From assembly GCA_022494885.1 (NCBI GenBank), contig JAGVSM010003803.1, positions 62,001 through 126,000 on the forward strand: a DNA stretch of 64,000 nucleotides, in the 5' to 3' direction. The position numbers and the translations under genes are program-made. Below the pieces are notes generated by a model, which searched no databases, was not told where the DNA came from, and saw only the letters and a list, made by a program, of their open reading frames with translations. Positions 1 through 64,000 of this stretch are shown here, piece after piece. Positions within the stretch are counted from its first letter, which is position 1. The number at the start of each line of letters is the position of its first letter. The DNA comes from Micrasema longulum. Lineage: Eukaryota > Arthropoda > Insecta > Trichoptera > Brachycentridae.

Positions 1-705
1 TCGTCCGCAGAGAAATTTGATGGCTCAATGTTAGGTATATTTTCAATCTCCCAAAGTTGTTGCACAGCACAACCCAGTCGAGTGTCACCAATTACAGACA
101 ATAAATGTGACAGTAAATTAATTTGATTGCTCGAGTTAGCAGACAAGACTCTTCCCATTAAAATCCGGTATTTACGGCTGTCGGAGCCACTTCATCTCTT
201 TCTAATTTGCCTGAAAGAAGAAACTTGGGAAACAACTCACCGCCTATTAAAATATCAATGGGACGAGGTTGGTTATAACGATTATCAGCCAACACAATAT
301 TCGATAGGTGACGATATTGAGTAGTGATTTGGTGGGTTGGCATGTCACCGCAAATATGCTCTAGTGTGACAGCTTCGGTAAAATATACTGGATCTGGTTT
401 ACCCACTGGACGTAGCTTAATGCTCACTTAATGAGAAGAGGTAGTAGGTACCTGACCAATGCTTGACATCGGGGTATCTACGTTACATCGTTTTAAACCT
501 AATCTGTTTACGCAGCGATTTGAAATTATGTTGATTTGACTATCAGTATCGAGTAAAATACGAACGACTTGATAGTTGCCATAATAATCCCTTACTTCAA
601 CTTCAGCTGTCGCTAAGAGGACAAAAGAAGGTGTAGGGCGTGAGGCCGAATGCATATTGCTAAGAGTAGTAGCTAAATAATCCCACTTCGCCTGTTTATC
701 TGAGA
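1..705 (-). pseudogene. BEL/Pao pol start: aspartic protease region (partial)
   Basis: This is the minus-strand part of a BEL/Pao LTR-retrotransposon polyprotein covering the DUF1758-type aspartic protease and the start of the linker to the reverse transcriptase, which lies beyond the left edge. At 428-655 the translation has the LLATAEVEV strand followed by LLDTDSQ and the INIISNRCVNRLGL helix. The usual active site is LLDSGSQ, so D-S-G reads D-T-D here, which suggests an inactive enzyme. A stop separates it from 158-427 (PIDILIGGELFPKFLL), typical of the end of this domain. In another frame, bases 1-130 read QQLWEIENIPNIEP, the usual BEL linker motif. The frame changes show decay. The family and strand are clear; the exact 3' limit is off-window. 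Confidence 0.8.
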
Positions 706-714
706 GAGCTCATC

Positions 715-1186
715 TAACCTCTTTCACAACACGGACTATCTCTTCGTTCTAGTAACGAGAGAACCCTTTTAATACCCTGTCATCGCTCTAATTTTGCCTC
801 CTCTTTCACAGTAGTAGCCGCTCGATTGTGGAATAATCTACCCACTAATGTTAGAGACGCCCCTTTTTTATTTACATTTAAGTCAAGATTGAAATGTCAC
901 TATCTAAATATTTAAATTGTTCCTTTATCCTTCTTCTTTCCTTCCCATCCCCTCTCCTCTCTTCATAGTATAGTGTTATTTTTTTTTATACATATATTTA
1001 TTTTTGTTAATCTTTGCTTTTAATTTTTGTATAAAATTGTAAGATTCTATATGTCAATGTACTTGTTATTTTTTCAAACTGAACGGTTTGGGTAGGTAGG
1101 AAGAAATTGCCTTAAGGCAATATGCCCGCCCTTATATGTATATTTATTGTATATGTATATAAAGTGTCAAATAAATAAAAATATAA
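715..1186 (+). mobile_element. 5'-truncated LINE 3' end (family Y, copy 1)
   Basis: The + strand encodes the last about 45 residues of a non-LTR retrotransposon ORF2: the frame at about 782-908 contains SSFTVVAARLWNNLPTN and FTFKSRLK before a stop, the conserved C-terminal pattern of Jockey/CR1-like ORF2. It is followed by a 3' UTR and a tail of AAATA-type repeats ending near 1186. BEL/Pao coding sequence lies on both sides, so it inserted into that element. Copies of the same family lie at 23185-23305 (end of ORF) and 51530-51650 (tail only). I could not define a target-site duplication. Confidence 0.7.
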
Positions 1187-1423
1187 ATAGCTGGAATGAT
1201 ATAAATATTTTTAGAAGTGGAAGTGATAACTTCTGGTGAATTATGAACTTAGAGACGTTTGAAGAACACAAGTTTGTATTGTGACGTGAATTGCATTTTT
1301 TGCAATTGAAAGTTGATTTGCAATTTGATACGTTATGATTTGATCTAAGGCAGTTTACGCACAGTTTTAGTAGATTAACGACCTTCCAACGTTCTTTCGT
1401 GGGTTTCTCCTTAAACCGTTCGC
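1187..1423 (-). pseudogene. BEL/Pao gag zinc-knuckle segment
   Basis: Minus-strand BEL/Pao gag fragment. The translation shows ERWKVVNLLKLCVNCLRSNH and then a CCHC-type knuckle series (CKSTFNCKKCNSRHNTNLC), the conserved nucleic-acid-binding part that follows the DUF1759 domain in this superfamily. It is separated from the upstream gag by the family Z LINE insertion and from the downstream protease by the family Y insertion. Confidence 0.8.
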
Positions 1424-2058
1424 ACGACATGCAAAAAATCTTCACATTTCTAAATTTTGTTCCACGAAGTTCGGCAAAAGGTCTCTGGAATACATTGGTC
1501 ATATACAATTTAATAAACTGCCTGATGACCTTAAAAATGAAATGTCGAGTGGTAAATCTCAAAGACCAGAAATGAAGACCTATTTCTTGAATCTTTTTGA
1601 AAGTGATAGTTTTTAGCTCAGTTTCTGTGAATAGTCTATATATTGTGTTTTAGGTTTAAATGTTTTTCTTTTCTTTTTTTAATATTAAGTTCACAGAATG
1701 TTTAAATGTTTTTATTTTCTTTTTTAATATTAATTTCACAGAATGTTTAAATGTTTTTCTTTTCTTTTTTAATATTAAGTTCACAGATTGTTTGAATGTT
1801 TTTATTTTCTTCTTTAATATTAAGTTCACAGATTGTTTAAATGTTTTCTTTCCTTTTTTAATATAAGTTCATAGATTGTTAAAATTTGTTTAAATTTTTA
1901 TTGTTTAAATGTATACTATGTATTGTTACAAGAAATGTACTATTTTTTTATGTACCGTCCCAAATGAGTTTTCTCCGTACAACTCCTGGGAATATAATAT
2001 CATGATATTCATGTCTTATATGTTTTATTAATAAATAAAAAAAATAAAAAAAATATAT
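1424..2058 (+). mobile_element. 5'-truncated LINE 3' end (family Z, copy 1)
   Basis: The last 63 or so codons of a non-LTR ORF2 (1427-1615; EYIGHIQFNKLPDDLKNEMS, then a stop) are followed by a 3' UTR with a 45-bp tandem array and an A-rich AAATAAAA tail ending near 2058. The minus-strand copy at 31680-32885 matches almost perfectly and is longer. The insertion lies inside the BEL/Pao gag, between the minus-strand HFIY residues (about 2059) and the zinc-knuckle segment (about 1423). This is a typical 5'-truncated target-primed insertion. Confidence 0.8.
1681..1875 (+). repeat. 45-bp tandem array in LINE Z 3' UTR
   Basis: About four and a half copies of a 45-bp unit that reads TTCACAGAATGTTTAAATG followed by a T-rich stretch and AATATTAAG. 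Because 45 is a multiple of three it creates a false open frame with a 15-residue period. The same array occurs inverted at about 31870-32100 in the second Z copy, so it belongs to the element and not to the host. Confidence 0.85.
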
Positions 2059-2649
2059 AAAGTGATTTTCCGAACACAAAGGAGACGTTTGTGTATTTGC
2101 CAATAAGGTTGTTGAGGATTTCGGTTTGTTAAACAGCGTCTTCTTGGCGATGAGGTCAGGAGAACGATCTCTGGAAAGACGCGATCTCTCCAAAGCCTGA
2201 CATCTTTCTACAGGAAACTCTTGGAATGTTGAAAACCCTGGAAAATCTATCCCTTTAATGGATAATTCAAATGCTTTGCGTGAATTTTTATCGAGTTTAG
2301 TCAAAAGAGTGTGAAAGAGAATAAAATCTCAGTCAGATGTCGGAAGTCCTAATCCCTTTAGGATAGAAATATTTTCCATAAAAATGTCTAGAATTTTTCT
2401 TAACGCCTGAGGAGTATTAGTAGTAATTTGTATATTATATAAAATCTCTTCCCAACATAAAAATGCAAGATGTCGTTTATAATTATATCGCGCTACTAAC
2501 GCATCAAATGCGTCACGATAATTATTAGCCGTGATTGGATATGCTCGCATAATGTTTACAGGCTCCCCTGATAGTGACGATATTAAATATTGGAACTTTT
2601 CCACGTTCGATAAGTCGTTTCTACTGTGCACTAAACTTAAAAATAAATC
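2059..2649 (-). pseudogene. BEL/Pao gag, middle segment (DUF1759)
   Basis: Minus-strand gag between the PLE and LINE Z insertions. It contains the DUF1759 signature (LSNVEKFQYLISSLSGEPVN, then AYPITANNYRDAFDALVARY) and continues to GIDFPGFSTFQEF and the ESPLC-like end. One in-frame TGA at 2329-2331 stands where this family normally has Trp, so a single nonsense change, not a frameshift, splits the open frame. The first 13 bases of the segment (2637-2649) are one arm of the PLE target duplication. Confidence 0.85.
2637..2649 (+). repeat. Target-site duplication, left arm of PLE
   Basis: TTAAAAATAAATC here is repeated exactly at 5108-5120, on the other side of the Penelope-like element. Both arms are part of BEL gag codons, and reading across one of them with the element removed restores the gag frame. 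Confidence 0.9.
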
Positions 2650-2695
2650 TAAAACATTTAAGTTTGTAAGTGAAAATTCTTGATGGAAGTTCATT

Positions 2696-2747
2696 GTAAT
2701 TTATTATATAAATAAAACACGAGTGATACTTTAATCCACAAATTTGG
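2696..2747 (-). repeat. Inverted copy of PLE 3' tail
   Basis: Exact reverse complement of 5061-5112, placed directly upstream of the PLE reading frame. Partial, inverted terminal arrangements are known for Penelope-like elements. The right copy overlaps the start of the target duplication by a few bases, so the boundary is uncertain by that much. Confidence 0.85.
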
Positions 2748-4744
2748 AAAGCTATTAAAAACATTCAAGTCATTTCAAAAGACGCGGTAAATTTCTATGA
2801 AAGAATAATTAATACAACTGATGTCGTATTTGATAAAAATGAAATAAATGTCCTCGAAAAGGGATTAAAATATTGCCCCAATACACAACTAAACAAAAAA
2901 GATTACGAAAACCTAGCTATTGATACAGATATTGCAATAACCTCTAATATGGAAACGAAATACATGTGTTCCAAAATAATAAAACAAGATTTTTCAAAAC
3001 AAAATAAAACCGACTTAATAGAAACGCGCGTAATTAAATCCATCAAAAATAAAATTAAAGACAATCAACTTATAATTTCAAAAGCAGATAAAGGTAATAG
3101 CACGGTCATTCTCAATAAAAAAGATTACATTGAAAAAGTAGAAAACTTTTTAACTTCAAGTCAAGTAGTTTTACTTAAAAAAGACCCGACACCAAAATTT
3201 AATATCGAAGTAAAATCTTTGCTAAAATCCTGTAAAACCCTTATAAAAAATGAATATCAAATTCGAAACCTTAGTATAATGAACCCTCAATGCCCACGTT
3301 TATATGGACAGCCAAAAATTCATAAACAAGAAATGCCAATCCGACCAGTAGTTTCATATAATTCAGCTCCTGCATACAATTTAGCGAAATTCGGAAACAA
3401 TATTATTAAAAATAAACTTAAATTTAAACCGAAATTCGGAATAAAAAACTCAATGCAGTTAATTGACGAAATAAAAGACATTGTAGTGCCAAATAACGCT
3501 ATTTTAGTGTCATTTGATGTAGTTAGCTTATTTACAAATATTCCAACACAAGAATTAAAAATAGCCTTAGATAATCACATGGACACCAAAAACATTAATC
3601 CCGTAGAGAAATTAGAAATAAAAAATATTTTAGAACTTTGCATTGACCAAAACTTTTTCAAATTCAATGATAAATTTTATATACAACCTTGTGGATTATC
3701 GATGGGGAGTCCGATCTCACCTGTACTTGCAGAATTTTTTATGGATTTTATTGAAAATAAAATAATAAACCTAAAATTATTTCAATATGTTAAATTCTAT
3801 CGTCGATATGTCGACGATATCATTATTTTGTGGGTCGGAACGAAACGCCAGCTTGATATGTTCCTTTTAGAATTAAACTCAGTTAATAAGTCAATCCAAT
3901 TTACAATGGAGTTAGGAGGGGAAAAACTCAACTTTTTAGACTTAACGTTAAATATAGAATCAAACAAAATGCATTTCAATATTTTTAGGAAACCAACGTA
4001 TAGTGATAACATTATACATAATAATTCGCGACATCATATTTCACATAAATTGTCTGTATTTCACTCCTTAATTCATAGACTGTTATTCGTACCGCTTAAC
4101 AAACATAATTATAACAATGAGTTAAACATAATTAAATCTATCGCGATAAATAACGGATATAACAATACACTAGTTGATAACTTAATAAAAAAGAAACAAA
4201 AGCGTCTCGTAAACAATAAATTAACCCAAAGTTTGACACCAAAAAACAATAATAATAAAGACCGAAAGCGGTGGGCAAAACTTTCGTATATTGGAAAAAC
4301 TAGTGATAAAATTGGACAAATAATAAATAAAAATAAATGCACTGCAGCCTTTTATAATAATAATTCCTTAGCTAATTTGTTAGTAAATACTAAAGACAAA
4401 AAAGATAAGTTTTCCAACTCAGGAACTTACCTTCTTAATTGTAACGATGTAAAAATACATGCTACGTAGGCCAAACGGGTAGAGCCTTTAAAACACGCAT
4501 AAAAGAGCACATACAATCATGGTCTAATAATAAAGATAATTCAAATTTTGCCAATCATTTAATAGAAAACAAACATTCCTTCGAATTAAAAAATAATGTA
4601 AAAATAATTCATATTGCACCCAAAGGCCATAAACTTGACAAATTAGAAATTCTCGAAATTAATAGATTAAAAAATAAACCCGACGTAGAATTACTTAATG
4701 AACAGATAACACATGTGCATTCTCCATTACTTTACCCATTGTAA
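2745..4744 (+). pseudogene. PLE reverse transcriptase plus GIY-YIG endonuclease (one frameshift)
   Basis: Penelope-type ORF, about 665 codons. The frame is open upstream of the first Met at 2949 from at least 2745. Ordered motifs: KADKGNSTVILNKKDY (N-terminal PLE motif), LYGQPKIHK and RPVVSYNSAPAY, SFDVVSLFTNIP (motif A aspartate), GLSMGSPISP (motif B), RRYVDDIII (catalytic YVDD), LNFLDLTL and IFRKPTYSD. The frame stops at 4469, but the +2 frame continues immediately with CYVGQTGRAFKTRIKEH and ends at HSPLLYPL (stop 4742-4744), which is the GIY-YIG domain with its Arg and His. Comparison with the 55-kb copy shows one A missing from an A-run near 4455, so one 1-nt deletion separates polymerase from endonuclease. 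All polymerase residues are intact. Retrotransposition would use the endonuclease to nick the target and the polymerase to prime there. Confidence 0.93.
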
Positions 4745-5011
4745 TATAATTTTACTAATGACTTTTTACCCCTTGTTTTTCAGAAATCATTACAAAACCA
4801 CACTCACGAAGGATGGGACACCAACAATAAAATAAAATACTTAAACTCATTAAAATAACATTATATCCATTCATTTGTTAACCCATAGAAAATTTGTCGA
4901 TAATGATCCTTAAGATAAAAATAACTTTATTTAATTTACTTACATATAACTTTGAATTATGTATCCTTACCTCTGTTATGTATAAATACATTTAACTTTT
5001 TAATAAATATA

Positions 5012-5054
5012 CCAGTCTCGAAGATGTCGCGAAAGCAATGAAACCGGTCACTGG
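5012..5054 (+). ncRNA. Hammerhead-like fold in PLE 3' tail (degenerate core)
   Basis: Stem I can form between CCAGT (5012-5016) and ACTGG (5050-5054). A GTCGC-GAAA-GCAAT hairpin fits stem II (GCGAT in the 55.6-kb copy), and it is followed by GAAACCGGTC, the normal 3' core plus a minimal stem III, with cleavage expected after C5049. The 5' core reads CTCGAAGAT instead of CTGANGA, so activity is doubtful. PLEs are known to carry short hammerhead motifs. Confidence 0.45.
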
Positions 5055-5107
5055 ATATTCCAAATTTGTGGATTAAAGTATCACTCGTGTTTTATTTATA
5101 TAATAAA

Positions 5108-5120
5108 TTAAAAATAAATC
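5108..5120 (+). repeat. Target-site duplication, right arm of PLE
   Basis: Exact copy of 2637-2649. It reads on the minus strand as the Asp-Leu-Phe-Leu codons of BEL gag. Confidence 0.9.
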
Positions 5121-5510
5121 ATAAAACGCAGGAAACTCTTTTATTTTACCTGTAAATAAAGGTATTTTTACTAACGGCAATTTTGCGTAGTGCTTTTTTT
5201 CACACGATTCGGACTGGATTTCTTTTTTCAATGGTGGTAAAACCAGTCGCTTGATGTTGAAAATCTCACACACGATTTCACCCATTTGTTCCTGTATCTC
5301 ATTGTTCTCCCTTACGGCAACTTCATCTTCAGAAATTTCACACAAAAGTTTTATTTGCGTTTCGTTAAACATATCCATTATTGGATCTAGCCGCTCGCAC
5401 CACGATAAAAAACGTGGGATGTTTTCTGGATCGGACATAGCGTTTTTTCCCGATCGTAAAGCATCCTTCAATCTTTTGAGGCGCGTGATTTCGCCTAGTT
5501 GTATGAACAT
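5108..5510 (-). pseudogene. BEL/Pao gag, N-terminal segment
   Basis: Start of the minus-strand BEL/Pao gag. Met at 5508-5510 opens MFIQLGEITRLKRLKDALRS, a charged helical region rich in Glu (EISEDEVAVRENNEIQEQ), and continues to LPLVKIPLFTGKIKEFPAFY, the hallmark entry to DUF1759. The PLE interrupts it at 5107. The frame is open throughout this segment. Confidence 0.85.
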
Positions 5511-6300
5511 TTACGCTAACACCCATGATTCTAAGTTAAATGAATGAAAATGATTTTGAAGTTGCTAATGCTAAAAATTATCGTTTGCTTTGCGGGACGG
5601 GATATTATTGACGCGCGAAGCAGGTAGTTTAAAAGTTTTGATGCAAATAAAAAAAAGAGTGTGACGTAAAGGCTTACAGAGATTTATGTAAATGAATGTT
5701 GTTAATGTTTTTGTGATGATTATAGGTTAATAATATATTATATATAAATACAAATCAATTATATATTATGATACGATTAGAGTTTAATCGTTAACCAATG
5801 CAGGTTTATTTTCATCGACGACGTGTCGCGAAAGGGCAAAATGTCCGAATATATTAATTATCCGGTTCGCAAGATAGACCCAATGTTGGATGCTCGATAC
5901 CTTCGACCTCCGGACTGTAAACACGACCTGCCCTCTCGCGATACGCGTGTTCGAAGAAAACAGGGAACGTTTGATTTAAGGTAAACTAATTGACGTTATG
6001 GTTTTGAGTGTCAATCCTGGAATTAATGAAAGGAGTAAGGACTTACGATTTCCTCCCTTTGGCACTGGTCCAGAAAAACACTGTTATCGTTTGCACTGGT
6101 CACTTTGAACGTTTCCTTGTATGTTGGTGATTCGAAATCACTGTCACGCTCGCGGTACGGTTTTCGTTGTTGTGTTTTATTGTTGTGTTGTCACGCGTTG
6201 CTTTCTTGACTCGCCGCCAGGGAGGAGTAGGTACATTGGGATTCAAAACAAGGACCACCGGAATCAAAGGAAGGAATGGCTTGGCACTTGAATAAAAGAT
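5511..6300 (-). other. BEL/Pao leader and possible 5' LTR region
   Basis: This stretch lies upstream of gag and is less AT-rich (5800-6240) than its surroundings. It probably holds the leader, primer-binding site and 5' LTR of the BEL/Pao element. I could not identify LTR ends because the partner LTR lies off-window. No coding frame is convincing. Confidence 0.35.
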
Positions 6301-6302
6301 AA

Positions 6303-6345
6303 TAAATCCGGTCAATGGATATTACAAATTTGTGGATTGAAGTTT
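6303..6345 (+). mobile_element. PLE 3' tail relic
   Basis: AATCCGGTCAATGGATATTAC followed by AAATTTGTGGATTGAAGT matches the PLE tail at 5041-5080 with a few changes. No body precedes it. It ends in AATAAATGATAG. Confidence 0.7.
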
Positions 6346-6370
6346 AATAAATGATAGAATAACATAAAAA

Positions 6371-6605
6371 AATATGGTTTAAAGACAGACCAGCGAAGTT
6401 TCTAAATAAAAATAATGCATATTAAATTGTGGTACAACAAAAGGGTGCGTTTGTGTGTATTTGTCTGAAAGTAAGTTCAGGTGTGTGTTAGCGTGAGCAT
6501 CATTAAATAGCAAGTGAGAGCGTATCGCAGCCAGAAAGCATGATTCTTAATTTATTTTTAAATCAATTAAGGGACATGTTAAATATATCAATAGATTTTT
6601 TTTAA
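6371..6605 (-). mobile_element. LINE X 3' UTR fragment
   Basis: Reverse complement of about 30045-30320, the 3' UTR of LINE X: both share the GTTTAAAGACAGACCAGCGAAG block, a CA/TG-rich stretch, and the CTTAATTTATTTTTAAAT hairpin followed by ATATATCAATAGAT. No coding part remains. Confidence 0.75.
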
Positions 6606-7650
6606 AAACATTATAATTTGAGCATTACAGTTAATTTTATTTTATATATTTACATATACGCCCAATGGGCATTTTTATGGACACATTTATCCATAGAAAA
6701 TTATTACAACAAAATTAGAAAGACTCGATGGTTTATAGTAGACTTTGTGGGAGTGGAAGCGGGAGAGAAGTGTTTATAATTGAATTTGATTCAGTGATCG
6801 TTTGAAAGAAGACAACTTGTTTTCAAAAAAATCAAGACTGGTATGTTTGTTGGCAGACTTAAGAATTCTGGGCATAGGGGAATGAAAATCATAGTTAGTT
6901 CTATGGTTATCGGTATGAAAGAGTAAGTTTTGCCTGAGGTTTCTACAATGACAATGTTAATGACAATGTATTTAAATTTAGGTAAAAAATCATCGAAACA
7001 TTGAAACATTGAGAGAAGCAGATATTTAACTTTATTATTATTTTCATATTTTTTCTTTTCTTTTCTTTTACATTTGTTATATTTAACATAAATTAAATTA
7101 TTGCATAAACAATTTTCACACACACGAGTGTCCCACACTAATATACAAAGAAATCGTCAATATTTGTGTACATACTGTTTGTTTGCTCAAAAAAAAAAAA
7201 AGCCGGTTACAGAAAGGAATGTCTCCATGACGTTTGGAAGAGGCTTTTATCCAAACAAAAATTATGTAACTTTTTACTTTTAATATATCAGTATCAAGTT
7301 TGTAATTTGGTAAATATTTTACAAATAAAAAAAGAATCTATCACTCGGTTTATTCAATTCTATCAACTAACAACAATTATCTTATCTTAATTAAATTTTT
7401 ATTTCCCAATACTTTATAATCAGTAAAATACATTCTTCATCTATGACTTATACGTATAATGAAAATATATGTTTAATTACAAAATATTAAAAATATATTT
7501 TAAGTCTTTAAATCTACCATTGCAACCAATAAGAACTTTCTTATATGATTATGGGATTGACACATTGATTGGCAAAGGTAGAGAATTCATTTCCTAAATG
7601 TAATGTATAAATCTAGGCGAATGACTGATCTCGAAAATGTATAAAAAATC
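6606..7650. other. No feature recognised
   Basis: AT-rich intergenic sequence with A/T homopolymer runs. Short open frames here have low-complexity composition and I see no domain or splice structure. Confidence 0.5.
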
Positions 7651-7654
7651 ATTA

Positions 7655-7735
7655 AAAATTATTTCAATAAAAATGAACTACTTTGAACGACGTCACTAGT
7701 TTTCCGAAATCAATCAATGATATAGCGGAGTAATA
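7655..7735 (+). repeat. Repeat family E, fragment
   Basis: The segment with AACTACTTTGAACGACGTCACTAG and CAATCAATGATAT matches part of the longer family E copies at 15130-15555 and 38340-38760. Confidence 0.6.
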
Positions 7736-7784
7736 CTTTTTTTTTATTGAAAAAATATGAATAATTGAGTGTTCTTATTATTAA

Positions 7785-7950
7785 CTAAAATATTTAAATT
7801 TTCAGACCATTTCCTTAAAGTCGTAAATAACTTGTGCTGGAAAAATGGAAATCGAGTTGTGGTAGAGTGGGATTTGAACCTCAGACCTTCAGCCCGTGAA
7901 ACCACAATGCCCGTGAGTCCACACCAGGGACCACAACCTGGTTTAAACAG
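7785..7950 (-). mobile_element. tRNA-derived SINE family B, copy 1
   Basis: Reverse-oriented SINE. The TTTGAACCTCAGACC segment is the complement of a pol III box B, followed by the complement of a box A region (CACAACCTGG). It shares the GGAAATCGAGTT-GTAGAGT body with copies at 10755, 14835, 61870 and 62405. The right side runs into an AAATAAATAAAT stretch. Confidence 0.7.
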
Positions 7951-7999
7951 ATAAATAAATAAAAAATAAAAAATAATTAAGAAATTAATTGATCAACCT

Positions 8000-8128
8000 T
8001 ATTGGGTTTCAGGTGCAAATTCAATGTGAAACCACCTTAAAAAAATATTTTAAGTTGACCTTTTCAGGAATCGAACCCGGGACCTCACCTCAAGCATAGT
8101 GCCAACCACTACATCACGAGACATACTT
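8000..8128 (-). mobile_element. tRNA-derived SINE, family C-like, diverged
   Basis: GGAATCGAACCCGGGACCTC is a reverse box B and ACCACTACATCACGAGAC a reverse box A region. The body (GTGAAACCACCTTAAAAAAATATTTTA) resembles family C. Confidence 0.6.
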
Positions 8129-8159
8129 TTTACCATTCGATTTTCTATTTTAGAATTTT

Positions 8160-8290
8160 CATCTGAGACCAGCCAGTCGAAAACACTTGTCCAGAATTCT
8201 GGTTCTATTTCTCACACAAGACTGTGTTCTCCATTTATCCGGCCGTAAACAATATTCAAGATTTTTATGTGGAAGTAACAGCACCTTGCT
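8160..8290 (+). repeat. Repeat family F, copy 1
   Basis: The block TTGTCCAGAATTCTGGTTCT, then ACACAAGACTGTGTTCTCCAT and CCGGCCG, recurs in diverged form at 31480-31575 and 56025-56095. It has no coding potential; it is probably a short nonautonomous element. Confidence 0.55.
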
Positions 8291-8506
8291 TATAATGAAC
8301 GAGAGTTTTATTTCACAAGTGGATTTTGTTTTCTGGCAATCTATTAGGAGTTAACATAAGTTGTGTTCGTTTTTTTTTACAAATTAAAAAATGAGCACTA
8401 AATGTAAAATGAGAAAAGTCATTTGCAGGCAAATTTTCTGCTCTACAAGATGCTGTATTTTCATACGTCACATGTATTATTTTATTTGATTACAAGCATT
8501 CAAAAT

Positions 8507-8625
8507 CGAATGTCAAGTAAACGAAAGTGAACAATTTCGACACCTCGTTCTGTTCGCGTCTAATCTAGGGAATAAAGCTGCCAAAGCTGCTCTTGATATT
8601 GTGCAGGATACGGTGAAAATACTAT
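8507..8625 (+). pseudogene. Mariner transposase N-terminal fragment
   Basis: The + frame reads VNESEQFRHLVLFASNLGNK followed by AAKAALDI, matching the first helix-turn-helix of mariner-type transposases (pattern EHFRHILLFEFNRGIKAAEAAR). It aligns with 56847-56940 in this window (DESEHFRDIFLFAFDRGNKA). The rest of the transposase is missing. Confidence 0.7.
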
Positions 8626-8924
8626 CAATTTTTGACTCATCTCATTATTTTACAACAAATTTTACAACCCTTGCATTCAAATTAAATAATGTCGTCGCTG
8701 CACTGGAAAGGAAAAGTAACCAGGCGATATGTAGCAACTTTGTAACTTTTCTGTTGAAGAGCCCTTTAAATTTTTTTTTTTATTATTAACAAAAAAATCT
8801 CACACATACGCATTATTTTAGCGAGATTCCTACCTAATTTAAAAAAAAAGGTTTTTTTATTTTTGGTAATGAGAATAGAGTTTGTTTGAAAATGTCCTAA
8901 CAAAACAAAACGCTTCAAAATATC

Positions 8925-9178
8925 ATCATCATCATCATCGTTCCCCTTCTGCGCCTAATGGTGCACAGGGCACTGCATTGATACACCAATCACAGCGTAT
9001 CTTGATATTTTTTGTTACATGAAGGTAAGATGATCAGTCTTACGTCCAGGGACTATGATATATTCTAGTGTGAAAACAACCTTTTTAAATCAATATTTCA
9101 CATCAACCATGTCGGGAATCGAACCCAAGACCTCTTGCATGGCAGGCTTACGCGCTGAACATTACACCACGAGGCCGA
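8925..9178 (-). mobile_element. tRNA-derived SINE family C, copy 1
   Basis: Full-length reverse copy. At the right is the tRNA-like head (GGAATCGAACCCAAGACCTC; ACACCACGAGGCCGA), in the middle a body with CCAGGGACTATGA and GATGATCAGTCTTACG, and at the left the tail with GGTGCACAGGGCACTGCATTG. It ends in an ATC microsatellite (about 8925-8940). The sense-strand counterpart lies at 19905-20170. Confidence 0.8.
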
Positions 9179-9429
9179 AAGTAGAATTATAATCCAATAA
9201 ACCAGTTTTATTTTGGATACATTACCAAATTTAATATGTAATTCTACCAATTGTCTGCATACACAATAAATAAGTTTTTTTATTGTTACTAAAAAAAAAC
9301 ATTAATTGGCTCTTCTGTATATATATATTATACAAAATAACAAAAATTCTCAATTGAGATAAATTTATTTACACAGGAAAAATTTATTTATTTATATATA
9401 GAAAAAGGTAAAGATGATATTAACATTTT

Positions 9430-9612
9430 GACAGGTGCCGTGGTCCAGTTGGTTACAGTCAACTGTGAAACTGGCGTCGCGGGTTCGATTCCCGCCAGTT
9501 ACAAGAAAAAAATCAAAAAAATATTTTTTTCTCAATTGATCTGGGTGTTGTGGTGAATTTTTGATTACCTCCTTCCATATCCCCTCTATCCCACCTGCTG
9601 ACAAGCTTAAGG
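9430..9612 (+). mobile_element. tRNA-derived SINE family A, copy 1
   Basis: The tRNA-like head has box A (GTGCCGTGGTCCAGTTGG) and box B (GCGGGTTCGATTCCCGC, 9479-9495). It is followed by a body TTTTTTCTCAATTGATCTGGGTGTTGTGG that is shared with the copy at 46532. The acceptor stem does not pair, so it is not a functional tRNA. Confidence 0.85.
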
Positions 9613-9641
9613 GGCTTAGCGGGTTATTCCTTAAAAAATAA

Positions 9642-9850
9642 CAAAAACAAATTACAAGAGAGATGGAGAACATTTTAGAGAAGGGAATATAGAAGTCCAA
9701 GTATTTACAAGGCTTATGACCTGTCATTGGCTAGTTTAAGTGACCACTTTATACACTGTAACATTAACCATTTAGCCTATGTTAAACATCAATATTTCTT
9801 CAATTCTTCCATCCGTTGATTTTAGTGAAGTTAAAGAGCTGAAACTATTA
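9642..9850 (-). mobile_element. Family M, copy 1 (3' half, -)
   Basis: Begins with the inverted tail (ACAAGAGAGATGGAGAACATT) and runs through the diagnostic GGCTTATGACCTGTCATTGG and AAAGAGCTGAAAC blocks. The element is reversed relative to the copy at 19433 and lacks its 5' half. Confidence 0.75.
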
Positions 9851-10139
9851 TTGTTTTATTTTTTTATATGGGAGTTGCTTTATTATTTACCTTGCTTATA
9901 ATATACAAGGTTAATATTTTAAAAAGTTAATTTTTATGCAATTAAATATCTTAAAATTTATCTTAACTGTTGGAATCAGGAGGGATATATTAATGTGGGC
10001 TAATCAGGAACTTCTCAGCATTTGCTCACGTGGAGAGGAGACCACTTAAAACTCTTCAAGAGAAGCCGGCCTGTTGGCAGTAGTCAACTGGTCTTTATTT
10101 AACTTTTATTGTTGCGAAGAGAGTCATCTGTTCGAATTA

Positions 10140-10525
10140 TTTTCCATACTAGGCAACGCCTAAAAACAAATTTCAAATTTTAAAACTTCTTGGACCAGTG
10201 GGTTTAATTACAATATTTTGAGTTTGTGCAAATGTTTGTGGACAAAATACTGGATTCCACCCCCTAGAGAGTCATTAAGATTAACGAATTACAACAGAGA
10301 TGGAAAACATTATTGAGAATTGGAAAATTGTTTTCAGGCGTTGCCCAGTAGGTGAATTAGTTCAGCAGGATGAATCTCACCCACGTGATAAAGGTTTTAG
10401 CTCCATTAGTTCACAAAAGTCAACAGATGGAAGAGTTGAGGAAATGTGGATATTTACACATGGGCAGAATGGTGGATGTTACACAGTGTGTAAAGTGGCC
10501 ACTTAAAGAAGGCCAATGTTGCAAG
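10140..10525 (+). mobile_element. Family M, copy 2, with inverted body segment
   Basis: A minus-sense body piece (CTAGGCAACGCCTAAAAACA) joins the outer segment (AATATTTTGAGTTTG, then CCCCCTAGAGAGTCATTAAG), an inverted tail (TTACAACAGAGATGG) and a plus-sense body (GGCGTTGCCCAGTAGG to GTGTAAAGTGGCCACTTAAA). The palindromic order matches copy 11 at 43689-44203. Confidence 0.75.
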
Positions 10526-10754
10526 AAATAAAGTTTTGATACTGCTTATCTCGATACTAGTAATCTCATCGTTTTTTGTTATCTCTAGTTGCGTATGTAT
10601 GGCATTGATGATTTTAAATCTAATTATCTTTTTTAATGAATGAAAATTGCAACATTATATTTTATTTGTTGCTTTACTGTGAGATAATTAAATTCCTTAT
10701 GTTATAATTGTTTTTTTTTATTTTTTAAATAAAAAATTTGCGTCATTATAAATA

Positions 10755-10898
10755 TTTAATTTTTAGGGCCATTTTCAATGAGTTGTAAATAACTCACTAT
10801 TAGAAAATGGGAATCAAGTTAGGGTAGAGTAGGGTTCGAACCACGGAACTTTGGTCCGTAAGTCCGAGACACTAGCCACAGGACCACAAGCTGATTAT
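10755..10898 (-). mobile_element. tRNA-derived SINE family B, copy 2
   Basis: Contains TAGAGTAGGGTTCGAACC, GAGACACTAGCCACAGGACC and the 3' body GAGTTGTAAATAACTC, matching the other B copies. Confidence 0.75.
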
Positions 10899-11034
10899 GG
10901 TATTTCTGAATTTGAATAAACATTTGTTTTGGGTATTATTTTCATTGCTTTGTGCCGTGGAATTATAATGTTTTTGATGTCTCTTTCATTACTGAAAAAA
11001 GTTTTATTATGCAACAAGCTATGGGGGTTAGCTA

Positions 11035-11090
11035 CATTTGGTACTTAAATTCAGTGCCCTATGCACCAACAGTTCGTATAAGGTGATGAT
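11035..11090 (+). mobile_element. SINE family C tail fragment
   Basis: AGTGCCCTATGCACCAACAG matches the 3' end of family C (compare 20125-20150). The head is absent. Confidence 0.5.
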
Positions 11091-13080
11091 ATATAATGTA
11101 TTTATTTATGTATTCGTTTTCTTTCTTTTACTTTTCCTATTTATTTTGCGTTTGAGAAGTACATTCCATATCTACAGAACCAAATGTACAGTACTCTACA
11201 ATAAATAAACTACTTTAATTGCCAGTCTAATCGGCTAACTTTGGCTTTGCGGAGCTTCGTCTTTGTCCGGACTACTGGACTCGTGCGACAGAAACAACGC
11301 TCTACAAAGTCGGCAGTCTTTTTCTTCAGCCCGATGTACTTTAAGAACTGCCGGGTATCAACTCCAAGTACGTTATCTTTAAATTTTAAAAAAATGCAAT
11401 AATTGTTATTTAATTGTCATTTAAAATTAATCATAAAATAAATTGGCAAAATATACGTCGAAAATATTGTAAAACAAATCTTTTTTGTGTAGGTAATAAT
11501 GGTTGCAAAATTGATTCATTAAAATGATTATCTACTAACTTATCGTCATAATGTTAATCAATTATTTGATTCAAAAGATACCCTGTTATCAATCAAGGCC
11601 GAATGCATGGATATATTAATAAATGGATAGGTACACATGTCTCAAAAACTGTCTTAACTCTTAGGGCTGTGCTACAAAATTCCTTCACACGCAGTGATGT
11701 AAAGTTGTGTTATCACAAGCGAAATATACAATTTGCTGAAGTACAGACATAGAAAAAAATCATCGAGACACACTGTTAAATAATTATTTTTCCATAATTC
11801 AATCAAAAGAGGTCTCTAAATTCAACATTGTCCCCTTTTCAGGACGAAATGGTTCATAAAGCGATTAATTTTTCTACCAGTTAGAGCATTCTTTTGTTTT
11901 ATGATAACATTAATAATAATTGGCTGATTTATATAGCGCCATTTTTGTGAAAAATCGCCTCAAAGGCGCTTTACAATTGTATACTTAAATTTGCATTCTA
12001 ACTAAGCTAAACTGACATATTATATTTTCTGATTTAATATTGAGGGTATAAACTAAAGAAATGAGATGCAAGTTGGGATTTGAACTGACTGAACGGACTG
12101 TCGATTATCTTTATTTATTTATTTAAAATTTTAAGTACAATGGAATAAGTAATTGGTTGGTAAAAACCATATCTTCCAGCCAACCAAAAACAAAACTGTC
12201 TGAAGAAGAGAGAGAAAAACCAAGCTTAATTAATTTTTAAAAAACGCTGTTTTTTAATGGGAAGATAAGGCTCGCACATAAATATTAACTTTTAAAAAAT
12301 ACATTATACCATACATATTAAAGGAAGAATAATGTGGAATCAGATATTGAGTTTGGAAGGAGAGAGAAAGAGGAACCAAGAAAAGAAAAGGGTGAAAATA
12401 TTTATTTTGAAAACCAACAAAATACAGGGAGCAATGTAATAAATTCATACATGTTGTTATAATACGTTTGTCACATTGTATTGTTGTTGACTGTTTGAAG
12501 AGAGTTTAAAATTCCTAAAAAAAAACTAATTTTTAAAAAATAACTCGAACTTTGAAAATAATTTGCAAAGAAATTGCGTATTTTTTTACTGGTTTACTGC
12601 AAGCAAACTTTGTATCGTAAACAAACTGCCCTGTTTGCATTTTTTGAAATTTATCATCCGTGGGAGTTGTTTCAAGTAGGAGCTGTTTCCTGTAAAAGCA
12701 TTTTTTTTAAATATCATTATCATTTTTGGTATGGTAAGTATACGTAAATGTTTTAATAATAATAACAGGAATCGTTTATTTCTGTTTTTTTTATGTAAAA
12801 AAATATATTTATAAGGTTTCAAAAATGTTTGATTTATTTTTAAAGTCTTTTTTACCACTCGCAACCGAAGTTATTTTAAAATAACGATAAATAACTCAAA
12901 ACTTATTTGTCAAAAAAATGATTTCGAAAGTTTTTAAATAACTCCGTAGGTTAGGTAATTATAATTAATTAAAAAAAAAAGTCTTATGAGAAAGGACTTA
13001 ACATATCATTAATTTTTCCAACACATCTCGTAATTATTTCATCCATATTTCATTTGATGAATGAATCATTTACATAATTT
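11091..13080. other. Intergenic DNA upstream of gene 1
   Basis: A segment at 11150-11380 (CTTTGGCTTTGCGGAGCTTC, GTCGGCAGTC) is less AT-rich and may be LTR debris. A possible hairpin lies at 11925-11985. The remainder is AT-rich with no open frame or repeat that I recognise. Confidence 0.4.
11925..11985 (+). repeat. Hairpin with TATAGCGCC and GGCGCTTTA arms
   Basis: GATTTATATAGCGCC (11935-11940 region) is followed after about 20 nt by AAGGCGCTTTACAATTG, which can pair through GCGCC/GGCGC. A degraded tRNA-like box B (TTGGGATTTGAACTGAC) follows at about 12070, suggesting a dispersed short element. Confidence 0.45.
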
Positions 13081-13081
13081 G

Positions 13082-13089
13082 TATAAAAG
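13082..13089 (+). promoter_or_regulatory. TATA box of gene 1
   Basis: TATAAAAG lies 78 bp before the ATG at 13160, so transcription should start near 13110-13115 and leave a leader of about 45-50 nt. Genes 2 and 3 have TATA boxes at nearly the same distance. Confidence 0.7.
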
Positions 13090-13159
13090 TATCAATCTTG
13101 AATTAATTACCCATAGTAACTTTATTAAATTAAAAGAAAAATTACTTATCACCGCAATA

Positions 13160-16100
13160 ATGAAAGGTAAGAATTTTTAGAAAAAATATATAATTTAGAA
13201 AAACATAAAAAATGCCGACACAGCAAATTTGATTTTCATACTTTTTCTTGAAAAAAATAACCAAATCGGTTCAATTTTGTGGTTCGGAAAACGGGACAAC
13301 GAATCCTCAATAATTTTCGATTTATGTTAGGCATAATTAGTCCAACGTGCAGTTGCCTTTTTTGTACAATATCGAGGAGACATCTGCGAGAAAGTGACAG
13401 AAAAACTATGTACGAATTCATCAAATTTATCTGTCACCGCATTTTCTCTGATGCAACCAAAGCAATAACTCTTGAGGATGTGCCATTTTGGAAATAGCGC
13501 CGAATTTGTTGAAAAATGTACCTGAAAAGTCGAACGACAAAAGCGCAACGTAAATTCTAGTCGAAGACGACGTTTGGAGGGTATAAGAAGCAAACTTTGA
13601 AATTTCCACCAAAAACGGAAAATTAGTAATTGATGCCAAAATAAATTCTGCATAAAAGTCTACTTATCTAAATAATAGCGTAATGCCGTCTCTAAATCTT
13701 GGCACATCACAGATTTCAATTATATTATTTTTTCTAAGTTTTTCGCAAATATCTCAGTAACTCCTTCAATGGAGATTTCTAAGTTTGCTTCTTTTACCAT
13801 TATTTGTCGAATATTATTTTTTAAAAAAGAAACGAACAATATTTTTCATTCATTCATTCATGTTTATTTTAGGAAACAATAAAAAAAACTCATTCCAAAT
13901 TTTAACAGACATTAATTTGTTTGAGTTTTCAATTTTTAATGTTGTATCACGCGAAAAAAAACACCTCTTACATATCTAGCCATAATCACCAAAACATCGT
14001 AAACGACAAACATAATGTTTTACGGGAAAATATTTTAGTGGGTATACGAGTATGTCGCTTCTTATAGATTTTGAAGAAGAGGAATTTTAAAGTTTAATGA
14101 GCCCAGAAAAATCTAAATTTTAGTTTACAAGCCTAATTCTAGTGTCAGTAGATGCATTGAACAATAATTTTTCCAAAATTTTCATCCAGATTTCCCTGAC
14201 AGATCATATTTTGCCACCTAAAACAGACGCCAAAATAAGATATGGTTGACATATCATATTTAGCCATTTAGTACAAAAACTGCACAGTAAATATGTTTGA
14301 CATACCATAATTAGCCATCTTTCAACATGCATGACATACCATCTTCAGAAATAGAGTAATGGTTGACACAACAAGATATGTATGATATTTCATATTTTGC
14401 TATCTAGAACAAAGACGGCAAGATTAAACATATAATAAATTGTCAATTATTACTCCATTTCTAAAGATAGTATTTCACGTCTGTTGTTAAGTGACATATC
14501 TCAAATTCATTGAAAATATTAAAAAACAAATAATTAAGTGACACGGCTAATTTTCTTTAAGCCTATTAAATATTTTCATTTCCATCGAGACAAATCTGTT
14601 GATATATATAATTTTTTTTAAAAATAAAAACCTTTATCAGCAAAAAAAAAATACATACATAAAAAAAATGGAACTCTAAAGGTTGAACTTGCTAAAAAAG
14701 AGTCTGGCTCTTGTGTTTACATAACTCAATATTCTCAAAAAAGTGAGATATTATATTAAGCCGTCTTTCCACTGATTTTGTCTTTTTTTAAAAATAAAAA
14801 TAAAAATCAGCTTTCTTATAATTTACCAAAATATTTCAATTTTGGTGGCTATTTTCAACGAGTTTTTACTCACTATTAGAAATTGGAAATCGAGTTGGGG
14901 TAGAGTAGGGTTCGAACCTCGGACCTGTGAGTCCGCAACACTAGCCGCAGGACCACAACCCTATTCTTTACTTTCCAAGGAAGTTACTTTTAGCCCTTAA
15001 TTTTTTCCTCAAAAAATAAACAGAAATATTCGTCGATAAAGTTTTTTTTTTGTCGGTTACGACATTTTGGCGATCATAGCTTGATATATTTAACTCTTCA
15101 TGCACGCATGCCGATTAATCTGACATAATTTTTAAATGAGGAACTTCAGCCTTACGGGAAATTGACTACAAAAAATGTTTTCTTGCGAGCGGTAAAAAAT
15201 AAAACATTTAATTGTACGCTGAAATTTCAGAAAAATGTACGAAAAAAATAATAATACATATTTTAATAAAAACGCACTACTTTGAATGACCAGTGAACCA
15301 GTGATGGTTCATATGAACCATCCAATGATTTGAGGGCATTGAAGGATATCCGGTTTGGTCGCCGTAAACGAACCAATCGGAAGAACTGTTACAGAACAAC
15401 CTCTGACGTCACACGCGGAGTTATTTCAGAAATTCAAAACTTTAAAAATCATGGCGCTGATAATACTATATATAAAAATAAAAATATAAAATAATTGGCT
15501 TAGTTTAATAAAAAAATTTAAAAAAGACACTGAACTTCCTCATTCATAGAAATTTTCATGTATTTTTTACAGCTACTTTCGTTGTGTCCCTTTTATTCGG
15601 ATTGGCTCTGGCGAATGTTCCCGAATGTCCCGAGCCCATCCCAGGCGGTAACGCTATCTCTCTCCCCAACAAGGACGACTGCTCTAAATTCTACCTTTGC
15701 TTCGACCTAGATCCAGTGTCTATGGACTGCTTCCCTGGACTCTGGTTCAACCCTGATATTGGAGTGAGTCCCGCCTTCTTTTCTTATTGTGTACCTGTAA
15801 TAGCGAACAAAATTGTACTAATCGAAATTACAGATCCATACTAATATTTGTACCTTATAGCTGAAATGCTGGAAGTCACATTTGGTAAATTATTCAGGAG
15901 AGCGGTTTAATTAATTTATTTTTAAATAAATTAAGGGGGATGTAAAATATATCAATACATGAAAAAAAAGCATTATAGTTAAAGCAAGGACGATAGAGAG
16001 AAGAGTGTTGTGCATAGTTAGTGCTACAGACTGGCAGATGGAATTAATACTTATTTCTTGTCACGCGAAAGGGGACATTAAGAATTAGTTTTGGAGAGTA

Positions 16101-17654
16101 GGTTAAAAGACTCTATTTTTTATTAATATCTCTACAGAGATGAGGTAGAATTTTTTCAAATTCAGGATTATGGATATTCGAGCGTTTACAGGGCTTATGA
16201 CCTGTCATTGGCTGGGTTAAGTAGCCACTTTACGTACTACAACATTCCCCATTCCGCTTATTAGCGAATATCGACACAGGTAACATTTTTGATTTTTGTA
16301 TATATGTTATTAAATGAGAAACCATTCACAAGCGTGTTGGAGCGCCATCTATGTATTGATATTGAAGTTAAAAGACTCTACTTTATTTTTTAATAATTGA
16401 TGTAAATAGCATAATTCAGATACAGTGCGTCTATTTTCAAGGGTAAAAAATCCATTTTGTTTGGCAGATTGGCTGTAAGTACAAAGCGTTTTATTGTTAT
16501 TATAATCTGGGTATTTAAAAAAAAATTCGTTGAACATTTTCAATCATTTCTATATATGTATATTATGATATATATGAGACAACTCTGCCTAAAAGAAGCG
16601 TTGATACACTTCTTCTGGTCGAACAATAAGAAGAGATCTCAGTATAATGATCGTACGAGGTTTCCTAGAGCACGAATTATGTCAAACCGAAAACCCGTAT
16701 GACTTTTGATCAGAGACACCTCTCTTCTGTCACACCGAGAGTGTTAAATATTTTAGAAAAGCAAATAAAGCTCTCAAGGATAAAACCTATTTTCAACAGC
16801 GGGGTTGAGGGCTGGATTTTCTTTAGCGGGATGGATTTAAGTAGGAAACTAATTAATGATTTTTCAAATAATCGAGTTTTTTCTTTCATTTTATTTTTTC
16901 ATATAAATCAAATGTTTGTCTTCGTTCTTCCCATATTAATGTTTTTATTATGTTTCTGATTTTGAATATTATTTGTTGTGACATGTTCTTTTAGTTAATT
17001 ATTTGATCCAACTCAACACAGGACTTTGGGTCCATGGAGTTGGAACTTCCGTCTCAAAAAATGTTATATTAATGAAAACTGTGAATCAATAATATTAATA
17101 AAAAAAATATTGCTAAAGAAATGCGATTGGTTTTTTTTATTAATATTTAAGAACTTATTTATTATTTAATATTAGTTTTTCTTGTATCGGTAACACCGAA
17201 CACGCGCCTATGTTCGGAGTAAATTGAAATGTCACAAATTGGAGCGCAAAGTTTACGACTCTTTCTAGAAATTCTTGTAAAAGTCTAAAGTTCCTTGATT
17301 TTATACCATTGGCTCCAGCGGAGTTAGCCACCATTTTTAATTATATTTATACCAGTAATAAATAAAGTAATTAAGTAAATCGTTGTAAAGTTACAGGTCA
17401 TAAAATTAGTAAACTTCAAGAGTTCGAAACAGAAAGATGGCTAAATTATACCGCTCACAATTCAGCAAAATATTTGTTCACAAAGTAGATGTGATCTAAT
17501 GTTTTTTATTGCATTTTTTTAGGTTTGCGACTATCCCAATCACATCCCAGAAGGAGTGTGTACACCACCAGTGGAAAAAACTACAACAGAAAATGTGCAA
17601 ACTACACCACAAGAAGTATCTACAACACCAGTAGATATACTAACAACTCAATAA
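13160..17654 (+). CDS. Gene 1: secreted single-domain chitin-binding (CBM14) protein
   Basis: Predicted three-exon gene of 109 codons: 13160-13166 (ATGAAAG, donor GTAAGA), 15573-15763 (acceptor TTTTTTACAG, donor GTGAGT) and 17523-17654 (acceptor TTTTTTTAG, stop TAA). Phases fit: phase 1 after exon 1 and phase 0 after exon 2. The protein starts MKATFVVSLLFGLALA, a clear signal peptide (1-16). One CBM14 domain follows with all six cysteines at 21, 39, 45, 55, 68 and 79, giving spacings of 17, 5, 9, 12 and 10, and the aromatic signature CSKFYLCF and GLWFNPDIGVCDYP. The last 29 residues are Thr/Pro-rich (TTENVQTTPQEVSTTP), a likely O-glycosylated tail. It should be exported and bind chitin in the peritrophic matrix, cuticle or another extracellular matrix; the tissue cannot be told. 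A possible ATTAAA poly(A) signal lies at 17813. The exons are firm; expression is inferred. Confidence 0.88.
14195..14420 (+). repeat. Degenerate tandem-like repeats in gene 1 intron 1
   Basis: Variants of TTGACATACCATAATTAGCC recur about every 60-70 bases (near 14244, 14300, 14328, 14372). The copies are diverged and no precise period can be set by eye. Confidence 0.4.
14835..14970 (-). mobile_element. tRNA-derived SINE family B, copy 3 (gene 1 intron 1)
   Basis: TAGAGTAGGGTTCGAACCTC, ACACTAGCCGCAGGACCACA and the body TCAACGAGTTTTTACTCAC match other B copies in reverse orientation. Confidence 0.78.
15130..15555 (+). repeat. Repeat family E, copy 1 (gene 1 intron 1)
   Basis: About 400 bp that align along most of their length with 38340-38760: CCTTACGGGAAATTG, TCCAATGATTTGAGGGC, GAAGGATATCCGG, CGTAAACGAACCAATCGGAA, and ACCTCTGACGTCACACGCGG, down to ACACTGAACTTCCTCATT. 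The palindromic octamer TGACGTCA is at 15404-15411. It ends about 20 nt before the exon 2 acceptor of gene 1. Confidence 0.75.
15905..16540 (-). mobile_element. LINE X 3' end, interrupted (gene 1 intron 2)
   Basis: Minus-strand copy of the X element at 29660-30330. The right part (16360-16540) encodes KTLCTYSQSAKQNGFFTLEN and ELCYLHQLLKNKVESF. The left part (15905-16110) encodes the terminal residues and the 3' UTR with the same A/T hairpin. A family M fragment separates them. Confidence 0.8.
16126..16364 (-). mobile_element. Family M copy 3 and flank, inside LINE X
   Basis: Contains the minus-sense M blocks TTACAGGGCTTATGACCTGT and TAAGTAGCCACTTTACG. The insert is bracketed by near-identical copies of GTTAAAAGACTCTATTTT (about 16108 and 16366), which lie at the same codon of LINE X and look like a target duplication. 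Confidence 0.65.
16541..17500. other. Gene 1 intron 2 sequence, no element recognised
   Basis: AT-rich intron sequence. Small open frames on + (16457-16959) have no recognisable domain. Confidence 0.4.
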
Positions 17655-18439
17655 CTCCTAGTTGAAGATAAGTAACAATCCCAGCGATCATGAAACATCA
17701 TGAATTGACGCGACTGTTTGAATTTTCCAAAAAGTTCAAGTTATCTTTGGCGGGAATATAGTAATTTCAAGTAAAACGAAATTACTAAACCAAAATGAGA
17801 TAAAATGTCCCAATTAAAATGTGTTTTAATTTATTGATAAAATTTACGAAAAACTGTATGTGTTTATTCAATCGTCCCCTTTATTTATTTCTATTGTAAT
17901 TATTATTATGTTCATTTTTTAAAAATTGACTATCAAACTAAACAAAAAAATCGTGCGCCCATAGAATTAAGAATAGTCCAGAAGGAGCGTAGAATCATAT
18001 TTGAATCCATCGGACTGTGTCCAATAATTCCTCCACTATGCCTGACTTTCGCCGCTCGCATTCGTGATGTCCCCGCGTAATGTTGCACGATGGAAAAAAA
18101 AATTAATTTTAACTCAAATGTAAGGTAAAAAAAGCAATCTGTTAACTTCTCTAAAATTTTATTATGCACGCGGAAATGTTGATTGGCACAACAGAGTAGA
18201 TAAGTAAGGGTCATTTAATGAGAGTAATTAAATGAATGAACTTTAAACTTAAAATATAAGACAATTTTTTTTTTATTTTTTATTATTATTTATTTTATTT
18301 AGTTCTATGATTAACATAGTCTTATTAACAACACTATATTTTCATCTATACTTATTCTAACATTATTTATCAGTATTATACACTATTATACACATAATAT
18401 CCTAATTTATAATATTCACTGTTTCATTTGTACATTTCA

Positions 18440-18655
18440 CTATTCACACTATATATTGAACTGTATTTATTTACGAGGAAAACAAAAAAACAAACTGACA
18501 CGAGCGTTGACTTAGAGATTACACACGCGTTGACTTATGGTTGCGATAGCTTAAGCATGTTCAATATTGTTCATTGTGATCGCTCAAATGCTAAGCATGT
18601 TTTTAAGCACGTCGATAGTTATTTGTGGTTGAGTTACTGGTATGTACGAAAAGGT
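18440..18655 (+). mobile_element. Family G right arm, copy 1
   Basis: TTATTTACGAGGAAAACAAA, ACGAGCGTTGACTTAGAGAT and GATAGTTATTTGTGG-TTGAGTTACTGG match 37550-37732 along their whole length. Only the right half of the element is present. Confidence 0.7.
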
Positions 18656-18769
18656 AAATAACAACGAAATTACATGATTCTCATGCATCAAATTTCAAGC
18701 ATGACTCATTAATTTTTCAAAATTAAAAAAAAAAAAAAAAAAAACTGGCAAACTTAATTTGCACCACAA

Positions 18770-18926
18770 CGAACCAGGAGGCCCAATAACAGGGGTGAAT
18801 TACATCACAGAATACCCAGGCTTGAGAAAAGTCACATTTGATTTTTTTTGTGTTCTCACCGGGAATCGAACCCGGAACCTTCCTTGTATGAGTCAAGCAT
18901 CTTAACCACTACACCACGGAGGCCGT
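18770..18926 (-). mobile_element. tRNA-derived SINE family D, copy 1
   Basis: Reverse copy: the head complement GGGAATCGAACCCGGAACCT and CACTACACCACGGAGGCCG, the body AAAAGTCACATTTGATTTTT and CAGAATACCCAGGCTTGAG. The sense copy lies at 63777-63955. Confidence 0.8.
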
Positions 18927-19177
18927 CTAATATGACTACTGAAAAAAATGACAAATATGAATCGCGTATTTTTGACAGATTAGCCGTCACGCCCGCTAGA
19001 TGACACCGCTTTCTTAGCTTACATGTTCATATTGTCTAGACACGCACCGTTGAGATGGCCGCCTTTTAACACTCACCGCATCACTAAATATTACGGCCGC
19101 TAGATAATGGCACCGCTTTCCAAGGAAACCATAGCTTTTCCAAGTAACTTAACTTAGGTTTTCTTAATGTTTTACAG

Positions 19178-19288
19178 GGTTGTGATTACCCGGTAAATGT
19201 TGAAGAGGGGGTGAGCAAATGTGATCAGTGTCGAGAGAAACAACCAGAAGAAAACATCCCCGGAAGGGAAAATGTTAATATTTTTTAA
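19178..19288 (+). pseudogene. Orphan CBM14 last exon
   Basis: After a good acceptor (TTCTTAATGTTTTACAG, AG at 19176-19177) a phase-0 frame reads GCDYPVNVEEGVSKCDQC and ends in TAA at 19286-19288, 36 codons. It matches the last exons of the cluster genes (VCDYPxNxPEGVC). It begins with Gly instead of Val, the Cys6 position is Ser with a Cys two residues later, and no matching signal-peptide exon lies between it and gene 1. It is phase-compatible with gene 1 exon 2, so it is either an alternative last exon of gene 1 or the relic of a lost paralogue. I lean to the relic. Confidence 0.6.
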
Positions 19289-19419
19289 TATTGTACATAG
19301 AGACAATAATCAATACTCCTTTCACTGCGAATTGCGATCATTTGATACGCGGAGGCTAGACAATAATCGGTCTTACACTCCAAATCTAGTTCGAGGGGAC
19401 AAATAGTTTTTAGTTCAAA

Positions 19420-19432
19420 TAATGTATAGGTT
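19420..19432 (+). repeat. Target-site duplication, left arm, M copy 4
   Basis: TAATGTATAGGTT, repeated exactly at 19802-19814 on the other side of the element. Confidence 0.8.
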
Positions 19433-19801
19433 AACAATATTTTGAGTTTGTCCAAATTTTTGATAAAACTCAAAATATTGTTGATAAATCCACCTGGTCC
19501 ATGAAGAAGTATAGAAATTGAAAAAATAACATTTTCAGGCGTTGCCTAGTATGTAGGTGAAATAATTATATTAGATGAATCTCACCCGCATAAATAAAGG
19601 TTTCAGCTCTTTAACTTCACAAACATCAACAGATGAAAAAATTGAAGGAAAATAGATGTTCAAATATGGGCAGAATGGTGAATGTTACACAGTGTGTAAA
19701 GTGGCCACTTAAACAAGCCATTGACAGGTCATAAGCCTTGTAGATACCTAGACTTCTATATTACCTTCTCTTAAATGTTCTTAATCTCTTTTGTAATATG
19801 T
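19433..19801 (+). mobile_element. Family M, copy 4 (defines + orientation)
   Basis: Complete short copy between 13-bp target duplications. It starts AACAATATTTTGAGTTTGTC, then an inverted copy of that (AAACTCAAAATATTGTTG), then the body GGCGTTGCCTAGTATG, ATGAATCTCACCC, GGGCAGAATGGTGAATGTTA and GTGTAAAGTGGCCACTTAAA, and ends CTCTTTTGTAATATG. No coding frame. Confidence 0.85.
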
Positions 19802-19904
19802 TAATGTATAGGTTCTAACATGAAAAAAATAAATCATTTTTATAATATACAATTCTGTTTATTGAAGAAAAAACGTGTGTTCAACATTATTCATGTTTTT
19901 TGCT

Positions 19905-20170
19905 GTCGGCCTCGTGGTGTAATGATCAGCGCGTTTTTCTACCATGCAAGAGGTCTCGGGCTCGATTCCCGACATGGTTGATATGAAATATCAAATAAAA
20001 ATGGTGTCTTTGTACTAAAATATTTCATAGCCCCTGGACTGACGACACCTGAAGCGTAAGACTGATCATCTTACCTTCATGTAACAAAAATGATCGAAAT
20101 ACGCTGCGATTGGTGTTATAATACAGTGCCCTATGCACCATTAGGTGCGGAAAGGGAATAATAATGATAA
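19905..20170 (+). mobile_element. tRNA-derived SINE family C, copy 2
   Basis: Sense copy. Box A region GGCCTCGTGGTGTAATGATC, box B CTCGATTCCCGACATGG, body CCCTGGACTGACGACACC and AGACTGATCATCTTACC, then the 3' end GCCCTATGCACCATTAGGTG and an AAT microsatellite (20155-20182). Confidence 0.82.
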
Positions 20171-20560
20171 TAATAATAATCATAGTTTATTAACAAAATA
20201 ACAATTACTTTATCTACTACACACACACTTAGGTAATAGATTTCTCTGGATCATGTCTAGTCTGCCTAACTAGGTACAACCTGTTTTAAGGCAGACATTT
20301 TTGTGCAAAAATAAACTTTAATATTACTATCTACTAGTTGATTTACTATACAGTTATACAATATTAATTTTTACCATTTATTTTTTACGAATGTATTTTG
20401 AGTAAATTTTTCGATTTTTCTCGACCTAAACCCAGGAACCAATTTTTTTCAATTGTTTAAATTGAATCCAGGTCACGGTTTTACAATGTTGATAATGATG
20501 AAAATGATGTTGTTGGATTTATTTAAATAAAAAATGATCATCTTTAAACATATGTATATT

Positions 20561-20873
20561 AACAATAGTTTGAGTTTGTCCAAATTTTTGTAGACGAGGA
20601 CTGTATTTAACTCCCCGGGGAGCTGTTTATATTATTATATTACGACAGAGATAAAGAACATTTAAGAGAAGGTAATATAGTAGTCTAGGCATATACTGGG
20701 CTTTGTAAGAATTGAACGAATATAAATGTTCAAATATGGGCAGAATGGTGAATGTTACACAGTGTGTAAAGTGGCCACTTAAACCAGCCATTGACAGGTC
20801 ATAAGCCCTGTAGATGCCTAGAATTCTATATTACCTTCTCTTTAATATTCTTCATCTCTGTTGTAATATGTTA
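20561..20873 (+). mobile_element. Family M, copy 5
   Basis: Flanked by the direct repeat ATATGTATATT (20550-20560 and 20874-20884). It starts AACAATAGTTTGAG and contains long inverted arms: CAGAGATAAAGAACATTTAA with GTCTAGGCAT on the left, and the complement at the right end (ATGCCTAGAATTC to CTGTTGTAATATG). Confidence 0.8.
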
Positions 20874-21385
20874 ATATGTATATTATGCTAATATAAAATG
20901 GTTACAGCTATCAATACATTTTTAATTATTATTGAAACTACATAAAAAAGTTGAGACACATAACACCATAAAAAAAATAAGAATAATAACTTTAATTGAA
21001 TAATTCACTTGTTTATTTTTTATAAAAGGGTCATTTTTATGCAATTGGAAAAATAATATTTACAAAATAAGAAGTATTTTAAAAAATAACCTTAATGTTA
21101 GAGCGTACTTCTTTAAAATATTTTTTAAATAATAATATTCGAACTCACATTGAATATGTGTAATATTTTAAGAATCAAAATAATTTAATTTATGCATTGT
21201 CTGGCAGCAGTCTTGCTTAGTAGCCTCTTCAATTGGATACAGTTAAATTAAAATTATTCTTGAAGGCAGCTTTCCTTTTGGAGAATTTATATGTTCATAA
21301 TAATGAGCATTTAGTAAATATATTTAATCTACTGTTATTTAATTCCACTGTTTCTGAAGTTGATTGGTATAAATCAAGTACCTAG

Positions 21386-21391
21386 TTTATT
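21386..21391 (-). terminator. Poly(A) signal of gene 2
   Basis: AATAAA on the minus strand, 68 bp after the gene 2 stop codon. Confidence 0.5.
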
Positions 21392-21458
21392 CTTAAAATA
21401 ATTTTATCCACAATGTGGCCTATGCTATCAAAAATTGTCTTCCTTGAAGGATGTTTGT

Positions 21459-24400
21459 CTACTTTGAGGGTGGTTGGCACGCTCCTTCAGGGATGTTGTA
21501 AGGGTAGTCACATACCTAGGAAAATAAGTAATTTAATTATGTTTTTTTAAATGTTTTTTTTTGTATTTGCGAATTTTTTGTAAAAAAATAAAAATATTTA
21601 CCAACTGATATTTCTATATGATAACTTTTTGTTGCTGTTTAAAAAAATGAAACAAAGGTTGTAACGAATTAAGGCAAAAAATTAATTTGACTACATGATC
21701 ATGTCAACCTTGCTAGGAATCAAACTTGGGACCTTAGGCAGGAACCAATTATGAGGCAGACTAACCTCTACTTTATTTCCTTTTTCAGGATTTAAACTTG
21801 TCAATAACATTCGTCTAGGGTCCATGTTCTATTTCATATCCAGTAACTCTATCACGGATGTTTATCAACGTGGTTAAATAGTCCTTAAGCAACTTGACTG
21901 ATCACAATGAACATAATTTATTTATCGTGCTTACATGGTCAAACGTCACGCGGCCACGGTAGCGCATGATTAATAATGCACAAATAATAATTAAAACTTT
22001 TAAAAAAAGTATGATCGATGACACACACGTGCTAAATCGTTTCACCTGAAATGTGTGTTGACCGAAGAGAGCAATGTCATCATTTTCTATAGAATTCAAT
22101 TCAAAATTATAATGCAACTCTAACAGTATTGCACGCGAAATCGGGAGCATATTCCTGCAGTACATTCACATTGTCCCTACCGCGAAGAAATGAACTACAC
22201 AGAAACGTGGTCTATAAAGAGATCACAGGACGCAACGCCAGTCAGTCAGCCCAACAAGTTCAGCCGACCAGTCAGTCAATCCAGTTCGACGAAGTCACTC
22301 AATTCTAGCATGCAGATCAAGTGCAGTCTTGACCCATCATCGACGTAACACTCGCGCAACACAATCTATTATTAATTCGCTAAGTAATAAATAGACATCA
22401 AACAGCAACCTCGTGCCTTCTGTCAATCTCTAACTGGGGTATGAGCTCCAACCCTCAACAACAAAATCCTACACATTTTAATCGCTAAAATGATAAATAA
22501 TCGTGTTGAGAGATTTTTATCGCGTCGGTTATTACCACGTTGATGAACATCTGTGAACTCTTATCTTAATTTAGCCCGGACAAGGGAATTATTATATTGT
22601 TTGTACTGTTATTGGTTTTGTTATCTTACGTTTTTTTGCAATCTAGCATGAGTTATTAGATTTAAAACATTCCCTGATAACTCCTTTAAAATAATTAAGA
22701 AAAAAAATATTTGTTTTACTTAACACAATACATTTTTTTCCATCATTTCAAATGTAGGTTGGATTTCTGACTTTGTCGACATAAAACCAAACAAGTTTTT
22801 TCAATATTTCTTTCACTCTGGTATCTGTAAGATATCTATAAAATTAACAAACAGTTATTATGAAAATACAGTAGGATAAAGGTAAAAGTTCATGCATCAT
22901 GCATTCTGTATGGAGACAGGTTGGAGATATTTTATTTAGCTGAACAAATATAACATACTTGAAGTTCTGGATTGTACCACAGTCCTGCTGGACATTGGTG
23001 TAGAACTGGTGTAAGCTCGAGGCACTTGTAGAAGCTGGTGCAGTCAGCGGGGTTGGGAAACTGGACTGCAAGGTCATCTTCTCCTGGCAGGTGACAAGTT
23101 GGAACGACAGCCGAAGCCGCCCCCAAAACAGCCAACATAATAATAGCAACTGTAACGAAATAATCTTTATTTAACTACTGACATACTCCATGACCGCTCT
23201 AATCTTGCTTCCTCTTTCACAGTAGTAGCTGCTTGTGGAATAATTTACCCACTAATGTTAGAGACGCGTCCCTTCTTTATTTACATTTAAATCACGATTA
23301 AAATGTCACTAGCTAAAATTAAGAAACTGAAAATGAAACTGAAATTGAACGTTTTAAATACTTAGGACTAACAATAGACAGAAAATTGACACGGGCAATT
23401 CATATCAACAATTTAATTAGCAAAGTGGCGACTTTATCGAGTCTTTTTTTAAAATCAAAAACTTTGTTTCAAAAAAGGAAAAAAATTTAATGTATGAAGC
23501 CTATGTAAAAACTAAAATATGTTATATGCAACTACTATGGGAAACAGGAAATCAAAATGACATAAACAGACTACAAAGACAGCAAAATAAAATATTAAAG
23601 TTAGTATACGACCTTCCCTATCTAACAGCAACTAAAGAACTTTTCAAAAAAACGAAACAATTAAATGTAACTGAAATCTTTAAACTAGAATCCTTAAAAT
23701 TTATTTATAAATTAGCCACTATGTAATTGTAGACGAAGAATTAAAACTTGAAAAAAACTGTAGTAAACATGAACACAATACGAGAATATCAGAAAAATAT
23801 CATAAACAACCTTTTAAAACGAGAAAAGGACAATCGAGACAAATAAACCATGGACTGAAATTATACAATAAACTACCAGACAAAACTAAACAAAGACTCA
23901 GACAACCTTTACAAAAGATGTGAAAAATATTATTATTAACAGTAGAATGTGAATTTTAAAAGTAAAAATATTTTGTTTAATGTATGTAACCCGTAAGGGT
24001 TTATTCATTAAATTTAAATACAAAAAAAAGAAAAAGATATCATTGATTTTAAATTTGATGTTGCGAACTCCTTTAATAAATATTAACATACCGACACGTA
24101 AAAACACTCTGTATTATTGTCACCCCTTTCAAACGAACTTTCTTTGTCATTCACTTTTACCGCGTATACACAGACTACGGAATGAATGTACATTGTACAT
24201 AAATATCTGATATCGAAATTCTTAACTTAAGTCTCGGAATTTAAATCATCTCTGTGTAAATATTTTATGATTTTCTATGCTAACAATTGATAAGCAAAAG
24301 CACTTTTGCTAACGAACCACTGTTAACTTATTTTAGGTACAAAATTTACCGACTTTTTTAATATCTTTTGTATGCTGACGTTCATATAATACACATTTTT

Positions 24401-26112
24401 TTCTTGTTATATATACATGTTTCTATATTGATTTTTATTTTTGAATAACTTAACTCATTATTGATTTATTTGAAAAAACAACAGTTTTTACATTATAATA
24501 GATATAGAAAAAAGGGTACGTTGGTACTTAAATTGTTTAAACAGTCAATAATAATTTTCCACGGCTACAAAAGTTATAAATCAAGCGGACACATTATTAT
24601 AACCTAGTAAAAAACTAAAAAAAAATAAAAATAGGCAATGTTAGTAATTCAGAAACTGCAAATAAGATTTGCAAATATAATAAATAATAATAATAACGTA
24701 GTAAATAAAAGTGAAAAAAATAAATAATAACAACAATAAATAAAATAAAATAAATGTACAATAAATAAGTACATTTATAAATATATTTAAAAAATAAAAA
24801 AAACAACTTATGTAAAAATACTGAAGAAGCTACAAAACAAAACAGATCTTCCGGCTTTTTGTAGATCTCTTCGCGACTAAAGCAGTGTTGGATAAAGTTG
24901 GATTGAGATGGTTTAGCTCAAAGTTTTAGGTCTTTCGTTTTTACGAATATATTGTATACCATTATTGTATTGCCCGTATTTGTCTTTGCTACTTAAGAGT
25001 AGTTTTACAATATTTTGTTCAGTTTCTTGTATTTATATTTCTTCATGAAGCTGTTGTAATTGACTTGCGGCATATATATAATAAATAAATTAAATAAAAA
25101 TAAAATAACAAAATAAACATGAACATCATTTTTTAATTACTATTTAATGAATATTTCCAAGACTAAATGTATTGTTATTCGGAAAAGCCACAAACTTTCC
25201 CGATGACTTTAAAACTTGAAGCGTAGGTTATCGAGCTAGTTTATCAATGTAAATATTTAGGATGCTGGCTGAATGATAAATGGGATTACTCGCAAGAGAT
25301 CAAAGTCAGAATAGAGATGGCGCGAGACTGCTTTTTCAGGATGCGTGACCTTCTTTGCAGTAGACACTTTAATTTAGACCTCCGAATGCGCATTGCTCGA
25401 TGTTACGTCTTCTCAGTACTTTTTAACGGCGTCGAAACGCGGACACTCACCCAAAACACTTAAAAAAAGATCGAAGCCTTTGAAACGTTGTGCTACAGGA
25501 GGATATTAAAAATCTCCTGGGTGGATAGAGTCCGAAACGATGCTGTTCTCTGACGGATGGAAAAAGATAAAGAGGTATTGAAGACCATAAAGAAAAGAAA
25601 ACTTGAGTACTTTGGGCATGTGATGAGAGGCAAAAAATATAAAATTTTACAAGTCATTATATAGGGAAGGATTGAAGGAAGACGCGGTGCAGGTAGAAGG
25701 CGCATCTCTCGGCTTAAGAACTTGCGCGACTGGTTCCATTGCAACTCTCAGTCTTTGTTCAGGGCAGCTGCCAATAAAGTAAGAATCACAACGATGATTT
25801 CCAACCTCCATCGGGGAGAGGAACCATACGAAGAAGAAGAATGACATACTTATATAATTATACTTACGTATTATCAACGCCTATAAGGAACCTTTTATAT
25901 TTAGTATAGGAAAGATGAAAAATGTCTGCCTGACCGGAGAGAACGGTATAGTAACAATGACATGCTTTATAAAAAAAAAACATTATTTCTTGAATTTGTC
26001 CTGGGTATCGGCAAATCGAATCTAATTTGGAGTCTTGTCCTGTTGGGCACAAGGTCTTCTACTGTTATATAATATGCCGTATAATAAATACATAAATAAA
26101 CTTACTTTTCAT
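21459..26112 (-). CDS. Gene 2: secreted single-domain chitin-binding (CBM14) protein
   Basis: Predicted three-exon minus-strand gene, 84 codons. Exon 3 is 21459-21515 (acceptor CCTAG, stop TAG), exon 2 is 22959-23149 (acceptor CGTTACAG, donor GTATGT), exon 1 is proposed as 26106-26112 (ATGAAAA, donor GTAAGT). Exon 2 is 191 nt, exactly the length in gene 1, and phases match. The protein starts MKIAIIMLAVLGAASAV, a signal peptide. The CBM14 cysteines fall at 21, 39, 45, 55, 68 and 79, identical in number and spacing to gene 1, with CTSFYKCLE and GLWYNPELQ-VCDYPYNIPEG. The tail is very short (CQPPSK), with no Thr-rich stretch. It should be exported and bind chitin in an extracellular matrix. Exons 2 and 3 are firm. 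Exon 1 lies 3 kb upstream and is chosen because it fits the splice phase, the Met-Lys start and a TATA box 75-80 bp further up. Confidence 0.8.
21685..21765 (-). mobile_element. tRNA-derived SINE, family C-like fragment
   Basis: GATCATGTCAACCTTGCTAG, AATCAAACTTGGGACCTTAG and GGCAGACTAACC resemble the reversed head of family C, strongly diverged. It lies just downstream of gene 2 exon 2 in its intron 2. Confidence 0.5.
22016..22478 (+). mobile_element. Solo-LTR-like repeat, copy 1 (gene 2 intron 2)
   Basis: GATGACACACACGTGC, TTTCACCTGAAATGTG and CCTGCAGTACATTCAC match 45975-46455, followed by a TATA-like GTCTATAAAGAG, a C-rich leader with repeated CAGTCAGTC motifs, and a 3' end CTAACTGGGGTATGAGCTCC then CAACAACAAAATCC. 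Promoter plus terminal CAACA suggests an LTR with no internal region. Confidence 0.6.
23185..24030 (+). mobile_element. LINE fragments in gene 2 intron 1 (family Y end and a second LINE)
   Basis: 23185-23305 is the C-terminal end of family Y (CTCTTTCACAGTAGTAGCTG). It abuts a longer ORF2 C-terminal fragment: 23310-23730 encodes ERFKYLGLTIDRKLT, IHINNLISKVATLSSLFLKS and YMQLLWETGNQNDINRLQRQ, the downstream part of a non-LTR polymerase. The 3' UTR ends at about 24030 with the hairpin-like AACCCGTAAGGGTT. Both parts are decayed. Confidence 0.75.
24031..25190. other. AT-rich intron sequence (gene 2 intron 1)
   Basis: Very AT-rich, including an A/T-only stretch at 24610-24830. No element or gene recognised. 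Confidence 0.5.
25195..25850 (+). mobile_element. Non-LTR polymerase C-terminus, decayed
   Basis: The + strand encodes YLGCWLNDKWDYSQEIKVRI, MRIARCYVFSVLFNGVET, IEAFETLCYRRILKISWVDR, RKLEYFGHVMRG and GRRGAGRRRISRLKNLRDWF, the conserved order of the endonuclease-reverse transcriptase LINE C-terminus. Internal stops are present. Related fragments are at 39285-39620 and 48820-49275. Confidence 0.8.
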
Positions 26113-26186
26113 TTTTTTAGATGAAGCACCGACTCACTTCAGATAGGCAACTTAACTAGCAATGGCAACACTTTTTTCTATCGTTA

Positions 26187-26193
26187 TTTATAG
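26187..26193 (-). promoter_or_regulatory. TATA box of gene 2 (proposed)
   Basis: TATAAATA on the minus strand about 75-80 bp upstream of the proposed gene 2 ATG, matching the distance in genes 1 and 3. Confidence 0.5.
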
Positions 26194-26199
26194 CAGTTT

Positions 26200-27530
26200 G
26201 TTGCAAATAATAGCATAATTCCTACAAACATAACTGATTCTAAGTACAACGTGTATTGATAAAATGTATATAATAAAATAATAAACACAAGGTGTTCTTA
26301 AATGTTTAAAGGTGTTATTTTATTTTTATTTAAAAATATGAATAAAGAGAGTTGTGATAGCTATATTAAAAGTGAGTAGTTTTTTTTTAATTTGAAATCC
26401 ACTTCAATGTTAGCAATGAAATTGAACCGCCGTATACCCATTAAGGTATATAATCAGAGTAAACATGATCGTTCAAAATATGTTCTTTCAACTTGCGGCC
26501 AGTTGGCAAATGTTTGATAGAACGAAATTTAGTCTGTTGCGAGCATTTCCCGGCTACTTTTCTTCTCGTAATTACTAAAATGCCCATATTATGTACGCTA
26601 AAATACTGCACAAATCTATCTGAAAAAGATGGGAAAAGCAATGGTATAACCTTTCACCGGTAAGCAATGTTTTTATGTTAATCAATACTTGTTAAAAATA
26701 GCTATTTTAATATTTAAAAAAATATTTATTAACATGTTACTAGTCGTAAGCTATCTCCTGTCTCTGTCCTGCTCAGTTAGTTGGGCGTATAGTGAAACGT
26801 TTTGATCTATGCAGGCATGGCAAGTGTGTCATCTCAAGTCAGAAGGGATAACACCTCTTGTTTCTTATATGCTTGCCTTTGCTGTAGGAGCACATCCACA
26901 GTACTGTTTAATGAGATTTTTTAAACTGTTCTGAGGATCCTTGGCAGATAAGAAAAGAAGAAGAAGACTCCTGACTAGTAGAAAGATCGTGCCCATTTCT
27001 CTTCACACTTTCCGTCTGTAGAAAAACCACATAACAAAAAGACTGACTTATTCTCTCATTATATTCGATGTAATATTTAGTCATCACGGTAAAAAAAAAA
27101 GATAGAATTAATTAGTTATATATACCATGATAAATAAGTTTATGTAGCTTTGAAAACGGTCGGTAGTAAAAATAAAATATAAGTATTAAAAACAAAGACG
27201 TTCAAATGCAGGTGGCTGTTAAATGGCCAATGCATGTTCTTATTTGAATTATAAATATACCTCTTGTTTTTGTTGATTGAATTTTTGGAGATCCTCGTAA
27301 CTTTTGCTCTGTTTTTACAATGTTTTTAAAAGTTTATTATATCTTTTACTATGTATTTTGTTTTTACTATGTATTTTACTGGAGTTTAAAATAGGTTTTA
27401 CACTGTGTCTTTTACTTTATTTTTACCCCTTTATTTTTACTATTTATTTCACTATGTTTTTTACCATATTGTTACTTTGTCTACTACCGTTATTTTTGTT
27501 CTTTCTGTGTATTGATTACTGTTTGTTTGT
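26200..27530. other. Intergenic DNA between genes 2 and 3, no gene recognised
   Basis: 26441-26641 has a minus-strand frame (GKCSQQTKFRSIKHLP) without a domain I can name. 27300-27530 is T-rich with repeated TTTTACTATGTATTTT and looks like a LINE 3' UTR. Confidence 0.4.
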
Positions 27531-27534
27531 ATAC

Positions 27535-27645
27535 TTTTTTTAGTGTCTTAGAACGGGGTGAATAACCCTACTTAGACAGTCAAAGCAACTTTTATAAATG
27601 GGTAGTTTTGTGTGTTTTAAAGATAAATAAATTTATTTTATTAAT
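27535..27645 (+). mobile_element. LINE 3' end with AACGGGGT motif
   Basis: TCTTAGAACGGGGTGAATAACCC and TAGACAGTCAAAG, ending in AAATAAATTTATTT, match the LINE 3' end at 38180-38260 (TTGGAACGGGGTATGTACCC, GCTGGGCAAAGTG). Confidence 0.55.
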
Positions 27646-27999
27646 TAAAGAATTAATCTCGTAGTTATAAATTATTTTGTGAAAGAATATTAAACTAGCC
27701 AAAACCTCTCTGAACCTTAGCCGCGTAATAAATCTGAACTATTTTTATAGAACTCAGTTAAAAAAACAATGTTTTACACCTATTTTTAATTAATTATGTG
27801 TCTTGATTTGTTCAATGTAAAAAAAAATAATTGTTTTTATCGAACTCAGTTGAAATACTAATATTTTGTACATATTTGAAATTATTGTAATTATATCATT
27901 ATATTTGTTTAATGCGGTAAAATAAAACTATTTTTTTAAAACTTGGTTAAAATAACAATAGGTTGTATATGTCCTATGTTAATTATATTTTTTGATTTA

Positions 28000-28420
28000 T
28001 TTATTACCCTAATGTATGGGAGCGAAGAATGGAATTGGAAAAATAATTATGAAATCAGGTTAAATGCTGTCGAAATGCGATCTCTCAGGCGAATATGTGG
28101 TAAAACGATGTATGATAGGTGCACAAATGTCGAGATCCTGAAGTGTGTAAGGCTGAGACATGCATTATCGACAGAATCAAGAAAGGGGTGCTGCGTTGGT
28201 TTGGACATGTAGAGCGAATGGACAGCGAAAGAACGGCTAAAAGGATCTACGATGCGAATGTTGATGGATGCAGAAAACGAGAAAGAGATGGCACGATCGA
28301 GTCCATCAAATACTTGAAGATGGACATGTCGAAAGTAGGAATAATCGGCGTGCGTGCATGAGGAGATGTATGAATGTAGAGGAAGCGAGGTCTGTATGCC
28401 AAGAGTGTTATGGAGACGGC
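28000..28420 (+). mobile_element. Non-LTR polymerase C-terminus (family R, copy 1)
   Basis: Overlapping + frames encode LMYGSEEWNWKNNYEIRLNA, VEMRSLRRICGKTMYDRC, KKGVLRWFGHVERMD and ACMRRCMNVEEARSVCQEC, with one frameshift near 28165. The family R copy at 34600-35790 has the same MRRCMNVE and KDGHVKS blocks. Confidence 0.8.
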
Positions 28421-29064
28421 GTGATGGTTTGTTTGTTTGTTTGTTTATTTAATAATAACGATTTGTTCATGGTAACGACTTGTTTGTTAGTGGCCACACT
28501 GTGAAGAATTTTCTTGCACATCCGGCGATTGACGTGTTTATTTTCTATGTTATTATCGGTTATCTTAGAATTTTCAAAATAAACGTGTTTTTTTGCGATT
28601 TCCTGTTGGCATTATAAATTTAATCTAATTACAATTGTGCGATTAAGATACCACTTTTATTCTCGACTGCTTGATTAATATCCAATAACAAACTTTTTGT
28701 TTATTAAATATGCGGCCAGACACAAATATTTATTTTGATATTTTGAAAGAATGATAAAAACGTTATCGATCCAAAATTAAAATACCGTGATCATAAAGCA
28801 AGGTGGAGCCCGTACCAGTACCAGTAAGCAGATTATATTTATTATCAGATTATATTACTAGACAATAAAGTTTTCCACATTATCTCAAGAAAAAGGTTAT
28901 ATTATAATACTACTTCTACTATTTTCACGCTATTTTGTTACGCAGAACGAAAGATGGCGTGCTTTCACATTGTGCTCATTTTTTTCATGGGCGAAAGACA
29001 TCTGTTGACTTTTTGGTGGTTTTAGGTCTAAATTTGTTGCAATAGAGAGATAAAACATTTTTGA

Positions 29065-29560
29065 GAATAGTATATTTATTTATTTATTTATATACGGCAT
29101 TTCTGCCATTTACATATATGTGGTATAAAGAATGCTTAAAAATAAAAATATTAAAAAAACGAGTATGAAATATTAATATACTCGTACTGTACACATTATT
29201 AACTTCTTGAAATACATATATATTTTAAAGAAATTATACAATAACAATATACATTAATCAATCAAATTATAACTATTCCAACCCAATCTTCTGAAAATGA
29301 TTTGCTCTTTTTGACAAAAATATGTTGGTCACTTTATTTTTTAAGTTAGGCAGAGATAAACTAAATTAATCAAAATGTGATGCGTATTCATTCCCGGTAT
29401 TCTGTAATCTAACAATAGGTGAGTTATATTGAGCTACCGTTCGAGAATTTTGACAATAAAATATTGTAGATGTTCTGCTTAATCTAGGTGGTACATAGAA
29501 TGAAATCAATTTCAGTAGATCAGGGGTATCAGAATATGGAAGTTTACGCATTTACAGGGC
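29065..29560 (-). mobile_element. LINE W-like C-terminus and 3' UTR
   Basis: The minus strand encodes DLLKLISFYVPPRLSRTSTI then SPIVRLQNTGNEYASHFD, the tail of a Jockey/CR1-like ORF2 (compare SIGFYVPGKYLRQRQ in the 49.7-kb copy). The 3' UTR ends in an AAATAAAT tail at 29066-29090. Confidence 0.7.
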
Positions 29561-29670
29561 TTATAACCTGTCATTGACTGGTTTAAGTGGCCACTTTACA
29601 CACTGTGTAACATTCACTATTCTGCCTAAATTTAAACATCCGCGTTTCCTCAACTCTTTATACAACACTT
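29535..29670 (-). mobile_element. Family M, copy 6 (partial)
   Basis: TTACAGGGCTTATAACCTGT, TAAGTGGCCACTTTACACAC and CATTCACTATTCTGCC. It joins the minus LINE on its left to LINE X on its right. Confidence 0.75.
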
Positions 29671-30330
29671 TTGTACGCATTAATTTGGAGTTTGCATCCG
29701 TTGTGTGGAGCCCACAATACATAACAAACATAGAAAGGATTGAAAATGTTAAACAAAAAAATTTAAAATACCTAGATTATAAAAACAATAAAACGCTTTG
29801 TACTTACAGCCAATCTGCCAAACAAAATGGATTTTTTACCCTTGAAAATAGACGCTCTGGATCTGAATTATGCTATTTACATAAATTATTAAATAATAAA
29901 GTAGACTCTTTTAACCGACTCTCCGAAATTCCCTTTCGCATGACAATAAATAAGTATTTATTCCATCTGCCAGTCTGTGGCACTAACTATGCACAACACT
30001 CTTTCCTATATCGTTCTTGCTCTAACTAAAATGCTTTTTTTTCATCTATTGATATATTTTGCACGCCCCTTAATTTATTTAAAAATAAATTAAGACTCAT
30101 TATTTCTGGTTCCGATACGATCCCACTTACTATTTGATGATGCTCACACTTACACACACTTACACACACCTGAACACTTACTCTCACACTAATACTCATA
30201 AACACACATCTACACTTACTCTTATACAAATACACATAAACACACCCTTTTATTGTAACATAATTTAATAATATGTATGATTCTTGTTTAGAAACTTCGC
30301 TGGTCTGTCTTTAAACCGTATTAAAAAAAA
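29660..30330 (+). mobile_element. LINE X, 3' end with intact C-terminal frame
   Basis: The frame to 30029 encodes LYNTFVRINLEFASVVWSPQ, ITNIERIENVKQKNLKYLDY, KTLCTYSQSAKQNGFFTLEN and LHKLLNNKVDSFNRLSEIPF, the C-terminal region of a Jockey-like ORF2. The 3' UTR (30030-30330) contains the A/T hairpin, a CA-rich stretch and the CTTCGCTGGTCTGTC block. Other X copies are at 6371-6605 and 15905-16540, both inverted. Confidence 0.82.
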
Positions 30331-30364
30331 ATATTATTACATCATTGTCGACTGTTTGTTTCTT

Positions 30365-30725
30365 TAAATTAAATAAACTCTTCCATCTGTTGACTTTTGT
30401 GAAGTAAAAGAGCTAAACCCTTTATCACGTGGGTGAGATTCATCCCGCTGAACCAATTCACCCACTCGGCAACGCCTGAAAACAATTTTCCCATTTTTAT
30501 ACTTCTTCTTTGACCAGGTAGTTAATTCAACAATGTTTTGAGTATGTCCAAATGCTTGCAAACTGGCTGGATTTCTTCCCTAGAGAGTTATTCATATTTA
30601 AATTTGTTGCAACAGAGTGGCCACTTAAACCAGCCAACGACAGGTGATAAGCCCTGTAAACGCCTAGACTTCCATATTCCTTTCTCAAAAATGTTTTCCC
30701 TCTTTGTTGCAATAAGTTTAAATGT
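30365..30725. mobile_element. Family M, copy 7 (inverted pair)
   Basis: 30365-30525 is minus-sense body (CCATCTGTTGACTTTTGTG to GGCAACGCCTGAAAAC). At 30530 it joins a short plus-sense copy starting CAACAATGTTTTGAGTATGT with tail TTTGTTGCAATAAGTTT. The outer segment contains TTCCCTAGAGAGTTATTC. This tail-to-head palindromic order repeats in copies 2, 11 and 15. Confidence 0.75.
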
Positions 30726-31190
30726 TAATGAGAGCTCAAATAAGTCCTTGAATACGGTTTTGAAATTTAACATACTTAAAAAAAAACAATTTATATCATT
30801 TCTTGATTTGAATTTTAACAAAAAGGTTTCCAACTTTTTACTAAACTCTTTATTGTACCATTTTTAATACAATGACAAGTTTTAAACAATTATTTTTTTA
30901 TACTTACGCACCCACACCCACACACACGCACCCTCTCCCTCATTCATTCCCACACGCACATGTATCCTCTCCCTCATTCATTCACGCATACACACATTCA
31001 CATACACATGAATACAAACGTCACACAAATACAATTACTAAACTTCTTTTCTTATATATTATGTGTCATTATATTTACAGTGGATTTTTTTAATTGGCTT
31101 TAGTATTGTTAAGATTTTTCTACTTATTTTGTTTATGTAATAGCTGTAAAAATCCCAAATAAAATAAAATAAATGATAAATAGTAAATAA
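30725..31190 (+). mobile_element. LINE end and 3' UTR, CA-rich, with AAATA tail
   Basis: A short C-terminal frame (FLDLNFNKKVSNFLLNSLLY) is followed by ACACCCACACACACGCACCC stretches and a tail of AAATAAATAAATAAAA repeats at about 31155-31200. Confidence 0.55.
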
Positions 31191-31199
31191 ATAAATAAA

Positions 31200-31415
31200 A
31201 ATACCAGTTTTTAAATATTTTCCATATTTACACCGGTAAAATTCGAATATGTAATTGCGCAGCAGGATTATACGTCGCGGAACGTAAATATTTTGACATT
31301 TAATATTAGGTGTTCACGACTATTGCATTGTGATCGCGAATACGATAAACAATCGTGGTGAGAAATTGTTATCACGTCGCTTGTTAGCACGTCAATAGTT
31401 ATTTGTGATTGAGCT
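31200..31415 (+). mobile_element. Family G right arm, copy 2
   Basis: GCAGCAGGATTATACGTCGC, CATTTAATATTAGGTGTTCA and GTGATTGAGCTACTGG. It is the reverse complement of the left arm of copy 3 (37178-37350). Confidence 0.7.
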
Positions 31416-31479
31416 ACTGGGGAATAAAATCTAGCCTTGTCTTCAGAAATTTGCCCATACTCAAATTATTGCCATTTAA

Positions 31480-31575
31480 AGACAAACCAGACTGATGATT
31501 GATGACTCGTCCAGGATTCTGGTTCTACTGTAAACACAAAACTGTATTCTTCATCGTCCCGGACACCCGTTGTAT
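31480..31575 (+). repeat. Repeat family F, copy 2
   Basis: CGTCCAGGATTCTGGTTCTA and AAACTGTATTCTTCATCGTCC match 8160-8290 in part. Confidence 0.5.
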
Positions 31576-31679
31576 AAATTATTTTGTTTATGAGAAAAAC
31601 GATGTTTCTTGTTTGATTTGAAATATTTGTTTCTTAGATTTCTATAATAAGATAACATCAAATAACTTAGTTCTTTTTA

Positions 31680-32885
31680 TTTTTTTTTTATTTTTTTATT
31701 TTTTTTTATTTTATTTTTTATTTATTAATAAAACATATAAGACATGAATATCATGATATTATATTCCTAGGAGTTGTACGAGAAAACTCATTTGGGACGG
31801 TACATAAAAAAAATAGTACATTTCTTGTAACAATACATAGTATACATTTAAACAATAAAAATTTTAACAAATTTTAACAATCTATGAACTTAATATTAAA
31901 AAAGGAAAGAAAACATTTAAACAATCTGTGAACTTAATATTAAAGAAGAAAATAAAAACATTCAAACAATCTGTGAACTTAATATTAAAAAAGAAAAGAA
32001 AAACATTTAAACATTCTGTGAAATTAATATTAAAAAAGAAAATAAAAACATTTAAACATTCTGTGAACTTAATATTAAAAAAAGAAAAGAAAAACATTTA
32101 AACCTAAAACACAATATATAGACTATTCACAGAAAATTGAGCTAAAAACTATCACTTTGAAAAAGATTCAAGAAATAGGTCTTCATTTCTGGTCTTTGAG
32201 ATTTACCACTCGACATTTCATTTTTAAGGTCATCAGGCAGTTTATTAAATTGTATACGACCAATGTATTCCAGAGACCTTTTGCCGAACTTCGTGGAACA
32301 AAATTTAGAAATGTGAAGATTTTTTGCATGTCGTGTATTATAGTTGTGAATTTCATGATTAAATGTAAGTTTTAAATTTGTGTGAGCAGAAAAGTTTATG
32401 ATGTTTGAAATAGTGTTAGTGATGTCATACAGTGCCATTACCTTGAAAGGAAGTATTTTTGTGTTACGATAAATATCCTTGACATGGGAATCCCATTTCA
32501 AACCAAGAATGCTTCTCAGAGCTCGGTTTTGAAGAACTTGAATCTCAGAAATCTGGTTTTTGTTAGCGAAACCCCAAATACAGCATAAATAGGATAGGTG
32601 AGAATGTATCATAGCGTAATAGACGGCAAACAAAACAGAGTGAGGAAGCAGACCACGAAGTCTATGCAAAACGCCAGTTACGGGTACTATTTTTGATTTA
32701 ACATGTTCATATTGGTATTTCCATGAAAGTTAACATATAGTCCTAAGTATTTAGTAACATTGGTCTTTTCAATATAGCCAGTTCCTAGAGAAATATTAAT
32801 TTTCAAATCCTGTTTGTTCCCAAAAATCATATTTGATGTTTTTTTCATATTCAAACTTAATTTGTTTAATCGCATCCTCATTCAT
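31680..32885 (-). mobile_element. LINE Z, longer copy
   Basis: Minus-strand ORF2 C-terminus. 32687-32881 encodes LNKLSLNMKKTSNMIFGNKQ and VTKYLGLYVNFHG; after a frame change near 32680, 32142-32669 encodes MHSHLSYLCCIWG-like AMIHSHLSYLCCIWGFANKN, EIQVLQNRALRSILGL, ALYDITNTISNI, YNTRHAKNLHISKF and QFNKLPDDLKNEM. The 3' UTR has the 45-bp array (31870-32105) and ends in a long AAATAAAA tail at 31680-31730. The final 630 bp are nearly identical to copy 1. Confidence 0.85.
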
Positions 32886-32889
32886 CCTC

Positions 32890-33169
32890 ATGCATCCGCA
32901 TCATTTTATTTTTGAAACCAACACAGTCATAATACTAACCAAAACATATAGAATAACAACAAATAACAAGACCAATAATGGGTTTCATATACGAACAAAC
33001 ATATAAAAAACAAAACGTACAGTTCGCTAGGGGTGAAAGGAAGGGGGATGGGAAAATAGGGAAGGATGAGAAGAAAAAGAAATAGTAAGTATATATAAAA
33101 CAATGAAAAAATAAATAAAAATGTAAATGTACACAAACAACATACATACATATACACACACGAAAATGC

Positions 33170-33200
<31 letters not shown>

Positions 33201-33300
33201 TACACATACATACACACATGAACATATAGCTACACATACACTTATGCACATACTTTCACGTACATATATGTAATTAATAATAAAATAATGAACACTAATA
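32890..33300 (-). mobile_element. LINE-like UTR with AT and CA microsatellites
   Basis: Low-complexity minus-strand sequence with an (AT)n run at 33166-33196 and CATACA repeats. It resembles, inverted, the segment at 37950-38140 and may be LINE 3' UTR. Its open frames are low-complexity artefacts. Confidence 0.4.
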
Positions 33301-33754
33301 AGTGAAATGATAAAAAAATAGTTACTAAACGTCTATATCGCAATTTCGATATATTTTTTAAAACAGTATTTTTTTTCGTAAAAATATCTATCGCGCTAAA
33401 ATTTTTATCGAGCATACTCGATAAATGTATTAGTAAAATGATAAATGTACCCAAATTTGATTGTTGAAGAGATGTTAAAAAAAGATGATGAGTCTACTAT
33501 TAAATCTGGGTATTCTAAATTTTATTAGTGATAATAGTTCAGTTTCAGCTTCTTCGTATTAAGCTGTGTTTTTCAATCTTTTTAAATATGCAACCCTTTA
33601 TTTAAAAAAATACTCATAAATTTTCGTCAGTTTATTAGTTCGAACAAATAGTTTAATGATAATTAATTACATAATAATTTCGCAATACAAATATCTTCTT
33701 AATTTTTTTGTAACGTGCTATCTTATATTTCTAAAACAAAACATTAAATAAATA

Positions 33755-33760
33755 TTTATT
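33755..33760 (-). terminator. Poly(A) signal of gene 3
   Basis: AATAAA on the minus strand about 33 bp after the gene 3 stop. Confidence 0.5.
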
Positions 33761-33792
33761 AACATCATAATTATTTTTTGGTTAAAATACGT

Positions 33793-36700
33793 TCAATCAT
33801 CTAAGTCTAGATGTTTCAATAAATTCCAGAGTTGTCTTAAGAAGTTTGCTTCATTGTCATCCAAAGCGTCCATGTCAAATTTAATTTTTTTAATGATTTT
33901 CTTTGGCTTTTTGGTTGTGGCATCTTCAAATATCAATTCTGTTGTTTCATAAGTTGATTCCGTAAGCTCAGTTGTCTCATCAGAACCATTAGTTGATTCT
34001 GTAAATTCAGTTGTCTCATCAGAACCATTAGTTGACTCTGTAAATTCGGTTGTCTCATCGGTTGCAGAAGTTGATTCGGAATTTTCAGTAGTTTCATTAG
34101 AGGCTTCTGTAATTTCAGTTGTTTCATCGGATTCGTCAGCAGATTCTTTTAGTTCAGTTGATTCTGCTGAATCAGTTATTTCATTAGACGATTCTGTAGT
34201 TTCGGTCGTCTCATAAGTTGACTCTGTGTCATCAGTAGCAGATTCTGTAGTTTCAGTTGTCTCATTTGTAGATTCCGTTAGATCGGTCTCCGTTGATTCA
34301 TCATCATCTTCAACTGAGAGTGAAATGTCATCTAAGTCAAAAGTTTCAGTCATTTCTATGTTCAGTGTCTTGTGGATATTTTCATTAACAATGTTTGCTG
34401 ATTTCATGTATCTAAATTCACAAACCTGCAAAATAAATTATTTATTAACTGATTATTGATTGAAAGCAATTTAATTATGGAAGAGTTTAACATATTATCT
34501 CAAATTAGATATTTTGCTCGAGAGACAATAAAATATCTTAAATTAGTGATGGCGAACTTTTTTGAGGAGCAGGTAAATTTTTGTTCATTTTCTTTTTAAG
34601 TACTATCTCGAGGGTTGCTGAGTCAGTAGCATCACTTGGAAATAATTAAAAAATAACAACAACAAACCATCACGCCATTTCCCTGTAAGGATAGGCAGAG
34701 AGGATAGAACTACACTACACTCTACATTCATACATCTTCTCACGAACGCGCGCCGATTATTCCAACTTTTGACATGTCCATCTTTAAATATTTGTTGGAT
34801 TTGGTCATGCCATGTCTTTCTCGGTCTTTCTCTATTTCTGCATTCATACACATTCGCATTGTAATTATTCTTAGCCCTTCTTTTGCTGTCTATTTGCTCT
34901 ATAAGTCCGCTGAGCTCCTTTCTTGATTTTCTCGATAGTGCTTATCTCAGCCATACATAATGTACGGATCTCAACATTTGTGCATCAATCGTTCATAGTT
35001 TTGACACACACTCGCCTAAGAGATTGCATTTTGACAGCATTCAGCCTACTTTCCTCCCCGTTTTCCCAAGTCCATACTTCGCTCCTATACATCAGGGTCG
35101 GGACCAAAACTCCATGGTAAACTGCTAGTTTTTCCTCTTACAACAAACATTTATTTTCCAAGGTTGATTTAAGTGCACTGTTCACTCTGTTCCCGGCACT
35201 CACCCCGCTTTCAATATCTTTCTCAGTCATTCTATACCTAGTCAACATACTTCTTAGATACACAAATTCCTCTACTTGTTTTTTCATAGCTCCATTCACA
35301 GTGATTTCACATTTAGTGATACTTTCATTTCTTTCAAAAACCATCACATTTGATTTATCGACATTCATCAGCAAATCGCTTCCCTTGCATACATCGTAGA
35401 CCTTTGTTACCAAGAATTGCAGTTCCTTTTAACAAGAAGCACGGCATTATCAGCATCCAAAAGACATTTGAATCATCTATTTTTGCTCCCATTCTTAAGC
35501 CTTTCATTTCTTTCATGTAGTTATTGATATACACGTTGAACAGCCATGATCACATTGCACATTCCTGCTCGATTACTTTATGAATGTCAAACCATGACGT
35601 GTATGATCCATTTACCCTGACACATGCTGTGCAGTCTTTTTACAGAGAAGCAATAACTCGTGTCCGATTTCCGCTCACTCCATACTCCGATAACACCTTC
35701 CATAATTTTTATCTGTTAATTCTATCAAACGCTTTTTGCAGATCGTCAAATGCACAGAAAAGCTTTTTGTTTTTAACAAGAAAATAAGTTTATATAAATC
35801 AACGCTTGGGTAATTTAAAAAGACTGCGTGGGTCAGTGTCTGACCCGTGGGTTTCGCCATCACTGTTTTAAATCATTAATAATTGTCACAAGACAAACAA
35901 AACTAGATTAGTTACTAAATATTTATTTATGTAAAGTCAGAAAAATAAATTTAATATGCAGACCGGTTTCAGAACATGCCTGTTCCTTTGTCAAGGTTAA
36001 AAAATAAACTAAAACTAAATATTTTAAATCTCACCAAATAATAAGTATGTATGTAGATATATAAAATACAACACCTGCTTACGTGGGCGCGTGTACATAT
36101 TTTCAGAAACAAAAAAAAGGATTTGGTAGAAGGATCGGATTGGACGTGTTTTGCTAAATGTCAACATTTGTATACAACCACTTACCAACTTTTCTATGTC
36201 TACCGGTTTCGAGACATACTCGTCTCTTTATCAAGACATCAATAAAACTAACATGCGAAACCCACTATACACCTTCACCATAGTTGTTGACAAAAAAAAA
36301 TGCTTGCGCGCACTGATTAGGTTACGAACAGGTTGGTTGTAGTGGGAGCAAAAGTTGAAAAAAGAGGGAGAGGATGAAAGGAGGGGCGTGAGTTTAATAG
36401 GTAAAGGCTGACCACATACGCGTTTTATTCTTCTTTTTTTTTTTTAGTAAGAATACTGATTTGGAACAAAAATCTTTTAGTTGCATCAAGTAAGACTTGC
36501 AACTTTTACCGTACTTGTAACGTAATGCTTTTTTTTTGGAACTCTAGTCTATACTCGGTCCAAACGAAATGCCGATTAATCAACTCTTATATAATGAAAG
36601 TTCTCCTATATGGGTGCGAATCTTGGCACCTTACTCAGAACACCAAACTTCTGGGTTTCGAGAGTAAGTGCTTGAGGGGAGTATTGGTTCAATGTTATAA

Positions 36701-38021
36701 CAACATCGAAGTCCGAGAACGGACGCAGCAGGACCTCCTATAATAAGCGTCTTGAGGATGCGGTGGCGAACTTGGCTTGGACACGTGCTGTGCATGCCTC
36801 AGGAGAGTGTTAGGTTAACCTCGCGAAGTCGGTAAGTGGTTATATACAAATAGTTAAAAGAAAAGAAAAGTCGGTAAGTGGTTATATACAAATAGTTAAA
36901 AGCATTTAGTAAAATGTTTGTACACAAAGGTCATGCTGTAAATATTAATAATAATTGTTTTTCTATTCCGTATCATCCTTACGCATTAAAAAAAAAAATA
37001 CTTGTCAAATAATGTCACGTAAGTAACCAAAACCATGTTACATGAGTTACTTTTAATCTAATTTTTAATTTATTTTGAAATTTTTTTTTATCGTTATTAA
37101 AATGAACAAGAATCTCATAAAGTTCTAGTTATTTTTTTATCTTACTCGTTTAATTAAAACACAGTTTTAACACTGTAGCTCAATCACACATAACAATTTC
37201 TCACCTAATTGTTTATCGTATTCGCGATCACAATGGAAAATCCGTGAACACCTAATATTAAATGTCAAAATATTTACGTTTTGCGACGTATAATCCTGCT
37301 GCGCAATCACATATTTGAATTTCACCGGCGTAAATATAGAAAATATTCCAAAACGGCTATTTTTATTAATTTATTTATCATGCTATTTATTGCATTTAGC
37401 CGGCAGCTAGCAAGCCAAATGTCGAGAAAAGAAGTCACCATGGTAATTGTAATTTAATATTAACTTTTTTGTATTAGATACTCCTTACTTTTTTGCAAAT
37501 GCAATATGTTGTATTACTTTTTATAGTAAACACCGATTTTTCGCCAGTGAACTTTATTTATTTACGAGAAGAACAAAAAAACAAACCGACACGAGCGTTG
37601 ACTTAGAGATTACACTCGCGTTGACTTATGACTGCGATAGCTGAAGCATGTTTATTATTGTTCATTGTGATCGCCCAAATGCTTAGCATGTTTTTGAGCA
37701 CATCGATAGTTATATGTGATTGAGCTACTGTGCATAGAACTTTTTGTCGCATAATGTGTCGTGAGTTACTCAAGCGAAATAAATATTTTTTTAAATATTT
37801 GGTTACCTGACTTGAATTTTTGGTTTACTGAATCGTTTCCTTAATCAATTATTCTTACTGGATGTCGAAAATAAAATATAAAAAATAAGGAATAATTAAA
37901 AAAAATATATTTATAGATGACAACCATGAAGTTTCGCATAAATAAATTGTCTATGTTTTTATGAATGTATGTATGTGTATGCGCATGGGTGTATGTACGT
38001 GTGTGTGTATGTACATGTGTA

Positions 38022-38062
<41 letters not shown>

Positions 38063-40357
38063 ATATATGTCTGTATGTATATGAATCAAAATGTGTATCC
38101 GAATAAGTTTATATTTTGTTTGTCTGTGCTCTATATTAATTTGTTAACTATTATAATATATTAAAATGTAATTGTCTAGCTTGGAACGGGGTATGTACCC
38201 TTGTTAGCTGGGCAAAGTGAACATCGAATTGTATTTTGATGAAGAGTGTAAATAAATAAATAAATGTACAATGGTATGTGTAAATAAAAATAAATATTTT
38301 TTTTACATAACATAGATAAATCACATTGAACATGACATAATGAACAACTTTAGCCCTACGGGAAATTGGATTCAAAAAATGTTTTCTTACGCGCGGTAAA
38401 ATTTTGTTTAGTTAAATTGATTAAATTGTACATCAAAGTTTCTTGAAAATGAACGAAAAACTAATAAAAAATATTTTTATTAAAACGCTCTACTTCGAAC
38501 GACGTCACTGGTTCTTATGAACCAACCAATGATATGTGAGCTGTGAAGGATATCCGGGTTTCTTACCGTAAACGAATCAATCGGAAGAACCGACAGAGAA
38601 GAACCTCTGACGTCACACGCGGAGTTATTTCAGAAATAAAAAAAAATGAAAAATCATAGCGCTTATAAAACGATATTTAATAATAAAAAAAAAAATTGGC
38701 TTAGTTTCATAGTCTATTAACAAATAAACAATTCAAACACTGAACTTCCTTATTGTGGAGTTAAATGTAACGTGGATTACCATAGAATTACATAGTGTAC
38801 TTCTGGGGGTGCAATACAAGGGCGTAGAAGCAAAAAGGTTAACTAAATTATGATAGTATGAAGAAGACGAAAAGATGACGATATTTTCCAATTGCCCTGG
38901 TAATAAAGAGGCAGTTAAAAGGTTGGATTTGCTGAGATGTTGAGGAACTTACTTTGAGGACTGGGTTGAACCAAAGACCCTCGAGACATTCATGTAATAC
39001 TGGAACTTGGTCTATGCACACATAGAAGGTAGAATAATTATCTGGATTGGCAAGAACTGTGATCTCTCCATTTTTCGGTACTGGACATTTGATATCGGGA
39101 AGTGGTATGACTCCTGAATAAACTGCAGATACAACAAGCAGCAATGCAAAATACTCTGTAAAAAAGGATTTTTATAGAAACATTAGCAATTTAGAAATTA
39201 TGTTGCAGAAGGGCAAAAAGGATTATATACGTTGTCTTCATCGGTAAATATGGAGACGGTATAAAGTAAAATCAACATTTTTTCTTCGCAGTCTCAATCC
39301 TAGGGATTGGTTTGCAGCAAAGTCCTGCACCTCATTCTCCATTGGTCTCTATTTTCTGCAGCCCTCTTCAGCTCGACATATGAGGCGCAGTTTAAATCTT
39401 CGCACACTTGCTCCAAATATTCCCGTCGGGGGCGCCCTCTTTGTCCCCTAAGCCATTTCCTCTATGATGTTGTGCAGGAGATCCTCATGGCGCATAATGT
39501 GGCCGATCCATCGGGCTCGCCTCTCTGAGATGGTTTTGATTAGGTGCCTTCCTTCTTCGATTCTGTTGAGAACCTCGTCATTAGTGATGTGGTCGCACCA
39601 CATCTCAAAGGCCTCTAGACTTTTTTAAATCGACATTTATGTACGAAAATATGTACATTTGTATCAAAATTTAAAATACCTTCACTGGTAACCTGTATCT
39701 GAACATATTTCATCATCGTCATTCCCTTTCCGCACCTAATGGTGCATAGGACACTGCATTGGTGCACCAATCGCAGCGTATCTTTATCATTTTTGTTACA
39801 TGAAGGAAAAGATGATCAGTCTCACGCTTCAGGTACCAGTCCAGGGACTATGAAATATTTTTAGTGTAAAATTACCCTTTTTTATTATTTTTTTAATTAA
39901 TAAATTTCATAAATGGTACATGTTTTTTTTTATTCTATACAAATCTACTATTATACATCTAGTAAAAGATATAGCTGTAACTCTCCAATAAAAGTGACTT
40001 AACTCTTGTGCTTGGAGAGTGACTTACACTGTTATAGTTATTTATTTATTCGTTTATATAATTTTGAATACACGAGTGCATGAGAAAAAAACGTGGACTA
40101 GAAAAAGAGAAACAGAGTATTTTCCAATGTTTGTAGACAAGATTGAAATTTATTCCCCAGCGAATACTCTTCAGGACTTATGACCTGTCGCTGAATAGTT
40201 CTAGTGGCTATTATAGATAGATTGAAGTATAGGGAAGAAAAAAACGACTTAAGTAGTTGCAACACGTGATTTTCCACAAAACTGACGCTTCATAACGAAT
40301 TTAAAATCACGTTCATTTTTATGCTTAGCAATAATTCTTACCTCTCATCTGGTTCAT
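33793..40357 (-). CDS. Gene 3: divergent CBM14 protein with acidic Thr/Ser/Glu repeat tail
   Basis: Predicted three-exon minus-strand gene, 283 codons: exon 1 40342-40357 (ATG AAC CAG ATG AGA G, donor GTAAGA), exon 2 38953-39155 (acceptor TTTTTTACAG, donor GTAAGT), exon 3 33793-34425 (acceptor TTTATTTTGCAG). Phases are 1 and 0, as in the sister genes. A second in-frame ATG at 40346-40348 corresponds to the start in the sister genes. Residues 4-20 form a signal peptide (MREYFALLLVVSAVYSG). In the CBM14 domain Cys1 (29), Cys3 (52), Cys4 (62) and Cys5 (75) are kept, with STFYVC and GLWFNPVLK-VC. The Cys2 position is Tyr46 and Cys6 is gone. The tail of about 200 residues is Cys-free and rich in Thr, Ser and Glu, with a 13-residue repeat (TTEFTESTNGSDE), ending in a basic patch (KKPKKIIKKIK) and an acidic end. 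It should be secreted, perhaps as an acidic or mucin-like matrix protein; chitin binding is uncertain. Confidence 0.85.
33940..34310 (-). repeat. 39-bp coding repeats in gene 3 exon 3
   Basis: The unit encoding TTEFTESTNGSDE occurs twice in full (about 33965-34050) and as diverged Thr-Glu-Ser variants through 34310. The two full units are nearly identical at the base level, so the duplication is recent. Confidence 0.75.
34536..35873. mobile_element. hAT-like element with 8-bp target duplication (gene 3 intron 2)
   Basis: The left end reads TAGTGATGGCGAAC (34544), the right end is the complement of CAGTGATGGCGAAAC (ends 35865), a typical hAT-type terminus. Flanks TCTTAAAT (34536-34543) and TTTTAAAT (35866-35873) match at 7 of 8 bases. 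Internally there is no transposase that I recognise, only a minus-strand LINE fragment. Confidence 0.65.
34600..35790 (-). mobile_element. Non-LTR polymerase, family R copy 2, inside the hAT-like element
   Basis: From right to left the minus strand encodes CAFDDLQKAFDRINR (polymerase motif A region), SWLFNVYINNYMKEMKGLRM, LLMNVDKSNVMVFERNE, VEEFVYLRSMLTRY, then GVLVPTLMYRSEVWTWENGE, and RERPRKTWHDQIQQIFKDGH with FVRRCMNVE. Several frame breaks are present. It covers about the last 400 codons of the polymerase. Confidence 0.8.
35945..36000 (-). mobile_element. PLE-type 3' tail relic, third variant
   Basis: On the minus strand, CTTGACAAAGGAACAGGC, ATGTTCTGAAACCGGTCTGC has the GAAACCGGTC core after a hairpin, as in other PLE tails here. 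Stem I does not pair, so a ribozyme is unlikely. Confidence 0.45.
36196..36239 (-). ncRNA. Hammerhead-like motif in PLE tail, second family, copy d
   Basis: The minus strand reads GATGTC, TTGATAA, AGAGACG-AGTAT-GTCTC, GAAAC, CGGTA, GACAT. Stem I (ATGTC/GACAT) and stem II (GAGAC/GTCTC) pair and the GAAA core is intact. The 5' core is TTGATAA instead of CTGANGA, two changes. The flanks match 41310-41335 (GTTGGTAAGTGGTTGTATAC). Confidence 0.55.
36526..36826 (+). mobile_element. Non-LTR polymerase C-terminal fragment (gene 3 intron 2)
   Basis: Encodes YSVQTKCRLINSYIMKVLLY, GCESWHLTQNTKLLGFESKC and, in another frame, LRMRWRTWLGHVLCMPQES. This is the conserved LINE C-terminal pattern, with a stop between the two halves. 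Confidence 0.75.
36827..36905 (+). repeat. 42-bp tandem duplication of a PLE tail sequence
   Basis: AGTCGGTAAGTGGTTATATA and following bases occur at 36827 and again at 36869. The unit matches the sequence downstream of the hammerhead motif at 41310, so it is a PLE tail relic. Confidence 0.65.
37178..37732. mobile_element. Family G, full copy with terminal inverted repeats (gene 3 intron 2)
   Basis: Left end CACTGTAGCTCAATCACACA and right end complement CACAGTAGCTCAATCACATA form about 20-bp inverted termini. The left arm matches copy 2 (inverted) and the right arm matches copy 1. No coding capacity. It is probably a nonautonomous DNA transposon. Confidence 0.7.
37940..38262 (+). mobile_element. 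LINE 3' UTR with TG/AT microsatellite and AAATA tail
   Basis: TGTATG repeats and an (AT)n run at 38030-38055 are followed by AGCTTGGAACGGGGTATGTA and a tail of AAATAAATAAAT at 38248-38262. Confidence 0.55.
38340..38760 (+). repeat. Repeat family E, copy 2 (gene 3 intron 2)
   Basis: Aligns with copy 1: CCCTACGGGAAATTGG, CTCTACTTCGAACGACGTCA, AACCAACCAATGATAT, GAAGGATATCCGG, then ACCTCTGACGTCACACGCGG, identical over this block. TGACGTCA is at 38608-38615. Confidence 0.75.
39285..39620 (-). mobile_element. Non-LTR polymerase C-terminus (gene 3 intron 1)
   Basis: The minus strand encodes LEAFEMWCDHITNDEVLNRI, KTISERRARWIGHIMRHE and RRKYLEQVCEDLN-like sequence ending in ENEVQDFAANQS. Same LINE clade as 25195-25850. 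Confidence 0.75.
39705..39880 (-). mobile_element. SINE family C, copy 3 (3' half; gene 3 intron 1)
   Basis: CGCACCTAATGGTGCATAGG, AAAGATGATCAGTCTCACGC and AGTCCAGGGACTATGAAATA match the 3' half of copies 1 and 2. The tRNA-like head is absent. Confidence 0.75.
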
Positions 40358-40419
40358 TTTGGTCCTCACTCAATAGATTTATAAACAGAACTAAAATCCA
40401 CATGTGACAATGAAAGCGT

Positions 40420-40428
40420 TTTATATAA
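40420..40428 (-). promoter_or_regulatory. TATA box of gene 3
   Basis: TTTATATAAAAC context on the minus strand (TATATAAA), about 65-75 bp upstream of the gene 3 start. A weaker TTATAAATC at about 40375 is too close to the ATG. Confidence 0.6.
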
Positions 40429-40899
40429 AAAACATATGTTTCCATGTAATGTTTCCGTTTAATATGCCAACATTATACAATTAGATGCTTAATTACGATT
40501 CCATTATTATTCTTCTGATTGTAACATTTCGTTAGAATTTCTGGCAACAATTGAGATGTATAAACTCAATAAGTGCAGTTCCTAAAATTATATTCAGAAA
40601 TTTTTTCGCCATAAATATTGAAGATAGCTGAATAATACTTTTTTTTTAATGCACTTGTATTATTTTTTGACAAAACATTCTTATTTGGATATTTACTAAC
40701 ACCGATTTTCAACGCTTTTATTTAGAATCATTTGATTTTTGAATTTCAAAAGTCAAAACACAGATTTCTTATTGACAAGGTTTTCATTAAATTTTACTGA
40801 TCATTTATTCATTACAAATATTTAATATCCAGCGAGCTATTTACAATTTGATGAAAATGCCCCCAGACGAGTGTTTAGGTAAATTATAAAGACGAAAAT

Positions 40900-41095
40900 G
40901 TGTTTTTCTTAAATCATCATCTGTGGCGCTACAGCCCGTTCTGGGCCCTGGCCTCCTCCAGAATTTGTCTCCATTCCTTCCACCCTGCGGCTCTTCTCCA
41001 GCTCGTCGGGTCAGGCCAATTGCTCTAATGCCACTTTCCACATTACCCAGCCATCTTAATTTTGGTCTGCCTCTGCTTCATCTGTCTTCCGGAGT
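40900..41095 (-). mobile_element. LINE 3' coding end
   Basis: The minus strand reads RKTDEAEADQN-like sequence, WLGNVESGIRAIGLTRRAG and WRRPGPRTGCSATDDD; the closing Ala-Arg/Gly stretch and ATGATGATG run are typical of LINE 3' ends. Confidence 0.55.
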
Positions 41096-41264
41096 GGTAT
41101 AAGGATTATTTTCAGTATAACCAATTTACACCAAAAAACACTGGTAAAGAAGTTTGCGTCCCCTTTAATCGCATGTAATTTATGCATTTTTTGTAAATAC
41201 TTTGTATATTACGGTAATGATAGAGGGGAAAGTGTATTTTAGTATTTGCATGTTGGTCTAGTGA

Positions 41265-41308
41265 GTGTCCTGACGAAGAGACGGGTACGTCTCGGAACCG
41301 GTAGACAT
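41265..41308 (+). ncRNA. Hammerhead ribozyme motif in PLE tail, second family, copy c
   Basis: Stem I GTGTC (41265-41269) pairs with GACAT (41304-41308). The core CTGACGA (41270-41276) matches CTGANGA exactly. Stem II is GAGACG-GGTA-CGTCTC. The 3' core reads GGAACCGGTA where copy d has GAAACCGGTA, one A-to-G change; cleavage would follow A41303. Copies c and d together imply a fully canonical ancestor. It lies in a PLE-type tail (AAAGTCGGTAAGTGGGTATA) without a body. Confidence 0.6.
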
Positions 41309-41739
41309 AAAAAGTCGGTAAGTGGGTATATACTAATATTTGCTAATATTAGATAATATTTAATCACCGAGTAACATTTATTACCCTGCCAATGCTTGAA
41401 CATCCAAATTTGTTCAACTATTCCGTCTGCTGATTTTTGTGGACTAAAATCAGTTCAGACTTTTGCTCCACGTTCATCTTACCGTTACGTAATAAGTATT
41501 ATCCAAACAACCTGAAGTTAGAGTACCCTATGAAATTGTGATGATGAAATCATGAGACTTTATAACATATTTAAAAGGAACGGCTTAAATATTTAATTAA
41601 ACACGGTCCGAGAACCATAATGGTTATCGAGAAATGAATATTTTTTTTTTTGAATAACGTGCCTTATTATAAACATATTATATCACGAATGGAAGGAATA
41701 CTATGAAAATCTAAACTTTCTGGGTATTTACAGGACTTA

Positions 41740-42320
41740 TGAACTGTCAACAGTAAACAGGAAGAAATCAGGAGAAGAATAATGGCTGCCAACCGTTGCT
41801 ACTACACGCATCAAAAAAAATTACTCCAAATTAGTACGAAATAATACTAAAATAATACTGTACAAAACTCTGATTAAACCTATCCTTACTATGCCTTTAA
41901 ACCTGAGCAAAGAGTATTTAGAAAGTTATTGCAGCTTTCGAAAGAAGAATCCTCAGAGTTATCTATGGCCCTGTGAGAGAAAGTAGCCATTGGCGTCGTC
42001 GCTACAATAGAGAGCCATACGATATTTACCGAGCGTTCAATGTAATCAACTCCATCAAGGTGGGACGTTTGAGGTGGGCTGGCCATATAATTAGAATGGA
42101 CGACGAAAACCCCATAAAACGCCCAACTCTCTCTGTGCCACAAGGACGACGAAGACCAGAAAGACCCAAAATGCGATAGATGGACTGCATCAGTGCAGAT
42201 ATGGCAATGTTGGAAGGGAGGAACTGGAGAGGAAGAGCAGCAGACCGGCAAGAGTGGAGGAGACTCCTGGATTCAGCCAAGGCCCACCTAGGGCTGTCGA
42301 GCTTATTATGATGATGATGA
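41740..42320 (+). mobile_element. Non-LTR polymerase C-terminus
   Basis: Encodes NEEIRRRIMAANRCYYTHQK, then ESSHWRRRYNREPYDIYRAF, KVGRLRWAGHIIRMDDENPI and RNWRGRAADRQEWRRLLDSA, ending in an ATGATGATG run. Several stops. Confidence 0.78.
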
Positions 42321-42759
42321 TGACCCGTCATTAGCTGGTTTCATTCTGCCTACAGCCCTGCAAATACCCAGACTTCCAAATTCAATGAAATGTTTATCTG
42401 TGTATAAATTATTCATGTTCTTAATCATGTATGATACTCGTATGTTTATGTTATGTAGCAAAAATGAATTCAGGATTGGTCAATTAAGTTATAAAAATCA
42501 CTTCTGTTCCATTTTATTTCGTCACCATTAACCTGCTCTTCTTATAATTTCTTGCATAATGTTTCATATGTTTTATTACTATTTAACAGACCCTACTACT
42601 CGTATTATATTATATATGTAAAAAAACTAAATATGCTGGATTTATGTATTTCTTTTTATTGTTATTTATTTATATAATTTATGTTTTTTTTAAAAATTAA
42701 AATGAAGCAAAAAGTTGAATAACTCCCTAGGGAGTGAAACCTAGTACTTGACTATTTTT

Positions 42760-43135
42760 GGTCCAAGGAAACATGACCACATCTCTGATTATCTTGGGCA
42801 ACTGAAACGGCTCAAAATTGGACGGCGGAGAGACTTTCACTCCATCTTACTTCTGTTCACTGTACTTCATAATCCTTTCACACCTATATGCCTCCGTGAA
42901 AAATTTCAACGCTTATCAGTTCATGGTTTACCCCTTCGTTCTAATCCTCAAAGCACCCTCTTAATACCCATCCACAATTCCTCTTTCTTCTCTAATTCAT
43001 ATAGTGTCTATGCGGCTCGACCGTGGTATCATATCTCATCCACTATCAAAGATATTTCTACCGTATTTAAATCACTTCTGTACATTCCGTACATTAAATC
43101 ACTTCTGAAAAAACTTTTTTTTACTTGATCTATTC
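42760..43135 (+). mobile_element. LINE ORF2 C-terminus, open frame
   Basis: Encodes DHISDYLGQLKRLKIGRRRD, LREKFQRLSVHGLPLRSNP, STLLIPIHNSSFFSNSYSVY and AARPWYHISSTIKD, a well-known Jockey/CR1-like C-terminal pattern. The frame is intact to its stop at 43128. An A/T-rich 3' region follows. Confidence 0.75.
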
Positions 43136-43294
43136 TCCTTTCCTCTTTTCGCTTTGTTCCCTTTCCCCATTGAATACTAGTATTGATTTGAGATACGTTT
43201 TATACAAATATTGTTTTTTCTAGTTTTGTATACCTTCAATTAATTTATTTATTGAATTCGTTTTGAAACTACATTCTTTTTATATTTTTAAAGG

Positions 43295-43525
43295 TGGAGG
43301 GCAGCGCTTTACAAGCTCCTGACGTTATCGCGACCTATGAAGATCTGTTGAAACGGGTTCCCGTGAATAGTTCTCGCCCTCCAAGCCAAGGTCTCTTAGC
43401 CTGGCTGTTGTGTGGAAAGCGACAGTTCTCATTTTGGTAAATCTCCCCCTCCAAGCCCAGATCAGTAAAGTATTAGGAAGAGGGCGAGCTCTTCAGGTTT
43501 AACCAGTGGTCCCCCGAGGGTGAGG
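43295..43525. other. GC-richer unclassified segment
   Basis: Contains two copies of CCCTCCAAGCC (about 43378 and 43450) and CCAGTGGTCCCCCGAGGGTG-AGG at 43510. No coding frame. It is flanked by LINE and family M sequence, so it is probably part of a dispersed element. Confidence 0.4.
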
Positions 43526-43687
43526 TTTCTTTCATGATATACACAAATACTCAATAAATAACAGCTTTTTTATTTTTTTTTATTTCTTCAATGTAGGTAT
43601 AATTTACACGTTTATTGAAAAGAACACAAAGAGATAGTCAGGTTTCAATAAATAACTACACATTCTAAAAACATCAAACAAATTAAC

Positions 43688-44204
43688 ATATTATAACAGA
43701 GATAAAAAACATTTAAGAGAAGGTAATATAGACGTCTAGGCATCTACAAGGCTTATGACCTGTCAATGGCTGGTTTAAGTGGCCACTTTACACACTTTGT
43801 AACATTCACCATTCTGCCCATATTTGAACATCTTTATTCCTTCAATTCTTTCATCCGTTGATGTTTGTGAAGTTAAAGAGTTGAAACCTTTATTTATGCT
43901 AGTGAGATTCATCTAATTGAATTATTTCACCTACATACTAGGCAACGCCTAAAAAAGTTATATTTTCAATTTCTGTACTTCTCCATGGACTAGGTGGATT
44001 TATCAACAATATTTTGAGTTTGTCCAAACTTTTGTAGACATGGACTGGATTCAACTCCCTGGGGAGCTGTTTATATTTAGTTCTCTTAAATGTTTTTCAT
44101 CTCTGTTGTAATATGTTAATATAAACAGCTCCCCAGGGAGTTGAATTCAGGATTTGTATACAACAATTTGGACAAACTCAAAATATTGTTGATCAAACAA
44201 ATTA
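43688..44204 (-). mobile_element. Family M, copy 11 (full length)
   Basis: Longest copy. Read on minus: AACAATATTTTGAGTTTGTC, an outer segment with CTCCCTGGGGAGCTGTTTAT, an inverted tail (TTAACATATTACAACAGAG, ATTTAAGAGAA), an inverted outer segment, then body and tail. Direct repeats ATCAAACAAATTAACA flank it (43672-43687 and about 44205-44220); at least 10 bases of these are target, the rest could be element end. Confidence 0.82.
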
Positions 44205-44765
44205 ACACAAATAAAATAATATTTTCAGTTCCATATACTGCTATCTTCCATGTACTCATTTAATCTATGTTTGTTTCATTTAGTCCATGTAATTAAGTAC
44301 ATGTTTGTTTGGAAGAAATCGCCATTCGGATATAAGTCCGCCAAACTGTTGATAGCTAATTTTTATTTAAATTTAAGATATTTCGTAAATTAAATTGGTT
44401 TTCCTCGTATTTTTCCATCCAAAATAAAACAAATGTTGAATAAGAAATTCAACCATGAACGAAACAATGCATAAACATGTTACCAAACACATATTGATCA
44501 TTGTGATCGGATGCTAATTACAAATTGAAATTACTTTTATTTATTGCGAGGAAACAAAAGGAAACGTGGTTGTCTTTCCCAGTCACTTGGTAAAATTGTC
44601 AATATAAACTATACCGTACGAAAGAGATGGAGCATTTTGCAAAACAATTCGGTGTGCCCTTGGTCGTTTTTCTTGTACGTCAAATTTGATAGTCTTGACA
44701 GAGAGAACCTCTATCTCCAGTATTTTGAGTTAGTCCAAATATTTTTTTTCAATATAGGTTTAAAT

Positions 44766-44995
44766 TAAGGAATGATGACTATTGTCCATGCGATGATATT
44801 TCTTCACAGAGTATAGAACATCTGTTATTTCAGTGCCCATTTTTCAGTTTGAAACGCCATAATCTTGAAGCAGAATGCAGGAAAGATGGAATATCCCTAA
44901 CAGATATCCACACTGTAGTTAAAAGTAGTTATCACGCGCCATTGTTCTTGAACTTTGCAACAATGGTGATTGGACTCATAAAGGTAATAAACCAA
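44766..44995 (+). mobile_element. LINE ORF2 terminal Cys/His motif
   Basis: Encodes RNDDYCPCDDISSQSIEHLL followed by FQCPFFSLKRHNLEAE. This is the CxC-x-H-x-C motif at the extreme C-terminus of R1/Jockey-type ORF2. Compare 48180-48485. Confidence 0.7.
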
Positions 44996-45329
44996 AATCA
45001 GTGATCAAACATCCCATTTCCAAAACAAGCAAAAACGATTTTTTCCGAGTACCTTAGCCTTGTACATGACACGTAAGCTTACTAAATACAGGGGTCCAAA
45101 TATATATATATATAAAAATATATTTTTCCAAATTTATTATTTTACAATTGTATTTATTTTTTACTAGTGTTTACCCGCGCCGCCACTCACGCTGTATTAG
45201 GTAGAAATTATTAAGGTAATTAATTAGTTGCATCGTTTATCAATAAGGCTTTTCATTTATCAATAAGAATTTTCCCGGTGGAATGATACATTTTATCGGG
45301 ATTGAAAGTAGCTTGGTCTCCTAACTACG

Positions 45330-45777
45330 AACTACGTTTTCTACGAACGATAGAGAAACTAAAAAACTAACGCTAAACTACGCTTCTCCTATTTGGTATC
45401 CATTCTACAGGACTCATATTGACCATATCGAGTCTGTCCAACACCGTTTTCTAAGAAAAGTGGCATGGTTGCTCGGATTACAAAGGGGTAATTATTCTTA
45501 TTTTGAAATAGAGCAATCTCTTAATCTGTCTTCATTGGAGAGACGTAAAACTGTGATGGACCTTATATGCATTTTCAAAATACTTAATGCTTAAAGTGAT
45601 GTCCCATCTCTGTTGCAATCAATTTCTTTTCATGTTCCCAACCGTGTCACCAGAACTCAAAATCTGCTATTTATAAAATATTCTAAGAGCAACTTTGGTT
45701 TTTATGCCCCAATGTCCAGAATGTGTAGATTAGTCAATTCATCACACGACTTGACAAAAGAACTAAATATTCTCTAG
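45330..45777 (+). mobile_element. LINE ORF2 C-terminus
   Basis: Encodes ASPIWYPFYRTHIDHIESVQ, HRFLRKVAWLLGLQRGNYSY, SLNLSSLERRKTVMDLICIF and VPNRVTRTQNLLFI, with one stop. Confidence 0.75.
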
Positions 45778-45974
45778 TGAAATTTTTGCTCAAGATCAGC
45801 AGCAAATAGCTGTCTTCCTAATCAGTTCGTCGATTACGAGGATTGTGATCAGCATGCTCCAGGACGAGTCTCTTCCATCATTCTCGGTCCTCCGCGATTT
45901 AAGTTGACTCGTCCTAATAATTAAAGAAATATAAAAAAACTTTCTCATTTTGTGGGGTCATAGTACATTAATCG

Positions 45975-46455
45975 ATGACACATAAACATGCTAAAAAGTT
46001 TCACCTAAAATTTAGATTAACGACGCCAAGAAGAAACTCAGCGTTTTCTATTGCATACGATACATTATATTCTGCAAGACTAACAGTATGTACATTAAAC
46101 ATCCGTCTACATAAGGCCAACGTCCTGCAGTACCTTCACTTTATTACATACTTCATTTCCGCCATAAAAACATAAAGAGCGAAAAACCGCGGTAAATTAT
46201 AAGGCCGCAGTGCGTGGTAACGCGCAGTCAACCCAAGGAAGTCAGCCCAAATAGTCCGCCCAACCAAGTCAGCTCAACGCTGTTACTCAGTTCCAACATG
46301 TAGTCCAGTCACTTCAACTCATCGCCGTCATTACTCTTGTGTTCCGTAAGAGTTCTGCATATTTATTTGCCATGTAATAAATACATCCAAGAACAATACC
46401 AATCTTTAACCGGGGTAGGAGCTTCAACCCCCAACAACCGAATCCCTACTGTTTT
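45975..46455 (+). mobile_element. Solo-LTR-like repeat, copy 2
   Basis: GATGACACATAAACATGC, GTTTCACCTAAAATTTAG and GTCCTGCAGTACCTTCACTT match copy 1 (22016). The C-rich leader (CAGTCAACCC, CCAGTCACTTCAACTC) and the end ACCGGGGTAGGAGCTTC, CCCAACAACCGAATCC are also shared. Confidence 0.6.
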
Positions 46456-46531
46456 ATATAACATATTTTTTGTTTATTAATAGTTCTTTTTTTAACGTTT
46501 TAGTAATTTTTTGTTACATGTATCAATGCGG

Positions 46532-46727
46532 ACAGGCGCCGTGGTGCAGTTGGTTAGACGGCCAACTGTGAAAGTGGCGTCGCGGGTTCGATTCCCGCCA
46601 GTTGCAAGAAAGAAATCCAAGACAGATTTTTTCTCAATTGGTCTGGGTGTTGTGGCGTATTTTTCGTTACCTCCTTCCATTTCCTCTCTTTCCCACGTGC
46701 TGACAAGCCTAAAAAAAAAAAAAAAAA
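46532..46727 (+). mobile_element. tRNA-derived SINE family A, copy 2
   Basis: Box A GGCGCCGTGGTGCAGTTGG, box B GCGGGTTCGATTCCCGC (46582-46598), body TCTCAATTGGTCTGGGTGTT, and a 17-bp A tail. It is better preserved than copy 1. Confidence 0.88.
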
Positions 46728-46994
46728 TCAATATATTTTTTATACCAAAAAAATCACACAAAGGCATGCCTGTGTATATATATACTAAATCTAGAGTATA
46801 TTACGAAATAAACATAAATCGTTCATTTAGATTCCAGTCATACAAAAGCTGCTAGTGGCAAAACTATGTAAAATTATTTTTGTCTCTCAGTAAATAATAA
46901 GCATTCACTACTGGTTTCATTAGAGTTAAACATATTGAGAAAAGTTATGATTTTTAAAATAGATTATTATTGCGGTTTAATACACAAAAGTACG

Positions 46995-47660
46995 TCAGCT
47001 TTTTCAAATTTTAAAGATTACTTGCTATACTTGTTATTCCTTCTTTATTTTTTCTCTTTTCTCTGCTGCATTGACACGTTTTTATACTTTTAAACTACTT
47101 TTAATTACTTATATCATATATGTAAATAAAATCAGTATATTGCTGCTCTTACTATAATGTGTCATTAATTTTGAAGATGTTTTTTAAATTGACCTAAATT
47201 TAATGTCTTATATTTCACTTAAAAATTCTTCTCATCGTTTCTTTGAATCCCTTAAAATAAATTTGTGTATATTTATGTTTTTCCTTTTTTTAAAAAAAAT
47301 TTATTACTATTTTATTTTATTTTTACATCTGAGCATGTTTTTCATTCTTTATTTCAATTCTTAATTTTTAATTACTCTTACAAATTTTCTTCATTTTTAA
47401 TATTATTTCCATTTGTAAATACTCACTACAAACTACAAACTTTAAAATATCTTTTTTTCACTTAAATTTTAATTTTTAAACATCTTTCAATTATGTTTTT
47501 CTTTTTCCTTCTGCTTTTTATACTTTCATGATTAACCTTACATATAATTGCTTTATAATATGAGAACTTCACTGGTTCATTAGAATTAAGTCTAATTGTG
47601 TAAAATATTAAACTTTGTAACTGTACTGTATGTTTCCTGAATAAAAGAAAATAAAACAAT
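46995..47660 (-). repeat. Repeat family H, copy 1
   Basis: AT-rich, inverted relative to 56950-57800 and alignable across most of its length (AGGAAACATACAGTACAGTT; AATGACACATTATAGT). No coding capacity recognised. It holds the empty-site version of the M copy 13 insertion. Confidence 0.7.
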
Positions 47661-48179
47661 AAAATTAAAATCTTTAAAAGAGTTATATTAATAGTTTGTT
47701 TTTACTGAATTAACTTTAACAATATTACACTAGAAACGGCAAATAAAATACAAAGAGCAGGTATAATGGGATCTTAAATAGGAATCATTTAATATTGAAT
47801 ATAATTATTATGTTAATTTAATTTTACACCCAAAATAATGCATACGCTGATTTTATTTAACAAGTCCGATCATTCTGTTTTTTTTTAAATATTTTTTTTT
47901 ATACGCCTCCACTCGTTTGCGAGTGATTTTGGCTCTTAAAAACAAGAATAAGAAATTTAAAGAATATACGCTTCAGTGAACGACAAAAAAAACCAATACC
48001 CACGAAAAAATATAATATAATGTGAGGTAGTAAAAATCAGTATGAAATAGTTATGTGACAATAAAATATTATTACCGTCTAAATTAAACGTAAACATAAA
48101 ATGCAATTTTGGGCCAAAAGTAAAGAGGGACATTCAATTAGACTTAGTATTTAAATTTTGTAAATAATATTTAACAAAT

Positions 48180-48485
48180 TCAAATATTTTTGTTATTTGT
48201 CCTTAAGAATTTAGTCAGAAGTAAATAAGTATCCATATTATTCTGGGCGAGTAAACATTTTACGTTAAGAGGGAACGTATTATATTCTTCACATATATTT
48301 TGAAGGAATTCACTTCTTTCGAAGAGGGGACAGTAAAAAAACAGATGATCTAATGTCTCATCGTCATTTTCACAAAGACACATTGCCGAAGTAAAGACAC
48401 CTATTCTCGATAAATGCGAGGCAACGAGACAATGTCCCATTCTCATTCTTGATATTAAAGAGATGTTCAATTTTGATTGCTTTTC
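48180..48485 (-). mobile_element. LINE ORF2 C-terminus with CxC-x-H-x-C motif
   Basis: The minus strand encodes LISRMRMGHCLVASHLSRIG, TSAMCLCENDDETLDHLFFY and CPLFERSEF. This is an R1/Jockey-like C-terminal zinc motif, open to its stop. Confidence 0.75.
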
Positions 48486-48819
48486 GATTTCAGATCATTC
48501 TGGTTAAAGGTGCCTAAAAGCTAATAATCAAAGAAACGAATTAAATTATTTCTGGGTCTACGTGAGAGAACATTGAGTTATTCGTTGGACAGTAGTCGGA
48601 ACATCCAATAAACCAAAAATGCAGATAAAATCTACGTCAAATTGCCGTTCTTAAAGTAATTTCTTCCTAATTTGCAAGAAATTTCTCTCATATGTTTATG
48701 TTGAACAGAGTCAATGCGATTTATATTAAAACATATAATAGGTGTATGTCACTACTTCTGTCACCATTTTTTTTCCGCATCTAATGGTGCAAAAGGCACT
48801 GCATTGGTACACTAATATA

Positions 48820-49278
48820 AACCTTAAGCTGAGACAACGAATGGTCAAATGTTATATTTATGGTCTGTCGAACTGGACTGTATAGAGGCTTCGGCTCTTA
48901 AAGTTAATATTATAAACCGCCTTGAAGCGTTTGAAATGTGGATCCACCGTAGAATGTTAAGAATATCTTAGACCGATATGATAACCAACAATAAAGTATT
49001 ACGTAGAGCCAATACTAATAGAGAACTATTCACCACCGTTAAGCTCCGTAAGATATATTTTGGCTATGTGTTGAGAGGTGATAAATATGCGATACTTCAG
49101 CTTGTCATGAATGGAAAGATCGAGGGACGTTCAGGGGTCGGAAGAAAACAGCTTTCCTTGCTTCGAAACATCCAAGTATGGACCAGAATTAGAACTGTGG
49201 AGAGCTGTTTCGCACTGCTCAGGAGAGGGAAGCTTTCTTCAAAAGATGAAGATCTGGTACTAACTGCAGCGTAAAACA
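48820..49278 (+). mobile_element. Non-LTR polymerase C-terminus
   Basis: Encodes NIINRLEAFEMWIHRRMLRI (with a stop after Ser), TNNKVLRRANTNRELFTTVK, KIYFGYVLRG and GRSGVGRKQLSLLRNIQVW. A SINE family C tail fragment (CGCATCTAATGGTGC) lies just upstream at 48768-48815. Confidence 0.75.
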
Positions 49279-49499
49279 TAAAAGAACAGTCTGATAAATG
49301 ATGTTAATAAAATAAGCCTTTATGTTTAAAACAAACGCTGATTTCATTCTACCAATTACACTTTAAAAAAAAAGAAAGACATGACAATTTAGTTGGATTT
49401 TCCCATAAACTATAACCAATATTCACACCAGCTTTTAAATTATTATTTAAATACTACTTGTATACAAGGACCTTCAGTCTTCATAATCTTCGAATTCAT

Positions 49500-50245
49500 T
49501 TGTTTGATTACATTTATTTATTTATTTATTAATATATATGTACATTACAAAATGGAATATCTTAATTCATACATATAGAAATAATTAAAATAAAAAGGTA
49601 AAATTAGGCATATATAAAAAAAACGCATTAGTATACATAATATCCAAAGAATAATATGTTAAAAAAGTAAGAGAATCTTGTAACGAAAAACTCCCTCAGA
49701 GACGTGAAAAATGTCAATGTCCAAAGTGATATTGTTCAACATAGAGAAAGCCCTTCCAACAGGCATAACCATTGGCATGTTGGTCCTGTATATTGAAATG
49801 TGAAACAGTCTATGCTGACGCTGTCTAAGGTATTTACCAGGAACATAAAAGCCAATGCTCCGCATAATTTCAGGGTTGTCAATAATACCGCGCAACAATC
49901 GAAAGAAGTGCGTTGGCAAATACACATTCCTTCTAGTCTTCAAACCAAGCATACCCTGGAGGAACTCAGTGGGATAAAGCCATGGATAATATCCGCACTC
50001 CCTCATGTAGAGAAACCGAAGAAATTTCTTCTGAACCCTCTCCACCATAAGAGAGTACTTCAACTCACGCGGTCCCCAAATCATCGAGCCACTCTCGAGT
50101 CTGCTTCGCACCAACGAGTTATAAAGAACTCTCAGTACTCGTGTACTACCAAAAACCCTGGCAGTACGCAAGACGAATCCTAACATCTTCAATGGACTAC
50201 TACAAACTGTTTCGATTTGATCGTGATAATGTCCTAACAATAAAA
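49500..50245 (-). mobile_element. LINE W, open C-terminal frame and 3' UTR
   Basis: The 193-residue minus frame (49659-50240) includes MLGFVLRTARVFGSTRVLR, YNSLVRSRLESGSMIWGP, VERVQKKFLRFLYMRECGYY and IGFYVPGKYLRQRQHRLF. The 3' UTR ends in AAATAAATAAATAAAT at 49500-49530. The 59.1-59.7 kb fragment is a close relative. Confidence 0.82.
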
Positions 50246-50329
50246 AAACAATTATCTGAATTTTAGTTGTAAAAAAATAAATAAATAGAGTTAAATCAGT
50301 GTTTAATTAAATTCAACAAAATAAATGCC

Positions 50330-50640
50330 CACGACAGAAAAACTACTATGGTGACAGAACAATGGGTAGTGTAGTACCAAAACTGTACAATTCAATACCA
50401 GCCAAAAATCGCGAAGAAAAAAACCTAATAATAACAGCAAGAGAAACTTAAGTGTATAAATATATCTTATTCTTTAATTATTATTAAACTATGTACTTAC
50501 TGATAAATTTAAAAAAAAAAAATGTAATGTAACCCGCAGACAAGCTTCGGCTTTGCGGGAACAAAAATACAATTTTGTATGTTATTTACTTGTTAAAATG
50601 AATAAAACTTAATAAATAAAAAAAAAAATTAGTGAATAAG
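50330..50640 (+). mobile_element. LINE 3' end with terminal hairpin
   Basis: The end of the ORF (GSVVPKLYNSIPAKNREEKN) is followed by a 3' UTR with the hairpin CCCGCAGACAAGC-TTCGGCTTTGCGGG (about 50535-50560) and an AATAAATAAAAAA tail. A weaker hairpin of this kind ends the LINE at 24000. Confidence 0.7.
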
Positions 50641-51299
50641 ACGACCAGTATTACGCCTTAGATGCTAGGCCGGGTAGATACTAAGAAATATTTCAGTGTA
50701 AATATGTTATCGATTTGGAAATACTTCGATTTCTTGGTATCATTTGGACGTAAACACCACAAACTTACTTCCACGAACAATTTGTGTTAAGTACGATGAT
50801 AATTTTATTTTTAAATGAACAGCAGTTCTGATGTGTGCAAATTCAGATAGAATATTACATTTTTACGTCAATCATAAGCTTATTGAATCAAGTGACTCAT
50901 TCGTAATTGAATTGTAATTCATATGATGACGGATTTGTAGAGTCGATTCCTAGAAAATGACGTGAAATGGTGTAGAAATGATGCAAACAATTGCGTATTT
51001 ACGCAAAACAGGTAAAAAGGTAGAATATATGAGTAGATACGAGTATGTGCATCCATTAATGATTAAATTATTGATTTTTATACGCAAGATGCGACGGCAA
51101 TTTTTTTCTCATCAAATAAACAACCTTCTCAGAATAATAAATCTATTTCCTAGATCACACAATAAATATTTTAAATATTCCTCGATCGATTAAGTAATCT
51201 AGATGTATCAATTATTTTTTTAATATTCTTTGATCAATGTGTGAATCGAGATCAATTAAAGAATTTAAAAAATAAATATTTACTAGCAGGCGGTAGCCG

Positions 51300-51435
51300 A
51301 CTGCTACATGCTAAAAAATTCTGCCCTTTGGGCCTCGTTTTGTCGACCCTGTGGGCCTTAGATAATCGGCCCTTCGGGCCATAGTTGATTAATTAGAAAT
51401 CGGGCATTGTGAAATTTTACCCTTTTGAGCCTCAC
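51300..51435 (+). repeat. Series of short GC hairpins
   Basis: GCCCTTTGGGCC (51323), ACCCTGTGGGCC (51346), GGCCCTTCGGGCC (51368) and ACCCTTTTGAGCC (51419) are spaced 22-23 and then 51 bases apart in otherwise AT-rich DNA. No coding frame. Confidence 0.5.
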
Positions 51436-51529
51436 TGATGAACCGGGGTGTGGTTTAAAAAATATAAAAATGGGTTCACTAATGTTTTTTTTTATAGTGA
51501 AAATATTATTATATCCCTACAATATGTTC

Positions 51530-51650
51530 ATATGCTACTGACTTTCTCAAATTGAACGTTTTGGGTAGGAAAAAAATGCCTAAAATTGCCCGCACTTATG
51601 CATATGCATGTTAACTGTATATGTATATATAGTGTTCAAATAAATAAATT
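51530..51650 (+). mobile_element. LINE family Y 3' tail, copy 2
   Basis: TCTCAAATTGAACGTTTTGG, GTAGGAAAAAAATGCC, TGTATATGTATATATAGTGT and the AAATAAATAAAT end match 1070-1180. Confidence 0.65.
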
Positions 51651-52375
51651 CCAAAGTCTGGGACCTTGAACCGAAAAGTAATTGCTGAATAATGATGAGG
51701 TATGTCGAATAATGCAAAATGTTCTCTCCCGAGAAGAGCGAACTGATAGACCATTACCTTAAATTATTTTACGAACCGAAGTTCTCATACATGGTAAAAT
51801 ATTGCGCTAATAACAATATCATCAGACACATTTTGAATTTAACAGGTTAAGTGCCATGAACGCATTGATACGCTCCCGTTTCCGCGCTCAGTCGGCCATT
51901 TTAAAATACGACGCGCGCCTTTGTGCGCGCATAACGCGTCGAGGTCAATTACTTTAAAAGATTTTAGATTTCGTACACTCGAAAACACCTGAAAGAATCT
52001 TACAGAAATACTAAGATACGAGGCATAGTTAAAATTATCGATACGACAGCGATTCAAATGAGAGATCATAAAAATCGCATAAACTTCCGCGGATGGCTGG
52101 AGGCGGCCATTGCAATACCTAGCGGCAGAGAAAAAGTTAAGAAAGGAAATAAATAAAAAAACCCTTCGTTTTAAGACATTTTTATGAAGATGACAATGGT
52201 TTATTTTTACTCAATTCGGCTGGTATACATTTCGTTTGCATTATTATTATATTCTTATTATTAGAAAATAAATCTATAAGATGTGTTTTTCGTAAGATTT
52301 TTGATATCAATTTCTTTGTGGTCAGAGCTGGTTTAGTGGTAGTTTCTAATCAATACGGGTGGCAGTATCGGGTTT

Positions 52376-55300
52376 CTAATCAGTAGTGGTGGTAGTATCG
52401 GGTTCCAAAGTGGTAGTTGATACTGGGGGCTCGCAAATTCCTTCGGGGACGTTAGCTGGCCAATCGCAAACCTAAAAACAATGTTAACAATGTAATAATG
52501 TACCTTATCGGTAGTTACTTGATATATGAAAAAAAACAACATGCCTTTTATTTACTGCAAAATTATTCAGGTTAATACTGAACAGTTATAAGAAGAAGTC
52601 CATATAAGAAACGATCACAAAGCCAATGAGGAAGCTCAGTGCCACGGGAAATTTTATATAAACAATGTTTTCCTACACGCGGTCAAAATTAAAGTTGTAA
52701 AGTCTTTTCATTATTACAAGAATTTCCAAATTAGCAAATTAGCTGCGTTAAATCCGACGAAGAAAAGCCTGTTTCACACATATCGTCTTATTATTTACGC
52801 ACGGTAAAATTATAGTGGATTAACATTTCGGTAGTCAGATGGCAGAAGGGACCATCTGTAATTTTCAAAAATGTTTAGGAGAGCTGAAATACAACTCAAT
52901 TTCAGGACTTCAATCCCCAAACTAAAATATTTTAATGTTGCTTTTCAATAATGAATTACCATTCTAAATTAAGGTGTTTTTTTTATTTTTATTCTATGTA
53001 TATTTACTGAAATATTGATTAAAACTTTTTAAAACTAAAACAATTATAATAAAAGATTTTTCTAATATATAAATAATAAAAAAATATATATATAGAGGCA
53101 ACTCTGCCGCCCGCGCCGCGCTGTGTCACGCCGCCGAAGTGTGGTGTAACCTTAAGCAGTTGGATATATACGTATACTTACTCCAACCAGCGGATTGAAC
53201 CAGAGGCCCGGCCAGCAGGCCATGAGATTAGGGATGCCATCCTCGCAGACGTAAAACGTGGAGCAGTCTTCGGGGTTGGTGATGGTGGCGGCTTCACCCC
53301 CTGGCCCGGGTGGAGGGCACTCGGGAGCTCCCAGCAGACTCTCGGGCAGAGAGGCCGCGAAGACCAAACTCACGAGCGAAAAGAGAACGATGACAGCTTC
53401 AAAAAAAAGGACCGTTCTTTTATAAATTTGCAAAACATATTTTTTTAAATTTATGACTATGTGAGTATGTTAATAATCATGAACAAAGACGTTGTGAATA
53501 CCCGAAGGGACGTGTTAGCCTCTGTTCATGCTACCCCCACCTTCCCTCAGTGATATGCACATAATTTGTATTCCCTGTAAATTATTAGGTTGACTAGTAT
53601 CTATGCTCAGTTGATACAGAGTTGCAAACCGCGGCCCGCGAGCCGCATGCGGCTTTTTAGCGTTTTGAGCGCGGTCTAAAAGCACAAGATCCACTTTTTA
53701 TTCGATTTATTTCATATATGGATCCCAAAAAAGAACTTCTACAACTATTGATGTTTGGATTATTGAGGATATGGCAAATGCTGTCATGCATGGAGAAGCA
53801 TCATGTTTAACTCGATAAAATTGTTCCAATTTCATCATATTGGGGCTAAAGGTATGACCAAAGTGAGAAAGGCTTTATTTATATTTTAAAGGCAAAAATT
53901 AAAAATGAGATACTTGTTTAATATTGCATCATTCATTAAGACGCGCGTTGTGCAAATACATTTCTAGAAGAAATTTTTAATGTAACAGATTTTGTGATCA
54001 AGATTGTCAACACGAAAGGTCTTTATCATTAATAATAAAAACAGTCTTCATTTCACAAAATACACATGTTAATCTATTATAAAAAGAAAAACAAAAAGTA
54101 TTAGAACATAAATTTTGTCAAGATAAATTATTAAATAATAGTTTGTCATCGGATGCTCAGACATTAGTTTTCATTAAGATTAGGATAAAAGTAAAAGAGT
54201 ACAGTCATAAAGTTGTACACATATAAAATAATGAACATGTTTTATTTTGTTGAAGATGCTTATTAAGTATTAAACGTTGAATTAAGAAGATAGGCAGAAA
54301 AAAATACATATATATTTATATAATAGAACAAAATAAACCAAAGATGAAAATTTATGTCTAAAAGACAAAAATTTAAAATTATAAGTACATATTAAAATTG
54401 ACATCTTAAATATTTTATTGAAATAAGAATGAAACAAAAGAAAAGATTAAAAAGAAAAAATGTATTTAATGAGAGATAAAAAACCGAGTTTCTTGAATTA
54501 ATGTTTTACGTAAATAATAAATCAGCAGAGAAACATTCTGTCTACTACATAATATTGTCAGTTTAATGAATTTGTACTTAAAATAGAGAGTAAATATGGA
54601 GATCTTTGCTGCATAACAAGATGTGTTTAAAACGAATAGAAATTTGGCTCTCAAAACGAATTTTAATCGTATCACCCAAAAAAGAAACATTGATGACAGT
54701 GATCGTAAAAACCTGAGTAAAAAGTCATTAGTAAAAATATAATACAATGGGTATAGTAATGGAGAATGCACGTGTGTTATCTGTTAATTAAGTAATTCTA
54801 CATCTATTAATTTCGAGAATTTCTAGTTTGTTAAATTTATGGCCTTTAGGTGCAATACGAATTATTTTTACATATTTTTTTAAATCGAAGGAATGTTTAT
54901 TTTCTATTAAATGATTAGTAAAATTTAAATTATATTTATTATTAGAACATGATTGTATTTTCTCTTTTATGCGTGTTTTAAAAGCTCTACCCGTTTGTCC
55001 TACGTAGCATGTATTTTTTCTGTCATTACAATTAAGAAGATAAGTTCCTGAGTTGAAAAACTTATATTTTTTGTCTTAAATGTTAACCAACAAATAAGCT
55101 AAGGAATTATAATAATCCGTAAGGGTTTATAAATAAAATTTCAAATAAAAATATATTATTAAAGGCTGCGGTGTATTTATTTTTATTTATTATTTGTCCA
55201 ATTTTGAAAGCGATGAAACCGGTCACTGGACTTTCCAAATTTGTGGGTTAAAGTTTCATTCGTCTTTTATTTATATAATAAATTACAATGAACTTTCATC

Positions 55301-56408
55301 AAGAATTTTCACTTACAAACTTAAATGTTTTAGATGTATAAAACTGTTAAAAAAATCGAAAACGGTTTTATCAATTCAACCGAATTAAGTGTTTTGGGTA
55401 ATGGCTTAAGGTCAGAAAAATGTTTAAAATAATAATCATCATTACAATATTTGAGTTTGACCAAATGTTCATAGACAAAAGACCGGATTTCACCCCCTAG
55501 GGAGTCATTAAGATTAACAAATTACAACAGGGATGGAGAATACCTTAAATAAGGGAATATGAAAGTCTAGGCATTTACAGGGTACATTGAACTCCTTAAT
55601 AAAGATACCAGCCTCGAAGATGTCGCGAAAGCGATGAAACCGGTCACTGGATATTTCAAATTTGTGGATTAAAGTATCACTCGTCTTTTATTTATATAAT
55701 AAAAAGTTTTATCCATCATTTGACGTTTAATCATTAGTGTGGTCATTATTACATTAAAAATTCCAAATTAAACACTCCCTAGAGGGTTGATAAGATTCAG
55801 AATACCACTCCAGGCTTAGTTACAAACTAACCCTAAAAAAGGCAGAGTATTTTTCCGAAACCAGTTGGTTATTAAATCGTTAAAAAATAAAGTGGTACGT
55901 CCAAAAAACCAAAATTATTTCATCGCAATACATAATTTTTTCACAAAGTTAATGCTTCAAATATCGAAAATATCTACTAGATTTCCTAATTTAGGGTTTT
56001 TACACGAGAGCAGACATTGAGTTATAAACCCTAGTCCAGGGTTATAAATTTATTTAACACACAGAACTGTATTCTTCATCCGCCTGGACATAGTGAATAA
56101 GCAAACCATTTGCAAATGTTTTAAATTTTAAATAAATTTCTAGTGGAGATTTTAAAATTAAATAATGGCATAATAAGTACAGAGATGTGAATATATTAAT
56201 AATTTAGTAGGAGCAACGTAAGATTTATAATATAGAACACACTTTTAAGGTGTATTGGTAATATGATCATTAAGCTTTATATTTTATTTAATATGAAACA
56301 AAATGCTACTTTGTAAACCTATAGTAATACAATTTAATAAAAGATATAAGTACGTATATCAACTTTTTTTTATACTCAAGAAATTATATTTACATACATA
56401 CCTTTCAT
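52376..56408 (-). CDS. Gene 4: secreted single-domain chitin-binding (CBM14) protein
   Basis: Predicted three-exon minus-strand gene, 105 codons: exon 1 56402-56408 (ATGAAAG, donor GTATGT), exon 2 53182-53396 (acceptor TTTTTTTTGAAG, donor GTAAGT), exon 3 52376-52471 (acceptor TTTTTAG, stop TAG). Phases are 1 and 0. The protein starts MKAVIVLFSLVSLVFAA, a signal peptide. CBM14 cysteines lie at 29, 47, 53, 63, 76 and 87 with the cluster spacing of 17, 5, 9, 12 and 10, and with CSTFYVCED and GLWFNPLVG-VCDWPANVPEG. A Pro/Gly-rich loop (PPPGPGG) separates Cys1 and Cys2. The tail is Thr-rich (VSTTTLEPDTTTTTD). It should be exported and bind chitin in an extracellular matrix. Exon 2 is distinctly GC-richer than its surroundings and than the sister exons. 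Exon 1 is 3 kb upstream but fits phase, Met-Lys-Ala start and a nearby TATA box. Confidence 0.85.
52620..52700 (+). repeat. Repeat family E fragment (gene 4 intron 2)
   Basis: GGAAGCTCAGTGCCACGGGA and AACAATGTTTTCCTACACGC resemble the first part of family E copies 1 and 2. The CRE-like part is missing. Confidence 0.5.
53610..53700 (+). mobile_element. hAT-type terminal sequence (gene 4 intron 1)
   Basis: TTGCAAACCGCGGCCCGCGA then GCCGCATGCGGCTTTTTAGC is the recognisable terminus of a widespread hAT group. The following 150 bases contain a few in-frame residues (MDPKKELLQLLMFG) but no transposase that I can confirm. Confidence 0.5.
54700..55197 (-). pseudogene. PLE copy 2: GIY-YIG endonuclease end
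   Basis: Minus-strand PLE fragment. It reads CYVGQTGRAFKTRIKEKIQS, LIENKHSFDLKKYVKI, IAPKGHKFNKLEILEIN and ends near HSPLLYPLYY. A short insertion resembling a LINE tail (AACCCTTACGG) lies at 55085-55165. The conserved His after KTRIKE is Lys here. This copy retains the A-run that is one base short in copy 1. Confidence 0.8.
55198..55335 (+). repeat. Inverted 3' tail plus outer segment of PLE copy 2
   Basis: GCGATGAAACCGGTCACTGG, CCAAATTTGTGGGTTAAAGT and then AATGAACTTTCATCAAGAAT to GTTTTAGAT. The order (outer segment, inverted tail, body) is exactly that of copy 1 at 2650-2747. Both independent copies share the 46-bp outer segment. Confidence 0.8.
55440..55590 (+). mobile_element. Family M, copy 12 (5' part)
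   Basis: CAATATTTGAGTTTGACC, CCCCCTAGGGAGTCATTAAG, AACAAATTACAACAGGGATG and GGCATTTACAGGG. A PLE tail begins directly after it. Confidence 0.7.
55590..55705 (+). mobile_element. PLE 3' tail, solitary, with hammerhead-like fold
   Basis: ACCAGCCTCGAAGATGTCGC, GAAAGCGATGAAACCGG, TCACTGGATATTTC and TATCACTCGTCTTTTATTTA match 5011-5105. The fold is at 55608-55650: stem I CCAG/CTGG, stem II GTCGC-GAAA-GCGAT and the GAAACCGGTC core, with the same non-canonical 5' core as copy 1. Confidence 0.75.
56025..56095 (+). repeat. Repeat family F, copy 3 (gene 4 intron 1)
   Basis: AGTCCAGGGTTATAAATTTA, ACAGAACTGTATTCTTCATC and CGCCTGGAC resemble copies 1 and 2, diverged. Confidence 0.4.
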
Positions 56409-56450
56409 GTTTAACAAATATGAACTACTACAGAGATTGTATTTTTTCCC

Positions 56451-56458
56451 TTTATATA
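56451..56458 (-). promoter_or_regulatory. TATA box of gene 4 (proposed)
   Basis: TATATAAA on the minus strand about 45 bp upstream of the gene 4 ATG, closer than in genes 1-3, so the leader would be short. Confidence 0.5.
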
Positions 56459-56846
56459 AGATTCAAGTAATAAAATGAAATCTGAGAATGTTCCCTTCCC
56501 ACAAAATGTTCAGAACCAGACATCAAAATAATGATAATAGGCAGTCATAAATTTTTTTTCTCTTTATGTATATTTTCATATTAATACTAAGAATACCAAA
56601 TTTGTTAGGAAAATATTTTTTTTTTACCAAGTAAACAATATATTTAGATGGATAGGTAACATAATTGAAAATAAATGTAAACAAATATAAATTTGTTTCG
56701 TATAAAAAAACCCTTTTTGAATTATTTGCAGAGGTAGATATATTGTATTTTAAGTGCTTAAAACAGATGTGTTTAAGTGTTAAACATAATTAAATATTTA
56801 TTATAACAAAAACTTTATTACATTTTCAAAAAGGGATTACCCTTGA

Positions 56847-56940
56847 ATGGAATATCAAGTAGATGAAAGTGAGCATTTTCGAGACATCTTTCTGTTCGCG
56901 TTTGATCGAGGGAATAAAGCTGCCAAGTATGCTCGCGATA
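56847..56940 (+). pseudogene. Mariner transposase N-terminal fragment
   Basis: MEYQVDESEHFRDIFLFAFD and RGNKAAKYARDI form the first helix-turn-helix of a mariner-type transposase. It runs directly into repeat family H, so the rest was lost or replaced. Confidence 0.72.
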
Positions 56941-57103
56941 TATATATATATTTCTTTTTATTTAGGAAACATACAGTACAGTTACAAAGTTTTATATTTA
57001 ACACAGTTAGACTTAACTCTAATGGACCAGTGAAGTTTCCATATTATAAAGTAATTATATGTAAGGTTATTAATTAAAGTATAAAAAGAGAAGGAAAATA
57101 AAC

Positions 57104-57116
57104 ATAAATAGAAGTT
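57104..57116 (+). repeat. Target-site duplication, left arm, M copy 13
   Basis: ATAAATAGAAGTT, repeated exactly at 57371-57383. The paralogous empty site is in repeat H copy 1. Confidence 0.85.
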
Positions 57117-57370
57117 CAACAATGTTTGATTATGTCCAAATGCTTGCAGACTGGCTGGATTTCCTCCCTAGGGAGTTGTTCGTATTTAAATTTATTTCAA
57201 CAGAGAGGGAGAGGGAGTGGATGTTCAAACATGGGCAGAATGGTGAATGTTACACAGTGTGTAAAGTGGCCACTTAAACCAGCCAATGACAGGTCATAAG
57301 CCCTGTAAATGCCTAGACTTCCATATTCCCTTCTCGAAAACTTTTTCCCTCTCTGTTGAAATAAATTTAA
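57117..57370 (+). mobile_element. Family M, copy 13 (complete short form)
   Basis: CAACAATGTTTGATTATGTC, CTCCCTAGGGAGTTGTTCGT, inverted tail (ATTTATTTCAACAGAGAGGG), a shortened body (GGGCAGAATGGTGAATGTTA to CCTAGACTTCC) and tail TCCCTCTCTGTTGAAATAAA. It is 254 bp between perfect 13-bp direct repeats. Confidence 0.87.
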
Positions 57371-57800
57371 ATAAATAGAAGTTGTTTAAAAATTTAATTA
57401 AAGTTAAAAAATGAAGAAACTTTGTAAAAGTAATTGTAAGTTAAAAATTAAAATAAAGAATGAAAAACATGCTCAGATGAAAAAATAAAATAAATTAATA
57501 ATAACATTTTTTTAAAAAGGGAAAACATAAATATACACAAACATATTTTAAGGGATTTAAAGAAACGACGAGACGAATCTTTAAATATGAAAATAAATTT
57601 AAGTCAAGTTAAAAACGTTTTCAAAATTAATGACACATTATAGTATTAACAGCAATATATTGATTTTACATACATTTACAATATAAGTAATAGAAAGTAG
57701 TTTAAAGGTATAAAAATATGTCAATGGAGAAGAGAAAAAAGAAAAAATAACAGGTATAGCAAGTAATATTTAAAATTTGAAAAAGCAATACAAGAAGATT

Positions 57801-58825
57801 TTAATCCAAAAGTAGTTGATAAAATTTCAGTAAAGCGATTTTCGCAGTTATATTTGTCCAGGGTACCGTGAAAATGCCATAAATTACTGAGTAAACTGTT
57901 GTGAAATAATGAAGGATGACTAATTTTATGTATTTGCTTTTTGTTGTGTCGTCTTGTTTACTTCATTTGGAAAAAAAGCGTACATAACTTATATGTACGC
58001 CAACAAATCAATCAATAAATATATAACTCGATACGCCAAAAATCGAAACAGTTCAGAAAATACTTGTTTCATGTATTATTTTTATTTATTTTTTACCAAG
58101 TTAGTTATTAAATATCTTAAGAACTAATATAACATTTCATAACATGATTCTTTACCTAAATTTCTGAAGAATTTTTTTTTTCAAATTAATTTGAAATATT
58201 TGTCTGTTTTATGTTTCTTCAAGTAACTCATTATACAGATTCACAATGAGTTTTGATACTGTTTTTTTCCTCAGCCATCTCCAAAATGGATTTCTAGGAG
58301 CTTCTTCACATTTTAAAGTTTTTCGCGACTTACGTTTGCAACATTCTCCGCTTCAATTTGAAGAGGGTTAATGGTTGCCAGTGTTTTTTTGGCTTTCGTT
58401 AGACTTCGTAAACTTCCAGTAGAAACGTTATAGTGCAGAACGCCTTTCACCAGGATTTCCTTAGCCTTTTTACTGATCTTCGCAAAATGACACGTTTGCA
58501 TTCTGATATTTTAAAGTGTCACTGTGCAGGTGTTTTAAGGACGTCTTCAGCTTCTGTATTCCAATCAAAAAATTAAAAATCGTGCCCAGCCATTAAATCA
58601 GTGGAGTGCTGTTACATCACATCAGTGTTTTTGCGTGGATTCGATATTATTAATATCTCCCAGAAAACTTGACCGTGGATGATTAATTCCGCATTTTTGT
58701 AAACGCGTATACGAGCTATTTTTGTTTTGAACACAAACTTTGTTACTTTTTTCAATGGCAGTACGCCTGATTTTATTCGGTGTTTAGTGACCATTAAACG
58801 CGCCACAATCAGACGAATCCATCGG
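57801..58825. other. No gene recognised; possible transposon coding debris on -
   Basis: Minus frames at 58313-58501 (KISKKAKEILVKGVLHYN) and 58612-58806 (KKVTKFVFKTKIARIRVYKN) are not AT-biased artefacts but match no family I can name. They may be parts of one decayed transposon ORF. Confidence 0.35.
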
Positions 58826-58829
58826 TGTA

Positions 58830-59065
58830 TCTAATTCAATACATCAAAAAGTGGCGCTTTCGTTATTTTGATACTAGGCCCCACATTTTTCCATAATTTT
58901 CTGTCTTGGGCACTTTGTTTCCATCCATGGCCCATGAGTTCGATGACGTCGTCAGTCCATCTCCTCTGTGGTCTCCCTACTTTCCTTTTACTTTCGAAGG
59001 GTCTCCAGTTTAGTATTCTGGGGGTCCACCTGTCAACTTCTTGTCTCGCCACATAACCCGGCCAT
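58830..59065 (-). mobile_element. Non-LTR polymerase C-terminal end
   Basis: The minus strand encodes MARQEVDRWTPRILNWRP, KRKVGRPQRRWTDDVIELM and HGWKQSAQDRKLWKNVG, the GRPxxRWxDD motif of RTE-like LINE C-termini. Confidence 0.8.
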
Positions 59066-59074
59066 TTTTGTCTT

Positions 59075-59715
59075 TTTTCAATTTCAATTTATTTATTTTA
59101 TAAACGTTTATGTACATTACAAAATATTTCAATGCATACATAAAACGAAAAAATTTATACAAAAATAGTAACATAAAAATACCCAGCAATTATAAAGAAA
59201 GAATGCCATCCTCTCTGAACTTTTTTTCACTAATACGAAAGATGTCAATATCCGAAGAGATACGGTTGAGTAAAGACATTGCTCTTCCTACTGGCATTAC
59301 CATCGGCAGGTTGGTTCTGCAAGCAGGAAGATAAAACAGCTTAAGCTCTCTATGTACTACCTTAGTAGTCATTAGGAACGTAAAGGAAAATACTCTCCAT
59401 TACACCCATGTTTATCGTAATACCACGGATCAATAGGAAAAAATACAGAAGCAAGAATGCATTTCTTATTTTTTCCAAACTATTGTAGCCAAACATTCCC
59501 AGTATAAAGTCAGACGGGTACAACCACGGATAATATCCGCACTCCCTTAAGTAAAGATACCTCAGAAATTTCTGCTGAACCATCTCCAGCATAAGAAAGT
59601 ACTTCAATTCGTGGGGCGCCCAGATCTGAGATTCACACTCAAGTCTGCTTCGCACCAATGAGTTATAAAGAAGCCTTAGAACACGAGTATTCAAGAACAC
59701 CTAAGCTGTTCGGAG
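59075..59715 (-). mobile_element. LINE W, second copy
   Basis: The minus strand encodes LRLLYNSLVRSRLECESQIW, VQQKFLRYLYLRECGYYPWL and TNLPMVMPVGRAMSLLNRIS, with a stop between 59362 and 59372. It is closely similar to 49659-50240. An AAATAAATAAA tail lies at 59085-59100. Confidence 0.8.
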
Positions 59716-59869
59716 AACAAATCCCAACATTTTGCGCGCATTGTCACAGACAGTGCCTATGTGAGTATGAAATTTCAGTCTTCTCACTCTTTTTGCGATA
59801 TCGGTAACCTTTGTACGGCGTTTTATCTCCTCATTCCTTGTTCGGTCTCTCAAGGAGACGCTCAACATT

Positions 59870-60390
59870 AGTCTTTACAAAGACCGTTGAGTGCAGTTAA
59901 TTTTGTGAACACTTCTAGCAGTGAGTGACATGGTCTCAAGACCGTATGTTGCCACCGGCACAACACGAGAGTTGTAGACTTTGGTTTTCAGATTATTTGA
60001 AATTTCCTTACTGAAAACGTGTTTCAGCTTTCCAAACGCAGACCAACTTAACCCGATTCGTATAGACAGTTCCCCAGTTTGATTATTTTTTTCTAATTTG
60101 ATTTTGTGCCCAAGGTAAATGTCCTCGTCAACAGCACCGATAGTTTTACTTCCGGTACATATGTTGCTAGGTATTGGACTCGAAATCTTGGTTTTGTCTA
60201 TATTCATTTCCAGACCAATATTTCTAGAGGCTTCGTATAATTCTTTTATCATATCTATGGTATGGAATCTTCCAGTTCATTTACCTCTCCACTTATTATT
60301 ACAATATCGTCTGCAAATCGGAGGTGATTTAAATACTTACCATCTATTGTTTGCCTTTGTTTTTCCAATGTAGCATCTTGAAAATTATTA
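59870..60390 (-). mobile_element. Non-LTR polymerase, late RT and thumb region
   Basis: The minus strand encodes ELYEASRNIGLEMNIDKTKI, DEDIYLGHKIKLEKNNQTGE, FGKLKHVFSKEISNNLKTKV and VPVATYGLETMSLTARSVHK. The upstream catalytic region (YLNHLRFADDIV-like, about 60300-60345) is still visible. It is probably the same insertion as 58830-59065, split by LINE W. Confidence 0.8.
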
Positions 60391-60717
60391 ATACAATATA
60401 TTTTTTGATACAATATAATATAAAAAAATATTAATACAACATAATATAAAAAAATATTAATACAGTATAACTTTTAAGAGCCCACATTATAACTTTATTC
60501 CTTCTGGCTGGAAAAGATAGGGAAAGGAAATTAAAGGCAGAAACTTTTAATTTAATGAAATAAAAGATTTTGGAGATAAATCTCTAAGTAATTTAACGTG
60601 TTTGATTGAAAGATTTAAGTAGATACGACGACAATCAAATCAGAAAATCTCATTTAAAATGTTGTATTATAGCGCAAGTCATTTAAAATTGATATTTAAA
60701 CAAATACAGCCGTATCT

Positions 60718-60752
60718 CCACAGTCATTATCGTTAACTCTTGTGTGGCTGTG
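60718..60752 (+). repeat. Direct repeat with internal inverted arms, left copy
   Basis: CCACAGTC followed by TTAACTCTTGTGTGGCTGTG. It recurs at 61488-61536 as CCACAGTC and TTAACTCTTGTGTGACTGTG. Confidence 0.6.
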
Positions 60753-61487
60753 ATGTCATACTAGGCTACATACGATACAATAATGTATCTCTCTTTTTTT
60801 AAATGCAGAAATCGTATTTTTGTCATCTTCAAATGGATATTTTCACACCGAATACGGAAAGTAAAATTTGTATAACTACGCTGGATTTTAATACAAAAAA
60901 TATTCATCCTTACTACGCGAAGAATTAATGTGACGCCAATACAGCAATACATATATATGTATAAAAGAGAGCACGAGGATAACATTCATAACAAGAAAGA
61001 CAGAGACGCTGTTCTGCGGCCGGTGTTTGTGAGAAGAGATTCAGTCGGTTATTAACATTAATGTGGGATGCACGCACGCGCGTAAGATTACCGTAGTATT
61101 TATGATTTAAAATTTATTTTGCTGTAACAGGGCCAAATTAAATATTTATTTTTATAAACTATGGAAAAGAAATCAATTAAAATTGAGGGGAAAAAACCCA
61201 CCTACACACGCAGCTGTTATTGAGTCTTGGGGGCTCTCTGTGGCTACGCTACTTTAACGAATTTACTTTCTAAATACAATTTGTTTAAGTTTAAATCTAG
61301 GGCAGAAAAGAGCATGCTACTAATAAATATACACGATTTCTCTACGCTAGTCTTTCTTGAAAAAAAAATATCAATGAATTATTTAACATGTCTCCATTTT
61401 TTTTTTCAAATGTCTGAACTTAAGAATATTCCGTCTTTTGATTGTGGAAACGCAATGTTACATCACCGCGCGCTAAGGAACTATTTG

Positions 61488-61536
61488 CCACAGTCCACCT
61501 ATTGAGTGTTACTTTTTAACTCTTGTGTGACTGTGG
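61488..61536 (+). repeat. Direct repeat with internal inverted arms, right copy
   Basis: See the left copy. CCACAGTC and GACTGTGG are complementary, so each repeat can form a hairpin. Confidence 0.6.
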
Positions 61537-61680
61537 TGGAATTCGAGTTACACCACAAGACTAGATAGTAATATTTCTCTATTGTTTATCTGTGAAAAAT
61601 ATTCTTATACCTAGAAAGTTAGATAAGAACAATGTAAATTAATCGATTGATTTTTAAGCGATAAGTAAGTGCATTAATAT

Positions 61681-61800
61681 AACATATTACAACAGAGATG
61701 AAAAACACTTTACATACTGTGTAACATTAACAATTTAGCCCATATGTGAACATCTATATTCCTTCGATTCTTCCATCTATTGATGTTTGTCTTCACATCA
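61681..61800 (-). mobile_element. Family M, copy 14 (partial)
   Basis: AACATATTACAACAGAGATG, ACATACTGTGTAACATTAAC and TTCTTCCATCTATTGATGTT. It has an internal deletion that joins the tail to the ACACTGTGTAACATT block. Its last bases are followed by an inverted CATCAATAGATGGAAG. Confidence 0.7.
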
Positions 61801-61869
61801 ATAGATGGAAGATCAACAGATCGTCATCATAATTCCATGTCGGCTCCCTAGTTTAATTTTTTTTTTTTT

Positions 61870-61978
61870 TTTAATGAGACTTGCGCTGGAAAAATGGAAA
61901 CTGAGTTGTCGTAGCGTAGGAACTGAACCTTTAATCCGTGAGTCCACAATACTACAACGGTACCACAATCCGGTTCTT
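61870..61978 (-). mobile_element. tRNA-derived SINE family B, copy 4
   Basis: GCTGGAAAAATGGAAACTGA, GTAGGAACTGAACCTTTAAT and CACAATCCGG match B copy 1 best. A T-run of 15 precedes it. Confidence 0.65.
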
Positions 61979-61989
61979 TGTTGGAGCAT

Positions 61990-62290
61990 TTGGTGTCCAT
62001 AGAGAGCCTCCATGCATCTCTATCAGCTGCTATGCGATCTCCTGAGTCAGGTTCGCGTCTCGAAATTCCGGCATAATCTTCCAACGGACAGCCAACGGTG
62101 GACGTCCAGGACGTCGAGAACCTGATACTTGAAGTAGGAAGCGTGGTTAAGGCTTTAAGGTGGCATTGTTTGTTAATAGTAACATATGGTAAACACGCTC
62201 CATCGATTAGATCATGTGAGATATGGTTTTGATATTTTAAACGTGGTGATTTCAATGTGAAAGACATTGCTCGCTCTGGTAGATCACAAA
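61990..62290 (-). mobile_element. LINE C-terminal end, decayed
   Basis: The minus strand shows GISRREPDSGDRIAADRDAW then RLSMDTK, resembling the closing AQDRxxWR motif of RTE-like LINEs, with frame breaks upstream. Confidence 0.55.
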
Positions 62291-62299
62291 TGTGCGAAA

Positions 62300-62400
62300 A
62301 CAAGCAATTGCAGACGTTACTGGGTGATGACCCTAATCAAACTCAACAGCAATTGGCAAATGAGGAAATGAACTCTTGCTGAACATATGATTAATTTGAA
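62300..62400 (+). pseudogene. Mariner transposase middle fragment
   Basis: KQLQTLLGDDPNQTQQQLAN and EEMNSC correspond to the second helix-turn-helix region of mariner transposases (pattern LLxEDxxQTQEQLA). Confidence 0.65.
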
Positions 62401-62404
62401 TCGG

Positions 62405-62550
62405 GTTAGGTCCCGTGACTAGTGTTGCGGACTAACGGATCAGAGGTCCGAGGTTCGAACCCTACTCTACCCCAACTTGATTTCCATTTTCCAAGAGTGG
62501 GTTATTTGTAACTCGTTGAAAACGGCCTCAAAAATTTAAATATTTTGGTA
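62405..62550 (+). mobile_element. tRNA-derived SINE family B, copy 5 (sense)
   Basis: GTCCCGTGACTAGTGTTGCG, GGTCCGAGGTTCGAACCCTA (box B) and ACCCCAACTTGATTTCC, ending GTAACTCGTTGAAAACGG. This is the only copy in sense orientation. Confidence 0.82.
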
Positions 62551-62573
62551 TTTCAGGGTGCCTGAATGAATGA

Positions 62574-63005
62574 CTAGACAGGTGCCACCGTTTTGTAGCA
62601 CCAGATGTTCAATTTGGACAAATTATGGGACAAAATGTTACAATCGTTTTTGTTTTTTATTTCTTTGAATATTTTCATATCATATGCAAATATGAGAACA
62701 TGTACATTATCAAATATATCAATTACATCATTTATAAATATTAAAAACAACACTGGACCAAGATGCGAGCCTTGAGGTACTCCACTAACTGATTTAAATT
62801 TATATGATACTATATCATTTATTTTCACTGACAGGTTTCTATCGAACAAATATGTTTTAAACCAATTTAGTACCTTTAATTCCAGATCGTTCTAATTTGT
62901 TAATTAGAATTTTATCTTTTACTTTGTCGATAGCCTTGCTAAAATCTGTGTAAATAGAATCGATTTGGGTTTTTTTGGATAGTGCATCAGATATAATATT
63001 TTAGT
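62574..63005 (-). mobile_element. Non-LTR reverse transcriptase core fragment
   Basis: The minus strand encodes DSIYTDFSKAIDKVKDKI (motif A), SGVPQGSHLGPVLFLIFIND (motif B region) and VLIFAYDMKIFKEIKN (motif C). The catalytic FADD reads FAYD, so one aspartate is lost. It lacks both ends of ORF2. Confidence 0.85.
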
Positions 63006-63149
63006 ATGGTATGTAGTATTATAAATGTTTGTAAAAGGCAGATTTACCGTTTATGTTAATAAAATAAAATAAATAAATAAATAAAATTAATCATAAGAAC
63101 GCAAATATTTTTTTTCTTAAAAATTATAATTCAAATAACGCATTGATCA

Positions 63150-63478
63150 AAAGACGACCGGAACACATGGCAAAGTGGTTTTGTTACACGACAATGCGCT
63201 GTCTCACACAGCAAAGCCAGTGAAAGACACCTTATCGCTTGGATGGGACATCCCTCCGCACCCGCCATATTCTCCCGACCCGGCGCCATCTGACTATCAG
63301 CTCTTCGCATCAATGGGGCACGCGCTCGCAGAGCAGCACTTCAGCAATTTCAAGGAAGTTGGAAAATGGCTCGACAAATGATTTGCTGCAAAAGACCAAC
63401 AGTTTTTGGGGCATAGTGTTTATAACTTACCTGGATGGGCTAAGTGTGTAGAAACCGATGGCCAATATTTTGACTAAA
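63150..63478 (+). pseudogene. Mariner transposase C-terminal catalytic fragment
   Basis: VVLLHDNALSHTAKPVKDTL holds the second catalytic Asp; PHPPYSPDPAPSDYQLFASM contains the conserved YSPDLAPSDYHLF motif with the third Asp; FAAKDQQFLGHSVYNLPGWA and ETDGQYFD form the end. A TGA replaces the Trp codon after WLDK at 63379-63381, which truncates the frame. Confidence 0.85.
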
Positions 63479-63544
63479 CAAAAATAAATTTCCCTTGAAA
63501 ATTAAGTATTTTCTTTTCCACGAAAACCGCAAAAACTTATGAAT

Positions 63545-63985
63545 ACACCTAATTTATTGCTTCAATTCTTCTATCTGGTGATGTTTGTGAAGTAAAAGAG
63601 CTGAAACCTTCATTGACGTGGGTGAGATTCATCTGATTGAAAATGTTCCACCCACATACTAGGCAACGCCGGAAAATATTTACACAGTGTGTAAAGTGAC
63701 TACTTAACCCAGCCAATGACAAGTCATAAGCCAGACTTCTATATTCCTTTCTCTAAAATGTTCTCCATTTCGCCTGGCGGCCTCCGTGGCGTGGTGGTCA
63801 AGACGCTTGACTCACACACGAAAGGTTCCGGGTTCAATTCCCGAAGAGAACACAAAAATTAAAATGTGATTTTTCTCAAGCCTGGGTGTTCTGTGATGTA
63901 ATTCACCACTGTAATTGGGCTTCCTGGCCTTTTGTGGGGCAAAAATAAATAATGAAATCTCTGTTGTAATATGTTAACACACAAG
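63545..63985. mobile_element. Family M, copy 15 (inverted pair) split by a SINE
   Basis: 63553-63665 is minus-sense body (GTGATGTTTGTGAAGTAAAA to GGCAACGCC). At 63672 it joins plus-sense GTGTAAAGTGACTACTTAAC and the tail TTTCTCTAAAATGTTCTCCA. The tail end TCTCTGTTGTAATATGTTAA reappears at 63958-63978 after SINE D copy 2. Confidence 0.75.
63777..63955 (+). mobile_element. tRNA-derived SINE family D, copy 2 (inside family M)
   Basis: Box A region GGCCTCCGTGGCGTGGTGGT, box B GGGTTCAATTCCCGAAG, body AAGCCTGGGTGTTCTGTGAT and an end GGGGCAAAAATAAATAATG. It inserted in the tail of M copy 15. Confidence 0.82.
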
Positions 63986-64000
63986 GACAGTTGAGAGTAT

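Follow-up and report, generated by a model that had tools for sequence, protein, structure and literature searches.

A short ORF-less repeat of Micrasema longulum with Penelope-like ends and a predicted type-P5 twister ribozyme

Closest described systems

Penelope elements carry a hammerhead ribozyme at a place equivalent to that of the twister ribozyme predicted here in M, a short repeat of Micrasema longulum that was analysed in a 64-kb stretch of one contig (hereafter the window) and in further loci of the genome. M shares with the GIY-YIG Penelope-like elements (PLEs), as these are described in sections of PMC11167929 and PMC3846280, an inverted 5' piece, a pLTR-like tandem junction of tail and head (tail|head), an optional extension of the end (the 'tail'), variable 5' truncation, A+T-rich targets, a palindrome near the unit start and a self-cleaving ribozyme near the junction, the last being a prediction in M. 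Target site duplications (TSDs) occur in both, and measure 8-10 bp in the relevant section of PMC3846280 and 13 bp in PLE1, a canonical Penelope-type element of the window. Unlike these elements, M encodes no protein, has a predicted twister in place of the hammerhead, is unrelated in sequence to PLE1 and bears an extension of ~75 nt instead of 30-40 nt. A purified PLE is reported to use two start sites on both strands, to cut A+T-rich DNA and to have a ribozyme at the pLTR/ORF junction; the hammerhead of this element was dispensable for insertion in vitro (PMC11167929).

The metazoan non-LTR retrozymes, in the part of PMC7229834 that describes them, are short (170-400 nt), A+T-rich and ORF-less like M, form tandem or multimeric units with one self-cleaving ribozyme each (predicted in M) and have TSDs of more than 4 bp, while M differs from them in its predicted twister, which replaces a type I hammerhead, and in its often inverted head. 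RTE LINEs with twister-like ribozymes, mentioned in one passage of PMC7761336, provide another case of a twister in an animal retroelement, but these ribozymes are said there to be truncated and to lie at the 5' end, whereas M is ORF-less with Penelope-type ends. Among the matches listed in a literature search, no title or abstract opening dealt with Penelope elements or retrozymes that carry a twister; both words co-occur in the texts of several listed papers, among them PMC4918200, PMC9695139 and PMC7936874.

M copies in the window

The M unit is ~393 bp long, and its coordinates (u) were counted on the direct unit of copy D (u1-398). The window contains 11 clear M loci and three weak fragments (at 31.4, 40.2 and 44.7 kb), instead of the about 15 copies of the original prediction. 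M had been described as lacking an ORF, in agreement with the longest stop-free frame of the unit, which does not exceed 46 codons. A simple pattern search of the unit found no Pol III box patterns, its 3' end shows no poly(A) or simple-repeat tail, and exact M patterns had no match in the viral contig and genome contig collections.

Copy A (19433..19804, plus strand) comprises an inverted head (u76-47) and a direct piece (u47-398), flanked by the TSD TAATGTATAGGTT at 19420-19432 and 19802-19814. Copy B (20560..20874, plus strand) joins an inverted piece (u80-4|398-327) to a direct one (u228-398) between duplications of ATATGTATATTA (20550-20561 and 20874-20885), while copy C (57116..57369, plus strand; TSD ATAAATAGAAGTT at 57104-57116 and 57371-57383) contains inverted u78-2, an inverted 28-nt tail piece that matches its own tail in every letter, and a direct piece from ~u242. 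The full direct unit (u1-398) is found in copy D (43683..44194, minus strand), where it follows inverted u82-4|398-348 and the TSD is ATCAAACAAATTAACA (43672-43687 and 44192-44207). The order of outer head, inverted tail, body and tail that had been ascribed to every complete copy is present in B, C and D and absent from A, which has a head palindrome and no inverted tail.

The remaining clear loci are diverged, interrupted or partial. G16 (16126..16369, minus strand; aligned unit part 16182-16272) represents a diverged subfamily and lies inside a LINE copy with the flank repeat GTTAAAAGACTCTA. Copy F (9646..10518) has its direct part (u360-398|4-396) on the minus strand, together with a long inverted piece from u111, and is interrupted near 9860-10100, while copy E (29533..30724) contains the unit pieces u230-356, u2-250 and u294-396 and a LINE inserted at ~29660-30360. 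I63 (63553..63977, plus strand) consists of inverted u248-126 and direct u279-398, the tail of which is interrupted by a tRNA-derived, SINE-like sequence, and H61 (61680..61822, minus strand) is a fragment in which an internal deletion took out the twister core. No TSD was found in E, F, I63 or H61. The composite J55 (55443..55703) is an inverted M head and tail (u75-4|398-330) fused to the last 121 bp of the PLE. The old fragments of K41 (41359..41750, minus strand) correspond to u315-396 and u190-294, and the stretch between them aligns with the unit no better than expected by chance (791 of 2000 shuffles), for which reason K41 was rejected as a permuted monomer of unit length with its end at the predicted ribozyme cut.

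Ends, junction and inverted pieces in genome loci

The genome contains 9803 candidate M places, of which 40 loci were analysed; these are not a random sample, as they were chosen as the best matches to copy D. Most hold between one unit and two and a half, and the head is often inverted; one contains three complete units in tandem. The 3' terminus lies at u393-398 in 31 of the 40 loci and at u72-83 in nine, and in none elsewhere, while the inverted 5' pieces (n = 31) start at u73-83 in 24 cases and at u393 or beyond in four. Ends at two fixed positions in both orientations are a Penelope signature, indicating two internal reverse transcription starts on both target strands, and thus support the Penelope inference of the original prediction.

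The tail|head junction (ATGTTAA|TATAAACAG) was recorded 37 times, at the same place of the unit, in 28 of 30 loci, and is letter-for-letter identical in 23 of the 37; junctions in the main orientation number 30, in 24 of the 40 loci. As this one head-to-tail junction occurs within direct and inverted pieces alike, the template appears to have been circular or tandem. Nine of the 40 loci open with a direct piece, most of these being 5'-truncated, and 5' truncation, about which the original prediction had asked, is both present and variable in this set. The inverted piece includes the tail end of the unit in 24 of the 40 loci, and in eight (L014, L016, L019, L020, L024, L028, L033 and L037) it crosses the cut predicted at u304/305, as do intact direct parts; the template was therefore uncut or re-joined there. 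Run-off on cleaved RNA, with inverted pieces ending at the ribozyme cut, was suggested by the window copies and is refuted by these eight among the 24 tail-including pieces.

Target site duplications

The TSDs of the four window copies are 12-16 bp long (A, 13 bp; B, 12 bp; C, 13 bp; D, 16 bp, or 15 in narrower windows), and none of 6000 controls, which were random pairs of the same layout with a longest match of 11, reached 12. The previously quoted duplications of 13 bp (19420/19802 and 57104/57371) and 16 bp (43672) were recovered, while that of B is 12 bp and not 11, and to the right of D the duplication begins at 44192 instead of 44205. Among the 40 genome loci, 22 have TSDs of 9-16 bp as against 69 of 6000 controls, and the other 18 have none of at least 9 bp. 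As a correction to the variable length originally proposed, the spread of 9-16 bp has a mode at 12 bp (10 of the 22 duplicated loci); in our reading, part of the spread is due to chance or to microhomology overlapping the TTAA ends. The bias towards A/T targets raised in the original prediction is present, with an A+T content of 0.845 (197/233) in 19 TSDs from the first 30 loci compared with 0.684 in the same loci.

For G16, the longest match detected by script with the ends as first chosen was 8 (98 of 6000 controls), and a 14-bp flank repeat became visible in an alignment of the two flanks with a different LINE copy. A fixed 8-bp TSD with TTAA termini (hAT-like), considered by eye, suits A and B and fails for C.

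Predicted type-P5 twister ribozyme

The description of M in the original prediction contained no ribozyme, and a type-P5 twister is predicted here ~94 nt before the unit end, with its predicted cut at u304^u305. Type-P5 twisters, in the portion of PMC5408937 dealing with their pseudoknots, have a T1 that joins L1 to L4 by three Watson-Crick pairs and a T2 in which the GC of L2 pairs with two letters of L4. M resembles the Rfam family of this type, RF02684, in P2, P4, P5, T1, T2, the UAA cleavage loop and the GUNNNAAGCC L4 loop, and differs from it in T1 (AUG:CAU against the consensus GgG / CcC), in an insert of 4-6 nt before P1, at the L1-P1 joint, that the Rfam consensus lacks, and in scoring below the gathering cut-off.

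Putative twisters with all tested features intact lie in B (20734..20822, plus strand; predicted cut 20780^20781; 22.0 bits with RF02684), C (57229..57317, plus strand; predicted cut 57275^57276; 22.9 bits) and D (43735..43823, minus strand; predicted cut 43777^43776), and another is predicted in A (19664..19752, plus strand; predicted cut U19710^A19711). That of G16 (16177..16263, minus strand; 22.7 bits) keeps P2, T1, P1, P4 and four of five P5 pairs through several changes on both sides, while those in the left part of E (29543..29631, minus strand) and in F (9696..9781, minus strand; L1 G17 letter altered) are decayed. Short stretches of C, G16, B and one genome copy gave 22.0-22.9 bits, below the gathering cut-off of 37.6; a scan of the whole window found no twister at this cut-off and, below it, only C (E = 1.8). 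A model built from seven copies had matches in all 30 sources scanned. A twister descriptor gave five matches in the window, all in M, and none in 150 shuffles. No hammerhead was found by Rfam in the window or in copy C.

In the seven window copies, P4 (5/5, with the invariant G-C pair), the pseudoknots T1 (AUG:CAU, 3/3) and T2 (GC:GC, 2/2; G-U allowed in both) and the scissile UA at columns 47/48 are present throughout, while P2 (4/4) and all 13 tested core letters are each complete in five. P1 forms six of six pairs, two of them with both-side changes, and is separated from T1 by 4-6 nt. Five pairs changed on both sides among these copies, and among 63 distinct copies such changes affect 14 of the 19 pairs of P1, P2, P4 and P5, a level reached by none of 500 shuffles. 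The core is unchanged in 36 of 55 distinct near-full copies, and 32 of the 55 are not fully intact. Energy-based folds favour other pairings, as the single-sequence optimum is -20.4 versus -11.6 for the twister stems without pseudoknots; RNAalifold recovers P1, P4 and P5, with columns 13-16 paired to 54-57 in place of P2, and a hairpin at columns 22-36, a competitor of P1, also has two both-side changes. Self-cleavage is a predicted activity of this RNA.

Proposed origin and alternatives

M is probably a non-autonomous Penelope-type retroelement, whose RNA contains a type-P5 twister and is copied from two start sites by a Penelope enzyme supplied in trans. This reading draws on the observed two-site ends, common junction, duplications, and covariation and core letters of the twister, and the mobilisation by a Penelope-type polymerase originally proposed for M is sustained by the ends, the 5' truncation, the shared junction, the TSD mode of 12 bp and the A+T-rich targets.

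LINE insertions are also known to vary in 5' truncation and TSDs and to have inverted 5' pieces, and M might instead have been mobilised by a LINE (e.g. an RTE-type one with a twister), the inverted pieces arising by ordinary twin priming. A review passage places twister-like ribozymes at RTE 5' ends, with the work in preparation (PMC7761336), whereas the predicted twister of M sits close to the unit's 3' end, where no poly(A) or simple-repeat tail is seen. We regard this origin as quite unlikely, since in 28 of 31 loci the inverted cDNA begins at fixed points of the unit and twin priming on a linear monomer is ruled out by the inclusion of the tail end in 24 of 40, mostly across the tail|head junction. 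The inverted head at one end, the short TTAACA-like similarity between termini and the head palindromes would fit a DNA transposon of foldback or MITE type, its inverted repeats being long and imperfect. Such an element would have a fixed TSD length and constant termini, whereas M has TSDs of 9-16 bp and a terminus that switches, at either end, between two sites 75 nt apart; the inner breakpoints vary by copy, the direct tandems have one common junction and nine loci begin with a direct piece, mostly 5'-truncated. This alternative, already ranked lower in the original prediction, is thus very improbable, and the genome data suit Penelope far better.

It is also possible, though unlikely, that the twister is a fossil or a chance likeness in an otherwise Penelope-type, non-autonomous element without ribozyme function. 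The sub-threshold Rfam scores, the insert at the base of P1, the competing folds, the many decayed copies (32/55) and the insertion of the best-studied PLE in vitro without a ribozyme (PMC11167929) would fit this explanation, against which stand the both-side changes in P1, P2, P4 and P5, diverged G16 included, the conserved pseudoknot letters and L4 loop, and the replacement of the Rfam T1 letters by matching pairs.

The Penelope-type M is best read as a twister analogue of animal retrozymes. The evidence leans towards M being a twister-based retrozyme, perhaps the first described, in which an ORF-less, circular or tandem RNA is copied by a Penelope reverse transcriptase from two internal starts on both target strands. 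Tandem or partly tandem genomic copies would be transcribed, and the twister would cleave each unit of the RNA at a single place (u304^u305), yielding ~393-nt monomers with ends fit for ligation into circles, which may serve as template. A Penelope-type RT/GIY-YIG protein, presumably supplied in trans, would cut both strands of A+T-rich DNA with a stagger of ~12 nt, and reverse transcription would begin on each strand at one of two fixed sites inside the unit, either the tail|head junction at u398 (S1) or u73-83 (S2). Two opposed cDNAs of variable length could then be joined mid-way, which would leave an inverted piece on the 5' side and a direct piece that is tandem or 5'-truncated.

If this is true, Penelope-type mobilisation accepts, or even needs, a self-cleaving ribozyme at the pLTR junction, whatever its class. 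An abundant passenger whose ribozyme is of an unrelated class and occupies the equivalent place would be an independent natural experiment, suggesting that self-cleavage itself is conserved. The 9803 candidate places would also provide thousands of natural insertion products recording the start sites, stagger length and cDNA joining of the PLE mechanism, whose first demonstration, in vitro, used a single purified enzyme of full length (PMC11167929). If M is circular, the twister would join the ribozymes known for making circular RNAs from animal retroelements.

Comparison with PLE1 of the window

PLE1 (2650..5106, plus strand) consists of a 47-nt outer head, an inverted tail, a 5'-truncated body and a tail, the same layout as M, and its TSD TTAAAAATAAATC confirms the 13-bp duplication previously noted for the PLE. 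Rfam detected no hammerhead in PLE1, where a putative hammerhead motif was read by eye. A sequence common to M and PLE1 was rejected, as their local similarity is no better than that of shuffles (best score 17, matched by 579 of 2000) and no alignable sequence was found; nor does M exceed shuffles against the second PLE copy (1339 of 2000). At about the same distance from the 5' terminus, M and PLE1 agree in 10 of 11 letters (50 of 20000 shuffles), a weak similarity that was tested after being noticed. For the window copies B, C, D, E, F and J55, and likewise for PLE1, the inverted piece always stops downstream of the predicted cut.

Repeat content of the window

Self-comparison of the window, which is A+T-rich (GC 0.32) and comes from an assembly of 584 Mb in 5184 contigs, bears out M, an ORF-less repeat family, and the original observation was essentially right. 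Comparison with the direct unit of copy D (43683–44194, minus strand), the reference for the unit coordinates u1–u398, gave 11 loci that are clear, along with three weak fragments, and an unselected 50-kb stretch contains only 1.2 kb of M, less than the window. In the Penelope-type element PLE1 (2650–5106), the Penelope ORF (2727–4466) matches PLE proteins (protein search, 1681 hits), and the named hits among the 120 listed of the 1681 are from insects, e.g. Phthorimaea, Parnassius, Diabrotica, Schistocerca and Cacopsylla; the host of the window is probably an insect too. For the whole genome, 40 loci of M, of which L001 is copy D itself, were scored out of 9803 first-look candidates; they were those that matched copy D best, and D-like structures are thus over-represented among them.

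Unit structure and termini of M

The best description of M is that of a unit running on into itself with a period of about 393 nt: after the unit end ...TGTAATATGTTAA comes the unit start TATAAACAGCTCC.... This tail|head junction is present in inverted form in copies B (20560–20874), C (57116–57369), D and J55 (55443–55703), among others in the window, so that the outer segment plus inverted tail noted originally is the reverse complement of joined tail and head. Within the first 30 loci, the junction lies at a constant unit place in 37 instances spread over 28 loci and is letter-for-letter identical in 23 of the 37. Direct junctions number 30, in 24 of the 40 loci, and one locus (L036) contains three complete unit copies in tandem. 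The joined units abut directly, without duplication, which together with the shared junction indicates that the template consisted of head-to-tail units, either as a circle or within a multimeric transcript. The inverted tail matches the tail of its own copy at least as well as the other compared tails in all five copies containing both (best in four, tied in B), as expected if both came from one RNA, with small score margins.

The 3' terminus lies at u393–398 in 31 of the 40 loci and at u72–83 in nine. An inverted 5' piece is found in 31 loci, the direct piece coming first in the other nine, and its outer end is at u73–83 in 24 of the 31, at u393 or beyond in four, and elsewhere in three (u92 in L008, u68 in L030 and u212 in L031). 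The inner breakpoints vary widely.

Target site duplications

Copies A (19433–19804), B, C and D have target site duplications (TSDs) of 13, 12, 13 and 16 bp, respectively, and PLE1 has one of 13 bp, the longest common string in 6000 random pairs of identical layout being 11. Copy G16 (16126–16369, minus strand) interrupts a LINE, and another copy of that LINE (29840–29945) contains no such insert; by comparison with the latter, G16 is flanked by a 14-bp repeat, although a first script using other ends gave only 8 bp. Scripted flank comparison found no clear TSD for E (29533–30724), F (9646–10518), I63 (63553–63977) and H61 (61680–61822). In the genome, 22 of the 40 loci have a TSD of at least 9 bp (range 9–16 bp, 12 bp in 10 loci; 69/6000 controls) and 18 are below 9 bp, L023 (13 bp by eye, script score 7) being left out of the count. 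The duplication length is variable rather than fixed, as noted originally. The duplicated targets are A+T-rich, with A+T making up 197 of 233 letters in the 19 TSDs found among the first 30 loci, against 0.684 in these loci. The TSDs of two separate loci (L013 and L014) open with the identical ten letters TATTCTCCTT, which may reflect a preferred target or a repeat common to both targets.

Mobilisation of M

For a purified PLE, both strands of the target are reported to be cut and extended, with a preference for A+T-rich DNA; reverse transcription starts from internal sites without target homology, the start sites being apparently alike on both strands and the interval between the two sites being the Penelope 'tail' (Frangieh et al. 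2024, PMC11167929). The equivalent starts in M are S1 (u398) and S2 (u73–83), and the approximately 75 nt between them correspond to a 'tail' which is possible at either end. PLE1 shows the plan of M with a 47-nt extension. For Adineta, a 2013 study (PMC3846280) describes pLTRs in inverted orientation, a 31-bp extension that is optional, TSDs of 8–10 bp, and palindromes where the pLTR begins. No alignable sequence in common was found between M and PLE1.

Twin priming by a LINE would be expected to give neither an inverted cDNA that starts at a fixed place nor a tail|head junction within the inverted piece, both of which are present in M. A DNA transposon, the alternative raised originally, would not be expected to give TSDs of variable length or to alternate between two termini. 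The genome ends, the junction and the TSDs thus support and sharpen the original prediction of Penelope-type mobilisation.

A predicted twister ribozyme in M

A predicted type-P5 twister is a new point of this analysis, beyond the Penelope-type reading of M. Rfam matches of 22.0–22.9 bits (E 0.005–0.014) were obtained for C, G16, B and genome locus L016, the four scanned as short stretches, all type-P5 matches of M being below the gathering score of 37.6, while the whole-window scan gave a twister in C only (E 1.8). Such sub-threshold matches alone are weak evidence, but the reading is strengthened by the agreement of the fold parts, the replacement of T1 letters in matching pairs, and covariation. 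The parts that agree with the solved fold of PMC5408937 and PMC6154101 are stem P2 (UGGU:ACCA), pseudoknot T1 (AUG:CAU), the pairing of GC in L2 with GC in L4 (T2), P4 including its additional G-C pair, and two letters of L4, U and A. The T1 letters are swapped on both sides relative to Rfam and still pair. The T1, T2, P1 and P4 pairs are kept in all seven window copies (G-U allowed), the 13 core letters are unchanged in five of the seven, and the twisters of B, C, D and G16 are fully intact, save one P5 pair in G16.

Pairs changed on both sides number five in the seven window copies, mostly in G16 (2/500 shuffles equally high). In a set of 63 distinct copies, whose alignment was fitted to the twister model and leans towards it, they number 14 out of 19 (26 cells; 0/500 shuffles equally high; slid controls 4–7 pairs). 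A fold descriptor, written after M had been seen, gave five matches in the window, all in M copies, and none in 150 shuffled windows, while the twister model built here matched all 30 sources scanned (the window and L002–L030). Among 55 distinct copies with at most six gaps, from 62 of the 69 model matches, 36 show no core change and 23 have core, P2, T1, P4 and T2 all intact, which is consistent with neutral decay of a once intact motif. Contrary points are that 4–6 surplus letters separate P1 from the T1 strand, that energy-based folding favours other pairings, that RNAalifold pairs columns 13–16 with 54–57 in place of P2, and that a hairpin competing with P1 likewise has both-side changes.

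The predicted cut, u304^u305, is 94 nt upstream of the unit end. The PLE tail (5012–5054 and 55608–55650) contains what we take, by eye, to be a hammerhead-like motif (CCAGU..CUCGAAGA..stem II with GAAA loop..GAAAC..GUC..ACUGG), which in PLE1 would presumably cut about 57 nt ahead of the element end; Rfam did not report this motif. From these two distances, the predicted twister takes in M the position that the hammerhead has in PLEs. No twister-bearing Penelope or retrozyme element was found among the literature matches listed, drawn from a collection with few subscription papers.

Proposed cycle

In the most likely mechanism for M, the two starts and the cDNA joining are read from the structures, and we infer the cutting, the circles and the enzyme. 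M would be transcribed as tandem transcripts, which the twister would cut into monomers of about 393 nt, and these may circularise, as proposed for retrozymes (PMC7229834). Starting at S1 or S2, a PLE protein would carry out target-primed reverse transcription on both strands, and the opposed cDNAs would be joined. Inverted pieces cross the predicted cut in 8 of the 40 loci, as does every intact twister in a direct part, which means that the RNA copied was uncut or had been re-ligated; the proposed cycle allows for such templates. These cut-spanning pieces, and the hammerhead being dispensable in vitro for PLE (PMC11167929), argue against an obligate role of twister cutting.

Composite, divergent and other repeats

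In the composite at 55443–55703, an inverted head plus tail of M is joined to the 3'-terminal 121 bp of the PLE, and both parts stop at canonical termini. No convincing TSD was found here (7 bp, reached by 379/6000 controls), and the composite could have arisen by template switching between M and PLE RNAs, or by a nested insertion combined with a deletion. At genome locus L007, a fragment (1204–1452, minus strand) of a second, distant PLE family adjoins the M insertion (28% identity to PLE1, E 4e-6). An old relic, K41 (41359–41750), has the piece order u315–396 then u190–294, with ends bracketing the predicted twister cut and a middle stretch that gave no alignment to the M unit, while 40165–40224 (minus strand) may represent a third M-like subfamily, in which chiefly the P4-L4 part of the twister is kept.

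PLE1 splits a gag-like minus-strand reading frame (2329–2700 and 5073–5510), presumably BEL/Pao-like, the halves of which seem by eye to be one protein continued across the TSD. The inverted pair 1423–2061 and 31695–32335, of about 640 bp with 98% identity (99–100% in two arms), contains a 45-bp tandem repeat, and its members are more alike than M copies are among themselves. Rfam gave a tRNA match at 9104–9176, and tRNA-derived SINE-like repeats were seen by eye at 8929–9028, 19905–20178, 39710–39809 and 63775–63955, one of them within the tail of M copy I63.
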